From contig JAPLDL010000002.1 in the NCBI GenBank assembly GCA_026391735.1, positions 1 to 64,000 of the forward strand: DNA of 64,000 nucleotides, given 5' to 3'. The stretch comes from Bacteroidota bacterium (GTDB lineage: Bacteria > Bacteroidota > Bacteroidia > Bacteroidales > FEN-979). The notes under the pieces are model-generated. The model was not told where the DNA came from. It ran no database searches and was given only the letters and a program-made list of their open reading frames with translations. A program made the position numbers and the translations under genes. Below are positions 1 to 64,000 of this stretch, piece after piece. Positions within the stretch are counted from its first letter, which is position 1, and every line of letters begins with the position of its first letter.

Positions 1-30
1 GGATGTTCAAACAGCAATACCACTCCCCCT

Positions 31-1473
31 TTGCCAAAAACCTCCACAGTAATTTCTTCTGTAAAGGTGGATGTGAAGGCAGGAAACCCTTTGGTCACCC
101 GGCTGGGCGAATTTTCAAAGGATACGGTACTTCGTCATGCTTCCTATTCATACTGTTTCATCGATGCCTCGAACGACAGTCTCATCGCAGGATTCAATGA
201 AGACCAGGCATTGGTTCCCGCTTCCATTATGAAACTTTTCACAACGGCTGCAGCATTGGAGATTCTTGAACCCGGCAGCCGTTTTAAAACGAGCCTGCAA
301 TATGAGGGGAGGATTGCCGGCCATACCCTTCACGGAAACCTGATCATCAAAGGAGGTGGCGATCCTACCTTTTGTCTGGGTGAAGAACAAATGAAACAGC
401 TGTTTTCCAGCTGGTGCCTTTCACTTAAGAAACTGGGTGTAGATTCGGTGGATGGATCCGTCATTGGCGACGGACGGATTTTTGATGATGATTACATTCC
501 CTATTCCTGGACCTGGGGAGAGATCAACTTAGGGTATTCAGCGGCAGCCTCGGGTTTATCGGTCAACGGAAATATTTATGAGCTCTTCTTTGAACCTGCA
601 AGGGGAAAACGATTTGCCTCAGGTATGAGAAAGGTGTCACCATACATCCCGGAGGAAACTTATTTTAACAGGGTTGCTGAGGCAGAAACCGACGATGAAG
701 ATGTTTACCTGATCGGTCATCCGCAGACCAATAAAAAAATAATTCGTGGAACCATCCCAAAAGGGACAAAGGAAATATCCATTGTGGGAACAATAAATAA
801 TCCACCCCTGGCAACTGCCGGCGAATTCCTGAACAGCCTTCGCATGAAAAAAATCTATATTTCAGGAAAAGCATTTTCGGCTTCTGATTCAGATTCCATC
901 GCAGAACGTCTTGACAAATCATCGGCCAGGGATATTGCTTCGATCCAGTCACCTGCGGTCTCTTCTATTGTACAGGTCACCAACCAGGCTAGCTACAACT
1001 TTTTCGCCGAAAGTCTGCTGAAACATATCGGGTTGAAAGTATTCAAGTATGGAGGAACAGAGGCAGGTGCGCTGGCCGTTCGCCGTCATTGGGAATCCAG
1101 GGGGATGGATATGGGCGGATTTGCCATGTTTGATGGCAGTGGGATTTCACGTTTCAACACAATTACAACCCGACAGGCGACCTGGCTTTTATCCTATATG
1201 CTGACTTCTCCGGTAAGCGGCGATTTTTTAGGATCCCTCTCAGTAGCAGGGGTTTCCGGGACTCTACGTACCATGTGTATCAATACTGCCGCCGCTGGAA
1301 AAATAGAGGCAAAAAGCGGCACCATGTCAAGAGTAAAAAGTTATGCGGGATACGCGCATACCAGGTCAGGAAAAAAATTGATATTCACGATTATAGTGAA
1401 TAACTTCGATGGGCCTTCGTTCGAGATGAAAGAAAAGATCGGGAAAATAATGGAGATTATGGTCAATTTGTAA
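31..1473 (+). CDS. dacB: D-alanyl-D-alanine carboxypeptidase/endopeptidase (PBP4, peptidase S13 family); true start may lie upstream of the window
   Basis: Translation has PASIMKLFTTAAALEIL (SxxK), the IKGGGDPTF motif and late KSGT (KTG-like), typical of S13/PBP4. The frame may be truncated at the left edge. Confidence 0.88.
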   Translation: MPKTSTVISSVKVDVKAGNPLVTRLGEFSKDTVLRHASYSYCFIDASNDSLIAGFNEDQALVPASIMKLFTTAAALEILEPGSRFKTSLQYEGRIAGHTLHGNLIIKGGGDPTFCLGEEQMKQLFSSWCLSLKKLGVDSVDGSVIGDGRIFDDDYIPYSWTWGEINLGYSAAASGLSVNGNIYELFFEPARGKRFASGMRKVSPYIPEETYFNRVAEAETDDEDVYLIGHPQTNKKIIRGTIPKGTKEISIVGTINNPPLATAGEFLNSLRMKKIYISGKAFSASDSDSIAERLDKSSARDIASIQSPAVSSIVQVTNQASYNFFAESLLKHIGLKVFKYGGTEAGALAVRRHWESRGMDMGGFAMFDGSGISRFNTITTRQATWLLSYMLTSPVSGDFLGSLSVAGVSGTLRTMCINTAAAGKIEAKSGTMSRVKSYAGYAHTRSGKKLIFTIIVNNFDGPSFEMKEKIGKIMEIMVNL

Positions 1474-1482
1474 TTTTGGCGC

Positions 1483-3429
1483 TCAGGCTCGGATCTTACC
1501 GTTCCTAATAGCAAAATCAGTTGGTGTAAGTCCTGTTGAATTCTTGAAAACCTGGTTGAAAGTAGATTTTGACCTGAATCCTGCATTCTTTGCAATTCCT
1601 TCAATCGATAAGTTATTAAATTGATCGTCAAGAATCATCCGCTTGGCTTCCTCAATACGGTACTGGTTCAGATAAGCAGAAAAATTCATTTTGTAATGCT
1701 CATTGATAAGTCTTGAAAGATAGCTGGTATTGGAATCGAGGCGATGTGCTGTATCTGCAAGTGTCAGATTCTCATTGAGATAAATCTTATCTTTAATCAT
1801 CATGATTTCCAGCTGGACAATCAGGTCTTTATTTAATTCCGTTTGCACCAGTTGATTGTCGGTAAATGGTCTTAATTCGGGGGGAAGAAGTTTTTCGAAT
1901 GACCTCATCCTGCGGTTATCACCTTCCTTCTCGTGAGTGATCTTTTCCTCAATAAAACTCAATGCTTTAACCTTGGGCAGCAGTTTATTTCGATAATACA
2001 ACCAGATATAATAACTCCCTGCCCCGGTAATGATTAAAATCAAAAAAATAATAAGTATGGCTATGCGAATTTTCTTTTGCTTGCTTCGGGAATCGATATT
2101 TAAACTGCTGATCTGTTGATCCTTTTTTTCAGTTTCATATTTTATCATCAGGTTGGCCACAGCTTCATGCGCTTTCTCGGTTACAATACTGTCCCTGATC
2201 TCATTGTGCATTTTCAGGTATCTTAAGGCCTGTACCTGATTCCCGCTTGCCTCGTAGCATTCCGATAAAAGCTGGTAAGCCTCTTCCCATTGAGCCCTGT
2301 AATTTGCCAACCTGGAATAGTAAAGTCCGCTCTTAAGAAATTCAATTGCTGCCGGGTAGTTCTTCAACTGCGTATTGAGTTCCCCAAGTGAAAGATAGGT
2401 ACAGGCCATGGGAATATAATCCTTGTCCCTCTTTGAAAAATTCAGAGATTTCAAATAATAGTGCAAGGCTGAGTCGGGTTGTTTCAATTTTAACCAGGCA
2501 TCACCTATATTTGTAAGATTGAATGCGATCTGGGAACGGAGTATCGTAGTGTCCAGATAATTAATTGCAAGGGATTTCCTGAAACACTTCAGAGCAGAAT
2601 AATAATCATTATTACTGGCATAACTCATCCCCATCAGATTGTATGCATAACTTTCTCCTTTAGAAAAATTTGCCCTCCTGAACAAACTGATAGCTTTTTC
2701 ATACGCTTGAATGCCATAGACTCCCGTAGTAGATTCGTAATAATAGCTTCCCAGGTTGCAGCTCAGATATCCTGCATCAATTAGTTTATGCTGTGCTTCT
2801 CTTATTCTGAGCGCTTTCAGATAATAATAGACCGACTCCTCCTTGCACCCTGCGTCACCATAAAGTATACCAAGGGTTAATGAACAACCGGCAACTCTAT
2901 CATCATTGTTAGAATCTAAGGCAATAGCTTTTTTAAGATACTCAACAGCTTTGGCTTTTTCCCCTTTGGTTCTTGAAATATCACCCAGTCGGGCATAACC
3001 ATTGGATAGAAGTATTTTTGAATTGATTATTTTACTGAACCCCAGCCCTACCTCACAAAAGTACAGTGCAGAATCTGTCATTCCCTTTATTGAATAATAA
3101 TAAGAAATAAAATAATACGCTTTTATTTCAGACTCCCTGATATTCAGCTTTTTTGATAGCGCAAGGGATTTAAGTGCATATGGATAGGCCTGTACCGGGA
3201 AGGCAGTGTAATACTCCTTATAAATTTTCTCAAGGGCAATAATTTTCTGATGTTCGTCGGAATCACGGAGCTGGGTAAACAATGCGACTGAATCATTTTT
3301 CTGAGCCATTAAGGGAAAAGGCATCAGAATAGAACACAATGACACCAGGATAATTATTCTTAAAAATAGCGAACAGGATGTTGTCAAAAACCTTCTTTGT
3401 GAGTAAATCATAGTAATTACAGCAAACAC
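1483..3429 (-). CDS. TPR-repeat, membrane-anchored transcriptional regulator with C-terminal AraC-type HTH
   Basis: Signal/TM N-terminus, multiple TPR units (ALxxYxxAL), one TM segment (IRIAILIIFLILIITGAGSYYIWLYY), C-terminal AraC HTH (RIEEAKRMILDDQFNNLSIEGIAKNAGFRSKSTFNQVFKNSTGLTPTDF). Confidence 0.9.
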   Translation of the reverse strand: MFAVITMIYSQRRFLTTSCSLFLRIIILVSLCSILMPFPLMAQKNDSVALFTQLRDSDEHQKIIALEKIYKEYYTAFPVQAYPYALKSLALSKKLNIRESEIKAYYFISYYYSIKGMTDSALYFCEVGLGFSKIINSKILLSNGYARLGDISRTKGEKAKAVEYLKKAIALDSNNDDRVAGCSLTLGILYGDAGCKEESVYYYLKALRIREAQHKLIDAGYLSCNLGSYYYESTTGVYGIQAYEKAISLFRRANFSKGESYAYNLMGMSYASNNDYYSALKCFRKSLAINYLDTTILRSQIAFNLTNIGDAWLKLKQPDSALHYYLKSLNFSKRDKDYIPMACTYLSLGELNTQLKNYPAAIEFLKSGLYYSRLANYRAQWEEAYQLLSECYEASGNQVQALRYLKMHNEIRDSIVTEKAHEAVANLMIKYETEKKDQQISSLNIDSRSKQKKIRIAILIIFLILIITGAGSYYIWLYYRNKLLPKVKALSFIEEKITHEKEGDNRRMRSFEKLLPPELRPFTDNQLVQTELNKDLIVQLEIMMIKDKIYLNENLTLADTAHRLDSNTSYLSRLINEHYKMNFSAYLNQYRIEEAKRMILDDQFNNLSIEGIAKNAGFRSKSTFNQVFKNSTGLTPTDFAIRNGKIRA

Positions 3430-3550
3430 AGTATCCTATTACAAAGATATTAATTCCGCATTAATGATTGAATTATGTTCAAAATTGGTAACCGTTTCAT
3501 AATTTTAATGTCAAACATGAAATTACATAAGTTCAAATAAAGCTGTAATA

Positions 3551-4036
3551 ATGGGAACTCCTGATCATGATAATATGCCACATTGGGCGAGACGTCTCGA
3601 CGAACTGGGCCCAAGCCGTTGGCACCGTCAGAAAGAATACCGAAGCCAACGTGCCGAATTTATTTCTTCAATCGTCTTTAACCTGATTGCCTTGGTTGTA
3701 CTATATAAGCTCCCCGACTGGCATCCGGGGTTTTTAACTGAGAAGTATGGAGTGGTAATGTATATCCTGATGTTTTCCTGCCTGGTTCAGGTCGGTGGTA
3801 ATCTTCTTATATTGTTCCTTGAATTCCGCTTCCTCACTTACCTTTCACGTATTTTTATGGAAGCTGCTTCTTTTCTTGCCCAAATCACATTGTATTATAT
3901 CTATCCCCTGGATTTTTCAAATTACCCGGGATTGGGCTGGATCGACATGGTATTTCCATGGATCCTGATAATAGGGATGGTAATTTCGGCGATAAAAGTC
4001 CTATCAAATATGTGGAAGCTGGTATTCTGGAGATAG
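3551..4036 (+). CDS. hypothetical integral membrane protein
   Basis: 161-aa ORF with about four hydrophobic segments; no family recognised. Confidence 0.6.
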   Translation: MGTPDHDNMPHWARRLDELGPSRWHRQKEYRSQRAEFISSIVFNLIALVVLYKLPDWHPGFLTEKYGVVMYILMFSCLVQVGGNLLILFLEFRFLTYLSRIFMEAASFLAQITLYYIYPLDFSNYPGLGWIDMVFPWILIIGMVISAIKVLSNMWKLVFWR

Positions 4037-4057
4037 TTTCCTTTGAGGCCTTCCTGC

Positions 4058-4396
4058 TTATTTAACATTCAGAATTCCGTCGAGACCAGCAATTTTAAAA
4101 GTCTTCATGATAAAGGGGTCGGAATTCAGTATTGAAAAGCTTCCTTCTTTTACCCGTTTATTTCCGGCAACACAAAGCCGTATAAATGATGATGATATAA
4201 AACTGACATCTTTCACATCAAAAACCAGGCTGAAATCCAGAAATGACTCTTTGTCTGCATTTTCTGAAAGTGATTGGAATTTGGATTCCAGTTCAAGGGC
4301 AAGCTGGGTGCTTAGCACTGTATCAAGCCGTCCTTTAAAGAAGCAAGTAAGCACCTTTTCTTCGGGGTTAAAATCAAAATCTAACATATTCAGCAC
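4058..4396 (-). CDS. STAS-domain protein (anti-sigma factor antagonist-like)
   Basis: 113-codon ORF with STAS-like pattern (FKGRLDT...LVFDVKDVSFISSSFIRLCVAGNKR). Confidence 0.65.
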   Translation of the reverse strand: MLNMLDFDFNPEEKVLTCFFKGRLDTVLSTQLALELESKFQSLSENADKESFLDFSLVFDVKDVSFISSSFIRLCVAGNKRVKEGSFSILNSDPFIMKTFKIAGLDGILNVK

Positions 4397-4404
4397 TTAT
4401 TGAA

Positions 4405-5838
4405 TTAATGATTTTTATGATACTCCAGTCTGAGAGCTGTTTCATTGCAGTTCTCGTCCATGTATATATTCCTGTCAACGCTGAAAAATTTATCATTCAT
4501 TTTCCTTCTGCACACTCTCTGTATATTGATCAGGTGTTTTACCGTAATATTTTCAGTCGTTATATTTTTACCCCCCGTTCCACATCCCAGGGTAAGAGAG
4601 GGTGGCAACATATTAAAAGTGCCGCCAACCGCACCCTGTGAAGTCGGAGTATTCACTACTATTCGCCCGGCATTGATCAGCTGGCTGAATTCCATGATCC
4701 GTTTTTCGTCATTGGCATAAATCCCGGCGCTATGGCCGATACCTCCCAGGTAATTCAGGTCGATACATAATTTAATGGCTGAATGATAATCCTTGGCCAC
4801 GTAAAAGGCCAGGATAGGAGCAAGGATTTCGAATGAAAGAGGATAGTCTTTGCCAACACCCGACAATTCGGCTAATAAAATTTTTGTCCCAAGCGGCACT
4901 GAAATTCCTGCTTTTTCAGCAATCGTCTGAACCGACTGCCCAACGATAAAGGGGCTCATCGACAATGTATCCTTTACAATAGCTATTTTTTCAACTTTCT
5001 GAATCTCTTCAGGGGAAAGCAAATAACAGTTCTGGCGAGTGAATTCATCTCTTACCGTTCTTGCAATCTTCTCCTCAACAATCACAGATTGTTCGCTTGC
5101 ACAAACTGTTCCGTTGTCAAAGGTTTTGGACCTGATGATGGAAGCGATGGCAAAAGGGATATCCGCACTTTCATCTATAAATACGGGAACATTACCCGGG
5201 CCAACGCCAATAGCTGGATTCCCTGAACTATACGCAGCTTTAACAAGCCCGGTTCCACCGGTTGCAAGGATCAGGGCGACACGGGGATGTGCCATAACCG
5301 TTTGGGTGAATTCTCTCGATCCGGCCGGTATCATCTGGACACAATCTTCAGGGGCTCCTGCCGACAAGGCTGCTTCGTAACAGATTCTTGCAGCCTCGCC
5401 TGTGCAATGTGCTGCACTCCGGTGTGAGCTGATGATTATCGGATTCCTGGATTTCAGGCAGATCAGGATCTTGTATATGGCTGTTGACGTTGGGTTTGTA
5501 ACTGGCGTGACAGCAAAAATAGGACCCAGGGGCTGAGCTATTTCAGAAATCCCGGTCACAGGGTCATTACTGATCACCCCAACTGTTTTCTCATTCCTGA
5601 TACTTTCATAAACAAGTTGAGTCCCGATAACATTTTTCCAGACTTTGTCTTCCCATATCCCGATACCGGTTTCTTCAACGGCCATTTTTGCAAGCTTAAT
5701 CCTTGCATTCAAAGCGGCTATATAAACAGCTTCCACAACTTTATCGGTTTGTTCCTGGTTGAATTCCTGGAATTCGGCTGCAGCAAGGATCGCCTTTTCC
5801 AGGATATCGTTTGCCCTTTCCGTTAAACTCTCTTCCAT
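4405..5838 (-). CDS. acetaldehyde dehydrogenase (acetylating) / CoA-acylating aldehyde dehydrogenase, EutE/AdhE-N-like
   Basis: Contains PLGPIFAVTPVTNPTSTAIYKILICLKSRNPII, DNGTVCASEQSVIV and LTLGCGTGGKNITTENITVKHLINI, typical of the AdhE N-terminal/EutE family. Confidence 0.88.
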   Translation of the reverse strand: MEESLTERANDILEKAILAAAEFQEFNQEQTDKVVEAVYIAALNARIKLAKMAVEETGIGIWEDKVWKNVIGTQLVYESIRNEKTVGVISNDPVTGISEIAQPLGPIFAVTPVTNPTSTAIYKILICLKSRNPIIISSHRSAAHCTGEAARICYEAALSAGAPEDCVQMIPAGSREFTQTVMAHPRVALILATGGTGLVKAAYSSGNPAIGVGPGNVPVFIDESADIPFAIASIIRSKTFDNGTVCASEQSVIVEEKIARTVRDEFTRQNCYLLSPEEIQKVEKIAIVKDTLSMSPFIVGQSVQTIAEKAGISVPLGTKILLAELSGVGKDYPLSFEILAPILAFYVAKDYHSAIKLCIDLNYLGGIGHSAGIYANDEKRIMEFSQLINAGRIVVNTPTSQGAVGGTFNMLPPSLTLGCGTGGKNITTENITVKHLINIQRVCRRKMNDKFFSVDRNIYMDENCNETALRLEYHKNH

Positions 5839-5936
5839 ACTTCTTTGGTTAATATTTTCAAATATAATTGTCGATGAAAACCCGTGAAAATTACAAAAAA
5901 TAACTAACTTTAATGCAAGTAAACAGGAAAATAACT

Positions 5937-8069
5937 ATGAGAAAAATATACATTATCCTTATAACAGTTCTGGTATGCATCCAAACCCGGGCCCAGGACT
6001 GGAAATGGCTGAGCCCTTGTCCTCCCGGATATAATCTCACTTGCATCTCCGATGCAGGGGCAAATACTTTATATGCCGCCGGTACTTTGGGGAAAATGGT
6101 AAAAAGCTCCGACGGTGGTGCAAGATGGACAATTCTGAATACGGGAACAGAAAAGAACCTTCTTTCCGTATTTTTTACCAGTCCCGATACCGGGTATGCG
6201 GCTGGCTGGGAAGGCATTTTAATAAAAACCACCGACGGAGGCTCGACCTGGACTGTGCTAAACTCAGGCACCGACAATCATCTTACCTCTGTCTTCTTTA
6301 CAGATAAATCAACCGGCTTTGTTACGGGATGGTACGGCACTCTGTTAAAAACCACGAACGGGGGTAAAGACTGGATGAATCTGAATCCTGTACCATCAAC
6401 CCTGAATTCCATATTCTTCCCCGATAAAAACACGGGCTATGCAGTCGGATTGAATGGGACCATCATTAAAACTACAAACGGAGGGACGAGCTGGATAGCC
6501 CAGCATTCAGGCTCTTCTGATGAGTTCACCTCCGTTTCATTTTCAGATGTCAATAACGGTTATGCCCTGGCACATTATGAATACTTCAAATCAGCCAAAG
6601 ACACCAGCTCGGCAGACACTAATTTTATTTTTAAAACCACAAACGGGGGAATTACATGGAATCTGCAAACCAAGGATGGGCCTACAAAATTCGATTTGCA
6701 CTCACTTTCCTTCACAAGTGCAGATACCGGTTACGCAGTTGGCCTCAGGGGCAGGTTACTGAAAACCACCGATGGAAGCGGTCACTGGGATTACCAGGCT
6801 TCCGGAACAGATTCAGATCTCAATTTTGTCAGGTTTTATTCTAAAGGAGGATCATTAACGGGGTATACTGTGGGCACTGAAGGGATGATATTAAAAACCA
6901 CCAACGATGGAGTGAATTGGAACAGACAGGCGACCGGTACCGTAAACTGGCTGCTATCCACAAGTTTCGCAGATGTGAATACAGGGTTTGCCGTCGGTGA
7001 AACCGGCACAATATTAAAAACTATTGATGGAGGGAATACCTGGTCAAGCCAGGTTTCAGGCACTTCGAACTGGTTGTATTCAGTAGTTTTTCTTCCCGGG
7101 GGCGGATTAAATAATGCCTACATTACAGGTGACGGTGGAACTATACTGAAAACCAATGACGGTGGTGTAAGCTGGATAAAACAAAGCTCGGGTACAGCAT
7201 GCCTTCTTACATCACTTTATTTTATTCCACAAAGCGGGGGAAATACGGGTTTTGCCGTTGGAGACAGCGGTATTATACTTAAAACCACCAACGGAGGCAT
7301 TTCATGGAACCGCCAGAATTCAGGAACAATGAAAATTCTTAATTCAGTCTGTTTCACAGGACCGAACGCAGGTTTTGCTGCAGGCAAATCCGGAACTATT
7401 CTTAAAACCACCGATGGGGGCTCAAACTGGACCAGACAGATTTCCCCAACGACAGACGAATTGCGGTCTGTATGTTTCTCTGACTCATTAACAGGTTTTG
7501 CAGTCGGGGATAACGGGTCAATCCTAAAAACTGTCAACGGAGGAATTGAATGGGTTTTACAACAATCGGGCAGACTGCCGGGGCTGCTGTCGGTTTCATT
7601 TATCCCTGATGGTTCAAAAAACACAGTTTCAATTGCCGGACAAATCGGTACTATTCTTAAAACCACCGATGGAGGGACTAATTGGACAATACAAAATTCA
7701 GAGACGGAGAATGCTCTGAATTCTGTCTGCTTTCCTGACGGGAATACAGGGTATATCGTAGGATACGGCGGTATTATCATGAAAACCAAAAGGGGTGGGA
7801 CTTTTATTATGGAAAGTGCGCAAGGGATCAAAAATCTTCTGCTTTATCCCGACCCAGCAATCGACAGAATAACTGTTGATCTTCTTAAACTCCCGTCTTC
7901 GGAAAAAGCACGTATCAGAGTGTATGATATTAACGGTCATTTGATCCTTGAACAAACGAGACATCAGCAAAAAACTGAAATCAACCTAAGCGGATTTGCA
8001 GGTGGTTTGTATACTGTTGAGGTACTGCTCGACGGAGAAACCCTTACAGGCCGGTTTATTAAACTATAA
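5937..8069 (+). CDS. YCF48/BNR-type beta-propeller repeat protein with T9SS C-terminal sorting domain
   Basis: Tandem repeats of GTILKTTDGGxxW...; C-terminal LYPDPAIDRITVDL...GLYTVEVLLDGETLTGRFIKL sorting domain. ORF track starts at 5913, but the signal peptide MRKIYIILITVLVCIQTRAQ fits a start at 5937. Confidence 0.88.
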   Translation: MRKIYIILITVLVCIQTRAQDWKWLSPCPPGYNLTCISDAGANTLYAAGTLGKMVKSSDGGARWTILNTGTEKNLLSVFFTSPDTGYAAGWEGILIKTTDGGSTWTVLNSGTDNHLTSVFFTDKSTGFVTGWYGTLLKTTNGGKDWMNLNPVPSTLNSIFFPDKNTGYAVGLNGTIIKTTNGGTSWIAQHSGSSDEFTSVSFSDVNNGYALAHYEYFKSAKDTSSADTNFIFKTTNGGITWNLQTKDGPTKFDLHSLSFTSADTGYAVGLRGRLLKTTDGSGHWDYQASGTDSDLNFVRFYSKGGSLTGYTVGTEGMILKTTNDGVNWNRQATGTVNWLLSTSFADVNTGFAVGETGTILKTIDGGNTWSSQVSGTSNWLYSVVFLPGGGLNNAYITGDGGTILKTNDGGVSWIKQSSGTACLLTSLYFIPQSGGNTGFAVGDSGIILKTTNGGISWNRQNSGTMKILNSVCFTGPNAGFAAGKSGTILKTTDGGSNWTRQISPTTDELRSVCFSDSLTGFAVGDNGSILKTVNGGIEWVLQQSGRLPGLLSVSFIPDGSKNTVSIAGQIGTILKTTDGGTNWTIQNSETENALNSVCFPDGNTGYIVGYGGIIMKTKRGGTFIMESAQGIKNLLLYPDPAIDRITVDLLKLPSSEKARIRVYDINGHLILEQTRHQQKTEINLSGFAGGLYTVEVLLDGETLTGRFIKL

Positions 8070-8073
8070 TTTC

Positions 8074-10809
8074 TCAGGGAGTAAGGTAAAGACTTAACAT
8101 GTTCAGCAAAGTATCCTTGCTTATAGGTTTGGAAATGTAATTATCGCAGCCCGCCTCCTTGCTTTTTATGTTATCGGATGACATTGCGAAGGCAGTTTGT
8201 GAAATCACAGGCAGATCTGGTCTGATGTTCTTGATCTCCCGTGCAAGATCCCAACCCAATGCATCCGGTAAACGGATGTCAAGCAGCACAAGGTCAAAAT
8301 GATTAAGCGATTTATATTGTTCCCTTAACTGCTTTCCATTATAAACACAGGTTAACTCCGTTCCGGTCTTGCTGAGTATAGCCTGAAGATATTGCATATT
8401 GGACACTTCATCCTCAACCAGCAGCAAACGCTTTCCAGGCCATTGTTCAAGAGCGGGCTTCGGTTTTTTGGATTGAAAAATAGTTTTATTGTCCGTTTGC
8501 TTTTCGACTTTTTCAAAAGGAATAGTGAATCGGAAGGTGCTGCCGTCGCCCTGAGAAGATTCCACGCTGATTGTGCCCCCGATCAGGGCAAGAGCACCCC
8601 GGCATATTGAAAGTCCCAAACCGGTTCCACCGTACAAATGAGCATGCTCTATATCGGCCTGTCTGAAATGCTCAAAAATCACTGCCTGGTTCTCCTTGGA
8701 TATACCTAGTCCGGTATCGGAAACGAAGCAGTTTATTGTTTGATTTTCAGGAACGCTGTATCCGTATTTGATACAACCTTTGGAAGTAAATTTCAACGCA
8801 TTGTCGATCAGGTTAGTGAATACCTGTTTTAAAATATAAGGGTCAGAAATGAAAACGGTCTGGTTTGCAGGAAAAGGTTTCACACACACGGCAGTAAGCT
8901 CATGTCTGTTGGATTTTTGCAGTTTCTGGAGGGTAATGGTGTGGATCTCATCGAGCAATTGATTGAGGTCAACTTCGTTTTTAACAACCTTGGCATTACC
9001 CGATTCTATTCTGGATATTTCAAGCAGCTCATTGATGATATGCATAAGATCGTCGGAGCGGGACTGTATGATGGAAGTATATCTATCGTGTTCTTCATGC
9101 GACAGCGCGGTATCGGCAAGGAGCTGGGCGAAGCCGACAATGGAATTCATCGGGGTCCGTATTTCATGCGACATATTCGCAAGGAATGCCGATTTCAGCC
9201 GGTCGGCCTCCTGGGCCTTTTCCTTGGCGGTAACAAGATCCGCTTCAGCTTTTTTTCGTTCAGCTATTTCAAACGAGAGCGATACCATGGAAGCTATTGT
9301 GACGGAAAACTGCTGTTCATCGGCCAGCCAGGATCTATGTTTGCCGGTGTTCTCAAAACAGACTACCCCTTTCAGTCGGCCCTCAAGCCATAAAGGTACA
9401 TCCATCATGGAACGTATGTCATTCGAAGTATAATATCCGGCAGGCAGCTGTGAGGTAACAGGATGCGAAATCACATCAGATGCCGCTATAACTGATCCCT
9501 TCCGTAAGTCTCTGATGTAGTCAGGGAATTCGATGGATTTAAGCACCTCTCCTTTAAAATGAGACATAGGGCCTGCCAGATAAAGGTTCTGGCAGCTAAG
9601 CTCCGAATAATCCTCATTGAATACCCAGATACTTGTGCGCTCGCATACCATGATCTTTGAAGCGATCTCACTGATGACCCGAAGATTCTCATCGAGGCTG
9701 GATTTGAAAAATCCTCCACGGTTGATCAGTTCCGACATGAGGGAGGCGTATCCTTTGTGTCTTTTCTCGGTCTCAAGCCGGGCTTCGTCTGCCTGCTTTC
9801 GCTCACTGATATCCTTTGTCACACTAAGTACGCTCACTTTCCCATCAAGGTCAATGAGCCGTGCTGAAATCAGTCCGGTGAACCTGTTCCCGTCCTTCCT
9901 CTGAAAAACCGTTTCATAATTGTTATAAAATCCCTTTTCCCTAAGATTTGAAGAAAAATATTCCCGGTCGGAAGAATTATTCCAGATAGCTATACCCACA
10001 TCGGCTTTACCAGTCGCTTCTTCCTTTGAGTAACCCGATATCGTTAAAAAAGCTGAATTACACTCAATAATTTCACTATCGGAAAGTCTTGTGATCGCAA
10101 TGGCATCCGGGCTCATATTGAAGATCGAAACAAATCGTTCCCTGGATTCAGACATATCGGCATTCAACCTTTGATTTACCATGACCAGTAAACCGAACGT
10201 CCATGCAAGCCCAACGATCAATGCATCAAAATATGCCAGGAGATTCACGGGGCTGATCAGAAATATTTCATTCATACTGGCGCCATGTAAAATCAATCCG
10301 GTCCGAATTAAAAAAATCATTCCATGGACAAGAAAAATGAATGCAGTAAGCCTTGTAGTGGCCTTGATTGACTTTATCCGGTTTTGAAATAATGCGATTG
10401 CTGCAAGGAAGCCTGTAAAACTGAGCGCTATGCTGATGATAGAAGAACGAATTGAAATGTCATCCTTTATAAAAATGAAAAAAAGCAGGAGAATGAAAAA
10501 AACGGTGAAGGAGCCAATGATCAATTTTCGATTTTCCTTCTTTCCGAAAAATCGCATCACACCGATATAAACGAAATAAGTTCCCCCCACAAGGAAAACG
10601 TTCTGGAAAATCGCAATAAACGGTGTTATTGGCATGAAACCTCTCAGAAAAAGCATTGTAAAACCAAAGATTTCCGATCCGCACCATAAAAGCCACCAGC
10701 CTATACCTTTATATACTTTGACGACACGGTACAGGTGGTAAAAAATTACAAATTGCGTGAAGTGAATGATGCCAATGATGAGGACAACCGTTTTTAAATC
10801 AATTCCCAT
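8074..10809 (-). CDS. hybrid sensor histidine kinase/response regulator (TM sensor, PAS, GAF-like, HisKA, HATPase, REC)
   Basis: FLANMSHEIRTPMNSIVGFAQLL H-box, HATPase DTGLGISKENQAVIFEHF...GGTGLGLSI, REC LLLVEDEVSNMQYLQ...DLVLLDIRLPD; several N-terminal TM helices. Confidence 0.93.
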   Translation of the reverse strand: MGIDLKTVVLIIGIIHFTQFVIFYHLYRVVKVYKGIGWWLLWCGSEIFGFTMLFLRGFMPITPFIAIFQNVFLVGGTYFVYIGVMRFFGKKENRKLIIGSFTVFFILLLFFIFIKDDISIRSSIISIALSFTGFLAAIALFQNRIKSIKATTRLTAFIFLVHGMIFLIRTGLILHGASMNEIFLISPVNLLAYFDALIVGLAWTFGLLVMVNQRLNADMSESRERFVSIFNMSPDAIAITRLSDSEIIECNSAFLTISGYSKEEATGKADVGIAIWNNSSDREYFSSNLREKGFYNNYETVFQRKDGNRFTGLISARLIDLDGKVSVLSVTKDISERKQADEARLETEKRHKGYASLMSELINRGGFFKSSLDENLRVISEIASKIMVCERTSIWVFNEDYSELSCQNLYLAGPMSHFKGEVLKSIEFPDYIRDLRKGSVIAASDVISHPVTSQLPAGYYTSNDIRSMMDVPLWLEGRLKGVVCFENTGKHRSWLADEQQFSVTIASMVSLSFEIAERKKAEADLVTAKEKAQEADRLKSAFLANMSHEIRTPMNSIVGFAQLLADTALSHEEHDRYTSIIQSRSDDLMHIINELLEISRIESGNAKVVKNEVDLNQLLDEIHTITLQKLQKSNRHELTAVCVKPFPANQTVFISDPYILKQVFTNLIDNALKFTSKGCIKYGYSVPENQTINCFVSDTGLGISKENQAVIFEHFRQADIEHAHLYGGTGLGLSICRGALALIGGTISVESSQGDGSTFRFTIPFEKVEKQTDNKTIFQSKKPKPALEQWPGKRLLLVEDEVSNMQYLQAILSKTGTELTCVYNGKQLREQYKSLNHFDLVLLDIRLPDALGWDLAREIKNIRPDLPVISQTAFAMSSDNIKSKEAGCDNYISKPISKDTLLNMLSLYLTP

Positions 10810-10868
10810 GTAAGGATCTTGCTTTGATTATTATTTTTTTCGGTTTACTTTCAACAGAAATCTGAAGT

Positions 10869-11672
10869 TTAAGGTAATAATAAATTTACTGTCGCCCTGA
10901 AACCAAATTGCGGCTGGTTAAAATTGCCAAAAAAAATCTTTGGTCCAAGCACAAAGTTCAAAAATTGTTTCCCAACCCTGATCAATTTCTGGCCGGTGAT
11001 TATCACCGAACCATTGGTAACGTCTTTTTTCCATTCATATCCGATCTCAGAAGTAAGCCCTATCCCCCAACCATAATTGAAATTGTATACCATCAATGGC
11101 TGAATATAAGTATAGCTGAAATCGGGCCGCTGTTCATTCCCGGCGAAGCTCCAGAGATGAAAAAGCAGAAAGGCGGCAACGATTTTTTTGGTCTGGATTG
11201 CAGCAATCCCTCCCGGACCAGCGGCCCACTTTTTTGCAGATAATTCATTTGGAAACCCGGTTGGAAAGTAAAAGGACGGGCCTATCCCCCAAACGAACCT
11301 TCCGGGTTTGGGTGAAATGAAGGTGTTGATCAGCAAATCCCCCAATCCGGTTTGGCTGGTATTGCCGTAGATGCTCAGCTGTGAAATAACAGGCAACACC
11401 ACCCTGTTGATGATATCAATCTTTTTCCCCAGCGAAAAAGGAAAGATCGGCATCAGGTTCATGGTCCACCTGAATCCGTTGTTTGGCGGAACGTTGAAGT
11501 CATAATTATTTTGGAATGGTAGGCTGATATAACACAGGGGATTGATTTCCCTGGGAAGCAGGACAGACTTCTGTTGAGCGAAGCAGGAGTGATAAACAAC
11601 AATAATGGCTATAGTAATCAGGACTCCACCTGTTCTCATATAACAACCTGGCCTAACACTCTTTTTCGTCAT
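10869..11672 (-). CDS. outer-membrane beta-barrel-like hypothetical protein with signal peptide
   Basis: Start moved to MTKKSVRP... because the ORF-track start (11786) runs into the tRNA. Barrel-like alternating sequence ending PQFGFRATVNLLLP. Confidence 0.65.
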   Translation of the reverse strand: MTKKSVRPGCYMRTGGVLITIAIIVVYHSCFAQQKSVLLPREINPLCYISLPFQNNYDFNVPPNNGFRWTMNLMPIFPFSLGKKIDIINRVVLPVISQLSIYGNTSQTGLGDLLINTFISPKPGRFVWGIGPSFYFPTGFPNELSAKKWAAGPGGIAAIQTKKIVAAFLLFHLWSFAGNEQRPDFSYTYIQPLMVYNFNYGWGIGLTSEIGYEWKKDVTNGSVIITGQKLIRVGKQFLNFVLGPKIFFGNFNQPQFGFRATVNLLLP

Positions 11673-11731
11673 CAGCCTGTAATACCCCTTTATTACAAAT
11701 ATAAGTGGTTTAGGCCAAGCTGTTACGATAA

Positions 11732-11766
11732 TAAAAAACCACTTACAAAAAAGCTTGCAAGTGGTT
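11732..11766 (-). terminator. Rho-independent terminator downstream of the tRNA
   Basis: On the minus strand: aaccacttgcaagcttttttgtaagtggttttttatt, a stem of about 8 bp followed by a T tract. Confidence 0.7.
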
Positions 11767-11777
11767 GATTCTGAGGG

Positions 11778-11851
11778 TGGGCCCACCAGGACTTGAACCT
11801 GGGACCAATAGATTATGAGTCTACTGCTCTAACCGTCTGAGCTATGGGCCC
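11778..11851 (-). tRNA. tRNA with CAU anticodon, probably tRNA-Ile2 (lysidine-modified) rather than tRNA-Met
   Basis: Reverse complement GGGCCCATAGCTCAGACGGTTAGAGCAGTAGACTCATAATCTATTGGTCCCAGGTTCAAGTCCTGGTGGGCCCA folds as a complete cloverleaf with loop CTCATAA. The GACTCATAATC...TTGGTC...GGTTCAAGTCC context resembles E. coli ileX/ileY as I recall it. Confidence 0.93.
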
Positions 11852-11854
11852 TTA

Positions 11855-11917
11855 CCGTGATCCGTAATTCCTGATTCGCGAACCGGTTCACGGATCTCAG
11901 TTCACGGAGCACAGATT
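11855..11917. repeat. 7-nt-periodic inverted repeat (CCGTGAW family)
   Basis: CCGTGAT CCGTAAT TCCTGAT TCGCGAA CCGGTTC ACGGATC TCAGTTC ACGGAGC ACAGATT. Left units ~CCGTGAW, right units are the complement (TTCACGG), centred on GAACCGGTTC. Confidence 0.7.
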
Positions 11918-11923
11918 TTGGGG

Positions 11924-11955
11924 TGCAAAGGTAAAAATATTTTACCACCTTTGCA
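11924..11955. promoter_or_regulatory. palindromic divergent promoter region between the tRNA (-) and the HAD gene (+)
   Basis: tgcaaaggt(11924-11932)...acctttgca(11947-11955) inverted repeat. The minus strand reads TTACCTTTGC, matching the Bacteroidota -7 consensus TAnnTTTG. Confidence 0.55.
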
Positions 11956-11973
11956 ATCGGAAAGCCCGTAACA

Positions 11974-12618
11974 ATGCTTAAACTTATCCCTGCTGCTTCT
12001 GGCGGTAACGATATCCGTAATATTATTTTTGATTTCGGAGGAGTCATCTGCAATATCGACGTCAGATTATCGGAATTGAAATTCAGGGAACTGGGTTTCA
12101 AAGGGTTTAATCCTTCCTACTCGATTGAAGAAGGGGAAGATGTCTTCCGAAGACTGGAAGGTGGAAAAATTTCAATCCCTGGATTTTTTGAAATCCTGAA
12201 AAAACAACTTAAACCCGGCGTCACTGATAATGAGATTCTTGATGCCTGGAATGCTATGATCCTCGATATTCCCCCACGGCGGGTCAGGTTGCTGGAAGAA
12301 GTAAAAAAGTCATACAGGATATTTATACTCAGCAATTCCAACGAAATCCATTATAATAAATATCTTGGTGATTTCAGCCATAGATACGGCTACTCTTCCT
12401 TCACAGATCTATTTGAAAAAACCTGGTTCTCATTCCGTATCCATCTGCAGAAACCATCAAAAGAAATATTTGATTATGTAATAGCGAATGGAGCCCTTTC
12501 TCCCTCGGAAACATTGTTTATCGACGATTCGGTTCAGCATACCGCATCCGCTGCCACTGTTGGGTTAAAGACCTATCACCTGAACCCACCCGAAGAGATC
12601 ACCCAGATCTTTGAATAA
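11974..12618 (+). CDS. HAD-family hydrolase (YihX-like phosphatase)
   Basis: IIFDFGGVICNIDV motif I, FILSNSNEIH motif II, LFIDDSVQHTASA motif IV. Confidence 0.88.
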   Translation: MLKLIPAASGGNDIRNIIFDFGGVICNIDVRLSELKFRELGFKGFNPSYSIEEGEDVFRRLEGGKISIPGFFEILKKQLKPGVTDNEILDAWNAMILDIPPRRVRLLEEVKKSYRIFILSNSNEIHYNKYLGDFSHRYGYSSFTDLFEKTWFSFRIHLQKPSKEIFDYVIANGALSPSETLFIDDSVQHTASAATVGLKTYHLNPPEEITQIFE

Positions 12619-12647
12619 GCGTAAAAGCAGAAAAAGATAAAAAAGGC

Positions 12648-12678
12648 TTGACATTCAGCGAAAAAAGCATTAATTTTG
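12648..12678 (+). promoter_or_regulatory. promoter of queA
   Basis: TTGAC (12648-12652), 18-nt spacer, TAATTTTG (12671-12678), matching the Bacteroidota TTG/TAnnTTTG pattern. Confidence 0.6.
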
Positions 12679-12700
12679 CACGCCTTTTTAATCGACACGC

Positions 12701-13750
12701 ATGAAGCTATCTCAGTTTCGTTTCCACTTGCCACCTGATCTAATTGCTAACCATCCTTCAAAACACCGTGACGACGTCAATATGATGATCCTCGACCGGA
12801 AAAAGCAATCCATTCAGCACAAGCACTTTAAAGATATCCTGAACTATTTTGGCGATGGCGATGTGTTTATAATTAACAACACGAAGGTATTTCCTGCACG
12901 CCTTTATGGGGAAAAAGAAAAGACCGGCGCCAAGATCGAGGTTTTCCTGTTACGGGAACTGAACCGCGAATCCAGGTTATGGGACGTACTCGTTGACCCT
13001 GCCCGTAAGATAAGAATAGGCAACAAATTATATTTTGGCGACGACGATTCCCTGGTTGCCGAAGTGATCGATAATACAACTTCAAGAGGCAGAACCATCC
13101 GGTTTCTTTTTGACGGCCCTTACGATGAATTCAAAAAAACAATCCAGAAGCTTGGCGAAACCCCGCTTCCCAAGATCCATAACCGTCCGGTTACTCATGA
13201 AGACAACGAGCGATACCAGACCATTTTTGCAAAACATGAAGGCGCAGTAGCTGCCCCCACGGCCGGACTGCATTTCACCCGGGAAGTCATGAAACGGCTT
13301 GAACTGAAAGGGGTAAGCTTTGCCGAGATCACCCTGCATGTCGGGCTTGGTAACTTCCGTACAATAGATGTTGAAGACCTCACCAAGCATAAGATGGATT
13401 CCGAAGAAGTAATCATTGAGCCTGAAACTGCAGAGATCGTTAACAAGGCCAAGATGGACAAAAAGAAAATCGTGGCCGTGGGAACAACAACCATGAAAGC
13501 AATCGAATCGTCGGTTACCGTGGGAGGCATGCTAAAACCTTTCAAAGGCTGGACCAACAAGTTCATTTTCCCTCCTTATGAATTCAGCATTGCCAATTGC
13601 ATGATCACTAATTTTCATCTTCCACAGACACCAATGATGATGCTTACTTCCGCTTTTGCCGGATTTGATTTTACCATGAAGTCATACGAGGAAGCCGTTG
13701 AAAAGAAATATAAATTCTTTACCTACGGTGATCCCATGCTCATCCTGTAA
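12701..13750 (+). CDS. queA: S-adenosylmethionine:tRNA ribosyltransferase-isomerase
   Basis: [25 protein letters not shown]..., [41 protein letters not shown]. Confidence 0.95.
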
Positions 13751-13752
13751 AC

Positions 13753-14430
13753 TTGAATAAATTTGCCATCATCGTGGCTGGAGGCAGCGGGAACCGAATG
13801 AGTTCCGCTATTCCCAAGCAATTCCTCAGTCTTGCAGGAAAACCAGTCTTAATGCACTCTATCAAGGCTTTTCACGAATACGATCCCCTGCTGAAAATTA
13901 TTGTAGCGCTTCCCCAGAGCTTGTTCTCAGCCTGGGAAACACTCTGCAAAGAGCATGTCTTTGAGCTACCCCATATTCTTGCAAACGGTGGCAGGATGCG
14001 ATTTGATTCGGTAAAAAATGCACTTTCTTTTGTGTCTGCGGATGGCATTGTCGCAGTCCACGACGGGGTACGGCCGCTTGTAAGCCAGAGCTTGATCTCA
14101 CGCGCTTATGATCATGCTGCCCTTAATGGAAATGCAATACCTTTCACCCCTGTGACAGATTCGGTGCGTGAGTCTTATGGCAATATCAACCAACCACTCA
14201 ACCGCATTAACCTCAGGCTGATCCAGACCCCCCAGGTTTTCCACTCATCCTTGTTGCTGGAGGCATATGCACTGGATTATTCCGACCGGTTCACCGATGA
14301 TGCCAGTGTTATTGAGGCTGCCGGAGTGCCCATAAACCTCATCCCGGGAGAGCCCTATAATATTAAAATTACCTTCCCCGAAGACCTCGCAATCGCTGAA
14401 GCGTTATTGAAATACAGTCAGGCTGGCTAA
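13753..14430 (+). CDS. ispD: 2-C-methyl-D-erythritol 4-phosphate cytidylyltransferase (TTG start)
   Basis: FAIIVAGGSGNRMSSAIPKQFLSLAGKPVLMHSI, VHDGVRPLVS, NLRLIQTPQVF, TDDASVIEAAG. Start codon is TTG, 2 nt after the queA stop. Confidence 0.94.
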   Translation: MNKFAIIVAGGSGNRMSSAIPKQFLSLAGKPVLMHSIKAFHEYDPLLKIIVALPQSLFSAWETLCKEHVFELPHILANGGRMRFDSVKNALSFVSADGIVAVHDGVRPLVSQSLISRAYDHAALNGNAIPFTPVTDSVRESYGNINQPLNRINLRLIQTPQVFHSSLLLEAYALDYSDRFTDDASVIEAAGVPINLIPGEPYNIKITFPEDLAIAEALLKYSQAG

Positions 14431-14439
14431 TTTCACTAC

Positions 14440-15639
14440 CTACCTTCTGAAACTTCTTCCTTTCCAGGTATACCTGCTGAATTGTCCGGCAACGCCTGCT
14501 GTAAGAGAATAAAAAAACTGGAAGACCTGAGCTGCGAAATAATAATTCAAAAGATGTTTTTTATTGAAAAACCCTGCCATCAGCCATACCAGGGGATATT
14601 CCACCAAGATTTTTACAAACCAAAGGAATGAGGAAAGGAGAAGGATCGCCGGATTAAAAATACCCAATATGCCACCGGTCAGGATAAGGAAAGGGAAACC
14701 AAAGGTCAGGGTGCCTGAAAGAATAACCCAGGGATCCCGGTAGGCCCGGCTTTTTGAAACCCATCTCAGCCTCTGCTCCCAGAAATCATTCCAGGTTATT
14801 GAAGGTGAAGTGAGGGTAATTGCATTTCTATCCTTCAGAAAAACCAAAGAGCCTCCTCCCAATTGTTTTCTGAAATTCATCATTAAAAACTGGTCATCCC
14901 CCGAATTGAAAACCCGGTTTCCTGTATACCCCCCTGTTTCCAGGAAAGCTTCCTTACGATAAGCAAGGTTGGCTCCGTTGCACATCAATGGAAAGCACAG
15001 GTTTGCTGAACCGGCTGTAACTCCCATAATTCCCAGAAATTCAAGTACCTGGATATTCTGGAACAATCCTTTCTCGCCTGTAAATCCTACCGGCCCAAGC
15101 ACCATGCTTACGCTCGGGTTCCTGAAACTCCGGGCCATTGCACTGATCCAGGATGTACCATGAACAGTATCGGCATCGGTGGCCAGGATGATATCACCGG
15201 TAGCCACTGCAATAGCTCTCTCGATAGCTTTCTTTTTCCCGGCATTCTCAGAACTGATCTTGTCGGCCTGCAATAGTGTCACCCTCAGTGAGGGGTGTTC
15301 GTAAATCCAATGACGGACTTTTTCGGAGGTATAGTCTTCCGATAAATCATCTGAAACAATGATCTCAAAGAAATCAGCCGGATAGTCCTGCAAAGCTAGA
15401 TCATCTAGGCAAAAGGTGATGACCCTGGCTTCATTCCTAACAGGCAGTACTACCGATATTTTGGCCGTCCCGGTATGGCGCTGTCCCGTTTTAGCTGAAG
15501 AATAATAATTCTCTATCTTATCAGGTCCCTGACCCGTTTTTTGATTTTTCATGGCTCCCGCCGTGATCACCAGCATCATAATACAGTATAAAACTGCAGT
15601 AAGTATAAGGATACAACTGAACGCCAGGTCAAAGTTCAT
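14440..15639 (-). CDS. family 2 glycosyltransferase, membrane-associated
   Basis: ISVVLPVRNEARVI, IIVSDDLSED, ILATDADT, SGDDQFLMMNFRK, QRLRWVSKS, C-terminal TM helices. Confidence 0.88.
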   Translation of the reverse strand: MNFDLAFSCILILTAVLYCIMMLVITAGAMKNQKTGQGPDKIENYYSSAKTGQRHTGTAKISVVLPVRNEARVITFCLDDLALQDYPADFFEIIVSDDLSEDYTSEKVRHWIYEHPSLRVTLLQADKISSENAGKKKAIERAIAVATGDIILATDADTVHGTSWISAMARSFRNPSVSMVLGPVGFTGEKGLFQNIQVLEFLGIMGVTAGSANLCFPLMCNGANLAYRKEAFLETGGYTGNRVFNSGDDQFLMMNFRKQLGGGSLVFLKDRNAITLTSPSITWNDFWEQRLRWVSKSRAYRDPWVILSGTLTFGFPFLILTGGILGIFNPAILLLSSFLWFVKILVEYPLVWLMAGFFNKKHLLNYYFAAQVFQFFYSLTAGVAGQFSRYTWKGRSFRR

Positions 15640-15645
15640 ATGACA

Positions 15646-16662
15646 TCAGGTTTCATTACTACGGAAGAACTGTAAACGGAAGAGAAAAATGCTCCCTGTC
15701 ACAGCGGGGATGCCAAGGTTAATGACCCAAAGCAAAACCGATGCGGTGAGGATGCCAAGATTAAGATCGGCTGAAACGGTCATCAACGGATTGAAATAAA
15801 AACCGAAGAAATAAATGGCTACAGATCCCCGTATTCCCAGCTCAGTCAGTGCAATCGTCGGGATTATGGCCATGATCAGATATATCAGGGATATCAGGAG
15901 ATATGCATAATAAAACGGGACCTTTACACCGAGGGCGATTAACAACAACAGGTACTGGGTTGAAAAGACGAAATATCTCGCAAAGCTCAGAGCCATAACA
16001 ATCCACAGATCCCGGTTTGAATACAGGGTAAAAACCCTGAAATATTTCCTTATCCGGTTCAGACCGTTCCGAAGGATCTTTTCTTTCCATGTTGAAAGAA
16101 AAGATACATTGAAAAAAAGCCCAAGCAGGAGGAAGTCAAGTAAAAGAACCAGGGCAATAAAAGCATAATACAGATATCCGGTGATGAATGAGGCACCCGG
16201 CATGAATATGGGCAGGAAAACCAGCAAAGCGACAGAACCTGTCACTATGGTTACTAACAGCTGGCTCATGCTTCCGATGACAGTAATAAGAATTCCCTCA
16301 ACATGGCTTGCTTTTTTGAGGATAAATGCCCTTCCGAAATATTCTCCAACCCGGTTCGGTGTAAAGGAACTGATCGTAACCCCGGTAAGCACGGCCAGAA
16401 CAGATTGCTTCAAATTCACTTCTTCTACCTTTGAAATCAGGTTTTTCCATTTCCATGCTTCGATCAGCCAGTTAAAAATCATTAAAATCAAAATCAGGGA
16501 AAGTAGCCATAGGAACCTTGGCGAGCTGATGTCATCCTCAAGGGTTTTGAGCAATGCGGGCAAATCCTGCTTCCAGAATACCTGGTTGATAATAAAAAGG
16601 TAGGAAACAATAAGAATTACAAGCTGTATGAGAAGATTATATCTTTTGTATAACTTTGTCAT
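15646..16662 (-). CDS. lysylphosphatidylglycerol synthase TM region/UPF0104-like flippase family protein
   Basis: Multi-TM protein with SSFTPNRVGEYFGRAFIL and IPTIALTELGIRGSVAIYFFG. Confidence 0.75.
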   Translation of the reverse strand: MTKLYKRYNLLIQLVILIVSYLFIINQVFWKQDLPALLKTLEDDISSPRFLWLLSLILILMIFNWLIEAWKWKNLISKVEEVNLKQSVLAVLTGVTISSFTPNRVGEYFGRAFILKKASHVEGILITVIGSMSQLLVTIVTGSVALLVFLPIFMPGASFITGYLYYAFIALVLLLDFLLLGLFFNVSFLSTWKEKILRNGLNRIRKYFRVFTLYSNRDLWIVMALSFARYFVFSTQYLLLLIALGVKVPFYYAYLLISLIYLIMAIIPTIALTELGIRGSVAIYFFGFYFNPLMTVSADLNLGILTASVLLWVINLGIPAVTGSIFLFRLQFFRSNET

Positions 16663-16683
16663 GCCGGCAAATTTAAGCTAAAA

Positions 16684-17244
16684 ATGCCTGAAATAATTCG
16701 TGAAAAGATCATTTTGGGGATCGACCCCGGAACTACCATCATGGGCTACGGAATTATCCGGGTCGATGGAACCAGGATTATTATGCTTGATTTCGGAGTC
16801 TTGAAATTAAACAAATTTGACGACCATCCTTTAAGGCTGAAACTGATATTTGATAAAACCCTCTCACTTATTGAGCAGTATAAACCCGATGAACTTGCCA
16901 TCGAAGCCCAGTTTTTCGGAAAAAATGTACAGTCCATGCTGAAGCTTGGAAGGGCCCAGGGTGTCGCTATAGCCGCAGCATTATCCAGGACCATCCCCAT
17001 ATTCGAATATTCCCCCCGTAAAATCAAACAATCTATTACAGGGAAAGGCGCTGCCTCCAAAGAACAGGTTGCAGCCATGCTTCAGCGATTGCTGCTGCTG
17101 AAAGAAGCACCCGAAAGTTTCGACGCAACGGATGCTTTAGCAGTAGCTGTCTGCCATCACTTCCAGAAAGGAACCGTTGAAACAGGGAAGAAATTTACAG
17201 GATGGAAGAGCTTTTTGACAGCGAATCCGGGAAGAGTTAAGTAA
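16684..17244 (+). CDS. ruvC: crossover junction endodeoxyribonuclease RuvC
   Basis: ILGIDPGTTIMGYGII, LAIEAQFFGKNVQSMLKLGRAQGVAIAAAL, SPRKIKQSITGKGAASKEQV, DATDALAVAVCHH. Confidence 0.95.
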   Translation: MPEIIREKIILGIDPGTTIMGYGIIRVDGTRIIMLDFGVLKLNKFDDHPLRLKLIFDKTLSLIEQYKPDELAIEAQFFGKNVQSMLKLGRAQGVAIAAALSRTIPIFEYSPRKIKQSITGKGAASKEQVAAMLQRLLLLKEAPESFDATDALAVAVCHHFQKGTVETGKKFTGWKSFLTANPGRVK

Positions 17245-17261
17245 CGAAGTAACGAGACAAC

Positions 17262-18440
17262 TTACATAAGCTTCTGATACACCATCCACCAGCGATCGGG
17301 GATGTCGTTGGCGCATGCCTGCTGGTAATCCTTGTAAGAGCAAGGCACCAGGTAATGCCTTTCATATTTGATCTTTTGCTCTGCCGGAAGAGGGATCTCC
17401 ATCCACCAGCGGTCGGTTTTTTTACTTTTAAAGAAAACGATCTCCTCCTTGTGGTCGGTAATGGTAACCCTGTATTTCAGGTAATCTTCTTCGTTTTTAA
17501 ACGGGAAATCATGGGCCCTGTTATAAAATCCGTCGATAAAATACCATATCATCTGCGAAACCAAATGGGCGGTCTGGCCCTGGCGGTCAAATTTTGGATT
17601 TACCTCATAGAATCCAATAGACGTGAGTTTGTCGGAGATCCCTGCATACCTTACGATCTGGCAGGCCTCCTCCCCGTAAAATCCATTCGGGCCGGCATTG
17701 CCATTTCCCGGAGCATCGGAATACCTTACCGCTGAAACATCAAAACTCAGCATATCGGCATTCCTCACAATGGGTTCAACCTCCTCAAGGCTTTCCCTTA
17801 CAATCCCTACCCGGTAAGTATCGAAGAACAGGTTCTTCATCAGCTTTAAAGCATCCTGGTCGATGAAATAACTCTGGTAGCCGATATTTGCATAGTTAAA
17901 GAGGTAATTCGGCTGGTGAAGGATAATGCTGCTGAGAAAAGACTGTGAATCCAGTTCGTTTTCAGTTTTACCCAGGTCGAACATGGGGTCAATCGCTACA
18001 ATATTTATGATCTGACCAAGGCTTTCATATGCTTTATAATTGGCAAAAGTAAGGTCTTGCCCACCACCGAGGATAATCGGGATCACGTTACAGTTGATCA
18101 GCTCGGCTACTGAACTGCTCAGGGCAAAGTAAGTGTCGCTGGGGGAGAATCCTTTCCTGATATTTCCCAGGTCTACAATTTTATTGGCATAGGGCCCCGG
18201 GAACAGCTTGTATAAATAATTCCTCACACTGTCGGGTCCAAGGTCGCAACCCTCATTACCAACTGCATTCCTGTCTTCTTTAACACCAATGATCGCAAGA
18301 TGTGCTTTGGAAAAGTCTGGGAAATTACCGGCTTCGGAATAAATCTCAATGATATTGCCCAGGTGAAGTTGTGACTGCCCCTCATTGGTCATTGGGAATT
18401 CAGTGAGATCAACCGGTGAAAAGAAAGTCGAAATGTCCAT
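17262..18440 (-). CDS. arginase/agmatinase/formimidoylglutamase superfamily protein
   Basis: IIGVKEDRNAVGNEGCDLGPDSVRNYLY, PIILGGGQDLTFANYKAYE, LSFDVSAVRYSDAPG. Confidence 0.85.
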   Translation of the reverse strand: MDISTFFSPVDLTEFPMTNEGQSQLHLGNIIEIYSEAGNFPDFSKAHLAIIGVKEDRNAVGNEGCDLGPDSVRNYLYKLFPGPYANKIVDLGNIRKGFSPSDTYFALSSSVAELINCNVIPIILGGGQDLTFANYKAYESLGQIINIVAIDPMFDLGKTENELDSQSFLSSIILHQPNYLFNYANIGYQSYFIDQDALKLMKNLFFDTYRVGIVRESLEEVEPIVRNADMLSFDVSAVRYSDAPGNGNAGPNGFYGEEACQIVRYAGISDKLTSIGFYEVNPKFDRQGQTAHLVSQMIWYFIDGFYNRAHDFPFKNEEDYLKYRVTITDHKEEIVFFKSKKTDRWWMEIPLPAEQKIKYERHYLVPCSYKDYQQACANDIPDRWWMVYQKLM

Positions 18441-18446
18441 GGTTCT

Positions 18447-20783
18447 TTATTTTTTCTTTTTGGATTTCGATTTTGTGGGCTCGCTGGCACTTAGTATCGC
18501 TTTTACATCTTCATAAGTGAGTTCAGCTGCAGTTTTTCCTTTAGGTATCTTGTAGTTTTCTTTTTTGAAGGTAATGTACGGCCCATACCTGCCGTTTAGC
18601 ACCCTGATATCCTTATCCTCGGGATACTCCCTGATCACTTTTTTAATCTCATCATGCCGTTTTTCATGAATTATCTCGATCGCTCTTGCAAGATTTACAC
18701 TGAGCGGGTCATCTGAAACCGGAAGCGAAAAGAAAGCCGATTTATGCTTGATATACGGGCCGAATTTACCAGCTGATACAATGACTTCTGTTCCTTCAAA
18801 ATCTCCAATGGACCTGGGAAGTTTGAAGAGGATCAGGGACTCTTCCAAGCTGATGGTATCAATACTCTGGCCTTTCTTTAATGCTGCAAAGCGGGGTTTT
18901 GCATCATTGTCCGCTTCACCAAGCTGAGCCATTGGACCAAACCGGCCGATCTTAACATAAACATTCAGTCCGGTTGCAGGATCCACACCAAGAAGTTTCT
19001 CACCTTTCACTTTTTTGGTATTCTCCATTGTCCCTTCAATCTTTTCATGAAAGGGAAAATAAAACTCTTTCAGCATATCCTTCCAGGCCAGATTGCCTTC
19101 GGCTATCTCATCAAATTCTTCCTCAACGGTTGCTGTAAAATTGTAATCCAGTATATCATTGAAATTCTGAACCAGGAAACCTGTAACCAAACTGCCGATA
19201 TCGGTAGGGGAAAGCTTTCCTTTTTCATAACCAACAGTCTCCGTTCTGACTTCTTCTTTGATTGTATTTTCTTTCAAACTAAGAAAATCATAGTTTCGCT
19301 GAACACCGGCTCTTTCCTCTTTCACGACATAATCCCTTTTCTGGATTGTAGAGATGATGGGGGCATAGGTAGATGGACGGCCTATTCCAAGTTCTTCCAG
19401 TTTTTTAACCAAAGTTGCTTCCGTATACCGGTAAGGCTGCTGGGTAAATTTTTGCTGGGCAATCATCTCGCTTAACGAAAGTTGTTCCCCGGTCTTCAAC
19501 GGGGGAAGTACGCCTTCCTGGTCCTCGGCAGAATCCTCATCCGTTGACTCCATATATACTTTAAGGAATCCGTCAAAGCGGATCACTTCGCCCCTGGCAA
19601 TAAACTTTTCGGTTTTTCCTGAAATCCCTATCGTTACATTTGTTTTCTCAAGCTCGGCATCAGCCATCTGGGAAGCAATAGTGCGTTTCCAGATCAGGTC
19701 ATACAACCTTTTGCCGGAACGATCAGCTTCAATATTCTTATTGCTCAGGAAAGTTGGGCGAATGGCTTCGTGAGCTTCCTGTGCTCCTTTGGTCTTAGTT
19801 GCATATTTCCTGATCTTCACATATCCCTCACCAAATGTCTCAGTCACTTCCTTCCGGGCCATGGTAAGAGCCATATCGGAAAGATTCACCGAGTCGGTCC
19901 TCATATAAGTTATCTTCCCCGATTCATACAGTTCCTGTGCCACACGCATGGTATTGGCTACAGAAAACCCCAGTTTGCGTGAAGCTTCCTGCTGAAGTGT
20001 CGAAGTAGTGAACGGTGGCGCCGGGGACTTCCTGGCCGGTTTTGTTTCCACATCTTCAACAGTGTAACTAACGTTTATGCACTGTTTCAGAAAATTAAAT
20101 GCTTCTTCTTTCGACTGGAATCTCTTGTTCAATTCGGCGCTTACAGTTTTCAGTCTCTTTCCTTCCTGAACAATAAATTCACCGGTTACTCGGTATGTCG
20201 AGACAGTCTGGAAATTCCTGATCTCGTCTTCCCTTTCTACAATAAGCCTTACTGCAACAGACTGCACCCTGCCGGCCGATAATGATGGTTTGATCTTTTT
20301 CCATAACAGAGGTGAAAGCTCAAAGCCAACCAGGCGGTCGAGTACCCTGCGGGCTTGCTGTGCATCAACGAGATGCATATCAAGTTCCCTTGGATTTTCG
20401 ATGGCTTCGAGTATAGCTGATTTTGTAATTTCGTGGAATGCAATCCGCCTTGTATTTTCTTTCTTTAACCCCAGGGTTTCCATAAGATGCCAGGCAATGG
20501 CTTCACCTTCGCGATCCTCGTCAGATGCCAGCCATATATATTCGCTGTCATGGGCAAGCTTTTTCAGTTCTCCGACAATTTTCTTTTTATCAGGGGAGAC
20601 AACGTATTTCGGTTCAAAACCATGCTCCACATCCACCCCCAGATCCTTTTTGGAAAGATCAGCCACATGGCCCATGCATGATCTGACAATAAAATCGTTC
20701 CCAAGGAATCCGCCGATGGTCTTTGCTTTCGCGGGAGACTCAACAATTACTAAGTTCTTCGTCATAAAAGTACTGGATTTCAA
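18447..20783 (-). CDS. topA: DNA topoisomerase I
   Basis: NLVIVESPAKAKTIGGFLG, WLASDEDREGEAIAWHL, SAGRVQSVAVRLI, ITYMRTDSVNLS; C-terminal topoisomerase repeats and lysine-rich tail. Confidence 0.96.
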   Translation of the reverse strand: MKSSTFMTKNLVIVESPAKAKTIGGFLGNDFIVRSCMGHVADLSKKDLGVDVEHGFEPKYVVSPDKKKIVGELKKLAHDSEYIWLASDEDREGEAIAWHLMETLGLKKENTRRIAFHEITKSAILEAIENPRELDMHLVDAQQARRVLDRLVGFELSPLLWKKIKPSLSAGRVQSVAVRLIVEREDEIRNFQTVSTYRVTGEFIVQEGKRLKTVSAELNKRFQSKEEAFNFLKQCINVSYTVEDVETKPARKSPAPPFTTSTLQQEASRKLGFSVANTMRVAQELYESGKITYMRTDSVNLSDMALTMARKEVTETFGEGYVKIRKYATKTKGAQEAHEAIRPTFLSNKNIEADRSGKRLYDLIWKRTIASQMADAELEKTNVTIGISGKTEKFIARGEVIRFDGFLKVYMESTDEDSAEDQEGVLPPLKTGEQLSLSEMIAQQKFTQQPYRYTEATLVKKLEELGIGRPSTYAPIISTIQKRDYVVKEERAGVQRNYDFLSLKENTIKEEVRTETVGYEKGKLSPTDIGSLVTGFLVQNFNDILDYNFTATVEEEFDEIAEGNLAWKDMLKEFYFPFHEKIEGTMENTKKVKGEKLLGVDPATGLNVYVKIGRFGPMAQLGEADNDAKPRFAALKKGQSIDTISLEESLILFKLPRSIGDFEGTEVIVSAGKFGPYIKHKSAFFSLPVSDDPLSVNLARAIEIIHEKRHDEIKKVIREYPEDKDIRVLNGRYGPYITFKKENYKIPKGKTAAELTYEDVKAILSASEPTKSKSKKKK

Positions 20784-20798
20784 TTCCCAATCCGGTTA

Positions 20799-20833
20799 CA
20801 AAAGTACGACAATTAACATAATACGTACCTTTG
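20799..20833. promoter_or_regulatory. divergent promoters for topA (-) and miaB (+)
   Basis: Minus-strand TACTTTTG (caaaagta at 20799-20806) and plus-strand TACCTTTG (20826-20833), both matching TAnnTTTG. Confidence 0.5.
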
Positions 20834-20877
20834 TGCCCCATTTAATCCTTAATCCGCCTAAGTGGGAAAGGTGATAT

Positions 20878-22212
20878 ATGACAGAAAATAAAATCAGGAA
20901 ATTCTATATCGAGACCTATGGCTGTCAGATGAATTTTTCTGACAGTGAGATCGTTGCATCAATTCTTACCGATGGGGGGTTCCAGGCCTCCGGTAACCTT
21001 CAGGAAGCTGATATTGTATTACTGAATACCTGTTCCATAAGGGAGCATGCCGAGGACAGGGTTCGAAAACGACTTCATTACTTCCGCTCGTTGAAGAAGA
21101 AAAACCCGGGACTTACCATTGGCTTGCTCGGGTGCATGGCTGAACGGACGAAATTCGCCCTGATGGAAGAAGAACAGCTGCTGGATGTGATTGCCGGACC
21201 TGATTCCTACCGTCACCTTCCAGGCTTACTGGAGCAGGCGGGTTCAGGACAAAGGGCTATTGACACAATTCTTTCAGCGGATGAGACATATGCTGATATC
21301 AATCCCGTGAGGCTTGATTCTAACGGGATCTCATCCTTTATCTCGATCATGCGCGGATGTGAGAATTTCTGCTCTTACTGTGTAGTGCCTTATGCACGCG
21401 GACAGGAACGCAGCCGTGATCCGGAAACCGTGATCCGGGAATCGAGAGATTTGTTCATACAGGGATACAGGGAAGTTACCCTGCTGGGCCAGAATGTGAA
21501 TTCTTACTTTTGGAAAGAAGGGAATGAAACAGTGAACTTTCCGGGTCTTCTTGAACGGATCGCGGTTCTCGATCCACAGCTGAGAGTGCGGTTTGCGACT
21601 TCTCATCCCAAAGATCTGAGCCTCGAAGTCATTGAAATAATTGAAAAGTATCCGAATATCTGCAAAGCCATCCATCTTCCTGTCCAAAGCGGAAGCGACA
21701 AGATCCTGGATAAAATGAACCGTAAGTATACCCGCGAGGAATACCTCGGGAAGATCAGGACTATTCGCAGTAAGATTCCAGGATGTGCAATATCCACCGA
21801 TATAATTACCGGTTTCTGTGATGAGACAGAAGAAGATCATAAACAAACCCTTGAGCTGATGAAGGAAGCAGCATTCGACTTTGCCTTTACCTTCAAGTAT
21901 TCCGAAAGGCCTCAAACCATTGCTGCTGAACAATATGAAGATAACGTACCTGCCCCGGTAAAGGAAAGAAGATTGAGGGAGATCATTGAACTGCAGCAGG
22001 AACTTTCATCAGCCAGCAACCACAGGGACCTTGGTGAAACATTTGAGGTACTTATTGAAGGTGAATCGAAGCGCAGTGACAAACAATATTTCGGCAGGAA
22101 CTCCCAGAACAAAGTGATGGTGTTTCCTAAAACATCCCTGAAACCCGGGGAATATGTAAAAGTGAAGGTAAAAAGGGTCACTTCTGCCACTCTGATAGGC
22201 GAGGCAATATAA
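20878..22212 (+). CDS. miaB: tRNA-2-methylthio-N6-dimethylallyladenosine synthase
   Basis: YIETYGCQMNFSDSEIVASIL, SFISIMRGCENFCSYCVVPYARGQERSR, HLPVQSGSDKILDKMNRKYTREEYL, C-terminal TRAM-like domain. Confidence 0.95.
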   Translation: MTENKIRKFYIETYGCQMNFSDSEIVASILTDGGFQASGNLQEADIVLLNTCSIREHAEDRVRKRLHYFRSLKKKNPGLTIGLLGCMAERTKFALMEEEQLLDVIAGPDSYRHLPGLLEQAGSGQRAIDTILSADETYADINPVRLDSNGISSFISIMRGCENFCSYCVVPYARGQERSRDPETVIRESRDLFIQGYREVTLLGQNVNSYFWKEGNETVNFPGLLERIAVLDPQLRVRFATSHPKDLSLEVIEIIEKYPNICKAIHLPVQSGSDKILDKMNRKYTREEYLGKIRTIRSKIPGCAISTDIITGFCDETEEDHKQTLELMKEAAFDFAFTFKYSERPQTIAAEQYEDNVPAPVKERRLREIIELQQELSSASNHRDLGETFEVLIEGESKRSDKQYFGRNSQNKVMVFPKTSLKPGEYVKVKVKRVTSATLIGEAI

Positions 22213-22223
22213 GACCTTATCTT

Positions 22224-22270
22224 GCTGAATATCTGATATTTGATATCTGACAATCTGACATCCGCAGTAA
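22224..22270. repeat. 7/8-nt-periodic intergenic repeat (ATCTGAY family)
   Basis: GCTGAAT ATCTGAT ATTTGAT ATCTGAC AATCTGAC ATCCGCA immediately downstream of miaB; a partial complement (gatattgtca) follows. Confidence 0.6.
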
Positions 22271-22331
22271 GATATTGTCATGAAAATTTTAGGATGTTTC
22301 ATGCATTTTGTTAGTTTTGCCTGAAATTCCT

Positions 22332-22339
22332 TAATTTTG
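22332..22339 (+). promoter_or_regulatory. -7 promoter element for the wza-like gene
   Basis: TAATTTTG with TTTTG about 21 nt upstream. Confidence 0.45.
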
Positions 22340-22360
22340 CACCTTCAATTTCAGCAATAT

Positions 22361-23161
22361 ATGAAGCATACGCTCAAACTGCTAACAAAAGTAGCTTTCC
22401 TGCTCCTGATTTTTTCCATCGTCCTTTCTTCCTGCGTCCCCCAGAAAAAAATCCTCTACCTCCAGAAGCAGCAAGAGAAAGATACCACCAGTCTGTATTC
22501 CCACAAACATCCGCCCGACTACAGGATACAACCCAGGGATAATGTGTATATCAGGCTGTTCACACTGGATGAAAAAAGCAATCTGTATTTCAACAAACAA
22601 TCGGGTTCAAGCAATTATAACGATTATGCCAATGATGCCAGCATCTACCTTAACTCTTATTCCGTAAGTCCTGACGGGTATATCGATTTCCCGGTCGTAG
22701 GCAAGATCATGATCAAAGACCTTACCGTTTCCCAGGTCAAGGACGTTCTTCAGAAACTTGTGGACGAATATCTTAGGGAAACCGTAGTGGTTGTGAAAAT
22801 GGTCAACTTTAAAATCACTATTGTTGGTGAGGTTAACCATCCTGGTGAGTTTACAATTTATGCCGATAAGATCAATTTTTTTGAGGCAATTTCCCTGGCT
22901 AATGACATCACTGAATTCGGGAACAGGAACAAAGTCCACCTGATACGTCAAACGCCTGGCGGCTCAAGAGCGTTCACGCTGGATATGACCTCTGACAATT
23001 TCCTGAAGTCAGACCAGTTCTACCTTCAGCCCAACGACATTATTTACATTCAACCCCTGGGTTACAAACGATGGGGACTGGGTTCGACTTTCCCATGGGC
23101 TATCGTGATTGCAGCTATTTCCACCGGCCTGCTTTTAATTACATATGCCAAATCATTATAA
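22361..23161 (+). CDS. polysaccharide export outer-membrane lipoprotein (Wza-like, SLBB domain)
   Basis: Lipobox SIVLSSC, YRIQPRDNVYIRLFT, GYIDFPVVGKIMIKDLTVSQVKDVL, ITIVGEVNHPGEF. Start chosen at ATG 22361. Confidence 0.92.
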   Translation: MKHTLKLLTKVAFLLLIFSIVLSSCVPQKKILYLQKQQEKDTTSLYSHKHPPDYRIQPRDNVYIRLFTLDEKSNLYFNKQSGSSNYNDYANDASIYLNSYSVSPDGYIDFPVVGKIMIKDLTVSQVKDVLQKLVDEYLRETVVVVKMVNFKITIVGEVNHPGEFTIYADKINFFEAISLANDITEFGNRNKVHLIRQTPGGSRAFTLDMTSDNFLKSDQFYLQPNDIIYIQPLGYKRWGLGSTFPWAIVIAAISTGLLLITYAKSL

Positions 23162-23179
23162 CAAACAAATTCATCTTTT

Positions 23180-25672
23180 GTGAACGATAATCTCCAGGAC
23201 TTCCAGCAGCAGCAGCAACAGTCGGTCGACTATAAGCTTCTGCTTTTTAAATTTTACCGTTACTGGTATTTCTTTGCAATCACGGTGTTCATTGCCCTGA
23301 TCATTGCCTTTATCTTCAACAAATACACCAGCCCGGTATATGAAGTTAAAACCTCTATCCTGATCAAGGATAAGTCGGAGAACAAACTCAATGCACAATC
23401 TATTATGGGGTTGGGCGGACTAAATAACATGCAAAACCTCCAGAACGAGATCGGAGTCCTGTCTTCTTATACCCTGACTTACCGAACGATTTCCAAAATC
23501 GGATTTGAAGTATCCTATTTCAGCGAAGAAAATTTTATCGGGAAAGAACTATACAGAGAAACACCGTTCGTTGTTGAAATGGATACAACTTATCCCCAGC
23601 CAGTCAATATGCGGTTTAATGTTTCAATCGGTTCGAAAGACAAATACCGACTGGAAGCCAAAGAAGAAGACATCAGATTTTACAACTTTTCAAAAAAGGA
23701 AAAGATTGCAGGTCGCAAAGAACGGGTTGCAATTGACGATAATTTTGAATTCGGAAGATGGGTGCAGGGTAATAATTTCCGCTTCAGGATCCTACTTACC
23801 CCTTTGTTTAATCCCCAGTCAGACCTAAGCCGGTCCTTCTACTTTCAATTGAATGATTATGAATCCCTTGTAAACCAATTTAAAGGATTCAGCCTTGAAC
23901 CTATCAACAAGGAGGCATCCATCGTGGAGATCAAGCTGAAAGGCGGTAATGTGAATAAACTGGTCGATTTCCTGAATGCACTTTCAAGGGAATACCTGGC
24001 CAAGGACCTTGAACGTAAAAACCTTGTTGCCGGCCGTACAATTAAATTCATCGATAACGAACTGCAGGATATCAGCGACACCCTTCACTCGACAGAGAAA
24101 GCTCTAGAGGTTTTCCGTACAAACAAGGAGATCATGAACCTGGATGATGTAAGCAAACAGGTTTTTGAGAAGATGATGGAACTTCAGGATGAAAAGGCGG
24201 TCTTGATGGTGCAGTCAAAATATCTTACCAACCTTTACCAGTACCTTGAAAAGAACCAGAAACTTGATGAGCTTGTGGTTCCTGCTTCCATGGGAGTTGA
24301 AAACCCCATGCTCAACGATCTTACCATGAAGCTTACCGACCTCTATACAAAACGTACAGAGATCTCACAGTACTCAAAAGGTAAAAACCCTACTCTGGTT
24401 TCTATCGATCAGCAGATCGCCACCATTAAGAACGCCCTGGTCGAAAATATTAAAAGCGCGATCAACACCAACAATATTGCATTAAAAGAAATCAACGACA
24501 GGGTAAGCCAGATGACTACAAGAATCAGTACCCTGCCCGAAACCCAGAGGGTTCTGTTCGGCATTGAACGCAGGTTCAAACTTACCGATGCGATCTATAC
24601 TTTCCTGATGCAAAAACGCTCTGAGGCCCAGATCACACAGGCATCAAACCTTTCCGACAATGAAGTGGTCGATTCGGCCATGGGAGGCTCCACCCCTGTC
24701 TTCCCAAAGAAAAGCCTCAACTACATCATCGCGCTGATCCTGGGTATTATCCTTCCCATCATTTACATTCTTGGCAAAGATTATTTCAATGACAAGATCA
24801 TGGAAAAGGAGGATATTGAAAGGATCACCAAACTGCCTATTGTAGGTCATATCATTCATTCCGACAAGAAAAGCGATATTGTCGTTATTGACTCCCCGAA
24901 ATCAACGATTGCAGAGTCTTTCCGCTCTTTGCGAACAAATATCAATTTCCTGCTGCAGGGCAAGGAAAGGATCACGGTCCTGGTCACGGCCGATATGGTA
25001 AGTGCCGGTAAGACCTTTACTTCCATAAACCTGGCTTCCATCTATGCCATGTACGGAAAGAAAACCCTTCTGATGGGTTTTGACCTTCGTAAACCCAAGA
25101 TATACCAGGACTTCGCTCTTACCAATTCCGAGGGGATCTCTTCCTACCTCATTAATAAAAGTAAAATTGAAGACATTATCCAGTTTTCGGGGATCGAGAA
25201 CCTGGATATCATCATGGCAGGCCCTGTCCCCCCGAACCCTGCGGAACTTATTGCTTCGGCTAAATGCACCGAGATGTTCACAAGACTTAAAGAGATGTAC
25301 GATTATATCATTATTGATACCCCTCCCGTGGGCCTGGTTACAGATGCTTTCCTGTTAATGAAATATGCCGATGCAAACCTCTTCCTTGTCAGGCAGAACT
25401 ATACACATAAAAAGATCTTTGGCAGTATTATCAAGGACATAGAAAAACGCAACATCCCCGGCCTGGCTATATTGGTTAACGACGTCAAACTCACAGCCAG
25501 TTCTTACGGGTATGGCTATGGATATGGCTACGGATACGGGTATGGATATGGTTACGGCTATGGTTACGGCTATGGTTATGGATATGGGTATGGCTATGGT
25601 TATTATTCCGATGACAAGGAATCGTCGAAAAAGAAAAAATCAACACTGCAGAAAATTTTCGGCAAAGCTTAA
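23180..25672 (+). CDS. Wzc-like polysaccharide co-polymerase/BY-kinase with (YG)n C-terminal tail; GTG start
   Basis: Wzz domain, two TMs, GTP-like Walker A' VLVTADMVSAGKTFTSINLASIYA, LLMGFDLRKPKIYQDF, YDYIIIDTPPVG; tail SSYGYG...GYGYYSDDKESSKKKK. Confidence 0.94.
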   Translation: MNDNLQDFQQQQQQSVDYKLLLFKFYRYWYFFAITVFIALIIAFIFNKYTSPVYEVKTSILIKDKSENKLNAQSIMGLGGLNNMQNLQNEIGVLSSYTLTYRTISKIGFEVSYFSEENFIGKELYRETPFVVEMDTTYPQPVNMRFNVSIGSKDKYRLEAKEEDIRFYNFSKKEKIAGRKERVAIDDNFEFGRWVQGNNFRFRILLTPLFNPQSDLSRSFYFQLNDYESLVNQFKGFSLEPINKEASIVEIKLKGGNVNKLVDFLNALSREYLAKDLERKNLVAGRTIKFIDNELQDISDTLHSTEKALEVFRTNKEIMNLDDVSKQVFEKMMELQDEKAVLMVQSKYLTNLYQYLEKNQKLDELVVPASMGVENPMLNDLTMKLTDLYTKRTEISQYSKGKNPTLVSIDQQIATIKNALVENIKSAINTNNIALKEINDRVSQMTTRISTLPETQRVLFGIERRFKLTDAIYTFLMQKRSEAQITQASNLSDNEVVDSAMGGSTPVFPKKSLNYIIALILGIILPIIYILGKDYFNDKIMEKEDIERITKLPIVGHIIHSDKKSDIVVIDSPKSTIAESFRSLRTNINFLLQGKERITVLVTADMVSAGKTFTSINLASIYAMYGKKTLLMGFDLRKPKIYQDFALTNSEGISSYLINKSKIEDIIQFSGIENLDIIMAGPVPPNPAELIASAKCTEMFTRLKEMYDYIIIDTPPVGLVTDAFLLMKYADANLFLVRQNYTHKKIFGSIIKDIEKRNIPGLAILVNDVKLTASSYGYGYGYGYGYGYGYGYGYGYGYGYGYGYGYGYYSDDKESSKKKKSTLQKIFGKA
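25505..25606 (+). repeat. 16 consecutive Tyr-Gly codon pairs (degenerate TAYGGN hexamers) in the wzc-like gene
   Basis: Read codon by codon: 16 x TAY-GGN then TAT TAT; all four Gly codons and both Tyr codons are used. Confidence 0.95.
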
Positions 25673-25687
25673 GTTTGTAGGGAAAGC

Positions 25688-26593
25688 ATGAAGGATTATA
25701 ATTTGACGCATCTCAGGGAACTTGAGTCTGAAGCCATTTACATTTTAAGGGAAGTTGCAGCCCATTTTGAAAGGCCTGCATTACTTTTCTCCGGGGGAAA
25801 GGATTCAATTGTGCTGGTGCACCTTTCAAGAAAAGCCTTTCATCCGGCTTCCATCCCCTTCCCACTTCTTCATATCGACACAGGCCACAACTTCGAAGAA
25901 GCAATCACGTTTCGCGATGAGCTTGTAACTAAGTTCAACGCAAGGCTGGTGGTTGGCTCAGTGCAGGAATCCATTGATTCAGGCAGGGTTGTGGAAGAAA
26001 AAGGCATTAATGCCAGCCGTAATGTGCTGCAAACCGTCACCCTGCTCGACACTATCGAGAAATACAAATTCGATGCAGCCATTGGCGGGGGCCGCAGGGA
26101 TGAGGAGAAAGCCCGGGCCAAGGAAAGATTCTTTTCACACAGGGATGAGTTTGGGCAGTGGGACCCTAAGAACCAGAGGCCCGAGCTCTGGAATATCTTC
26201 AACGGTAAAAAGAGAATGGGTGAGCATTTCAGAGTGTTCCCCATCAGCAACTGGACCGAAATGGATGTATGGCAATACATACTCCAGGAAAATATTGAGC
26301 TTCCGAGCCTGTATTTCACTCACGAAAGAGAGGTTTTCTTCCGTGACGGCATTTACCTGGCCAAAGCCCCCTTCATGGCCATGAAATCAAGTGAAAAGGC
26401 AGAGAAATTAAGGGTCCGCTGCCGCACGGTCGGCGATATCTCGTGTACAGGATTAGTGTTATCGACTGCGGATAACCTTGAGGATATCATCAAGGAAATT
26501 GCGGCTACAAGGGTGACCGAACGCGGCGGACGGTACGATGACAAGCGGTCTGAAGCAGCTATGGAAGACCGGAAAAAAGAAGGATATTTTTAA
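25688..26593 (+). CDS. cysD: sulfate adenylyltransferase subunit 2
   Basis: YNLTHLRELESEAIYILREVAAHFERPALLFSGGKDSIVLVHL, HIDTGHNFEE, GGGRRDEEKARAKERFFSHRD. Confidence 0.96.
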   Translation: MKDYNLTHLRELESEAIYILREVAAHFERPALLFSGGKDSIVLVHLSRKAFHPASIPFPLLHIDTGHNFEEAITFRDELVTKFNARLVVGSVQESIDSGRVVEEKGINASRNVLQTVTLLDTIEKYKFDAAIGGGRRDEEKARAKERFFSHRDEFGQWDPKNQRPELWNIFNGKKRMGEHFRVFPISNWTEMDVWQYILQENIELPSLYFTHEREVFFRDGIYLAKAPFMAMKSSEKAEKLRVRCRTVGDISCTGLVLSTADNLEDIIKEIAATRVTERGGRYDDKRSEAAMEDRKKEGYF

Positions 26594-26628
26594 TTTACGA
26601 GTTACAAATTACGATTTACGATTTTAAG
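26594..26628. repeat. 7-nt-periodic intergenic repeat (TTTACGA family)
   Basis: TTTACGA GTTACAA ATTACGA TTTACGA TTTTAAG starting at the first base after the cysD stop codon. Confidence 0.7.
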
Positions 26629-26643
26629 AATTATAAGAATAAG

Positions 26644-27936
26644 ATGACAGGGGGGAAGGATAGCGAATTCTCGAGCAAGGGTTACCTGAATATGCAGCTG
26701 CTCCGCTTTACCACGGCCGGCAGCGTGGATGACGGGAAAAGCACCCTTATCGGAAGACTGCTGTACGACAGTAAATCACTTTTTGAGGATCAGCTGGATG
26801 CAGTGAAACGGGCCAGCGTGCAAAAAGGGAGCGAACACCTGAACCTGGCCTTATTCACCGACGGCTTAAGGGCCGAACGGGAACAGGGTATCACTATCGA
26901 TGTTGCCTACCGTTATTTTGCCACTCCGAACCGTAAATTTATCATTGCCGATACTCCCGGGCATATCCAGTATACACGGAACATGGTTACGGGCGCTTCC
27001 ACGGCCAATGCTGCCATCATTCTTATCGACGCCCGCAATGGCGTAATAGAGCAAACATACCGACATGCTTATATTGCTTACCTTTTAGGAATACCTCATA
27101 TCATTGTCTGCATTAATAAAATGGACCTCCTGGATTACAGCCGGGAAGTGTTTGAAAAGATAAAAGCCGATTTCAATGCGTTTGTGGCAAAGGTGCTGCC
27201 CGGGGAAGACCTGCGCTTTATCCCGATCAGTGCTCTTAAAGGGGATAATGTGGTAAAACCTTCAGGGAATATGGACTGGTACCAGGAGAGTACCCTGCTT
27301 GAAACTCTGGAGACCATCCCTATTGACAAGGACCACGATATGATTCACCAACGCTTCCCGGTTCAGTATGTCATCCGCCCCGAATCAGACAAATATCATG
27401 ATTACCGCGGCTATGCCGGAAGGATTGCAGGAGGTATATTCCATCCCGGCGACGAAGTTATGGTGCTTCCAGCCGGCATCAAAACAAAGATTCTTCAGAT
27501 CGACACCTTCAACGGCCCACTGGATGAGGCATTCCCGCCTATGAGCGTGACCCTGCTGTTAAACGACGATATTGATATCAGCCGGGGGGATTTGATAGCT
27601 GGTGCTGGAGATCTCCCAAAAGCCGCTTCGGAACTGGATTGCATGATATGCTGGATGAACCCGAAACCTATGCAGCTCAATGGGAAATATGCATTGAAAC
27701 ATAATACCAGGGATGTTCGTTGTGTCATTAATACCATTGACTTTGTTTTGAATATCAATACACTTGAAGAAATTCATGAACGTACAAGCCTGGCTATGAA
27801 TGAGATTGGCCGGATTGGCCTGCGCACTACCAAACCCCTGTTTTTCGATCCTTATACAGTCAACCGGCAAACCGGCAGCCTGATTCTCATCGATGAAGCG
27901 ACCAATGAAACTGTTGCAGCAGGGATGATCCTCTGA
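26644..27936 (+). CDS. cysN: sulfate adenylyltransferase subunit 1 (GTPase)
   Basis: LLRFTTAGSVDDGKSTLIGRLLYDSKSLFEDQ, REQGITIDVAYRYF, ADTPGHIQYTRNMVTGAS. Confidence 0.96.
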   Translation: MTGGKDSEFSSKGYLNMQLLRFTTAGSVDDGKSTLIGRLLYDSKSLFEDQLDAVKRASVQKGSEHLNLALFTDGLRAEREQGITIDVAYRYFATPNRKFIIADTPGHIQYTRNMVTGASTANAAIILIDARNGVIEQTYRHAYIAYLLGIPHIIVCINKMDLLDYSREVFEKIKADFNAFVAKVLPGEDLRFIPISALKGDNVVKPSGNMDWYQESTLLETLETIPIDKDHDMIHQRFPVQYVIRPESDKYHDYRGYAGRIAGGIFHPGDEVMVLPAGIKTKILQIDTFNGPLDEAFPPMSVTLLLNDDIDISRGDLIAGAGDLPKAASELDCMICWMNPKPMQLNGKYALKHNTRDVRCVINTIDFVLNINTLEEIHERTSLAMNEIGRIGLRTTKPLFFDPYTVNRQTGSLILIDEATNETVAAGMIL

Positions 27937-28018
27937 ATTCATTGAATTTCTGCAATAAATCCTGAAAAATTCAGTTACTTTTATACCTGATTTATTGTCC
28001 GTTTTAGCAACATCCCCT

Positions 28019-30349
28019 ATGAAAATATTCCGACTTTTTTTACTGTCCTGCATCCTGTATCCTGCATCCCTGTTCTCCCAGAACCCACAGATCCCCATCG
28101 GACAGTGGAGAGATGAACTTCCTTACAATTTCTGCAACTCAGTTGCGGAAGCCGGCAACCGTATCTATTCATCAACGCCCTATGCTGTACTTTACTTTGA
28201 CAAGGAAGATAACAGCGTGACCAGGATCACAAAAATCCAGGGGCTTTCCGATATAGGGATCAATTGCATCGCTTATAATACTTCAACAAAAACACTTGTC
28301 ATCGCATACTCCGACGCGAATATTGACCTTATCCAGAACAATGCAATAATCAATATCTCCGATATCTACAGGAAAACCATACTCGGGAATAAAACGATCA
28401 ACAGCATTTACTGCCTCGGTAATTATGCCTATCTCCAATGCGGGTTCGGGATCGTAGTCCTTGACCTTGTAAAACAGGAGATCAGGGAAACATACTATAT
28501 CGGGAACGGAGGCACACAGGTGAATGTAATGAGCCTGGTTAAGGATGACAGTGATACCCTTTGGGCTGCAACCGAGAAAGGGATCTACAAAGCCTGGTAT
28601 AAAGATCCCAACCTGGCTAACTATGCCGTTTGGAAAAAGGACAAGAGAATGGATACTACCTTGATGTACAATACTATAACATATTTTTCAGGCAAGGTTG
28701 TGGTCAACAGGCAAAGGCCGAACCTACAGGATACACTGTTTGTATATAATGGGCAATGGTCGGCCTGGAATACCGGCGAAAAATTTAAGGTTATGAACCT
28801 TAACAGCATGTATAATTTACTGATTGTCACTTATCAGTATAGTGTTGAAGTGTTTGATCCGAACTACGCATTGCTGAAACGGGTTTACGGCTACCCGGGA
28901 GCCGGATCGTTTCCCCAGGATGCCATCTGTGATCAAAACCAGACAATATGGATTGCCGATTCTTATTCCGGGCTCGTAAGCTATGAGCTGAGTTCCGAGC
29001 AGATCAAAACCTATAATCTGAGCGGGCCCTTAAGCGCCAACGCCTTCACTATGAGCTCGCTGAACAATGACCTGCTTATCGCCCCGGGTGGTTACGATGC
29101 ATCCTATGTGCCACTTGCACAACCTGCCCAGATCTATCATTTTGACGACTCCAACTGGAAGAATCTTTCGGGAGACAATAATCCTGCTTTATTTAATTAC
29201 AGCAATATCGTTTCGGTAATAGCAGATCCCTCCGACCCGAAAAGACTCTTTGCAGCCACATGGGGCTATGGCTTGCTTGAATTCTACGACGGCGTGCTAT
29301 CCCGCAGGTATACAGAATCTAACAGCACTTTGCACCATCACTCGGCCGGGGATTCATCCATCATCCGTGTGGGAGGTTCTGCATTCGACGCCCATGGTTT
29401 CCAATGGATCGACTGCTCCCATACAAATCAATGCCTTTCATTGAAAAGGGGAAGCCAATGGACCGGTTTCACCATTACCATTAATAATGAAACGGACCTT
29501 GGACAGATCATTGCCACCAGGAATGACCAGGTATGGATGCAAATGCGGTATGGTAACCTGAACCCGAATTCTATTTTGGTGTTTACTGATAACGGCACCC
29601 CTGATAACCCAAGTGATGACGATGCAAAAAAGCTGAACAACACCCCGGGTAACGGCAATATCCCTGGAAATTCAGTCTTCTCCATGGCCGAAGATAAAAA
29701 CGGGCAGGTCTGGGTCGGGACTGAAAGCGGGGTAGGTGTATTTTACAGCCCCGAAGACCTCTTTACCCAGAATCCTTCCGATTGCCAGAGGCCGCTTGTT
29801 CAGCAGGGACAATATACGCAGTACCTGCTGGAAAGTGAACAGGTGAATGCTATTGCTGTGGACGGGAGCAACCGCAAATGGATGGGTACCGACCGCGGAG
29901 GTGCTTACCTTTTCTCGGCCGACGGCACAAAGCAGGTGTATCATTTTACGGCGGAAAACAGCCCCCTTTTGTCCGACAGGGTGAGCTCAATCGCTATCAA
30001 CGGGAATACGGGCGAAGTGTATTTTGGAACTGATAAAGGAGTGATCTCTTTTAAAAGCACAGCGACCGAAGGCGGAGATTCTTTCGGCGACGTATATGCC
30101 TACCCAAATCCTGTGCGTGAAGGCTACCAGGGTTATATTGCGGTTAAAGGCCTGCTAAGCAATGCCCAGATCCGAATCACGGATGTGAGCGGCAAGCTTG
30201 TATTTACCGGTAAAGCTGAGGGCGGACAGGCTGTATGGGACGGAACAACCATGGATGGTAAAAAAGTCCATACAGGAGTGTATATGGTTTTTGCCTCAAA
30301 TGAGGATGGCAGCGATAAAGTAGTTACCAAAATCCTCGTGATCAACTGA
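28019..30349 (+). CDS. porZ: PorZ-like type IX secretion-associated beta-propeller protein with C-terminal sorting domain
   Basis: IPIGQWRDELPYNFCNSVAEAGNRIYSSTPYAVLYFDKEDNSVTRITKIQGLSDIGINCIAYN...; propeller repeats; C-terminal AYPNPVREGYQGYIAVKGL...; adjacent to recO. ORF-track start 27995 is a TTG; ATG at 28019 precedes a signal peptide. Confidence 0.82.
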   Translation: MKIFRLFLLSCILYPASLFSQNPQIPIGQWRDELPYNFCNSVAEAGNRIYSSTPYAVLYFDKEDNSVTRITKIQGLSDIGINCIAYNTSTKTLVIAYSDANIDLIQNNAIINISDIYRKTILGNKTINSIYCLGNYAYLQCGFGIVVLDLVKQEIRETYYIGNGGTQVNVMSLVKDDSDTLWAATEKGIYKAWYKDPNLANYAVWKKDKRMDTTLMYNTITYFSGKVVVNRQRPNLQDTLFVYNGQWSAWNTGEKFKVMNLNSMYNLLIVTYQYSVEVFDPNYALLKRVYGYPGAGSFPQDAICDQNQTIWIADSYSGLVSYELSSEQIKTYNLSGPLSANAFTMSSLNNDLLIAPGGYDASYVPLAQPAQIYHFDDSNWKNLSGDNNPALFNYSNIVSVIADPSDPKRLFAATWGYGLLEFYDGVLSRRYTESNSTLHHHSAGDSSIIRVGGSAFDAHGFQWIDCSHTNQCLSLKRGSQWTGFTITINNETDLGQIIATRNDQVWMQMRYGNLNPNSILVFTDNGTPDNPSDDDAKKLNNTPGNGNIPGNSVFSMAEDKNGQVWVGTESGVGVFYSPEDLFTQNPSDCQRPLVQQGQYTQYLLESEQVNAIAVDGSNRKWMGTDRGGAYLFSADGTKQVYHFTAENSPLLSDRVSSIAINGNTGEVYFGTDKGVISFKSTATEGGDSFGDVYAYPNPVREGYQGYIAVKGLLSNAQIRITDVSGKLVFTGKAEGGQAVWDGTTMDGKKVHTGVYMVFASNEDGSDKVVTKILVIN

Positions 30350-31074
30350 TGCTGCTTACAACAAAAGGCATCGTTCTTCATTCCCTGAAATACTCCGAAA
30401 CCAGTATCATCGTCCGCATTTATACTGAGGCCCGCGGACTTCAATCTTATCTTTTCAAAGGGATCCGTAATCCGAAGTCAAAAACAAAAGCAGGGCTGTT
30501 CCAGCCACTTACATTGCTTGAAGTGGTGTCTTACATAAAAGAGAAGACCACTCTGCATACAGCAAAGGAAGTCAGGCTGTTCCAGCCTTATCTGAGCATC
30601 CCGTTCGATATCCGTAAAAGTTCCGTTGCTCTGTTTATTAATGAACTGCTGTATAAGTCAATCCGTGAGGAAGAAGCTAACCAGGAACTGTTCGATTACC
30701 TTTGGAAGACCTGCCTTCTGCTTGATTCCACTGAAAATCCCCTGAATTGCTTTCCTCTGGTTTTTACTGCAGAACTGACCTGTTTTCTGGGGATTCAGCC
30801 CCAGCCGGGTTATTCAGAAAAAAAGACAGTCTTTAATCTCAGGGAAAGCCAGTTCCAGCCGGTGATTCCCGAAAAAGACGCCTATATTCTTCCTGAGCAT
30901 GGCAAGCTGTTCAATTCGCTTATCATCACAACCATTGACCGGCAATCTGACCTGCATTTTAAATCCTCTGTAAGGAGATCACTGCTTGATTCGCTGCTAT
31001 TGTACTACCAGATACATATTCCGGGCTTTAAACCTATGAACTCTCACCATATACTGCATTCGGTATTGTCATAA
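30349..31074 (+). CDS. recO: DNA repair protein RecO
   Basis: TKGIVLHSLKYSETSIIVRIYTEARGLQSYLFKGIRNPKSK; overlaps the porZ stop by one base (TGATG). Confidence 0.9.
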   Translation: MLLTTKGIVLHSLKYSETSIIVRIYTEARGLQSYLFKGIRNPKSKTKAGLFQPLTLLEVVSYIKEKTTLHTAKEVRLFQPYLSIPFDIRKSSVALFINELLYKSIREEEANQELFDYLWKTCLLLDSTENPLNCFPLVFTAELTCFLGIQPQPGYSEKKTVFNLRESQFQPVIPEKDAYILPEHGKLFNSLIITTIDRQSDLHFKSSVRRSLLDSLLLYYQIHIPGFKPMNSHHILHSVLS

Positions 31075-31164
31075 CACTTATTCCTTCAATTCAGTCCTGT
31101 ACTGACCCTGTGGTATTGAAGCCTGTTTCCCGTAAATCCTTATCTTTGCCGAAAAATCCAACAT

Positions 31165-32706
31165 ATGCAACTTTCTCTCACCGAGCAGGAACAAATCAGG
31201 CGTGATTCCCTTAATGAAATTTCCAGGCTCGGGATCAATCCATATCCCCCCGAGACCTTCCCTGTTAATATTACATCGGCCGAAATAAAAAAGAATTATC
31301 CAGCCGATAATTCACTTTACCAGGATGTTAGCATTGCAGGACGATTGATGACCCGCAGGATCATGGGAGCCGCCTCTTTCGCCGAATTACAGGATTCAGC
31401 CGGGCGTATTCAGCTTTACATCAAACGCGACGAAATTTGCACTGGTGATGATAAGACCCTTTACAATACCGTGTTTAAACGGCTTCTCGACATAGGCGAC
31501 ATCATTGGTGTCACTGGCTATGTGTTTGTGACCCAGATGGGTGAGATCTCAATCCATGTTAAAAGCTTGAAACTTCTTTCCAAATCCCTCAGAGTGCTGC
31601 CCATTGTTAAGGAAAAGGATGGGGAAGTGTTTGATGCTTTTACTGATCCCGAACAAAGGTACCGGCAACGTTATGTGGATATGATAGTGAACCCGATGGT
31701 AAGAGATGTGTTTGTAAAACGTACACAGCTTGTGAATTCCATGAGGCAGTTCCTTAATTCGAGGTCATACCTTGAAGTAGAAACACCAGTGCTCCAGCCC
31801 CTTTACGGAGGTGCGGCTGCCCGGCCGTTCAAGACCCATCATAATTCTCTCGACATGACACTTTACCTGCGTATCGCCAACGAGCTTTACCTTAAACGGC
31901 TGATCGTAGGTGGGTTCGACGGTGTTTATGAGTTTTCGAAAGATTTCAGGAATGAAGGCATGGACCGTTTTCATAATCCTGAGTTTACACAGATGGAGTT
32001 GTATGTGGCATACAAGGATTATGAGTGGATGATGGAGCTGGTTGAGGAGATGGTCGAAAAAATCGCCTTTGACCTTCACGGTAAAACCGAGGTGCAGGTT
32101 GGTGATAAGCTGATCGATTTTAAAAGGCCCTGGAAAAGGTTTACCATGTTTGAGGTGATAAAACATTTTACAGGCGCCGATATTGAAAACAAATCTGAAG
32201 AAGAACTTGTTACCCTTGCCAAACAGCTGGATGTGCCTATTGATAAAACGATGGCTAAAGGAAAGATCATAGATCAGATTTTCGGAGAAAAATGCGAACC
32301 TAACCTGATTCAGCCGACATTTATCACCGATTACCCGGTTGAAATGTCTCCCCTGGCCAAGAAACATCGCAGCAAACCCGGACTGGTTGAGCGTTTCGAA
32401 GCTATTTGCAACGGTAAAGAACTTTGTAATGCCTTCTCTGAACTTAATGATCCGATCGATCAGAGGGAAAGGTTCGAATCCCAGCTTGAGCTTGGAAAAC
32501 GGGGCGATGATGAATCCATGGTCCTGGATGAGGATTTCCTGCGTTCACTGGAATTTGCTATGCCTCCCACATCCGGGCTGGGGATAGGTATTGACCGTCT
32601 TACAATGATCATGACCAACCAGTCATCGATACAGGATGTGCTTTTCTTCCCTCAGATGAGGCCCGAGAAACGAGCTTCAAACCCTCAATCACCACAGGAT
32701 GTCTAA
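31165..32706 (+). CDS. lysS: lysyl-tRNA synthetase, class II
   Basis: [111 protein letters not shown]. Confidence 0.97.
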
Positions 32707-33553
32707 GAAAACAAATGCGGCCAGCATTTCGGTACTTTCAAATTCCCTGCTCATTTGTATTAAGCTGATTGCAGGGTACCTGAGCGGTTCGGTATCCATC
32801 ATATCAGAAGCTATTCATTCATTTATGGACCTGCTTGCCGCTATCATTGCCTTTTTGTCGGTCAGAATCTCCGACAGGCCTGCCGATGAACGCCATCCAT
32901 ACGGACATTGGAAGATAGAAAATATTTCGGGAGTCGTTGAGGCCCTGCTTATTTTTATTGCTGCCATCTGGATCATATTCGAAGCTGTTCATAAGATCCT
33001 TAAACCTACAGAAATTGAAACCATTGGGCTGGGGTTCGCAGTAATGTGCATCTCTGCTGCAGTCAATACTGTCGTTTCATGGTACCTGTATAAAGTTGCC
33101 AAATCAACAGGTTCAATTGCTCTTGAAGCAGATGCACTGCATCTCAGGGCGGATGTGTTTACTTCTCTTGGAGTGGCTTTTGGGCTAGGACTGATCTGGA
33201 TCACCGGATATCATATTCTCGACCCTGTTGTTGCCATTCTGGTGAGTTTGCTGATCCTGAAAGAATCGTATACTCTGCTTATGAAAGCTTATAAACCCCT
33301 GCTTGATGAATCGCTGGACCTTGAAGAAATTCATACAATCAGGTTGATTCTCGATAAATACTGTAAAGAAAATATTAAATATCACAATCTGAGAACCCGC
33401 AGGGCAGGTAATTTCAGGTATATTGATTTTCACCTTAACATGGATGAGAACCTTACTGTAAGAGAATCTCACGAAATTTGTGACATGATTGAAGCAGATA
33501 TCAAACAAAGTCTTGTTAATTCAGAAGTGACCATCCATGTTGAGCATTTTTGA
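32699..33553 (+). CDS. cation diffusion facilitator family transporter
   Basis: [68 protein letters not shown]; overlaps the lysS end by 8 nt. Confidence 0.93.
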
Positions 33554-33607
33554 AAAAAGGATATATTTGCAATCTCTTCATCTATAATAAATTATTAAAA
33601 ACATCGC

Positions 33608-35401
33608 ATGAGGGTTATACATTTGATTTCCGTTCTGATCCTGTTTTTTATAACCCCGTCTTCCATTTTTTCCCAGGATACCCTTCGTTCAGATACCACC
33701 TCAAAAAAGGTGAAAATAATTGAAGATGATGCTGTGGTTTCCATGCTCGACAGTCTGGCCAACCTGAAAGTATTCTCCGACGGATCATCTCCGCATGCAC
33801 AGAAATATCCGGCCTGGAGTAATTATACTGAAACCGATATTCCTTTTTTTTCCGATTCAGTATATGCTGCAAGAATAGCAGTCATGAATGAGAATTCCCC
33901 ATTTGAATATGTGTATAATTATGAAGTCAAGAAATTCATTGAACTTTATGCCGTAAGGAAGCGCAAGCTGACGGCCCGGATTTTAGGATTGTCTGAAATT
34001 TATTTTCCGCTGTTTGAGGAACAACTGGATCGTTTCAACATGCCGCTGGAACTTAAATACCTTGCAGTAATAGAATCGGCCCTTAACCCCATCGCGAATT
34101 CCAAAGCCGGGGCAAAAGGACTTTGGCAGTTTATGTATGGCACCGGTAAAGTTTACGGTCTTAAGGTAAGCTCCTATGTGGATGACCGGTATGATCCATT
34201 CAAAGCTACGATTGCAGCCTGCGAGCATCTGCAGGATCTTTATGATATTTACGGGAATTGGTCTCTTGCGTTAGCCGCTTATAATTCCGGTGCCGGCAAT
34301 GTAAACAAAGCTATCCGCAGATCGGGTGGACTTAAAAATTTCTGGGCCATTCACCGTTATCTACCAAAGGAAACAAGGTCCTATGTCCCGGCTTTTATTG
34401 CAGCAAGTTACGTTCTGGCTTATGCGAATGAACATAAAATTTACCCCGTTGACCCTGGTATACTTTATTATGAAGTGGATACCGTCACAGTGAAACATCC
34501 TCTGACCTTCGACCAGCTTGCCGAGATGCTGAATATTCCATGGGACGAGGTCGCTTTCCTGAATCCCGCGTATAAAAAAGGCGTTATACCTGCCACTCCT
34601 GAGGTGCCTTACAAATTAAGACTTAGGAAAAAATATATCGGTGATTTCATAAATAATGAAAATGCTGTTTACTCCTATAAAACAAAAAAGGCCCAGTCGG
34701 AGGATGCAAGCCTGGCTGCAATTTATGCCAGTTATCGTGAGACAGAGCAGTATACGGTGAAAAAAGGTGAGACAATGGCCAGTATTGCCAAGAAATTTCA
34801 TATGAGCATACTTGAATTAAAGTCTCTCAACAACCTGAAAAAGAATTCAGTAAAACCTAAACAGAAAATTTTTGTATATGTTCCCGGATCAGCTCCTAAA
34901 ATTCCTGATTCACTCCTGCATAAGCAGGAAATCACCGCAAAAACAGATTCCACGAAACAGGTAGTTTTGCGGAAAGATACTATAAAACCAGTCACCGTTG
35001 AACCCAAACAGGAAGTAAGCGCTCCAAAAGTCCATGTGGTGAAAAGCGGAGAATCGCTAGGCCTTATTGCCGGCAAATATAATGTTACAGTAGCAGACCT
35101 GATGAGTTGGAATAACCTCTCCTCTTCCAAAGTTGTTGTAGGCCAGAAGATAAAGCTGTATGCCGGCGATCAAAAAGCCCAGGCCTCAACTGTTCCGGTT
35201 GCTAAATCAGCCTCTGCAAAACCAGCTGCAAAACCATCATCAGGCAATGTGAAGTTTTTCTACTATACAATACAATCGGGAGATAACCTCTGGGACCTTG
35301 CCGATCAGTTTAGTGTGACCGTAGCCCAGATTAAAAATCTTAACGATATTAAAAACGCATCTTACCTGAAACCCGGACAAAAGATAAAAATCCCCAAATA
35401 A
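33608..35401 (+). CDS. mltD: membrane-bound lytic murein transglycosylase D-like, SLT domain plus three LysM
   Basis: ESALNPIANSKAGAKGLWQFMYGTGKVYGLKV, NWSLALAAYNSGAGNVNKAI, LETRSYVPAFIAA-like segment, three LysM repeats. Confidence 0.92.
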   Translation: MRVIHLISVLILFFITPSSIFSQDTLRSDTTSKKVKIIEDDAVVSMLDSLANLKVFSDGSSPHAQKYPAWSNYTETDIPFFSDSVYAARIAVMNENSPFEYVYNYEVKKFIELYAVRKRKLTARILGLSEIYFPLFEEQLDRFNMPLELKYLAVIESALNPIANSKAGAKGLWQFMYGTGKVYGLKVSSYVDDRYDPFKATIAACEHLQDLYDIYGNWSLALAAYNSGAGNVNKAIRRSGGLKNFWAIHRYLPKETRSYVPAFIAASYVLAYANEHKIYPVDPGILYYEVDTVTVKHPLTFDQLAEMLNIPWDEVAFLNPAYKKGVIPATPEVPYKLRLRKKYIGDFINNENAVYSYKTKKAQSEDASLAAIYASYRETEQYTVKKGETMASIAKKFHMSILELKSLNNLKKNSVKPKQKIFVYVPGSAPKIPDSLLHKQEITAKTDSTKQVVLRKDTIKPVTVEPKQEVSAPKVHVVKSGESLGLIAGKYNVTVADLMSWNNLSSSKVVVGQKIKLYAGDQKAQASTVPVAKSASAKPAAKPSSGNVKFFYYTIQSGDNLWDLADQFSVTVAQIKNLNDIKNASYLKPGQKIKIPK

Positions 35402-35527
35402 TAAAGGTCCGGATTATCACCTGCAACAAATTTTTATTGTTGATTAAAATATTTTCATCCTTATGCAGGGCTATTTAAAAAATGATATATCTTTGACTGT
35501 TTGATTAAACTTATTTTTTAATCCTTA

Positions 35528-35538
35528 TGGTTAAACCA
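35528..35538. promoter_or_regulatory. possible TetR operator
   Basis: TGGTT-A-AACCA perfect palindrome directly before the tetR-like ATG at 35540. Confidence 0.3.
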
Positions 35539-35539
35539 A

Positions 35540-36166
35540 ATGGATAATAGACAAAACCCTGAAGAAAAGATACTTGAAGCTGCCAGACTGGTCTTCCATC
35601 AAAAAGGTTTTAACGGCGCCAGGATGCAGGAAATCGCCGATCTTGCAGGTATGAATAAAGCTTTGCTTCATTACTATTTCAGAAATAAAGAATCTCTTTT
35701 TGAAAAAGTTTTCAATGAAACTTTTGCTCAGATGGCTTCAAAAATGAGCGAAATATTTTTATCGGAAATGACCTTGATGTCGAAGATCCAGATCTTCATC
35801 AACTTTTACCTGAACTTCATTTCCCGTCATTCCTTTGTTGTCCAGTTTATCATTAATGCCCTTCACGACAAGCCTGAACAGCTGAGAGAGATCATCCTGA
35901 AACAGAACCTAGTACCAGAACTAATGCTTGAACAGATCAGAAAACAACTCAGGGAGGAAATGGGCCTCGATATCGACCCTCTCCATATTTACGTGAATAT
36001 CCTGGGTCTTACAGTGTTCCCTGTTGTTGCAAAACCTCTTATCCAGTCATTGTTCAGGATCACCGACGAAAGAATGGATGTGTTTTTTGAGCAGAGAAAA
36101 AAAATTGTTCCTACATTTATCGAAAATGCATTGAAAGGTTATGAAAAGGATAAAAGCTTATTGTAA
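35540..36166 (+). CDS. TetR/AcrR family transcriptional regulator
   Basis: EEKILEAARLVFHQKGFNGARMQEIADLAGMNKALLHYYFRNKESLFEKVF. Confidence 0.94.
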   Translation: MDNRQNPEEKILEAARLVFHQKGFNGARMQEIADLAGMNKALLHYYFRNKESLFEKVFNETFAQMASKMSEIFLSEMTLMSKIQIFINFYLNFISRHSFVVQFIINALHDKPEQLREIILKQNLVPELMLEQIRKQLREEMGLDIDPLHIYVNILGLTVFPVVAKPLIQSLFRITDERMDVFFEQRKKIVPTFIENALKGYEKDKSLL

Positions 36167-36170
36167 ACTA

Positions 36171-37451
36171 ATGTATTTCCTGTTGCCGGTAATTTTTCTT
36201 TCAGTTGCCGGCATCCTGCAAACTGTTGCCCAGGATACAATTACGCTGGATTTCTGTTATCAGCAGGTGCAAAAAACCTATCCTCTCAACCGGCAGGCCG
36301 GACTTATGGATAAATCGAGTGAGCTTCGTACCAAAAACCTGAACAAAAATTACCTTCCGGCCATTAACGTAAATGGAAGCGCATCCTGGCAAAATGAAGT
36401 GACCGAAGTGGTGATACCTCTTCCAGCAGGCCTGCCCCAGCTTCAGGGCCCTGTCATTCCGAAAGACCAATATAAACTCACCCTCGATGTTACCGAATCG
36501 ATTTATGATGGCCATGTTACAGGCTATCAGAAAAAGCTGGAACAATATAATCTAAGTGTGGATAAAAAGAATGTTGATGCCAGCTTGTATTTATTGAAAG
36601 ACCAGGTGAACCAGTTTTATTTCAGTATCCTGCTTACCCAGCAGAATATTAAGTTATTACAGGAGACAAAAAAACAGCTGGAATCAAAGCTGAAAGAGGT
36701 GGAGTCGGCTGTAAGGAACGGAGCCACGTTAAAAATGAGCGCTGACCTTATCAGGGCCGAGATCATCAAACTTGAGCAGAATAGTTATGAATTATCCATG
36801 GACCGGTTAGCCAGCATACGCATGTTGTCGGAACTGATCTCATTGCCGATGGATGAGAATTCAGCGTTTAAAATACCCGTTATCATTCTGCCGGAAATGA
36901 CCTATGAAAACAAACGCATTGAATTTGAAATTTATGATATTCAAAGGGACCGCACTACCCTTCTGAAAAATATGGTCACGACAAAATGGAATCCTAAATT
37001 CTTGGCCTTCGGTCAGTTCGGATTGGGGAGGCCGGGATATAACTTCCTTTCCAGCGACATCGCCCCGATGTTCATGGTCGGAGCAAAACTGACCTGGAAT
37101 CCATGGAACTGGAATGCCAACAGAAATGAAAAAAAGATCTATGATATACAGGGTGATATCTTAAAAAACCAGCAGGAGTCCTTTGATAAAAATATCCGGG
37201 TCACCTCCCAGAGAAATGTTGCAGATATCACCAAGCTGACCGATCTGATTATCAGGGACCAGGAACTTATTGACCTCCGGACAGGCATTACCAAAACTGC
37301 CTCTTCACAGCTAACCAATGGAGCGATCACATCAAGTGACTTTATCCTTCGTGTCAACGATGAAACCCAGGCCAGGATGGGACTTGAGATCCATAAGATC
37401 CAGCTTATCAAGGCAAAGATCAGTTATTTGTACAACATAGGTAAATTGTAA
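36171..37451 (+). CDS. TolC family outer-membrane efflux protein
   Basis: Signal peptide, LDFCYQQVQKTYPLNRQAGLMDKSSELRTKNLNKNYLPAINVNGSASWQNEV; coiled-coil duplicated OEP fold. ORF-track start 36141 overlaps tetR; ATG 36171 fits a signal peptide. Confidence 0.88.
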   Translation: MYFLLPVIFLSVAGILQTVAQDTITLDFCYQQVQKTYPLNRQAGLMDKSSELRTKNLNKNYLPAINVNGSASWQNEVTEVVIPLPAGLPQLQGPVIPKDQYKLTLDVTESIYDGHVTGYQKKLEQYNLSVDKKNVDASLYLLKDQVNQFYFSILLTQQNIKLLQETKKQLESKLKEVESAVRNGATLKMSADLIRAEIIKLEQNSYELSMDRLASIRMLSELISLPMDENSAFKIPVIILPEMTYENKRIEFEIYDIQRDRTTLLKNMVTTKWNPKFLAFGQFGLGRPGYNFLSSDIAPMFMVGAKLTWNPWNWNANRNEKKIYDIQGDILKNQQESFDKNIRVTSQRNVADITKLTDLIIRDQELIDLRTGITKTASSQLTNGAITSSDFILRVNDETQARMGLEIHKIQLIKAKISYLYNIGKL

Positions 37452-37475
37452 TTTTATCACCTAATCACAGAACCC

Positions 37476-38378
37476 ATGAAACGATTTTTTCTTGGAATTT
37501 TAGCAGGAATTGCACTGATCTCCTGCAGCAATGATAAAAACAAACCTGATGCCTACGGTTCTTTTGAAGCCACTGAAGTGATGGTGTCTTCGCTTGCCAC
37601 CGGACAGATTATGAAATTTGACATTGAGGAAGGTCAGGTCATGGATTCAGGGAAGCTGGTTGGCTATATTGACACCACTGATCTGTATCTTAAACGGAAG
37701 CAGGTTATTGAAACCCGCGACGCCACGGCCTCGAGAAAAGATGATGTAACCTCGCAGATTGCAGTCCAGGAACAAAACCGCGAAAATGTATTGGTTGAAA
37801 AAAACAGGGTTGAACGTCTTTTGAAAGATGGTGCCGCCACTCAGAAACAAATGGATGACATCAATGCCAGCCTGAACCTCATCGACAAACAGGTGGCTTC
37901 CCTCAAGATACAGTTCGGCGGCATTTCAAGCCAGGTTTCTTCTATAGTCCAGCAGATAGCCCAACTTGATGAATCCATCCGCCGTTCGAAGATCATCAAC
38001 CCTATCAGAGGGACGGTACTTACAAAATACGCCGAAAAAGACGAAGTTGCCACCTATGGAAAACCCTTATACAAGATTGCCGACCTTTCCGAAATAACAT
38101 TAAGAGCATATGTCGGCGGATCACAGCTTCCTTATGTCAAACTGGGTTCGATGATCGACGTAGCGTTTGATAAGGACGAAAAGACAAATACCCATATCAG
38201 TGGGGTCGTTTCCTGGATATCCCCTTCAGCTGAATTCACTCCGAAAACCATTCAAACGAAAGAAGAACGAATCAACCTGGTGTACGCCGTAAAAATAAGG
38301 GTCAAAAATGACGGCTCAATGAAGATCGGCATGCCGGGTGAGATCCGATTTATGAACACATCAAACCAAAAACCATAA
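37476..38378 (+). CDS. HlyD/YbhG-type periplasmic adaptor lipoprotein
   Basis: Lipobox ALISCS, biotinyl-lipoyl-like VMVSSLATGQIMKFDIEEGQVMDSGKLVGYIDTTDLYLKRKQV, hairpin, INPIRGTVLTKYAEKDEVATYGKPLYKIADL. Confidence 0.92.
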   Translation: MKRFFLGILAGIALISCSNDKNKPDAYGSFEATEVMVSSLATGQIMKFDIEEGQVMDSGKLVGYIDTTDLYLKRKQVIETRDATASRKDDVTSQIAVQEQNRENVLVEKNRVERLLKDGAATQKQMDDINASLNLIDKQVASLKIQFGGISSQVSSIVQQIAQLDESIRRSKIINPIRGTVLTKYAEKDEVATYGKPLYKIADLSEITLRAYVGGSQLPYVKLGSMIDVAFDKDEKTNTHISGVVSWISPSAEFTPKTIQTKEERINLVYAVKIRVKNDGSMKIGMPGEIRFMNTSNQKP

Positions 38379-38381
38379 CGT

Positions 38382-38852
38382 ATGAGAAACATCATCAAAA
38401 CTGCAGTAGTAATGCTGCTGCTTATCTCTCCGGCAATAAAGGGATCGGCCCAAACCCATAAAGCAGACGATATCCTTGGGACCTGGCTGAACCAGGAAGC
38501 TACCGGCAAAATTACTATCTATAAAGAAGGCGATAAATATTTCGGCAAACTGGTCTGGCTAAGAACCCCGCTCGATTCAATTACAAACCTCCCCCGGACC
38601 GACAAGGAAAATCCTGATACAAAACTGAAATCAGTTCCCCTGATCGGCCTGGTTAACCTTAAGAATTTTACATTTAACGGGAAAGAAGAATGGTCGGGAG
38701 GGACAATTTACGATCCTAAAAACGGCAAGACCTACAAATGCTATATCCAGTTCGAATCGGCGAACCGCCTCAAAATCAGAGGCTATATTGGTGTTTCGCT
38801 GCTTGGCAGGAATACATTCTGGACAAAATCATTTATGCAGGAAACAAAATAA
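38382..38852 (+). CDS. DUF2147 family secreted protein
   Basis: DDILGTWLNQEATGKITIYKEGDKYFGKLVWL ... WSGGTIYDPKNGKTYKCYIQFESANRLKIRGYIGVSLLGRNTFWTK. Confidence 0.88.
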   Translation: MRNIIKTAVVMLLLISPAIKGSAQTHKADDILGTWLNQEATGKITIYKEGDKYFGKLVWLRTPLDSITNLPRTDKENPDTKLKSVPLIGLVNLKNFTFNGKEEWSGGTIYDPKNGKTYKCYIQFESANRLKIRGYIGVSLLGRNTFWTKSFMQETK

Positions 38853-39764
38853 ATGCCCGCAATCCTCGTCGAACATATCTCCAAACAGTTCTCCGGCGTC
38901 AAAGCCCTTGATGACATTTCATTTAGCATTGACAATGGAGAATTGTTTGGTTTTATTGGACCCGATGGAGCCGGTAAAACAACCTTGTTCCGCATTCTTA
39001 CCACCCTGTTGTTACCCGACAGCGGAACAGCAATGGTCAATGGCCTGGACGTGGTTAATGACTATCTCAGGATAAGACAGGACATTGGGTACATGCCAGG
39101 CAGGTTTTCATTGTATTCAGACCTTAGTGTTGAGGAAAACCTGAATTTTTATGCCACCGTTTTCGGTACGACAATTGCCGAAAACTATGAGCTTATCAGG
39201 GATATTTATATCCAGATAGAACCTTTCAAAAAAAGGATGGCCGGCAAACTTTCGGGAGGCATGAAGCAAAAGCTGGCATTATCCTGCGCTCTGATCCATA
39301 AACCGTCTGTTCTTATACTGGATGAACCAACCACAGGCGTGGATGCTGTTTCCCGGCTTGAATTCTGGGAGATGCTGAAGCGCCTGAAAAACAGCGGTAT
39401 AACCATTGCGGTTGCCACACCTTATATGGATGAGGCCAGCCTGTGCGACCGGGTGGCCCTGATCCAAAACGGAAAGCTTATGGCTGTGAGCACGCCGATA
39501 GAAGTCACTAAAACATATCCCTGGAAACTGTTCTCGGTTAAGGCGGATGATATTTTCGGTCTGCTCAATGATCTGAGAAATTTCCCCGGGGTGCATACTG
39601 TCTTTGCCTTTGGACAGGCCGCTCATGTCTCATTCAAAGACAGGCAGACGGGAGAAGAGAAACTCGTTGAATATCTGCAGATGAAAGGGCATACGGGTAT
39701 AAGTGTCCATTCTGCCGATGCAAATATTGAGGATTGTTTCATGGAACTGATGATAAAAACGTGA
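38853..39764 (+). CDS. ABC transporter ATP-binding protein (YbhF N-half-like)
   Basis: GPDGAGKTTLFRIL Walker A, KLSGGMKQKLALSCALIHKPSVLILDEPTTGVD. Confidence 0.95.
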   Translation: MPAILVEHISKQFSGVKALDDISFSIDNGELFGFIGPDGAGKTTLFRILTTLLLPDSGTAMVNGLDVVNDYLRIRQDIGYMPGRFSLYSDLSVEENLNFYATVFGTTIAENYELIRDIYIQIEPFKKRMAGKLSGGMKQKLALSCALIHKPSVLILDEPTTGVDAVSRLEFWEMLKRLKNSGITIAVATPYMDEASLCDRVALIQNGKLMAVSTPIEVTKTYPWKLFSVKADDIFGLLNDLRNFPGVHTVFAFGQAAHVSFKDRQTGEEKLVEYLQMKGHTGISVHSADANIEDCFMELMIKT

Positions 39765-39821
39765 ACGGTGAATCGTGAGCCGTGAATCCTTTTCGGCTCA
39801 CGACTCACGACTCACGGATTA
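39761..39821. repeat. 7-nt-periodic inverted repeat (GTGAATC/GTGAGCC family)
   Basis: GTGAACG GTGAATC GTGAGCC GTGAATC cttttc GGCTCAC GACTCAC GACTCAC GGATTAA. Includes a perfect 10-bp stem tcgtgagccg(39773-39782)/cggctcacga(39794-39803). The ATPase stop codon TGA (39762-39764) lies in the first unit. Confidence 0.8.
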
Positions 39822-39823
39822 AT

Positions 39824-40570
39824 ATGTATAATCCAAACGCCGAAAATATAATAGTTGTGAAAGACCTCGTGAAGAGATTCGGGTCCTTCATCGCCAATGA
39901 CCACCTCTGTTTCGAGGTGAAAAAAGGGGAGATCTTCGGCTTCCTCGGGGCGAACGGGGCAGGAAAGACCACCGCAATTAAAATCCTCTGCGGGCTATCC
40001 TATCCAACATCGGGACAGCTTAATGTAGGTGGTTTCGATATTTATAAAGAAAGGGAAAAAATCAAAAGGAACATCGGTTATATGAGCCAGAAGTTCTCTT
40101 TGTATGACGACCTTACCGTCTTTGAAAACATCAGGTTTTATGCCGGGATCTATGGCATGAGAAGGAAAGTGATCGAAGAACGGGCTGCCGATCTCACTGA
40201 AAAGCTTGACATGAAAGAAGCCCGTGACATGCTTATCAGGGATATTCCCCTGGGATGGAAACAAAAACTGGCTTTTTCGGTAGCTATCATCCATAACCCT
40301 AAAATAGTTTTCCTGGATGAACCCACTGGAGGCGTTGACCCGGTGACCAGGCGACAGTTTTGGGATATGATCTTTAAGGCTTCCCGCGAAGGTATTACGG
40401 TATTTGTAACAACACATTATATGGATGAAGCCGAATACTGCGACCGGGTTTCCATTATGGTCGATGGGAAAATCGCAGCCCTGGATACCCCCGACAACCT
40501 TAAAAAACATTACGGAGCCAACTCCATGAATGAAGTATTTTTAAAACTTGCAAGAATCAAAATAGAATAA
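39824..40570 (+). CDS. ABC transporter ATP-binding protein (YbhF C-half-like)
   Basis: GANGAGKTTAIKILCGL, LGWKQKLAFSVAIIHNPKIVFLDEPTGGVDPVTRRQFW. ORF-track start 39782 reads through the repeat; ATG 39824 preferred. Confidence 0.94.
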   Translation: MYNPNAENIIVVKDLVKRFGSFIANDHLCFEVKKGEIFGFLGANGAGKTTAIKILCGLSYPTSGQLNVGGFDIYKEREKIKRNIGYMSQKFSLYDDLTVFENIRFYAGIYGMRRKVIEERAADLTEKLDMKEARDMLIRDIPLGWKQKLAFSVAIIHNPKIVFLDEPTGGVDPVTRRQFWDMIFKASREGITVFVTTHYMDEAEYCDRVSIMVDGKIAALDTPDNLKKHYGANSMNEVFLKLARIKIE

Positions 40571-40571
40571 C

Positions 40572-41018
40572 ATGTCGTTAGCTCAGAAATTAAAACCATC
40601 CGTCAGCAGGCATAACCTGTTGTTTATCGCAGGTCTTGCATGGACCACCGCCGGGGGAATACTGATGTGGAGAGGCCTGGATTATGAGATGAAACATTCA
40701 CCCCACCTCTGGCTTAATATTCTGATCGGCATCGTTATCGGAATCCCTTTTTATTTCATACTGTTCGCCAGAATCTCTTACAAGCATATAAAACGTATCA
40801 AAGGGCTTAGCATCCCTTACCCATGTGCGTTCTCCTTTTTCAACCTAAGGTCATACATCATGATGATGCTGATGATCACCTCCGGAATTTTATTGAGAAG
40901 GTTTGACGTGATCAACAGGGAATATCTGTTTACATTTTATATTGGAATGGCCCTGCCTCTTCTGATCTCGGCCTTCCGGTTCTATTATACATGGGCTTCC
41001 AAAAGAGACATTGAATGA
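40572..41018 (+). CDS. small integral membrane protein within the ABC exporter operon
   Basis: 148-aa, about four TM segments; 1-nt gap from the upstream ATPase and 4-nt overlap with the downstream permease. Confidence 0.7.
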   Translation: MSLAQKLKPSVSRHNLLFIAGLAWTTAGGILMWRGLDYEMKHSPHLWLNILIGIVIGIPFYFILFARISYKHIKRIKGLSIPYPCAFSFFNLRSYIMMMLMITSGILLRRFDVINREYLFTFYIGMALPLLISAFRFYYTWASKRDIE

Positions 41019-42118
41019 AACGGTTCCTGGGCTTCATTGTAAAGGAATTCTACCATATCTTCAGGGATTACCGCACCCTGCTTATCCTTTTCGGACTTCC
41101 CGCCGTGCAGCTGCTTCTGTTTGGCTATGTAATCACCAATGAAATCAAAGATGCACGCATCGCGATCCTTGATCAGTCGAAAGATGAAATCACCCGAAGA
41201 ATAAGTGAAAAAGTGCTGTCGTCAGGCTATTTCATTCTCGATAAAAACCTCAGATCGGTTAGTGAAATCGGACAGGTCTTCAGGCAGGGAAATGTAAAAC
41301 TGGTACTGATCTTTGGTCCCGACTTTTCAAAAAACCTGGATAAGACAGGCAATGCCAGGGTTCAGATCGTAGCCGATGCATCCGATCCCAATACGGCCAG
41401 CATCCTGGTCAATTATATCCAGGGTATTTTGTCGAACTACCTGATCTCACTGAATGCCGAAAAAATACCTATGCAGATCGTTCCCGAGGTGAGGATGATG
41501 TACAACGGACAGATGAAAGGAGTTTATATGTTCGTTCCCGGCCTCATGGCGATGCTTCTTATGCTGATCTCTGCACTGATGACTTCCCTTTCCATAACCA
41601 AAGAAAAAGAATTAGGCACCATGGAACTTCTGCTGGTATCACCGCTTAAACCAATTCAGATCATTATCGGCAAAGTCTTTCCTTATGTATTTCTTGCTTT
41701 TATCGACGCATGTATCATTATCTTACTGGGGAATACTGTTTTCGGAGTTCCTGTGGTGGGGAGCGTGGGCCTGCTCCTGGCCGAAAGTTTCCTGTACATC
41801 TGCATGGCTCTCTCCCTTGGGATACTGATCTCCACGATCACCAGCAGCCAGCAGATCGCCATGATGCTTTCACTGGTCGCACTTATGCTGCCAACTATCC
41901 TTCTCAGCGGATTTATTTTCCCCGTCGAAAACATGCCCTGGATACTTCAGGTATTTTGTCATATCATGCCCCCTAAATACTTTATCACTATCATAAAAAG
42001 TATCATGCTCCAGGGTAACGGTTTCAGGTATATCGCATTTGAAACCTTTATAATGCTTGGGTTTACCTTGTTTTTTATCTTTCTCAGCGTAAAAAAATTC
42101 AAGATCAGGCTCGCCTGA
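41015..42118 (+). CDS. ABC-2 type permease (YbhS/YbhR-like)
   Basis: MKRFLGFIVKEFYHIFRDYRTLLILFGLPAVQLLLFGYVITNEIKD ... SITKEKELGTMELLLVSPLKPIQIIIGKVFPYV. Confidence 0.94.
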   Translation: MKRFLGFIVKEFYHIFRDYRTLLILFGLPAVQLLLFGYVITNEIKDARIAILDQSKDEITRRISEKVLSSGYFILDKNLRSVSEIGQVFRQGNVKLVLIFGPDFSKNLDKTGNARVQIVADASDPNTASILVNYIQGILSNYLISLNAEKIPMQIVPEVRMMYNGQMKGVYMFVPGLMAMLLMLISALMTSLSITKEKELGTMELLLVSPLKPIQIIIGKVFPYVFLAFIDACIIILLGNTVFGVPVVGSVGLLLAESFLYICMALSLGILISTITSSQQIAMMLSLVALMLPTILLSGFIFPVENMPWILQVFCHIMPPKYFITIIKSIMLQGNGFRYIAFETFIMLGFTLFFIFLSVKKFKIRLA

Positions 42119-42129
42119 AATGCACGGAT

Positions 42130-43248
42130 ATGAGAACCTTGTTATTCATAATACAAAAAGAATTCCTCCAGATCTTCCGGAACAAGGGGATGCTTCCCAT
42201 CATTTTTATAGTTCCTATCGTCCAGCTGCTGATACTTGTGAATGCCGCAACATTCGAGATGAAGAACATCCGGGTTTCAGTGGTTGATATGGACCTGAGC
42301 TCATCTTCCCGCAAGCTTATCAGCAAATACGAGGGTTCCCCTTTCTATAAAGTCGTGCAAACAACGTTTTCCTATGATGAAGCCATGGACCTGATGCAGA
42401 AAGGGAAAGTGGATGTGATCATCAGGATACCAAACGGGTTTGAGCGCCAGCTGGTAAAGGAAAACCTCAGCAAGGTGCAGTTTGTCATCAATGCCATCAA
42501 CCAGGCGGTAGCCGGTTTAAGCAGCGGGTATTGCACCTCCATCCTAATCGACTTTAACAGGGAACTGATGCAGGACTGGCTCAGCCCGGCACAAATGGCG
42601 GGCCTTAAAAATATTCAAACCGATTTTTCATACTGGTATAATCCGAAACTCAACTATAAAACCTATATGGTGCCGGGTATCCTGGTATTGCTGGTGACTA
42701 TCATAGGATTGCTGCTCTCGGGGATGAATATCGTTCGCGAAAAGGAAATCGGCACTATTGAACAGATCAATGTTACCCCAATCCGTAAAATTCAGTTTAT
42801 TGCCGGAAAACTTGCCCCATTTTGGATCATTGCCCTGTTTGAACTTGCTTTCGGACTTTCAATAGGCAAGTTAGTGTTTGATATTCCGACAGTTGGCAAC
42901 CTGTGGCTTATATTCCTGTCGGGGGGAATTTATCTTTTCGTAATTTTGTCTATCGGGTTGCTGATTTCTACGATTACAAACACCCAGCAACAGTCGATGC
43001 TGGTGACGTTCTTTTTCATGGTGGTTTTCATACTGATGAGCGGGTTGTTTACCTCAATCGAAAGCATGCCCGCTTGGGCACAGCAGGTCGACAGGCTGAA
43101 CCCCCTGATGTATTTCATTAAGATCATGAGGATGGTACTATTAAAAGGATCTGCATTTGCTGATATCAGTTCTCTTTTCTATTCACTGGTCGTTTTTGCC
43201 ATCGTCATGTCCAGCCTGGCTGTCTGGAGATACAGGAAAGTAGCATAA
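42130..43248 (+). CDS. ABC-2 type permease (YbhS/YbhR-like), second subunit
   Basis: LLFIIQKEFLQIFRNKGMLPIIFIVPIVQLLILVNAATFEMKNI ... NIVREKEIGTIEQINVTPIRKIQFIAGKLAPFW. Confidence 0.94.
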   Translation: MRTLLFIIQKEFLQIFRNKGMLPIIFIVPIVQLLILVNAATFEMKNIRVSVVDMDLSSSSRKLISKYEGSPFYKVVQTTFSYDEAMDLMQKGKVDVIIRIPNGFERQLVKENLSKVQFVINAINQAVAGLSSGYCTSILIDFNRELMQDWLSPAQMAGLKNIQTDFSYWYNPKLNYKTYMVPGILVLLVTIIGLLLSGMNIVREKEIGTIEQINVTPIRKIQFIAGKLAPFWIIALFELAFGLSIGKLVFDIPTVGNLWLIFLSGGIYLFVILSIGLLISTITNTQQQSMLVTFFFMVVFILMSGLFTSIESMPAWAQQVDRLNPLMYFIKIMRMVLLKGSAFADISSLFYSLVVFAIVMSSLAVWRYRKVA

Positions 43249-43255
43249 CAATATA

Positions 43256-44668
43256 TTGACCAAAGTAAGGATTTTCATTCGAAGGTTCAGGACCATCCTG
43301 ATGGGAGTGGCTCTTGTTGGCATAGCATTTTACATAACCCATAAGATCTATTACCATGAAGAAGAGAAGAAAGATGCATTTAAAAGGATACGTGAAAGAG
43401 GCTACCTTCTTGCCCTGACCGATCGCAACACCCTGAATTATTTCCTGTACCGTGGAGAACCCTCCGGTTTTCAACTGGAACTGCTGGAATCCTTTGCAGC
43501 CTATCTTGATGTTCCCCTTAGGATCATAGCCTCGGAAGATATCTCAAAGCTGTATTATTATCTTAATTTTAATGTGGCGGATGTGATCGCCCTTAACCTC
43601 CCCGTTTCGTCGGAAGGAAGGCGGCTTGTGCATTACAGCAAAATCATGGGGGAAACCCGTCTGATTCTGTTGCAGCAAAAAGGTACTATTCCAGGATTCA
43701 AAAAATCCCTGGCTGATTTTACCAGGTCCGACACAGTTCATGCCAGGCGGAATGTATTCATGTCTCCCTATTACCGGTCCTTCCTCAAGCAAACTGCAAA
43801 ACGACCCACACTGATCGAGGAACCTGATATCTCACAGGAAGGACTGATCAGAAAAGTTTCCGATGGGAGCATCCGGTATCTGCTTTGCCCTGAAAATACA
43901 GCGATGGTATATAAACGGTATTACCAGAATCTGGATGCTTCGCTTGTGGTATTTCCGTTGTATGCCTACGCCTGGGGAGTGAATCATAATTCGGATACCT
44001 TGCTGATGAAGCTCGATGAATGGCTGGCCGGATCGAAAAGGTCGGGGGAATTTAAGAAAACATATCTCGATTATTATGCAAACCAGAAGATCGTGAGCAA
44101 TATGAGAAGTGATTATGTTACCCTGAGGGGAGATCACCTGTCCCCTTTCGACAAAGAACTCAGGGAACTCAGCCTGAAAATTCACTGGGACTGGAGGTTG
44201 CTTGCTTCCCTGGTTTATGAAGAATCAAATTTCAGGCTGGGCCAGGTCTCCTCCAGGAGTGCATACGGTTTAATGCAACTGATGCCCGAAACTGCTGTAA
44301 AGATGGGGATGGACAGTATCGCCACCCCGGTCCAGCAACTTGCAGCAGGCGTCCGTTATATCAAACATCTTGACGAACAGTTGCCGAATGAAATTACTAA
44401 CCCAAAAGACCGGATAAAATTTATCCTTGCCTCGTATAATGTAGGTATCGGACGGGTCCTTTTGGCCAGGGAAAAAGCTAAGAAGTTCGGCAAAGATCCT
44501 AACCTTTGGGACCGAAACGTGGAGTATTACCTGCTCAGACGGTCCAAAAAAGATCCTTATGCCAAAAACGACACGCTTGATGACTCTTCAGCCGATTATA
44601 CAAAGGCAGGATTTGTCGACGATATCATCAACAGGTATTATCATTACAGGAATAATATACCACAGTAA
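43256..44668 (+). CDS. MltF-like lytic transglycosylase (SBP_bac_3 + SLT domain); TTG start
   Basis: GYLLALTDRNTLNYFLYRGEPSGFQLELLESFAAYLDVPLRIIAS (SBP) and LLASLVYEESNFRLGQVSSRSAYGLMQLMPETAVKMGM...ILASYNVGIGRVLLA (SLT). Confidence 0.9.
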   Translation: MTKVRIFIRRFRTILMGVALVGIAFYITHKIYYHEEEKKDAFKRIRERGYLLALTDRNTLNYFLYRGEPSGFQLELLESFAAYLDVPLRIIASEDISKLYYYLNFNVADVIALNLPVSSEGRRLVHYSKIMGETRLILLQQKGTIPGFKKSLADFTRSDTVHARRNVFMSPYYRSFLKQTAKRPTLIEEPDISQEGLIRKVSDGSIRYLLCPENTAMVYKRYYQNLDASLVVFPLYAYAWGVNHNSDTLLMKLDEWLAGSKRSGEFKKTYLDYYANQKIVSNMRSDYVTLRGDHLSPFDKELRELSLKIHWDWRLLASLVYEESNFRLGQVSSRSAYGLMQLMPETAVKMGMDSIATPVQQLAAGVRYIKHLDEQLPNEITNPKDRIKFILASYNVGIGRVLLAREKAKKFGKDPNLWDRNVEYYLLRRSKKDPYAKNDTLDDSSADYTKAGFVDDIINRYYHYRNNIPQ

Positions 44669-44670
44669 AC

Positions 44671-44733
44671 ATCTGCCATCTGATATCTGCCATCCGCCAT
44701 CAGATATCAGATGGCAGATGGCAGATGGCACTT
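44671..44733. repeat. 7-nt-periodic perfect-register inverted repeat (ATCTGCC/ATCTGAT family)
   Basis: ATCTGCC ATCTGAT ATCTGCC ATCCGCC | ATCAGAT ATCAGAT GGCAGAT GGCAGAT GGCACTT; right arm is the complement of the left in heptad register. Confidence 0.9.
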
Positions 44734-45747
44734 TACTTCTTCGTGGTCCCTCAGGAACAACTCGCAGGTCTCTTTTATTGATTGTTCCACAGGAATAAAT
44801 TCAAACCCTAAGGTTTTTCTGATCTTTTCGTTCGAATAAGCATAAATCATGGTAGTGGTAGTGGCCATCTCTTGTGTTACTTCAGGCAGTCTTCTCATGA
44901 TGAAACTGATAACTTTTTCGACCCTCCATGCAATACCGGTGAGTGCGTTTGGCACGTTCACCGATGGAGCCGGCTTACCAAGGTATTTTGCCATATATTC
45001 AAAAACCTGCTGGTAAGAACAATTTTCGGAGGAAACAATGAAACGTTCCCTGGAAATATCACTTTCCATAAGCAATATCATGGCTCTTGAAACATCGCGC
45101 ACATCCACAAATCCATTTATACCCCGGGTATAATATTTCAGACCTTTCCATACCAGCGAGAACAGTCCTGAATTTCCGCCGCCCCAGAAGCCCGGTCCGA
45201 GAATGACCGATGGATTTATAATAAAAGCATTAAGCCCTTCTTCAATTCCTCTCCAGATTTCCCGTTCCGCTCCGTTTTTACTTTGCGAGTAAACCGAGTT
45301 CTTTTTTGATGGCTGCCAAAATGTTGTTTCGTCAGAAACCCCATCATTCACAGCTCTCCCGAGAACCGCCACCGAGCTGACATAACAGAATTTCTTTATC
45401 TTCCTGGCAATACAAAGGTTGACCAGGTTGGCTGTGCCTTCAATATTCACCTTCAACATTGCCTTGTGGTCCTTTGGATAAAATGATACGACTGCACCTG
45501 CATGATACACTATATCAATACCCTCAAGGGCGTCATCGATGGCCACGAAATCCATGATATCGGCATCCACCCATTCGATCTTACCGAAAAGGTCATCCGC
45601 CCTGTCTGAATAATACGAAAATACTTTTCTTACCATCCCGGTATTGCTGGTTTCGCGTTTGATGGCGCGAACCTGCTTGCCTCTGCTAACCAGGTCAAAA
45701 AGCAAATGGGACCCTAACAGCCCGGTCCCTCCGGTAACAAGTATCAT
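44707..45747 (-). CDS. NAD-dependent epimerase/dehydratase (extended SDR)
   Basis: MILVTGGTGLLGSHLLFDLVSRGKQVRAIKR, DIVYHAGAVVSFYPKD, YSQSKNGAEREIWRG. The last codons (CHLPSAI*) lie within the heptad repeat. Confidence 0.92.
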   Translation of the reverse strand: MILVTGGTGLLGSHLLFDLVSRGKQVRAIKRETSNTGMVRKVFSYYSDRADDLFGKIEWVDADIMDFVAIDDALEGIDIVYHAGAVVSFYPKDHKAMLKVNIEGTANLVNLCIARKIKKFCYVSSVAVLGRAVNDGVSDETTFWQPSKKNSVYSQSKNGAEREIWRGIEEGLNAFIINPSVILGPGFWGGGNSGLFSLVWKGLKYYTRGINGFVDVRDVSRAMILLMESDISRERFIVSSENCSYQQVFEYMAKYLGKPAPSVNVPNALTGIAWRVEKVISFIMRRLPEVTQEMATTTTMIYAYSNEKIRKTLGFEFIPVEQSIKETCELFLRDHEEVKCHLPSAI

Positions 45748-47054
45748 ATGTTGTGGTTGTTGGTTGTTTTGTTAAATAATGAATCTCCCAGGATTGCTAG
45801 TGAAATGAACACAATGAACTGGATCATGACCATGGTTATAAACAGGTGGCGCTCCACTTCGAGGGCATCGGCATTGTATGAAATAAATACATTCATCAGG
45901 AAAACCAGGGAAAGTATAACGGGAAAAATCAGAATTAGTTTTCTCATGCGGAAAAACCGGACGATCAGCATCAGGTTGCAGATGAGTAACCACCATGGAT
46001 TGAACAGGGGGAAAAATTTCTGAACCGATTTACTGTATCCGGCAACCTCTCCCGAATACCAAAGATCATACGATAATATTCTTCCCTTTTGTTGTTTTGA
46101 TTCCTTTAGCAGCAAGGTATAGGATGGATGTGTGATCATAAACTCCATGTATACCGTTTTGCCTTTATCATGGATCCATGTCCATAAGGATTCATAATTG
46201 CGGTTATAATACAGGTCCCATATTTTATGACGGTCAGCATCGACAGTGACATCAATCCTGCTGTACTTTCTTAAAAGGCTGTCGGTACAAGGCATCCCTT
46301 CCTTCTTAAACCAGGCAGTATACTCTGCATTGCTGATGATCCTTACTGCAATTGTGTTTATCATGGGGAGACGGTACCTGTCGCCTGTTTTAGCTGTGTT
46401 CTGCTGGATAAAGAAAAGGATGAAGGCGGCAGGGATCATCAGCAGGGCAGGTATTAACAGGGGCCGCTCATAAAACCAGGCAGTGAATGCGACCAGGAGA
46501 TAAAAGGATACTAGGATGTATGGCCAGCTGTCGCGGGTAAAAGAAAACAATACCATGATAACTAAATGGAATATCCAGTAATACCATTTATTTCGTTTCC
46601 AGGCCAGGATAAAGGAGGCTATCCAGAGGAACAGGAATGATATTGAAATGGATTCCGATAGTATCTGGTTGGTCCAGCCTGAAATGGTCCACCAGGACAT
46701 CAGCATGTAAATACAAATCATTATAAAGCCTGAGAATACTTCGGTGGTAATCAGCAGGAGTAACGAAAATACCAGGAAAAATGCGCTGATGCAATGGATG
46801 TATTTTTGCATGATCACAATTCTTTCGGGCTCGCTGCCAGCCAGTTTGTACATCAGGGGAACGGTGAATGGCCTGGGATAGAACGTGCCAGAATGATGAG
46901 GAGCCCAGAACTCTCGTGTATTGAGCGGAATTTTCGACTGGCTTAAATAATCCCCGGTATCGCTGAACTCGAGCCACTTCCTGCTGTCCCAGGGGGTGAT
47001 CAGGGTGGCAAATAACATCAGTAGAAACAAAATTGTATTTACCCGCCGAGCCAT
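45744..47054 (-). CDS. multi-pass integral membrane protein, possible glycosyltransferase-type
   Basis: About ten hydrophobic segments; overlaps the epimerase start by 4 nt; family not certain. Confidence 0.6.
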   Translation of the reverse strand: MARRVNTILFLLMLFATLITPWDSRKWLEFSDTGDYLSQSKIPLNTREFWAPHHSGTFYPRPFTVPLMYKLAGSEPERIVIMQKYIHCISAFFLVFSLLLLITTEVFSGFIMICIYMLMSWWTISGWTNQILSESISISFLFLWIASFILAWKRNKWYYWIFHLVIMVLFSFTRDSWPYILVSFYLLVAFTAWFYERPLLIPALLMIPAAFILFFIQQNTAKTGDRYRLPMINTIAVRIISNAEYTAWFKKEGMPCTDSLLRKYSRIDVTVDADRHKIWDLYYNRNYESLWTWIHDKGKTVYMEFMITHPSYTLLLKESKQQKGRILSYDLWYSGEVAGYSKSVQKFFPLFNPWWLLICNLMLIVRFFRMRKLILIFPVILSLVFLMNVFISYNADALEVERHLFITMVMIQFIVFISLAILGDSLFNKTTNNHNI

Positions 47055-47129
47055 GGGCCAAAGTACGTCAAGATTTTGATTTCTGCCAAATTATCCGGAG
47101 CTTTGCTTCGAATTTAAAATCCTAAAACT

Positions 47130-47681
47130 ATGATGAAGAAACTCTTCCTTCTTTTCATACCCGGACTTTTCCTGCTCGCTTCCTGCAACCAGGGGACCAA
47201 AACCTCTGAAGTGAAAAAAGCGGATACAGTTGCACTAGCTGTGAGGTCTTTCGGAGATTCTGCTGCAAAATATGTTGAGAAACCGGTCCGTATCGAAGGC
47301 ACAGTGCTTCATACATGCAAGCATGGAGGAAAAAGGATGTTCCTTGTCGATGGAACCGATAGCATAAGGGTTGAGGTCACCGCGGGCAACAACATTCCAA
47401 AATTCGATGAGAGCCTTATCGGAAGCCGTGTTAAAGTCCTCGGAGTATTGAAGGAAGAGCGTGTCGACGCAAAGTACCTCAATGAATGGGAAGCTGAAGT
47501 GAAAAAACCTGTTGAGAACCATGAGGCCGGAATCCATTCCGGGGCCAAAGGCCATGAAGACCAGGGCACAAAAGAAACGCTTGATAACATCAATTCTTTG
47601 CGTGACGATCTGAAGAAAAGCGGCAAAGACCATCTTTCATTTTATTCCATCGAAGCTATTTCCTACTCTGTAGTTAAGTAA
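47130..47681 (+). CDS. lipoprotein with OB-fold-like domain
   Basis: Lipobox FLLASC; YVEKPVRIEGTVLHTCKHGGKRMFLVDGTDSIRVEVTAGNNIPKFDESLIGSRVKVLGVLKEERVD. Confidence 0.65.
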   Translation: MMKKLFLLFIPGLFLLASCNQGTKTSEVKKADTVALAVRSFGDSAAKYVEKPVRIEGTVLHTCKHGGKRMFLVDGTDSIRVEVTAGNNIPKFDESLIGSRVKVLGVLKEERVDAKYLNEWEAEVKKPVENHEAGIHSGAKGHEDQGTKETLDNINSLRDDLKKSGKDHLSFYSIEAISYSVVK

Positions 47682-47682
47682 A

Positions 47683-48249
47683 ATGCAGCGAAAGACATTA
47701 AGGCGGTGGAACAATGCCCTCCACCGCGATCTTGGGTATTTCTTTTTCGGGATGACCCTTATCTATGCGTTATCGGGTATCATACTCAATCACTTCAAAT
47801 CGGGAGATTTCACTCATCCCGACTACAGTAAAAGATACGAGCAGCTGACACTGGCACTGCCAACCGACGGTATTGACGATAAAACCTATGCATTGAAGTC
47901 CCTGGCCCAGGTCCATGAAGAAAAGAATTTTAAAAGTTTTGTTTCCGGGACCGGTTATATACAGATCTTTTTTACCAACGGGAGCCTGTATATCGACCTT
48001 AATACCGGGAAAGCCGAGCTTGAAGAAAAAACCCCGAGGTATGTTCTTAAGGAGTTCAACTTACTGCATTACAATAACATTAAAAGCTGGTTCACCTGGT
48101 TTTCAGATGCTTATGCCGTAGCCATGATATTACTGGCTGTTACCGGTTTGTTCGTTCTGAGAGGGAAGAACGGTATTAAATGGAGGGGTGCTCTGCTGGC
48201 AATTATCGGGATAATTATACCCGCGATCATCATCATCCTTTACGCCTGA
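47683..48249 (+). CDS. PepSY-associated TM helix protein
   Basis: RRWNNALHRDLGYFFFGMTLIYALSGIILNHFKSGDF; C-terminal TM pair. Confidence 0.7.
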   Translation: MQRKTLRRWNNALHRDLGYFFFGMTLIYALSGIILNHFKSGDFTHPDYSKRYEQLTLALPTDGIDDKTYALKSLAQVHEEKNFKSFVSGTGYIQIFFTNGSLYIDLNTGKAELEEKTPRYVLKEFNLLHYNNIKSWFTWFSDAYAVAMILLAVTGLFVLRGKNGIKWRGALLAIIGIIIPAIIIILYA

Positions 48250-49449
48250 TCACTTATTCCTGGTTGGAAATCCTGCCCCGTTATAATTCCGGAATAACTG
48301 AGGCCGGGAAGTGGGATCTGTATTAAAATAGATTTTCAGGAATACCTTTTGCTTGTCCAGGTTATCCCGGGCTTCGTCAACAGCAAGTTTGAGCTGGTCG
48401 GTGCTTTGTTTCATGCCCGGATCACCAGCCACTACCCGGGCAAGCATCTGTTTGCATGAATCAAGGTAGTCGTAGCAGGTTTGAAGCATACTTACGATCA
48501 CGGGTTCGGGTTTTGAAGGAGTGAATTGCCTGTTCCAGTAATCGGCATACTGGTTGAAGGCATAGATACAATTGTTATAGCTTGCAACGGCATCGTTGAA
48601 CTGCCTAACGTATTTGTTTTTTTCATTGACTTCCTCATTAAGAGTACCGTTTGCTATACAATCTCTGAGATATTTCGCCCATTCCATCAGCATATTATTT
48701 ATAACACCAGCCGTTTGCAGCCTGCGTAAGGCATCCTGGCATTGTTCCCCGGGGCCTTTAGCCTGGTAAGCATTTATGCTGTCGGCATAAGCAAAAAAAG
48801 AAATACGGTTTGATGAATCGGTTTTCCCGCTGCTGAATTCAGAATTGCTGATCGGATAACTCAAACACTGCCACATGGGATCAAATGGCATATGATCTTT
48901 GATAAGTTCATGGGGTTTGACCATAAAAAACTTTTCAGTGAAATGTCTCACGTACTTCCCGTTGGTAACGTAGCCTCCACCCCAGGTTGGGTCAAAACCG
49001 TACCAGGAAGTATCGACAGGTACGACAACCCATGCATGGCTCATTTCGTTGATATGACCGTTTTGCCTGGTATACCCGTTAACAATCCAGGCCTTGATCC
49101 CGCATGCATCGCAAATAGCTTTGAATACAGAGGCATATCCCTGGCAAATTGCCGTTCGCGTTTGCATGGTCTGGTCAACCATCACATTGAAAGGGGTGGC
49201 GGCATTCGCCTTTCCCATATTGGCAAGATCATAATTTATATTCATGGCGGTCCAGGTATAGATCGCCCTGAGCCTGAATGTTTGGTCTTTAAAGGCTTTG
49301 GAAAAATACCGGCCAAGAGCGGCAACAGAGGCCTGACAGGAATCAGGGGCATTCAGGGCAATGACATCCGCAGCTTTAAACCCGGGGATGTCCTGCGCCT
49401 GTATTGGCAGAAAACAAAGGATGCATAAAGCAAGCATCAGATTTTTCAT
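48250..49449 (-). CDS. secreted transglutaminase-like domain protein
   Basis: Signal peptide; RTAICQGYASVFKAICDACGIKAWIVNGYTR...NEMSHAWVVVPVDTSWYGFDPTWGGG (Cys-His-Asp). Confidence 0.85.
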   Translation of the reverse strand: MKNLMLALCILCFLPIQAQDIPGFKAADVIALNAPDSCQASVAALGRYFSKAFKDQTFRLRAIYTWTAMNINYDLANMGKANAATPFNVMVDQTMQTRTAICQGYASVFKAICDACGIKAWIVNGYTRQNGHINEMSHAWVVVPVDTSWYGFDPTWGGGYVTNGKYVRHFTEKFFMVKPHELIKDHMPFDPMWQCLSYPISNSEFSSGKTDSSNRISFFAYADSINAYQAKGPGEQCQDALRRLQTAGVINNMLMEWAKYLRDCIANGTLNEEVNEKNKYVRQFNDAVASYNNCIYAFNQYADYWNRQFTPSKPEPVIVSMLQTCYDYLDSCKQMLARVVAGDPGMKQSTDQLKLAVDEARDNLDKQKVFLKIYFNTDPTSRPQLFRNYNGAGFPTRNK

Positions 49450-49618
49450 GGGAAATGATTAGTGTATAAAAATAAACGATACAATCCGGATATCCATATG
49501 TTTAAGAAAAATTATTCCGTTTAAAAATAATTTCTTCCTTTTGTTAAATTTTTATCAATTCTTCATATCTTAGCCTAAACGATATTTGTTTCCAGACTGT
49601 CCACTTAAATCAATCATT

Positions 49619-50476
49619 ATGAAAAGATCATTCCTGTTTGTCTTAATTTTGCTGATGGCCTGTTCAGCCTTTGCACAAGTGCAGGAGGCAGAACATCCGC
49701 AGAAAAAAAATCCGCAAAAATTCTATATCGGGTTGGGATTGGGAGGCGGTATCAGCACGGCTTCTTCGTTTGATCTGTTGTACAAGTATTCAGGAAACGC
49801 GAGTAATCAGACAGTTTCCGTAGTTCCTGTAGGCCTTGGTAACGGATTTAACGGTTCTCTTTCTTTCGGGTACTGGTTTAATAAATATTTAGGAGCAGAA
49901 ATTGCCGTCTCGGAATTTCTGGGCGTGGCTACCAAGGGAGATTCCGTTGTTCACCTGATCGGCGCAAGTAAGGCGACAGTCAAAATAAGAGGGGGCTTGC
50001 TGAGCGTGATTCCCAGTATCCTTATCTCCGCCGGACTGGAAAAAGTCAATCCCTATGCCCGTTTCGGCTTACTGATCGGTGTGCTTCCAAACCTGGTATC
50101 CAAGTACAACCAGGATAATTCAACTACCAATCCTCCTGAGAATAAACAGATCTATAATGATTATTATGGAGGGGTCGCCCTGGGATATACCGCTGCAGGG
50201 GGTGTTAATTTCAAGTTAAACGACCTGATTCTGTTTTACGTGGAACTTCAGTTCTCTCATTCAACCTGGTCCCCGAGCCATAGCCAGATCGTAAAATACA
50301 CGGTGAACGGCGAAGACAGGCTTGCAGAGCTTACAACATGGCAAAAGGAAGCGGATTTTGTTTGGGAGAAGAATGTGAGTGGTACAATCGACATGACACA
50401 ACCCCGGCAGGAGCTCCGTAAAACCATTCCGTTCAGTACAGCCAGTATAAACATTGGAATCAAATTCAGGTTATAA
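49619..50476 (+). CDS. outer-membrane beta-barrel protein
   Basis: Signal peptide MKRSFLFVLILLMACSAFAQ; barrel-like, terminal strand TASINIGIKFRL. Confidence 0.75.
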   Translation: MKRSFLFVLILLMACSAFAQVQEAEHPQKKNPQKFYIGLGLGGGISTASSFDLLYKYSGNASNQTVSVVPVGLGNGFNGSLSFGYWFNKYLGAEIAVSEFLGVATKGDSVVHLIGASKATVKIRGGLLSVIPSILISAGLEKVNPYARFGLLIGVLPNLVSKYNQDNSTTNPPENKQIYNDYYGGVALGYTAAGGVNFKLNDLILFYVELQFSHSTWSPSHSQIVKYTVNGEDRLAELTTWQKEADFVWEKNVSGTIDMTQPRQELRKTIPFSTASINIGIKFRL

Positions 50477-50509
50477 GAGGTTGATTTCAAAAATTAAAGA
50501 TTTCTCCGG

Positions 50510-50542
50510 CCCCGGACACTTTTAAAAAGTCCGGGGTTTTTT
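50510..50542 (+). terminator. Rho-independent terminator
   Basis: ccccggac acttttaaaaa gtccgggg tttttt; perfect 8-bp GC-rich stem plus T tract. Confidence 0.9.
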
Positions 50543-50616
50543 ATGGTTTTCCCTGTCCACACAAGACCCGACACAGCTGATTTATATAAGGTATAAAAAT
50601 ATTTTTCATGAAATAC

Positions 50617-50648
50617 TTGACTTTGGGGTTTGGAATTTAGTATTATTG
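50617..50648 (+). promoter_or_regulatory. putative promoter of the SPFH operon
   Basis: TTGAC (50617-50621), 19-nt spacer, TATTATTG (50641-50648). Confidence 0.4.
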
Positions 50649-50677
50649 CATAATTATTTTAATATTATTTTAATATC

Positions 50678-51544
50678 ATGGAAAACGAAACGAAATCATT
50701 GGTATCAGGATACCTGAGTGTACTGATAATCATTATCCTTATTGCAGTTGCTATAGGGTGTGTGGTAAATTCACAGGATAACGTCCTCATGGGTGTCCTT
50801 GGCGGGATATTCATTATTCTTGTGATCTTCATTGCCAAAGGGCTCATTGTGGTTAACCCGAATGAATCATTTGTGATGGTCCTTTTCGGGGAATACAAAG
50901 GGACTGTTAAACGAAACGGGTTCTTTTTTGTGAATCCTTTTTATGTCAGAAGGAAGATTACCCTCAGGGCCAGAAACCTTAACAGGGAACCTATTAAGGT
51001 GAATGACAAACTCGGGAATCCGATCATGATCGGGATCGTACTTGTATGGCAGGTCAATGATACCTATAAGGCAGCGTTTGAAGTCGATGACTATGCCCAT
51101 TTTGTGGATATTCAAAGTGAGTCGGCCACCCGCAAACTGGCAGGTCATTATGCTTATGACAACTTCGATGATGAGCAAAAAGAGATCACTCTAAGGGCAG
51201 GGGGTGAGGAAGTTCATGTTGCGCTTGAGAGGGAACTTTCGGAGCGGCTTGCAATGGCAGGGATCAAAGTCATGGAAGCCAGGATATCTTACCTTGCTTA
51301 TTCTTCTGAAATTGCCGGTGCAATGCTTCGCCGCCAGCAGGCTACAGCAGTTGTAGCTGCCCGGACAAAGATCGTGGAAGGAGCAGTGAGCATGGTTGAA
51401 CTGGCTCTTAACTCCCTAAGCAAAAAGCAGATCATCGAACTGGATGAGGATAAAAAAGCAGCAATGGTAAGTAACCTGATGGTAGTATTATGCTCTGACA
51501 AGGATACGACTCCTGTTGTCAATACAGGAACCCTTCATCAATAA
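50678..51544 (+). CDS. SPFH/Band 7 domain membrane protein
   Basis: N-terminal TMs, VVNPNESFVMVLFGEYKGTVKRNGFFFVNPFYVRRKITLRARNL, YLAYSSEIAGAMLRRQQATAVVAARTKIVEGAVSMVELAL. Confidence 0.92.
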   Translation: MENETKSLVSGYLSVLIIIILIAVAIGCVVNSQDNVLMGVLGGIFIILVIFIAKGLIVVNPNESFVMVLFGEYKGTVKRNGFFFVNPFYVRRKITLRARNLNREPIKVNDKLGNPIMIGIVLVWQVNDTYKAAFEVDDYAHFVDIQSESATRKLAGHYAYDNFDDEQKEITLRAGGEEVHVALERELSERLAMAGIKVMEARISYLAYSSEIAGAMLRRQQATAVVAARTKIVEGAVSMVELALNSLSKKQIIELDEDKKAAMVSNLMVVLCSDKDTTPVVNTGTLHQ

Positions 51545-51545
51545 C

Positions 51546-51725
51546 ATGATGCCTGAAAAGAAAACATTTGTGTTACGAATTAACCCGGAGGTTTATAATT
51601 CACTGGAAAAGTGGGCTGCCGATGAATTTCGCAGTGTGAATGGACAGCTTGAGTGGATCATCGAGAATGCTCTGAAGGATGCAAAAAGGCATCCTTCAGC
51701 CCGGGAGAAAAAAACTATACGATGA
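51546..51725 (+). CDS. Arc-family (RHH) DNA-binding-like small protein
   Basis: MMPEKKTFVLRINPEVYNSLEKWAADEFRSVNGQLEWIIENALKDA (Arc/RHH pattern). Confidence 0.8.
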   Translation: MMPEKKTFVLRINPEVYNSLEKWAADEFRSVNGQLEWIIENALKDAKRHPSAREKKTIR

Positions 51726-52996
51726 AAAAATTAATTATCATATTTTGTTTCCTGCTCACATCAGTGGTGGTAATTGCACAGGATGTCTCGGGTGACTGGG
51801 CAGGATATTTAAGTGTACAGGGCGTAAAGCTGAAAATTGTGTTTCATGTCTTACGAACCGAAGGTAAACTCACTGCAGCATTTGACAGCCCCGACCAGGG
51901 GGCCATGGGCCTGAAGTTTGATGATGTAACTCTGGATAGTTCCGGGATCTCCCTGAAAGCAGTTTCACTTGGGATAGTGTACCAGGGAACCCTTAACAAA
52001 CCTATGGACACTATGGCAGGGTTCCTGATCCAGAGAGATAGTAAATTACCCCTGACTCTTCTGAGGGAAAAACAAGAAGTAGTTAATAAACCTGTAAATC
52101 CTTATGAATCGGATATCACGCTTACAACAATAGGCGGGAATATCAATGGCACATTGACTTTACCCGATAACAGCCCGGGAATCCCGGTGGTTTTGATCAT
52201 AGCCGGTTCGGGTCCGACCGACCGGGACGGGAATTCACCTCCCGCACTGAAAAATAAAAGCAACTGCTATAAAATGTTGTCGGAGGTATTGCGCAAAAAC
52301 GGGATTGCTTCAGTAAGGTACGATAAGCGTGGTATTGCAGGGAGCGCGTCTGCAGCATCAAAAGAAAGCGACCTGCGGTTTGAAAATTACATCTCCGATG
52401 TAAAAGGCTGGATTGACATGTTGAATCAGGACAAGCGGTTTTCAAAGGTTATCGTGGCGGGGCATAGCGAAGGCTCTCTTATCGGGATGGTTGCGTGCCA
52501 CCAGGTAAAGTCAGCTGCATTTATATCAATTTCAGGAGCAGGGCGGCCTGCGGATGAAATTCTGAAGGAACAGTTCAGTTCTTTGCCTCAGGAGGCCAAA
52601 GACCAGATTTTTCCTTTGCTGGATAAGTTGAAAAAAGGAGATACTACGGGCAATGTGCCTGCAGGGCTAAATTCCATGTTCCGTCCTTCTGTTCAGCCAT
52701 ACCTGATTTCATGGTTCAAATATAATCCGCAGTCGGAAATAAAGACCTTAAAAATCCCTGTTTTAATAATCCAGGGAGATATGGATATCCAGGTTTCGGT
52801 GGAAGATGCCAGGTTCCTGGGAAAAGCAAATCCGAAGGCAAAGCTTAAAATTATCAGTCATATGAATCATGTTTTAAAGGATGTTGATACGAAAGATAAA
52901 GCAGAACAAGTGACTAAAGTGTATACCAATCCGGATCTTCCTCTGGATAAAAATTTTGAAGATGAGGTGGTCAGATTTATCAAAGAGATCAAATGA
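51722..52996 (+). CDS. secreted alpha/beta hydrolase
   Basis: Signal peptide MKKLIIIFCFLLTSVVVIAQ; VVLIIAGSGPTDRDGNSP, VAGHSEGSLIGM nucleophile elbow, LKIISHMNHVLK. Start moved from 51653 to 51722. Confidence 0.9.
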   Translation: MKKLIIIFCFLLTSVVVIAQDVSGDWAGYLSVQGVKLKIVFHVLRTEGKLTAAFDSPDQGAMGLKFDDVTLDSSGISLKAVSLGIVYQGTLNKPMDTMAGFLIQRDSKLPLTLLREKQEVVNKPVNPYESDITLTTIGGNINGTLTLPDNSPGIPVVLIIAGSGPTDRDGNSPPALKNKSNCYKMLSEVLRKNGIASVRYDKRGIAGSASAASKESDLRFENYISDVKGWIDMLNQDKRFSKVIVAGHSEGSLIGMVACHQVKSAAFISISGAGRPADEILKEQFSSLPQEAKDQIFPLLDKLKKGDTTGNVPAGLNSMFRPSVQPYLISWFKYNPQSEIKTLKIPVLIIQGDMDIQVSVEDARFLGKANPKAKLKIISHMNHVLKDVDTKDKAEQVTKVYTNPDLPLDKNFEDEVVRFIKEIK

Positions 52997-53030
52997 ACTG
53001 AACTCCGGCCGGTCTTTCAATTGGCCTGAG

Positions 53031-53498
53031 ATGACGCCACAGGACTGGCTCATGGAAATCATGTCGCTGCTGGGACTGGTCGCGATGCTTTTTTATGTCT
53101 TTTATCATTACCCGAAACTTCCCGGGTCGATTCCCGATCACTTTGATTTCAACGGGAATCCGCAGACGTTTGGGGACCGTAACCAGGTTTGGATCATACC
53201 GATTATTTCCTTATTTATGTATGCCATGTTGCCAAACATCATGCGATTTAGATTATCATATCCTTCACAAAGGTTTTTGAACAGAGTGCAAACCCAAAAA
53301 CAATTTACCGGAAGGGTCAGGCTTCTTCGTTATCAGAAAATGATAATGATCTGGGGACTATTTTACATTTCTTTTTCTCTCATCCGGTTTTCACTTCATA
53401 CAGGAAACGGATTAGGGGTTTGGTTTTTCCCGGTATTTCTCGGCCTGATTCTCATTCCGTCCATCTCCTTTCTTTTGTTTCGGAGACTAAACCGTTAA
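53031..53498 (+). CDS. DUF1648 domain-containing membrane protein
   Basis: YHYPKLPGSIPDHFDFNGNPQTFGDRNQVWIIPIISLFMY. Confidence 0.75.
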   Translation: MTPQDWLMEIMSLLGLVAMLFYVFYHYPKLPGSIPDHFDFNGNPQTFGDRNQVWIIPIISLFMYAMLPNIMRFRLSYPSQRFLNRVQTQKQFTGRVRLLRYQKMIMIWGLFYISFSLIRFSLHTGNGLGVWFFPVFLGLILIPSISFLLFRRLNR

Positions 53499-53591
53499 AC
53501 CGGATTGTTTAATTTTCATTCCCTGAGCTGATATCATCACGGCTATCACGATCAATGCGTTTTTCTTACCTTTGTTCTCAAATCAGTCAGA

Positions 53592-54872
53592 ATGAATTTT
53601 ATTGAGGAACTGAAGTGGAGGGATATGATCCACGATATCAGTCCGGGAACTGAAGAAGAACTCGCCAGGTCAATGACATCGGCCTATATAGGCTACGATC
53701 CCACTTCCGATTCCCTGCATATCGGCAATCTTGCCTCCATTATGATGCTGGTTCATTTCCAGAAAGCCGGGCATAAACCTTTTGCATTAGTAGGAGGTGC
53801 AACAGGAATGATAGGAGACCCTTCGGGTAAATCCGAAGAAAGGAATCTTCTCGATGAAACAGTACTGCGCTATAACCAGAGTTGTATTCAAAAACAGCTT
53901 GAAAAATTTCTTGACTTCAGTTGTGAACCTAACGCGGCTGAAATGGTCAATAATTACGACTGGACAAAGGATTTTTCATTTCTGCATTTCCTCAGGGATG
54001 TGGGCAAGCATATCACTGTAAACTATATGATTGCCAAGGACTCCGTGAAGAACCGTATGAATTCCGGATCAGGCATCTCGTTTACCGAATTCAGCTATCA
54101 GCTCGTTCAGGGATATGATTTCTGCTGGCTTTTCGAACATAAGAATGTCAGACTTCAGATGGGAGGCTCCGATCAATGGGGCAACATTGTTACCGGCACT
54201 GAACTGATACGGCGAAAGCTCGGCGGTGAAGCTTATGCAATCACTTGTCCGCTCATCACTAAAGCCGATGGAGGAAAATTCGGTAAAACCGAAAGCGGCA
54301 ATATATGGCTTGACCCGAAGAAAACCAGCCCGTATAAATTTTACCAGTTCTGGTTAAACACTTCCGATGAGGATGCCGCCCAGTATATAAAAAAATTCAC
54401 CCTTTTTACCAGGGAGCAGGTAGATTCACTTTATATGGAGCATCAGCAGGCTCCGCATTTAAGGATCCTGCAGAAAGCCCTGGCTAAAGATATCACGATC
54501 CGTGTACACTCGGTGGATGAGTACAACTCTGCCGTTGAAGCCAGTGATATCCTTTTCGGAAAAGGAACTAATGAAAGCCTTCAGAAACTTTCTGAAGAAA
54601 TATTATTATCTGTTTTTGAAGGTGTTCCGCAATGCGATATTTCGCTTAATGATCTGAAAACAGGCCTGGGTATCATCGATTTCCTTTCCCATAAAACGGG
54701 TATTTTCTCATCCAACGGCGAAGCCCGGCGGATGCTGAAAGAAGGAGGGGTGCAGGTAAACAGGCAAAAAGCGTTTGAGGATCTTCAGCTGAATGAAGCT
54801 TCCCTGCTGAATAACAAATATATTCTTGTCCAGAAAGGCAAAAAAAATTATTATCTTGTGATAGCCAAATAA
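53592..54872 (+). CDS. tyrS: tyrosyl-tRNA synthetase
   Basis: [84 protein letters not shown] (KMSKS-like). Confidence 0.97.
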
Positions 54873-54885
54873 AATATCTGATACT

Positions 54886-57800
54886 ATGAAAACAAATTTC
54901 CGGGAGGCTCTCCGTGTAAAGGTTCCCATTGTCGTATTCGCTGTTGTTGTCCTCCTGAACATTCTTCCCTTCAGGACACAGGCACAATGGAACACCAATA
55001 CCTCAGTAAACCTCCTGATTTCTGGACTTACAACAGCCGATATGCAGTCGGTTTCGACCACTGACGGGAAAACCTGGGTTGCCTTTTATAATGAAACCGG
55101 CAGCAATTATGACATGAGGGCCCAGCTGATCGATGCAAATGGTTATAAACAGCTTGGGGCGGATGGGGTTCTGGTCAGCAGCTACCCTTCAGGTTCGGCA
55201 ATATATGTATTCAATGTTTGCGTGGATGCTTCGAATAATCTTATCATTGGCTGCCAGGACGAGAGGTCCGGAACCATGCAGTCGGTCCTTTACAAGATAT
55301 CCGAAACCGGGACTCAGTTATGGGGTTCTGCCGGTATTATACTTGGAGGAGGCCTTGCCCCTTACCCAGCCGCTTTAAGCAACGGAGAAGTTGTTGTTGC
55401 CTGGAATGCAGATGCAGGCAGCACATTGAACCTCCAAAAAATTACCACCGGCGGAACCACGGCCTGGTCAACACCAATACAGGTAAAAGTTGGCACGTCG
55501 GCAACCACCGCGGGTCAGCTCATCGCAAATACAGGAGGTAAATTCACCATGGTTTACCAGAAAGGCAGTATGTACACTACGTTATATGCCCAGATGTTTG
55601 ATAATAGCGGGACTGCTCTCTATTCCCCTTTGCAGATCTGCAATCAGACAACCGCAGGGTACAGGTATTATTCCATTGCAGCCGAGTCCGATACCGTCTA
55701 TTATGGTTATTACAGTTCAACCGGAAACCGTTTTAATTCGTTTTTGCAAAGGATAAATCCTACCGGAGCCATTCCCTGGGGAATGAACGGTTCAAGCTTC
55801 AACACTTCAACCGGTACATATGATAATTACCAGACAACTACCAATATCAATATTGCTCCTGGATCAAACTATGTTTGGTCGGTTTGCACATTTTGCGACT
55901 ATAACCAGACGATATACGGGATTTATATGCAGAAATTCCTGAAAACCTCGGGAGCAAGACAGTTTACAGATGCGGGAAAGCAAATTTATCCTCTTAATGC
56001 AAATGCTTATCAACAAAGAGGTGACCTTGCCCTTACGTCGGATACTCCAATGTTCCTGTTTTATGATGCCAGCTATAAAATATATGCAACCAGGCTGGAT
56101 GCCAGCGGCAATTTTTCCTGGCCCGGGAACCAGGTTGAGCTGAGTTCGACAACAGCATCAGGCAGTACGGGAAAATTGCGTTTTGGATTTACACCCGACG
56201 GGCCAAACAAATGTGCCGGCGTTTGGATAGAGAACAGGAGCTCCGCATATATGGGTTATGCACAGGGAATTTCAATTGGCGGACTAATTGGTCTGACCGT
56301 TGCCACTCAGGGAGGAGTTCCTGCAATAATTACCACGACGGGCGGGACTTTACAAATGGGTGCCACTGTCTTCCCGGCCTCAGCCAGCCAGAGTGTTAAC
56401 TGGAGTATTATACCAGTAACAGGCGGAGCAACTATCAGTTCCGGCGGATTGGTAACAGCTACGGTTGACGGTACTGTGTATGCAAAAGCGACAGCAGTTC
56501 AGGACAATACTGTACATGATTCACTCCTTATCACCATTTCAGGACAGATACCCATGGCTCCTACAGTGATAACTCTTGCTGCTACCAATGTCACCGGAAC
56601 AGAAGCAACCCTTAACGGATCTGTGAATGCCAACAATTCACCTTCTACCGTGACATTTAACTGGGGCCTTAACACGAATTACGGGAATACTGTATCGGCA
56701 ACCCCGGCTACTGTAACCGGAGCTTCAACAACACCTGTTTCTGCAATGATTTCAGGGTTAAATCCAATAACAACCTACCATTTCCGCTGCGTTGGTGTGA
56801 ATTCGGTAGGTACAACCTATGGAGCTGATCTTACCTTTACTACCTGCCAGCCCCCTGCTGCTGCAGGAACGATCACCGGTCTGGCAACAGTTTGCCAGAA
56901 TCAAACCGGTGTCATTTACAGCATACCAAATATTGCCTATGCCACAAGTTATGCCTGGAACCTGCCAGCCGGTGCTACAATTACAGCAGGGGCAGGTACA
57001 AATACCATAACAGTCTGGTTTTCATCCGGAGCCGTTTCAGGAAATGTAACCGTTGCCGGGTCCAACTCCTGCCAAACCGGACCCATGTCATCAAAAGCAG
57101 TAACGGTCAACCTTGCACCCCTCCCGACAATCACCGGTGCTAACAGCACCTGCACAGGTTCGACCAACTATGCTTATACTACTGAATCAGGTATGAGCAA
57201 TTATAACTGGACTATTTCTTCAGGCGGTACAATCGTAACAGGGACAGGTACAAATTCCGTGGAGGTCCATTGGACCGGAACGGGGCCCCAGACAATCAGC
57301 GTAACATACAGCAATGCAAACGGCTGTTCACCCGAGAATCCTACAGCCCTCAATGTATTTGTTTACCAGTTGCCTTCGGCAGCAGGCCAGATAACAGGAC
57401 CTGCCGACCTTTGTGCAGGGACCCAGGGGGTTAACTACTTTGTGGATGCCATTCCCGATGCAGTAAATTATATCTGGACATTTCCGGCAGGCGCAAGTAT
57501 TGTTTCCGGTTCCGGGACTAATTTTATTACTGTCGATTATTCATTTAATGCTGTTTCCGGTGCAATCAGTGTAGTCGGAAATAATGTATGCGGTAGTGGT
57601 GCCGGATCAAGTTTAAATATAACCGTGAACCCGGCTCCTCAGGCACCTTCAATAACTGCCAGCGGCTATTTGCTTACCTCAAGCGCTTCTTCAGGCAACC
57701 AATGGTACAAAGACGGGAATACGATAGGTGGCGCCAACAACCAAACCTACACCGTACAGGCGACAGGAAGTTACTGGACCGTGGTCACCCTCTCTGGCTG

Positions 57801-58113
57801 TGCATCCGATTCTTCCAACCACCTTTATATCGTCTGGGTCGGTATAGGCGAGAAAAATGCTCCTGCCGTCGAAATCTCTCCCATCCCCAACAATGGCTGT
57901 TTCAAAATTTCAATCAGCTGCCCGTTTGAAACTTCCTTTAGCCTGGACATTTATAACTACCTGGGAGTAAAGATATATGGAAATAAAATCATTGATGTAA
58001 ACGGAACAACTGTTATACCGGTAGACCTTGGTCCTGTTTCAGGCGGACTTTATACTGTCATCCTTAGAAACAGCGACCATAAAGTGGTTCGAAAAATCCT
58101 GGTTAACGAATAA
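54886..58113 (+). CDS. large T9SS-exported repeat protein (propeller-like N-half, Fn3/PKD-like domains, CTD)
   Basis: Signal peptide; Fn3-like segments; repeated ...IPDAVNYIWTFPAGASIVSGSGTNFITVDYS units; C-terminal sorting domain VEISPIPNNGCFKIS...GLYTVILRNSDHKVVRKILVNE. Confidence 0.9.
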   Translation: MKTNFREALRVKVPIVVFAVVVLLNILPFRTQAQWNTNTSVNLLISGLTTADMQSVSTTDGKTWVAFYNETGSNYDMRAQLIDANGYKQLGADGVLVSSYPSGSAIYVFNVCVDASNNLIIGCQDERSGTMQSVLYKISETGTQLWGSAGIILGGGLAPYPAALSNGEVVVAWNADAGSTLNLQKITTGGTTAWSTPIQVKVGTSATTAGQLIANTGGKFTMVYQKGSMYTTLYAQMFDNSGTALYSPLQICNQTTAGYRYYSIAAESDTVYYGYYSSTGNRFNSFLQRINPTGAIPWGMNGSSFNTSTGTYDNYQTTTNINIAPGSNYVWSVCTFCDYNQTIYGIYMQKFLKTSGARQFTDAGKQIYPLNANAYQQRGDLALTSDTPMFLFYDASYKIYATRLDASGNFSWPGNQVELSSTTASGSTGKLRFGFTPDGPNKCAGVWIENRSSAYMGYAQGISIGGLIGLTVATQGGVPAIITTTGGTLQMGATVFPASASQSVNWSIIPVTGGATISSGGLVTATVDGTVYAKATAVQDNTVHDSLLITISGQIPMAPTVITLAATNVTGTEATLNGSVNANNSPSTVTFNWGLNTNYGNTVSATPATVTGASTTPVSAMISGLNPITTYHFRCVGVNSVGTTYGADLTFTTCQPPAAAGTITGLATVCQNQTGVIYSIPNIAYATSYAWNLPAGATITAGAGTNTITVWFSSGAVSGNVTVAGSNSCQTGPMSSKAVTVNLAPLPTITGANSTCTGSTNYAYTTESGMSNYNWTISSGGTIVTGTGTNSVEVHWTGTGPQTISVTYSNANGCSPENPTALNVFVYQLPSAAGQITGPADLCAGTQGVNYFVDAIPDAVNYIWTFPAGASIVSGSGTNFITVDYSFNAVSGAISVVGNNVCGSGAGSSLNITVNPAPQAPSITASGYLLTSSASSGNQWYKDGNTIGGANNQTYTVQATGSYWTVVTLSGCASDSSNHLYIVWVGIGEKNAPAVEISPIPNNGCFKISISCPFETSFSLDIYNYLGVKIYGNKIIDVNGTTVIPVDLGPVSGGLYTVILRNSDHKVVRKILVNE

Positions 58114-58183
58114 TCCTTGCAGAAGTAAGATTCGGTTAACTTACCTGATGAGGCTGAGCGAATTCAATTGATTAAAGGGAGTT

Positions 58184-59962
58184 ATGCGATTGTTTATCTG
58201 CCTGTTGATCATTGTTCAAGGGTCTCTGGCATTTGCCGGGACTTCCCAGTATTTGTTCCTGAAAAAAGCTCGGAATCATTATAAAAATGAAGTTGAGAAG
58301 TCCAGTGAACCTGAAAAAGGTAATGCGGCGATAGATTCAGCTCTGAAAACAGTTATCGATTCCTCAGATTTTCAGAAAGCATACAGTATCTCCTGTGAAA
58401 TAGGGATTTTTTTACTTGAACAGGGGAAGCATGCCCTGGCACTTGATATTTATAATGATATCAGGCAATACCTTGAAGCGAAAACATCTAAATCAAAGGA
58501 GGACGAGAAGAAAATTTCTTCAATGTATAATGTAATTGGTGCTATCTATGAAGAAACCGGATTATGGAATGATGCCCTATCGATGTACCTGAATTCACTC
58601 CAGGCGTGCAATAACACTAATAATGAGGCCGGCAAAGCAAAAGTCTACAATAATATCGGGAAATTATATTTTAGCCGGAATGAATTGGATAAAGCTGAAG
58701 GCTTGTTCGAAAAAGCAATTGTTATAAATAAAACCTTGAATAAGCGGCAAGAACTATTTAACAATTATAATAACCTTGCAGGGATTTATCAACTAAGGCA
58801 TAATTCCAACAGAGCGCTTGAATATGCTCTGATTGCGCTAAATCAACTGGATATTAAAAAGGATTTCTATGATCTTTCCATTGCTTATTCCAATATCGGC
58901 AATCTCTACCAGGATCTTGGTAATAAACCGGTTGCACTCTCCTATTATGAACAGGCAGCAAGACTACAGGGACAACATTCATTTCAGATTGCCCTGATCC
59001 GTTCCTTTACTTCGATATCCTCGCTCTACCAGGATATGAAAAAACAGGATTCTGCAACGGCATATATGATAAAATCCCTAAAGCTTGTCGAAAAACTCCG
59101 GAACCCTTCCCAAACACTCTTTGTGTATAAGACAGCAGCCCGGTATTTCAATAAGATCGGTAATTATAAATCGGCTTATGATCTGTATTCCAAGTATGTA
59201 GCCCTGAATGATTCCCTGGAAAAGCTCAACAGTATTACCAAGATTGAGCAGATTCAAACGGTTTATGAAGTCATCAATAAAGAAAAAGACAATAAAATAC
59301 TACAGCAAAAGATCAACCTCCAGGAACTCGCTATCCAGCGTCAGAAGATAATCCTGATTACCGCTGCAGCACTCTTTCTTTTCTTTATCTATTTTCTGTT
59401 CAATCTCGTTCGCAATAACCGGCGCGAAAGAAACAGAAACAGCCTGATCATGAACCAGTCTGAACTTCTGCATCAACAGGAAAAGCAACTTCTTATGGAT
59501 CAGGAACAAAATCTTAAACTTGAACTTGATTATAAAAACCGCCAGCTAACATCCTATGCTCTTCACCTTGTTCGCAACAATGAATTCGTACAGAAAACGA
59601 CGGAAGAGCTCAAACATATCCTTCTTGATCTTAATCCCAGGGATAAGGATCGCTCAGAACGAATTAAACAGATGATCTCCGACCTTCATCAGTACTCTTC
59701 GGGAAATGTGTGGGAAGAGTTTCGCTTATACTTTGAAGAAGTTCACCAGTCCTTTGACAAGAACCTGAGTGCCGCATTCCCTTCGTTATCTCCAAACGAT
59801 AAAAAAATCTGCGCCCTGCTCAAACTTGGTTTGTCAACAAAGGAAATTGCATCTATCACCTTCAGGGAATTACGCAGTGTGGAATCTGCAAGGAACCGGC
59901 TAAGAAAAAAATTAGGCTTGGATCCGGATGTGAACATCCAACTTTTTCTTTCGCATTTTTAA
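58184..59962 (+). CDS. TPR-repeat, membrane-anchored regulator with LuxR-like C-terminal HTH
   Basis: Signal peptide, TPR array, TM IILITAAALFLFFIYFLFNLV, C-terminal FPSLSPNDKKICALLKLGLSTKEIASITFRELRSVESARNRLRKKLGL. Confidence 0.9.
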   Translation: MRLFICLLIIVQGSLAFAGTSQYLFLKKARNHYKNEVEKSSEPEKGNAAIDSALKTVIDSSDFQKAYSISCEIGIFLLEQGKHALALDIYNDIRQYLEAKTSKSKEDEKKISSMYNVIGAIYEETGLWNDALSMYLNSLQACNNTNNEAGKAKVYNNIGKLYFSRNELDKAEGLFEKAIVINKTLNKRQELFNNYNNLAGIYQLRHNSNRALEYALIALNQLDIKKDFYDLSIAYSNIGNLYQDLGNKPVALSYYEQAARLQGQHSFQIALIRSFTSISSLYQDMKKQDSATAYMIKSLKLVEKLRNPSQTLFVYKTAARYFNKIGNYKSAYDLYSKYVALNDSLEKLNSITKIEQIQTVYEVINKEKDNKILQQKINLQELAIQRQKIILITAAALFLFFIYFLFNLVRNNRRERNRNSLIMNQSELLHQQEKQLLMDQEQNLKLELDYKNRQLTSYALHLVRNNEFVQKTTEELKHILLDLNPRDKDRSERIKQMISDLHQYSSGNVWEEFRLYFEEVHQSFDKNLSAAFPSLSPNDKKICALLKLGLSTKEIASITFRELRSVESARNRLRKKLGLDPDVNIQLFLSHF

Positions 59963-59989
59963 TGCTGTAAATCAATATTATAGCAGCAA

Positions 59990-60032
59990 TTGCCGTAGTA
60001 ATCTGGCAGGTCATTTACTATTTGCCGTAGTA
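59990..60032. repeat. 11-bp direct repeat TTGCCGTAGTA x2 (start-to-start 32 bp)
   Basis: TTGCCGTAGTA at 59990-60000 and 60022-60032 upstream of the second T9SS paralogue. Confidence 0.9.
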
Positions 60033-60137
60033 TAGATATGGTATTATTTTAGGTGAATGGCCTTCGGGGAATTATCTTTACCCATATTCCTGCATATCAG
60101 GGATAAATGTAGAACATCAATTAAAATCAGCAGTAAA

Positions 60138-63100
60138 ATGAAAACTAACCAAAAACAACCTATGAAATCAATTTTCACTACAGGAATTCAGGTTCCTGTG
60201 TTGTTTGCACTGTTTGCACTTTTACCAACAGGGCTAATGGCGCAATGGAATTCGAATACTTATGTAAATCTCCTAGTATCCTCTTATTCAGGTGATGTCC
60301 TGTTGTCCGCCCCAACGACTGACGGGAAAACCTGGGTTGCATTCTACAGTCTGAATGCAGGTAATTATGCCATGAGGGCACAGCTTCTTGACGCTAATGG
60401 GTTCAAACTTCTTGGACCCGACGGTATCGTTGTAAGCAACTATACTTCAGGAAGTGCAACGTATGTTTTTAATATCTGCCTTGATGCAACAAACAATCTG
60501 ATCATTGCAATGCAAGATCAGAGAACCGGAAGCATGAGGACTGTCTTATACAAAATCTCACAGGCGGGAATTCATCTCTGGGATCCGGCAGGGGTTGTCC
60601 TGGGGGCCGGGTTGGCACCTAATCCTGCGGTATTATCGACAGGTGAAACTGTTGTTTGCTGGGATGAAAGTGTTAGCGGCACCCTGAACCTGCAGAAGAT
60701 TTCCACCGGAGGTACTACCGTCTGGTCAACTCCCATACAGGTTAAAGTCGGGACTACCAAAACTACAAGGGGACAGATAGTCGGGAATTCAGGCGGTACG
60801 TTTACAATGGTTTACCAGAAAAAAGGAGTGGGAATCTCCACAAGTTTGTATGCACAGAGGTTTGATAATAGCGGCACTGCATTGTATACAGCTTTACAAA
60901 TCTCCAACCAGACCTCCAGCGGCGCACGTTATTATTCAATTCTTGCCGACGCTGATACCACCTATTTCGGGTTTTATGTTTCCCAGGGTTCCCGTTTTAA
61001 TTCTTTCCTTCAAAGGATCAATCCTGGTGGTACGATTCCCTGGGGGATGAACGGATCTAATTTCAATACCTCGGTTGGATCATCCGATAACTACCAGATG
61101 ACAACCGATATCAATATGACCCCAGGCTCAAACTATATCTGGTCGGTGAGCAATTTTTGCAACACTTTGCAGAGTCAGTATGGCATTTATGTCCAGAAAT
61201 TCCTGAAAACCACAGGGGCAAGACAGTTTGGTGATGGGGCAAAAGTTGTTTATCCTATCAGTGCAACAAGGGACCAGCATGCCGACAGGATCGCCATGGT
61301 AAATGATGCACCTATGTTCATGGGATACAGCGATGTTGACTATAAAATCTATGCCCTGCGCCTCGATGCAAACGGGAATTTTGTATGGCCCGGGAATAAG
61401 GTTGAGATCAGCTCTACAACTGCCTCCGCAGGAACACCAAAGATGAGGTATGGATTCACACCTGATGGCCCCAACCGTTGCGCAGGCATCTGGACAGAAA
61501 ACAGGGGAACAGGATACCTGGGGTACGCTCAGGGAATCTCTATTGGGGGACTTCTTGGAGTAAAAGTAAAGACCCAGGGTAATATCCCGGCTACAATCAC
61601 AGTAAACGGAGGAACTTTGCAGGTGGTTGATACTATATTACCTCTGACCTCTAACCAGAATGTAACCTGGAGTTTGGTTCCTGCAAACGGTATTGCAACG
61701 ATCAGTGCTGGTGGGCTGGTCTCTGCCCTGGCCGATGGAATTGTGTATGCAAAAGCCGTCGCTCTCCAGGATAATACAGTCACAGATTCTTTGATGATTA
61801 CCATTTCGGGACAGGTTCCCACAGTAACGACTCTGGCAGCAACCAATACTACACAAACAGCCGCCACCCTAAATGGTTCTGTGACGGCCAAGAATTATAC
61901 GACAAATGTTTATTTCTATTATGGGCTTACAACAGCATATACCAATATTGTCCCCGGAATTCCTTCTATAGTATCCGGCACTACCCCTACTGGAGTATAT
62001 GTAAACCTCACCGGCCTGACCCCAAATAATATATATCATTACCGTTGCGAGGTAGTATGTTCGGCCGGTACATTTACAGGTGCTGATATGACATTTGCAA
62101 CTTGTTCCACTCCAGGGACACCGGGTCCAATCAATGGTCCTCCTACTGTATGCCAGTCTCAAACCGGAGTTAACTACAGTGTAGCTCCTATTCCTAATGC
62201 CCTGGGATACACCTGGACCGTACCACCCGGAGCGTCAATTGTCAGTGGCACTGGAACACCTAGCATTATAGTCAATTTCTCAGGCACTGCTGCTTCAGGC
62301 AACGTAACAGTTACAGGCACAAGTGTATGCGCCAGCGGTCCTACCGGAACTCTGGGGGTATCCGTGATGCCTATTCCTGTTCCGACAATCCAGGGAGCCA
62401 CTAATTTGTGCGTCAATTCCGCACAAATTGAGTATTTCACCCAAACAGGTATGGGTAACTACCAGTGGAGTATTGCACCAGGAGGCACAATCACTGCCGG
62501 GGCGGGAACCTATGATATCCTTGTCACCTGGACTGACCCTGGATCAAAATGGGTCAGTGTAAATTATACCAACGCGGGAGGATGTGCAGCTGCCTCTCCA
62601 ACCACCCTGAATGTGACGGTCAATCCAATTCCTGACCCTGCTGGTCAGATATCCGGGTCGACTGCAATCTGCGTTGGCACACAAAATGTCCCATATCAGG
62701 TTAGCCCAATACCAAATACTATAGTATATATCTGGACTTTGCCTGCCAATGCAACAATAGCTTCCGGTTCAGGTACGAATTCCATTACGGTTGACTTTGC
62801 AGCAAACGCTTCATCAGGCAATATCACGGTGAATGGAAATAATACCTGCGGAAATGGTGCAGCTTCCAACCTGAATGTAATACTTAACCCAATCCCGCCG
62901 ACCCCTGTGATCATGGTCAGCGGCCATGAGCTTATCTCAAGCTCTGCCTCGGGGAACCAATGGTTTCATAATGGAACCGCCGTTCAGGGAGCAAACGCAC
63001 AAACATATCATGTCCCCCTTTCAGCACCGGGTTGGTACTGGACTGTTGTTACACTGAACAACTGCGCTTCCGACACCTCCAACAATGAATATATTGCCGG

Positions 63101-63377
63101 AGTTGGTATTGGTGAAAAGAATGATGCCGGGATTGCTATTTACCCTGTTCCCAATACAGGGAATTTCAGTATCTCGATCAGCAGTGTTTCTGACATCACT
63201 TACAAACTTGATGTTTATAACAATCTTGGTGTGAAGATATACGGAGACAAATCTATCTCTGTCAACGGGACAAAGGTTACGCCAGTTGACCTTGGCCCTG
63301 TCCCCAACGGGCTTTATACCATTATTCTGCGTACCAACGACAACCAGGTGGTACGTAAGATCCTGGTGAACAAATAA
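60138..63377 (+). CDS. large T9SS-exported repeat protein, paralogue of 54886..58113
   Basis: Near-colinear with the upstream paralogue (e.g. TTDGKTWVAFYSLNAGNYAMRAQLLDANGFKLLGPDGIVV; GIGEKNDAGIAIYPVPNTGNFSISIS...VVRKILVNK). Start chosen at ATG 60138 rather than 60057. Confidence 0.9.
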   Translation: MKTNQKQPMKSIFTTGIQVPVLFALFALLPTGLMAQWNSNTYVNLLVSSYSGDVLLSAPTTDGKTWVAFYSLNAGNYAMRAQLLDANGFKLLGPDGIVVSNYTSGSATYVFNICLDATNNLIIAMQDQRTGSMRTVLYKISQAGIHLWDPAGVVLGAGLAPNPAVLSTGETVVCWDESVSGTLNLQKISTGGTTVWSTPIQVKVGTTKTTRGQIVGNSGGTFTMVYQKKGVGISTSLYAQRFDNSGTALYTALQISNQTSSGARYYSILADADTTYFGFYVSQGSRFNSFLQRINPGGTIPWGMNGSNFNTSVGSSDNYQMTTDINMTPGSNYIWSVSNFCNTLQSQYGIYVQKFLKTTGARQFGDGAKVVYPISATRDQHADRIAMVNDAPMFMGYSDVDYKIYALRLDANGNFVWPGNKVEISSTTASAGTPKMRYGFTPDGPNRCAGIWTENRGTGYLGYAQGISIGGLLGVKVKTQGNIPATITVNGGTLQVVDTILPLTSNQNVTWSLVPANGIATISAGGLVSALADGIVYAKAVALQDNTVTDSLMITISGQVPTVTTLAATNTTQTAATLNGSVTAKNYTTNVYFYYGLTTAYTNIVPGIPSIVSGTTPTGVYVNLTGLTPNNIYHYRCEVVCSAGTFTGADMTFATCSTPGTPGPINGPPTVCQSQTGVNYSVAPIPNALGYTWTVPPGASIVSGTGTPSIIVNFSGTAASGNVTVTGTSVCASGPTGTLGVSVMPIPVPTIQGATNLCVNSAQIEYFTQTGMGNYQWSIAPGGTITAGAGTYDILVTWTDPGSKWVSVNYTNAGGCAAASPTTLNVTVNPIPDPAGQISGSTAICVGTQNVPYQVSPIPNTIVYIWTLPANATIASGSGTNSITVDFAANASSGNITVNGNNTCGNGAASNLNVILNPIPPTPVIMVSGHELISSSASGNQWFHNGTAVQGANAQTYHVPLSAPGWYWTVVTLNNCASDTSNNEYIAGVGIGEKNDAGIAIYPVPNTGNFSISISSVSDITYKLDVYNNLGVKIYGDKSISVNGTKVTPVDLGPVPNGLYTIILRTNDNQVVRKILVNK

Positions 63378-63394
63378 TGGTTGATTTGGTTAGT

Positions 63395-63420
63395 AACATC
63401 CCGGATCCGTCCGGGATGTT
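63395..63420. terminator. hairpin, probable terminator
   Basis: aacatcccgg atccgt ccgggatgtt, 10-bp perfect stem just downstream of the T9SS gene. Confidence 0.6.
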
Positions 63421-63429
63421 CTTTGTACA

Positions 63430-63477
63430 AAAGCATAAGGGGCTGTCTCGAAACCATGAGACAGCCCCTTATGCTTT
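63430..63477. terminator. 20-bp perfect hairpin, probable bidirectional terminator
   Basis: aaagcataaggggctgtctc (63430-63449) / gagacagccccttatgcttt (63458-63477), 8-nt loop, between convergent genes. Confidence 0.75.
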
Positions 63478-63494
63478 AAAATACCTTGACAGCT

Positions 63495-64000
63495 CTATTT
63501 CACAAACTGCTTTGCATAATATTTCGCCGTCAGCTTTTCTCCTGTTGCTTTTTCGATCATGTCATTCCAGTAATACCTGTTAGCTGGCATAAAGATCCTG
63601 GCTTTCAGATAATCCCCCACCGCCTTATTGTTTGTGAAACTCTGGAATTTGAAATCTTCACTCTTGATCACATTGGTCACAATGTAAGCGTAAAGCTGTG
63701 ATGCAAGAAGCTCACCCATCAGGTAATTATGATAATAACAGGGAACCGTGGCAATATGTATTTTTGTTGCCCAGTCAGGCTCGTTGCGGCCTGCCGGACG
63801 TTTCAGGAGCTGGTATTTCTCAACCATATCCCACCATAACTGGTTGAGATCCTGGTCGGGATTCTCATACATGCTCTTTTCAAAATGATACATCACCTGG
63901 GCCCAGCGGCTGAAAACAAGCTGGTCAAGGCGAAGGGTCTTGAAACAATTGTCGGCTATCTTACCTTTTTCTTCCTCGCTGATTCCTGCATTGTCTTTAA
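63495..64000 (-). CDS. C-terminal part of an M2 (ACE-like) peptidyl-dipeptidase-type metallopeptidase, truncated by the window edge
   Basis: Frame stays open beyond 63896 to the window end (…SEEEKGKIADNCFKTLRLDQLVFSRWAQVMMYHFEKSMYENPDQDLNQLWWDMVEKYQLLKRP…). Confidence 0.7.
   Translation of the reverse strand, partial: KDNAGISEEEKGKIADNCFKTLRLDQLVFSRWAQVMYHFEKSMYENPDQDLNQLWWDMVEKYQLLKRPAGRNEPDWATKIHIATVPCYYHNYLMGELLASQLYAYIVTNVIKSEDFKFQSFTNNKAVGDYLKARIFMPANRYYWNDMIEKATGEKLTAKYYAKQFVK

Follow-up and report, generated by a model that had tools for sequence, protein, structure and literature searches.

Heptanucleotide repeats have been reported from bacteria for decades, with their origin and function left unexplained. 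The unit of one of them, STRR1, is CCCCART, which has a single degenerate position. The cyanobacterial STRRs consist of 7-bp units dispersed in spacers, and several can form hairpins between genes; their function is unknown (PMC2670836). Repeats of a second heptamer, TAACTGA, are known from Beggiatoaceae, cyanobacteria and five Bacteroidetes; they are patchily distributed, intergenic direct arrays at gene borders, some of which lie within ORFs in the stop-free orientation (PMC4679880). REP/RPE elements of the GTAG and CGTC families are found downstream of genes and in some cases inside them, often in replication or repair genes, and occupy about the same recB site in two Xanthomonas species (PMC3733652). 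Archaeal Borg elements carry fast-evolving tandem repeats that lie between genes and also, in frame, within protein-coding sequence, producing disordered stretches in the proteins (PMC9879509).

The window analyzed here comprises 64,000 nucleotides of a Bacteroidota genome (contig JAPLDL010000002.1) and contains arrays that resemble each of these systems in part. Like STRRs, they have 7-bp units, spacer dispersal and hairpin-forming members, but they also include 8-mers, comprise many types per genome, change type between orthologous sites and recur in frame within essential genes, features that STRRs may share. TAACTGA is one unit located mostly just upstream of starts, with a single inverted case and related heptamers rarely repeated, whereas the present arrays have many units, are inverted in many instances and are biased toward stop codons. 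TAACTGA itself was not among the unit types catalogued here, nor were the arrays placed within a few nucleotides upstream of starts (median distance, 37 nt). Similarly to REP/RPE, some arrays are short palindromic repeats downstream of genes or within them; they are, however, heptad periodic and lack both a fixed GTAG- or CGTC-tagged hairpin and an adjoining transposase. In contrast to Borgs, which are extrachromosomal and whose repeats are described as direct tandem ones, the arrays are chromosomal, have 7- to 8-nt units and are often inverted. A literature search found no paper on such arrays in Bacteroidales. This agrees with the preliminary description of the window, which knew of no established description of the inverted form in Bacteroidota, although hairpin-forming STRRs in cyanobacteria (PMC2670836) and heptamers in a few Bacteroidetes (PMC4679880) are on record. 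The likeness to STRRs drawn in that description is apt, and the array family can be seen as a conspicuous variety of the cyanobacterial heptamer repeats.

One bacterial family carries hundreds of 7- and 8-nt arrays

Hundreds of short arrays with 7- or 8-nt units are carried by one Bacteroidota family. In 864 kb of the genome, sampled in stretches, there were 87 arrays at lag 7 and 28 at lag 8, as opposed to 0 to 7 at each of the remaining basic lags and about none in shuffled sequence (lags 14, 16, 21 and 24 are harmonics and were excluded from this comparison). The density in sampled relatives of the same GTDB family ranged from 2.6 to 29 arrays per 100 kb, and no lag-7 or lag-8 runs were found in 260 kb from three other families of the same order. 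The genome-wide lag-7 excess was the key check proposed in the preliminary description, and the dispersed family with a 7-nt register and recurring unit types that it postulated is upheld, with an 8-nt class to be added.

All five heptad loci reported earlier in the window are present at the coordinates given for them (Table 1). At the strict cut of 16 of 21, the window contains three arrays versus 0.15 expected from dinucleotide shuffles. The 11855 and 22224 arrays are degenerate and fail this cut by themselves; units shared with other loci and the state of the sites in relatives suggest that they belong to the family. The weak sixth locus proposed at the ruvC stop is only an 8-nt doublet in this genome, but at the orthologous site genomes G002 and G007 have real heptad arrays, and G003 has an inverted repeat that is heptad-like but weaker. 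Lag-7 periodicity within miaB (21415-21447) resembled an array in coding sequence but was dropped as a chance occurrence because this coding sequence is conserved in all relatives. In an Rfam scan of the window, the tRNA was the sole match above the gathering score.

Table 1. Arrays of the window and the features that flank them
Feature	Position	Strand	Lag-7 self-match	Fold z	Detail
tRNA-Met flanking the 11855 array	11776-11851	minus
Degenerate inverted CGTGAWY-type array, tRNA-Met to HAD-family gene	11855-11917	.	57%	-1.8	Each strand has one CGTGA three-unit match
HAD-family gene flanking the 11855 array	11974-12618	plus
8-nt doublet AAGTAACG, ruvC stop codon	17239-17255	plus			TRF
Degraded direct ATCTGAY array, miaB to polysaccharide-export gene	22224-22270	plus	47%
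Direct TTTACGA/ATTACGA array	26594-26628	plus	68%		From cysD stop, ahead of cysN
Inverted CGTGAWY-unit array	39761-39823	.	63% (39761-39821)	-5.6	Stop/start junction of two ABC ATPase genes
Inverted ATCYGMY-unit array	44671-44733	.	79%	-5.2	Between convergent mltF-like and epimerase genes

Units combine near-fixed and degenerate positions

About 14 main unit types make up the family, and each species has its own mix. Within the genome itself, matches to the units far exceeded those to the reversed-pattern controls (423 versus 0 for ATCYGMY, 466 versus 0 for the octad TATCCMGY and 39 versus 1 for CGTGA). ATCYGMY is present in G000, G003 and G004 and nearly absent from G001, G005, G006 and G007; the octad unit is found in G000, G004 and G006. 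In each type, some four to six positions are almost invariant and the rest are degenerate, a pattern seen in more than one species, and the degenerate positions coincide in G000 and G004 for ATCTGAC and in G000, G004 and G006 for the octad. A network connecting types one step apart had 36 edges compared to 13.2 ± 3.6 for composition-matched random units. Contigs of putative viral origin yielded 16 exact ATCTGAY matches, and some of these contigs bore more than one heptad array.

The order of units inside arrays is near random. Adjacent units were no more alike than in shuffled order (0.359 versus 0.369 and 0.351 versus 0.363), and a weak excess of likeness at a distance of two units (P = 0.013 to 0.023) was the sole sign of local duplication. 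Multi-unit blocks common to different loci did not exceed chance, and block copying between loci was rejected on this ground.

These data bear on the view that the arrays are ordinary long simple-sequence repeats, produced at each locus independently by polymerase slippage. Heptanucleotides are indeed the commonest class of 5- to 11-nt repeats in many genomes and have been ascribed to slippage of the polymerase, according to Mrazek 2007 as cited in PMC4679880, and the array at one orthologous site (L085 site 6) differs between G000 and G004 by 14 nt, or two units. Independent slippage, however, would give unrelated units, so the recurrence of a few types at dozens of loci per genome, changing between species, counts against it, as do position-specific conservation within units and inverted arms. 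The signature of local slippage, nearest neighbors being most alike, was not observed, and slippage as the sole cause is not supported. Overall, we consider this origin quite unlikely.

Orthologous sites are conserved but their units are replaced

At orthologous sites, species carry other units or nothing. The occupancy of 55 orthologous spacers was strongly clustered (333 versus 144 ± 10; none of 2,000 permutations reached 333), with 35 spacers never occupied. Cross-species pairs had the same unit type in 12% of cases at the same site and 3.6% at different sites, and sharing reached 6/11 for G000 and G004 and 5/9 for G004 and G006. The closest species inherit the unit type at a position from one another's lineage, and over longer times another type from the species' own repertoire takes its place, unless the position is empty.

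The loci of the window illustrate this pattern. The 39761 site is empty in G001, G004 and G006 and holds a GCCATGA 7-mer in G002, a AATGGTGA 8-mer in G003 and a TTCGCTAC/TTCGCTAT 8-mer in G005. At the 44671 site, 7-nt units are found in L090 (CCATGAG) and G002 (GCGAAAA) and 8-mers in G003 (AATGGTGA) and G005 (TAGCGAAG), whereas L093 has 16 bp without an array. The 26594 site has eight TGTACGA units in G003 and ATGTACA in G004 and G007, and the array is absent in G001 and G006. The 22224 site has ATCTGCC units in G003 and ATCCTGC/ATCCCGC units in G007; the length of this region, 146 to 148 nt, is conserved in seven genomes. Among the arrays checked, a seed match at the empty site (CGTGA) was seen at 39761 only, and seed homology was discarded as a general rule.

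Another reading is that proteins which bind DNA or RNA attach to the arrays, the degenerate unit being the motif recognized. The units resemble motif logos, and a posttranscriptional regulator was proposed to bind the TAACTGA repeats of Beggiatoaceae (PMC4679880). Yet the family has about 14 main types, many of which coexist in one genome, and at one and the same gene the type is swapped between sister species; moreover, arrays occur in frame within enzymes and are underrepresented in divergent (promoter) spacers. Such a role is highly improbable.

Arrays adjoin stop codons but are not generally hairpins

Arrays lie closer to gene ends than to gene starts, in line with the nearness to stop codons suggested earlier: 58 of 90 stop-facing edges are no more than 20 nt from the stop codon, compared with 21 of 68 start-facing edges at this distance from the start codon, and the median distance to the flanking stop is 3 nt. 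Arrays occupy 24% of convergent, 14% of codirectional and 8% of divergent spacers. The strand of the array displayed no clear pattern relative to transcription or GC skew, the numbers being small. The preliminary description had the arrays mostly built as heptads plus their reverse complement. This is true of three of the five window loci (11855, 39761 and 44671) but, by a strict unit test, of only 24 of 110 arrays genome-wide; for the ATCYGNY type, 15 of 30 arrays are inverted.

Inverted arrays might act as bidirectional terminators or stabilizers of mRNA 3' ends, selection holding their place at gene ends while the sequence drifts. The proximity to stops and the preference for convergent spacers fit this proposal, and so does folding: array-bearing spacers have a median z of -1.71 versus -0.33 for other spacers, and L085 site 6 has a strong hairpin built from different units in six or seven species. 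On the other hand, the inverted minority is equally frequent in divergent (2/8) and convergent (5/19) spacers. Rather than the hairpin and T run at gene ends, absent from coding regions, that characterize intrinsic terminators, we saw by eye no T run after the arrays of the window, and inverted architecture was found in coding loops of purL and dnaE2. A general role of 3'-end hairpins, which had been put forward, is unsupported because orthologous sites are often wholly empty and the same hairpins occur in these coding loops. A general terminator or regulatory role for the arrays is not supported, and we regard the 3'-end hairpin explanation as very doubtful.

Arrays occur in frame within essential genes

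The arrays were initially described as intergenic, which is correct for those in spacers but too narrow, as 25 of 637 genes contain in-frame arrays. The hosts include the essential enzymes PurL, ValS, CysS and HisS and a second DnaE (DnaE2). In most species, the heptads or octads found in the loops of PurL and DnaE2 differ from those of the others, and in several species they are inverted. In G002, the purL loop has CCCCAAT/CCCCAGT units, the one occurrence of CCCCART-like units seen. Taken together, 7-nt and, less often, 8-nt arrays fill recurrent tolerated positions: gene 3' ends, other spacers, and protein loops or linkers.

Possible origin of the arrays

The explanation that we prefer, with the chances of its being correct about evenly balanced, is that the arrays belong to a satellite system which extends across the family, is driven by mutation, is mostly neutral (selfish), persists where extra DNA does no harm and resembles the cyanobacterial STRRs. 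Replication or repair would generate arrays through template switching in a 7- to 8-nt register, misalignment along a strand yielding direct arrays and fold-back or strand switching yielding inverted ones. Point substitutions may link the units to each other, and one-base indels the 7- and 8-nt lengths; some templating between loci could make one type common throughout a genome. Selection would merely purge harmful positions, keep gene frames open and thin out promoter regions, and single hairpins may be co-opted without being the reason for the array family.

A search of 23 genomes of the family turned up no SbcD above the curated cutoff in 22 of them. SbcD is likewise missing in three families with few or no arrays (G026 and G031 sampled), and its loss is therefore at most permissive: the lack of a recognizable SbcD might permit long inverted repeats while being insufficient to cause arrays, and loss of SbcCD perhaps permits array rewriting. 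Further observations speak against the satellite explanation. The seed match at empty sites was not general, plain slippage or block copying predicts alike neighbors and shared blocks, neither of which was found, and the near-fixed and degenerate unit positions are not predicted by unconstrained mutation.

The last observation would instead favor a dedicated array-writing or mobile system, in which a sequence-specific enzyme creates or disseminates arrays from a unit code with degenerate positions; examples would be a RAYT-like transposase of the HUH class or a novel polymerase. The coincidence of invariant and free positions between species, the random unit order and the species-wide unit types are consistent with such an enzyme, and exactly one intact Y1 transposase (Y1_Tnp) is kept in each of eight genus genomes. 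In these eight genomes, however, the nearest array is at least about 2.4 kb from this gene, so that no RAYT-like gene flanked by the repeat was seen; Y1 also has no match in the array-bearing G011 and yet is present in array-free families. Array ends compared with background had no common tetranucleotide hairpin-foot tag (GTAG, 6.0% versus 2.8%; CGTC, 4.7% versus 2.5%). A reverse transcriptase acting as a telomerase-like or DGR writer was rejected because PF00078 is missing from array-bearing G001 to G006, six of the eight genus genomes. We consider a dedicated writer rather unlikely. Lineage-specific, sequence-specific writing without reverse transcriptase is similarly doubtful; it would draw on a 7- to 8-nt code in which some positions are fixed and others free, join the units randomly in both orientations, rewrite arrays at unchanged chromosomal sites, some of them in loops of essential proteins, and alter its code from species to species.

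Whatever the mechanism, fixed positions with replaced sequence, degenerate codes and random order restrict it strongly and make it testable. The family supplies many close genomes in which the same site is seen empty, filled or refilled with another unit, and in coding loops the flanks fix the alignment. There, repeats of a noncoding type keep feeding new peptide sequence into the loops of essential enzymes.

Arrays in the window and across the genome

The preliminary description had placed heptad-periodic repeats in five spacers of the window, and all five were present (11855-11917, 22224-22270, 26594-26628, 39761-39821, and 44671-44733). The arrays at 26594, 39761, and 44671 passed the strict lag-7 test (0.15 in shuffles), whereas those at 11855 and 22224 were degenerate members, identified via their units and via relatives. 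Tandem Repeats Finder detected the same arrays with low scores. An apparent coding array in miaB proved to be ordinary conserved sequence; thus, single weak lag-7 matches within genes are not to be trusted. ATCCTGC heptads also occur at 28042-28075, close to the start of the open reading frame at 28019-30349.

The assembly containing the window comprises 2.81 Mb in 25 contigs; among named genomes, the closest relatives come from uncultured Bacteroidales, and one labelled Prolixibacteraceae is more distant. Stretches totaling 864 kb of this genome were scanned for arrays (at least 17 matches in 21). Lag 7 yielded 87 runs, 58 in spacers and 29 in predicted genes, a coding share that is approximate since gene calling relied on a simple script based on codon usage. 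At the same cut, lag 8 yielded 28 runs and lags 4 to 6, 9 to 13, and 15 yielded 0 to 7 each; 14, 16, 21, and 24 were harmonics. Dinucleotide shuffles gave zero runs. The genome-wide lag-7 excess that had been proposed as a check is real. Forward patterns far outnumbered the same patterns written backwards: 423 versus 0 for ATCYGMY, 466 versus 0 for the octad TATCCMGY, and 39 versus 1 for CGTGA.

Taxonomic range and unit repertoires

Array density was 2.6 to 29 per 100 kb in sampled stretches of the seven other genomes of the genus and of G010, from another genus of the family. By the same count, arrays were fewer in two further genera (4.0 in G012 and 10.4 in G008, the latter figure being partly A/T-rich simple sequence), and 260 kb from three other families of the order held no lag-7 or lag-8 runs at the strict cut. 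About 14 main unit types recur across the family in differing mixes. ATCYGMY is common in the source genome (G000), G003, and G004 and almost missing from G001, G005, G006, and G007; the octad is frequent in G000, G004, and G006. Unit types seen at least twice were joined by 36 single-substitution links, as opposed to 13.2±3.6 for composition-matched random units, and all unit types by 137, as opposed to 66±6. Sixteen contigs from a viral collection (L117-L132), which may be phage, prophage, or host, carry ATCTGAY arrays, some of them several.

Conserved positions, replaced units

Orthologous spacers were aligned via their flanking genes in three regions of the eight genus genomes. Thirty-five of 55 spacers were never occupied and 4 were occupied in seven species; this clustering (333 versus 144±10 by permutation) is far above chance. 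Cross-species array pairs shared a unit type in 12% of cases at the same site versus 3.6% at different sites, and the closest genome pairs shared it more often (6/11 for G000/G004 and 5/9 for G004/G006). Thus, types are inherited in the short term and replaced over longer times. At 39761-39823, three relatives have nothing but the overlapping stop and start codons, and others have a GCCATGA 7-mer or an 8-mer, AATGGTGA or TTCGCTAC. The convergent site at 44671 showed six different contents, one of them being none. At site 6 of stretch L085, an ATCTGCC hairpin lies next to a CGTAAAT remnant in G000 and G004, and G006 has CGTAAAT alone, a pattern from which we infer layering.

The spacer between miaB and the promoter (22213-22360) keeps a length of 146 to 148 nt in seven genomes, with its sequence partly replaced. 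Other elements were also seen. One conserved element interrupts heptad or octad arrays of different types and resembles a small mobile element in its own right; a second dispersed family is a long imperfect palindrome without a 7-nt period; and a GC-rich hairpin often adjoins octad arrays.

Locations of further elements and of the Y1 transposase gene
Feature	Location	Strand	Remarks
~55 nt element, TTCGGCKAAKCCGAAATGAGCACCAAATAAAATTAAYAATAWTGCGAATAA	G004 L046 site 9; G002 window site 26594; G003 window site 39765
~100 nt palindromic family, GCGAAGCATTTTACACAAGCC...GCGGTGTAAAATTGCGAGCG	L046 sites 5 and 10		several genus genomes
Octad array with GC-rich hairpin, e.g., GGCGCGAAGCGCC and GCAGCGCTGTGCGCTGC	L081 11010-11162; L072 18978-19055; L046 13074-13139
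Y1 (HUH) transposase gene	L038 1363-1770 (G000:C9:141419-141763)	minus	single copy

Internal structure and candidate machinery

Likeness of units within one array was 0.33 to 0.58 over the distances counted, about twice the 0.18 found between arrays. Adjacent units were no more similar than in shuffled order, a distance of two units was the only spacing with excess similarity, itself weak, and no multi-unit blocks were common to different loci beyond chance. In ATC.G.., the specified positions are 97 to 99% fixed and the others variable; in the octad, 5 of 8 positions are at least 96% fixed. The same positions are free in ATCTGAC of G004 and in the octads of G004 and G006, in small samples. 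This structure is not what pure slippage or unconstrained drift would give, and for that reason a sequence-specific writer is kept as an unlikely but live explanation of how the arrays are made.

A reverse transcriptase is rejected as the writer, being missing from 6 of the 8 genus genomes. The Y1 transposase occurs once in all eight, at a constant position following a ctaB-like gene, with no arrays within 2.4 kb. G011 has arrays without a Y1 match, and array-free families have Y1. SbcCD cleaves palindromes. When 23 genomes of the family were searched, 22 yielded no SbcD above the curated cut-off. It was present in 7 of the 14 other families searched; since families lacking both SbcD and arrays exist, loss of SbcCD may permit long inverted repeats and is not their cause.

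The arrays are not TAACTGA repeats, and they do not pass the tests that define REP/RAYT elements. They behave like, and probably belong with, the heptanucleotide repeats of cyanobacteria (STRR) and Beggiatoaceae (TAACTGA). The novelty lies in what is combined here: 7-mers together with 8-mers, a large number of unit types in one genome, units that are replaced while their sites stay fixed, arrays in frame within essential enzymes, units with some positions fixed and others free, and units in random order.

Arrays in genes and possible function

The edges of arrays are near stop codons, and convergent spacers are most often occupied. Constraint on promoters and genes accounts for this placement as well as a terminator role would. 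Three observations count against termination as the general role: orthologous sites can be empty, coding loops contain hairpins, and most arrays are direct. Some individual arrays may be used by the cell.

Open-frame arrays were found in 25 of 637 predicted genes, including, by Pfam, those for ValS, CysS, HisS, PurL, and DnaE2, a paralogue of the DNA polymerase III alpha subunit (the main DnaE is a second protein, 32% identical). Most lie between domains or at a domain edge; the array in ValS falls within the long catalytic-domain match. The flanks in PurL and DnaE2 are 81 to 91% identical in protein sequence across species. Five loops of these two proteins have, in most species, a heptad or octad stretch of the species' own type and, in some, nonrepetitive sequence. 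Several of the coding stretches are inverted and well folded (z to -8.4). The strongest argument that arrays sit where they are tolerated, and that the inverted form stems from the way arrays arise, comes from these coding loops.
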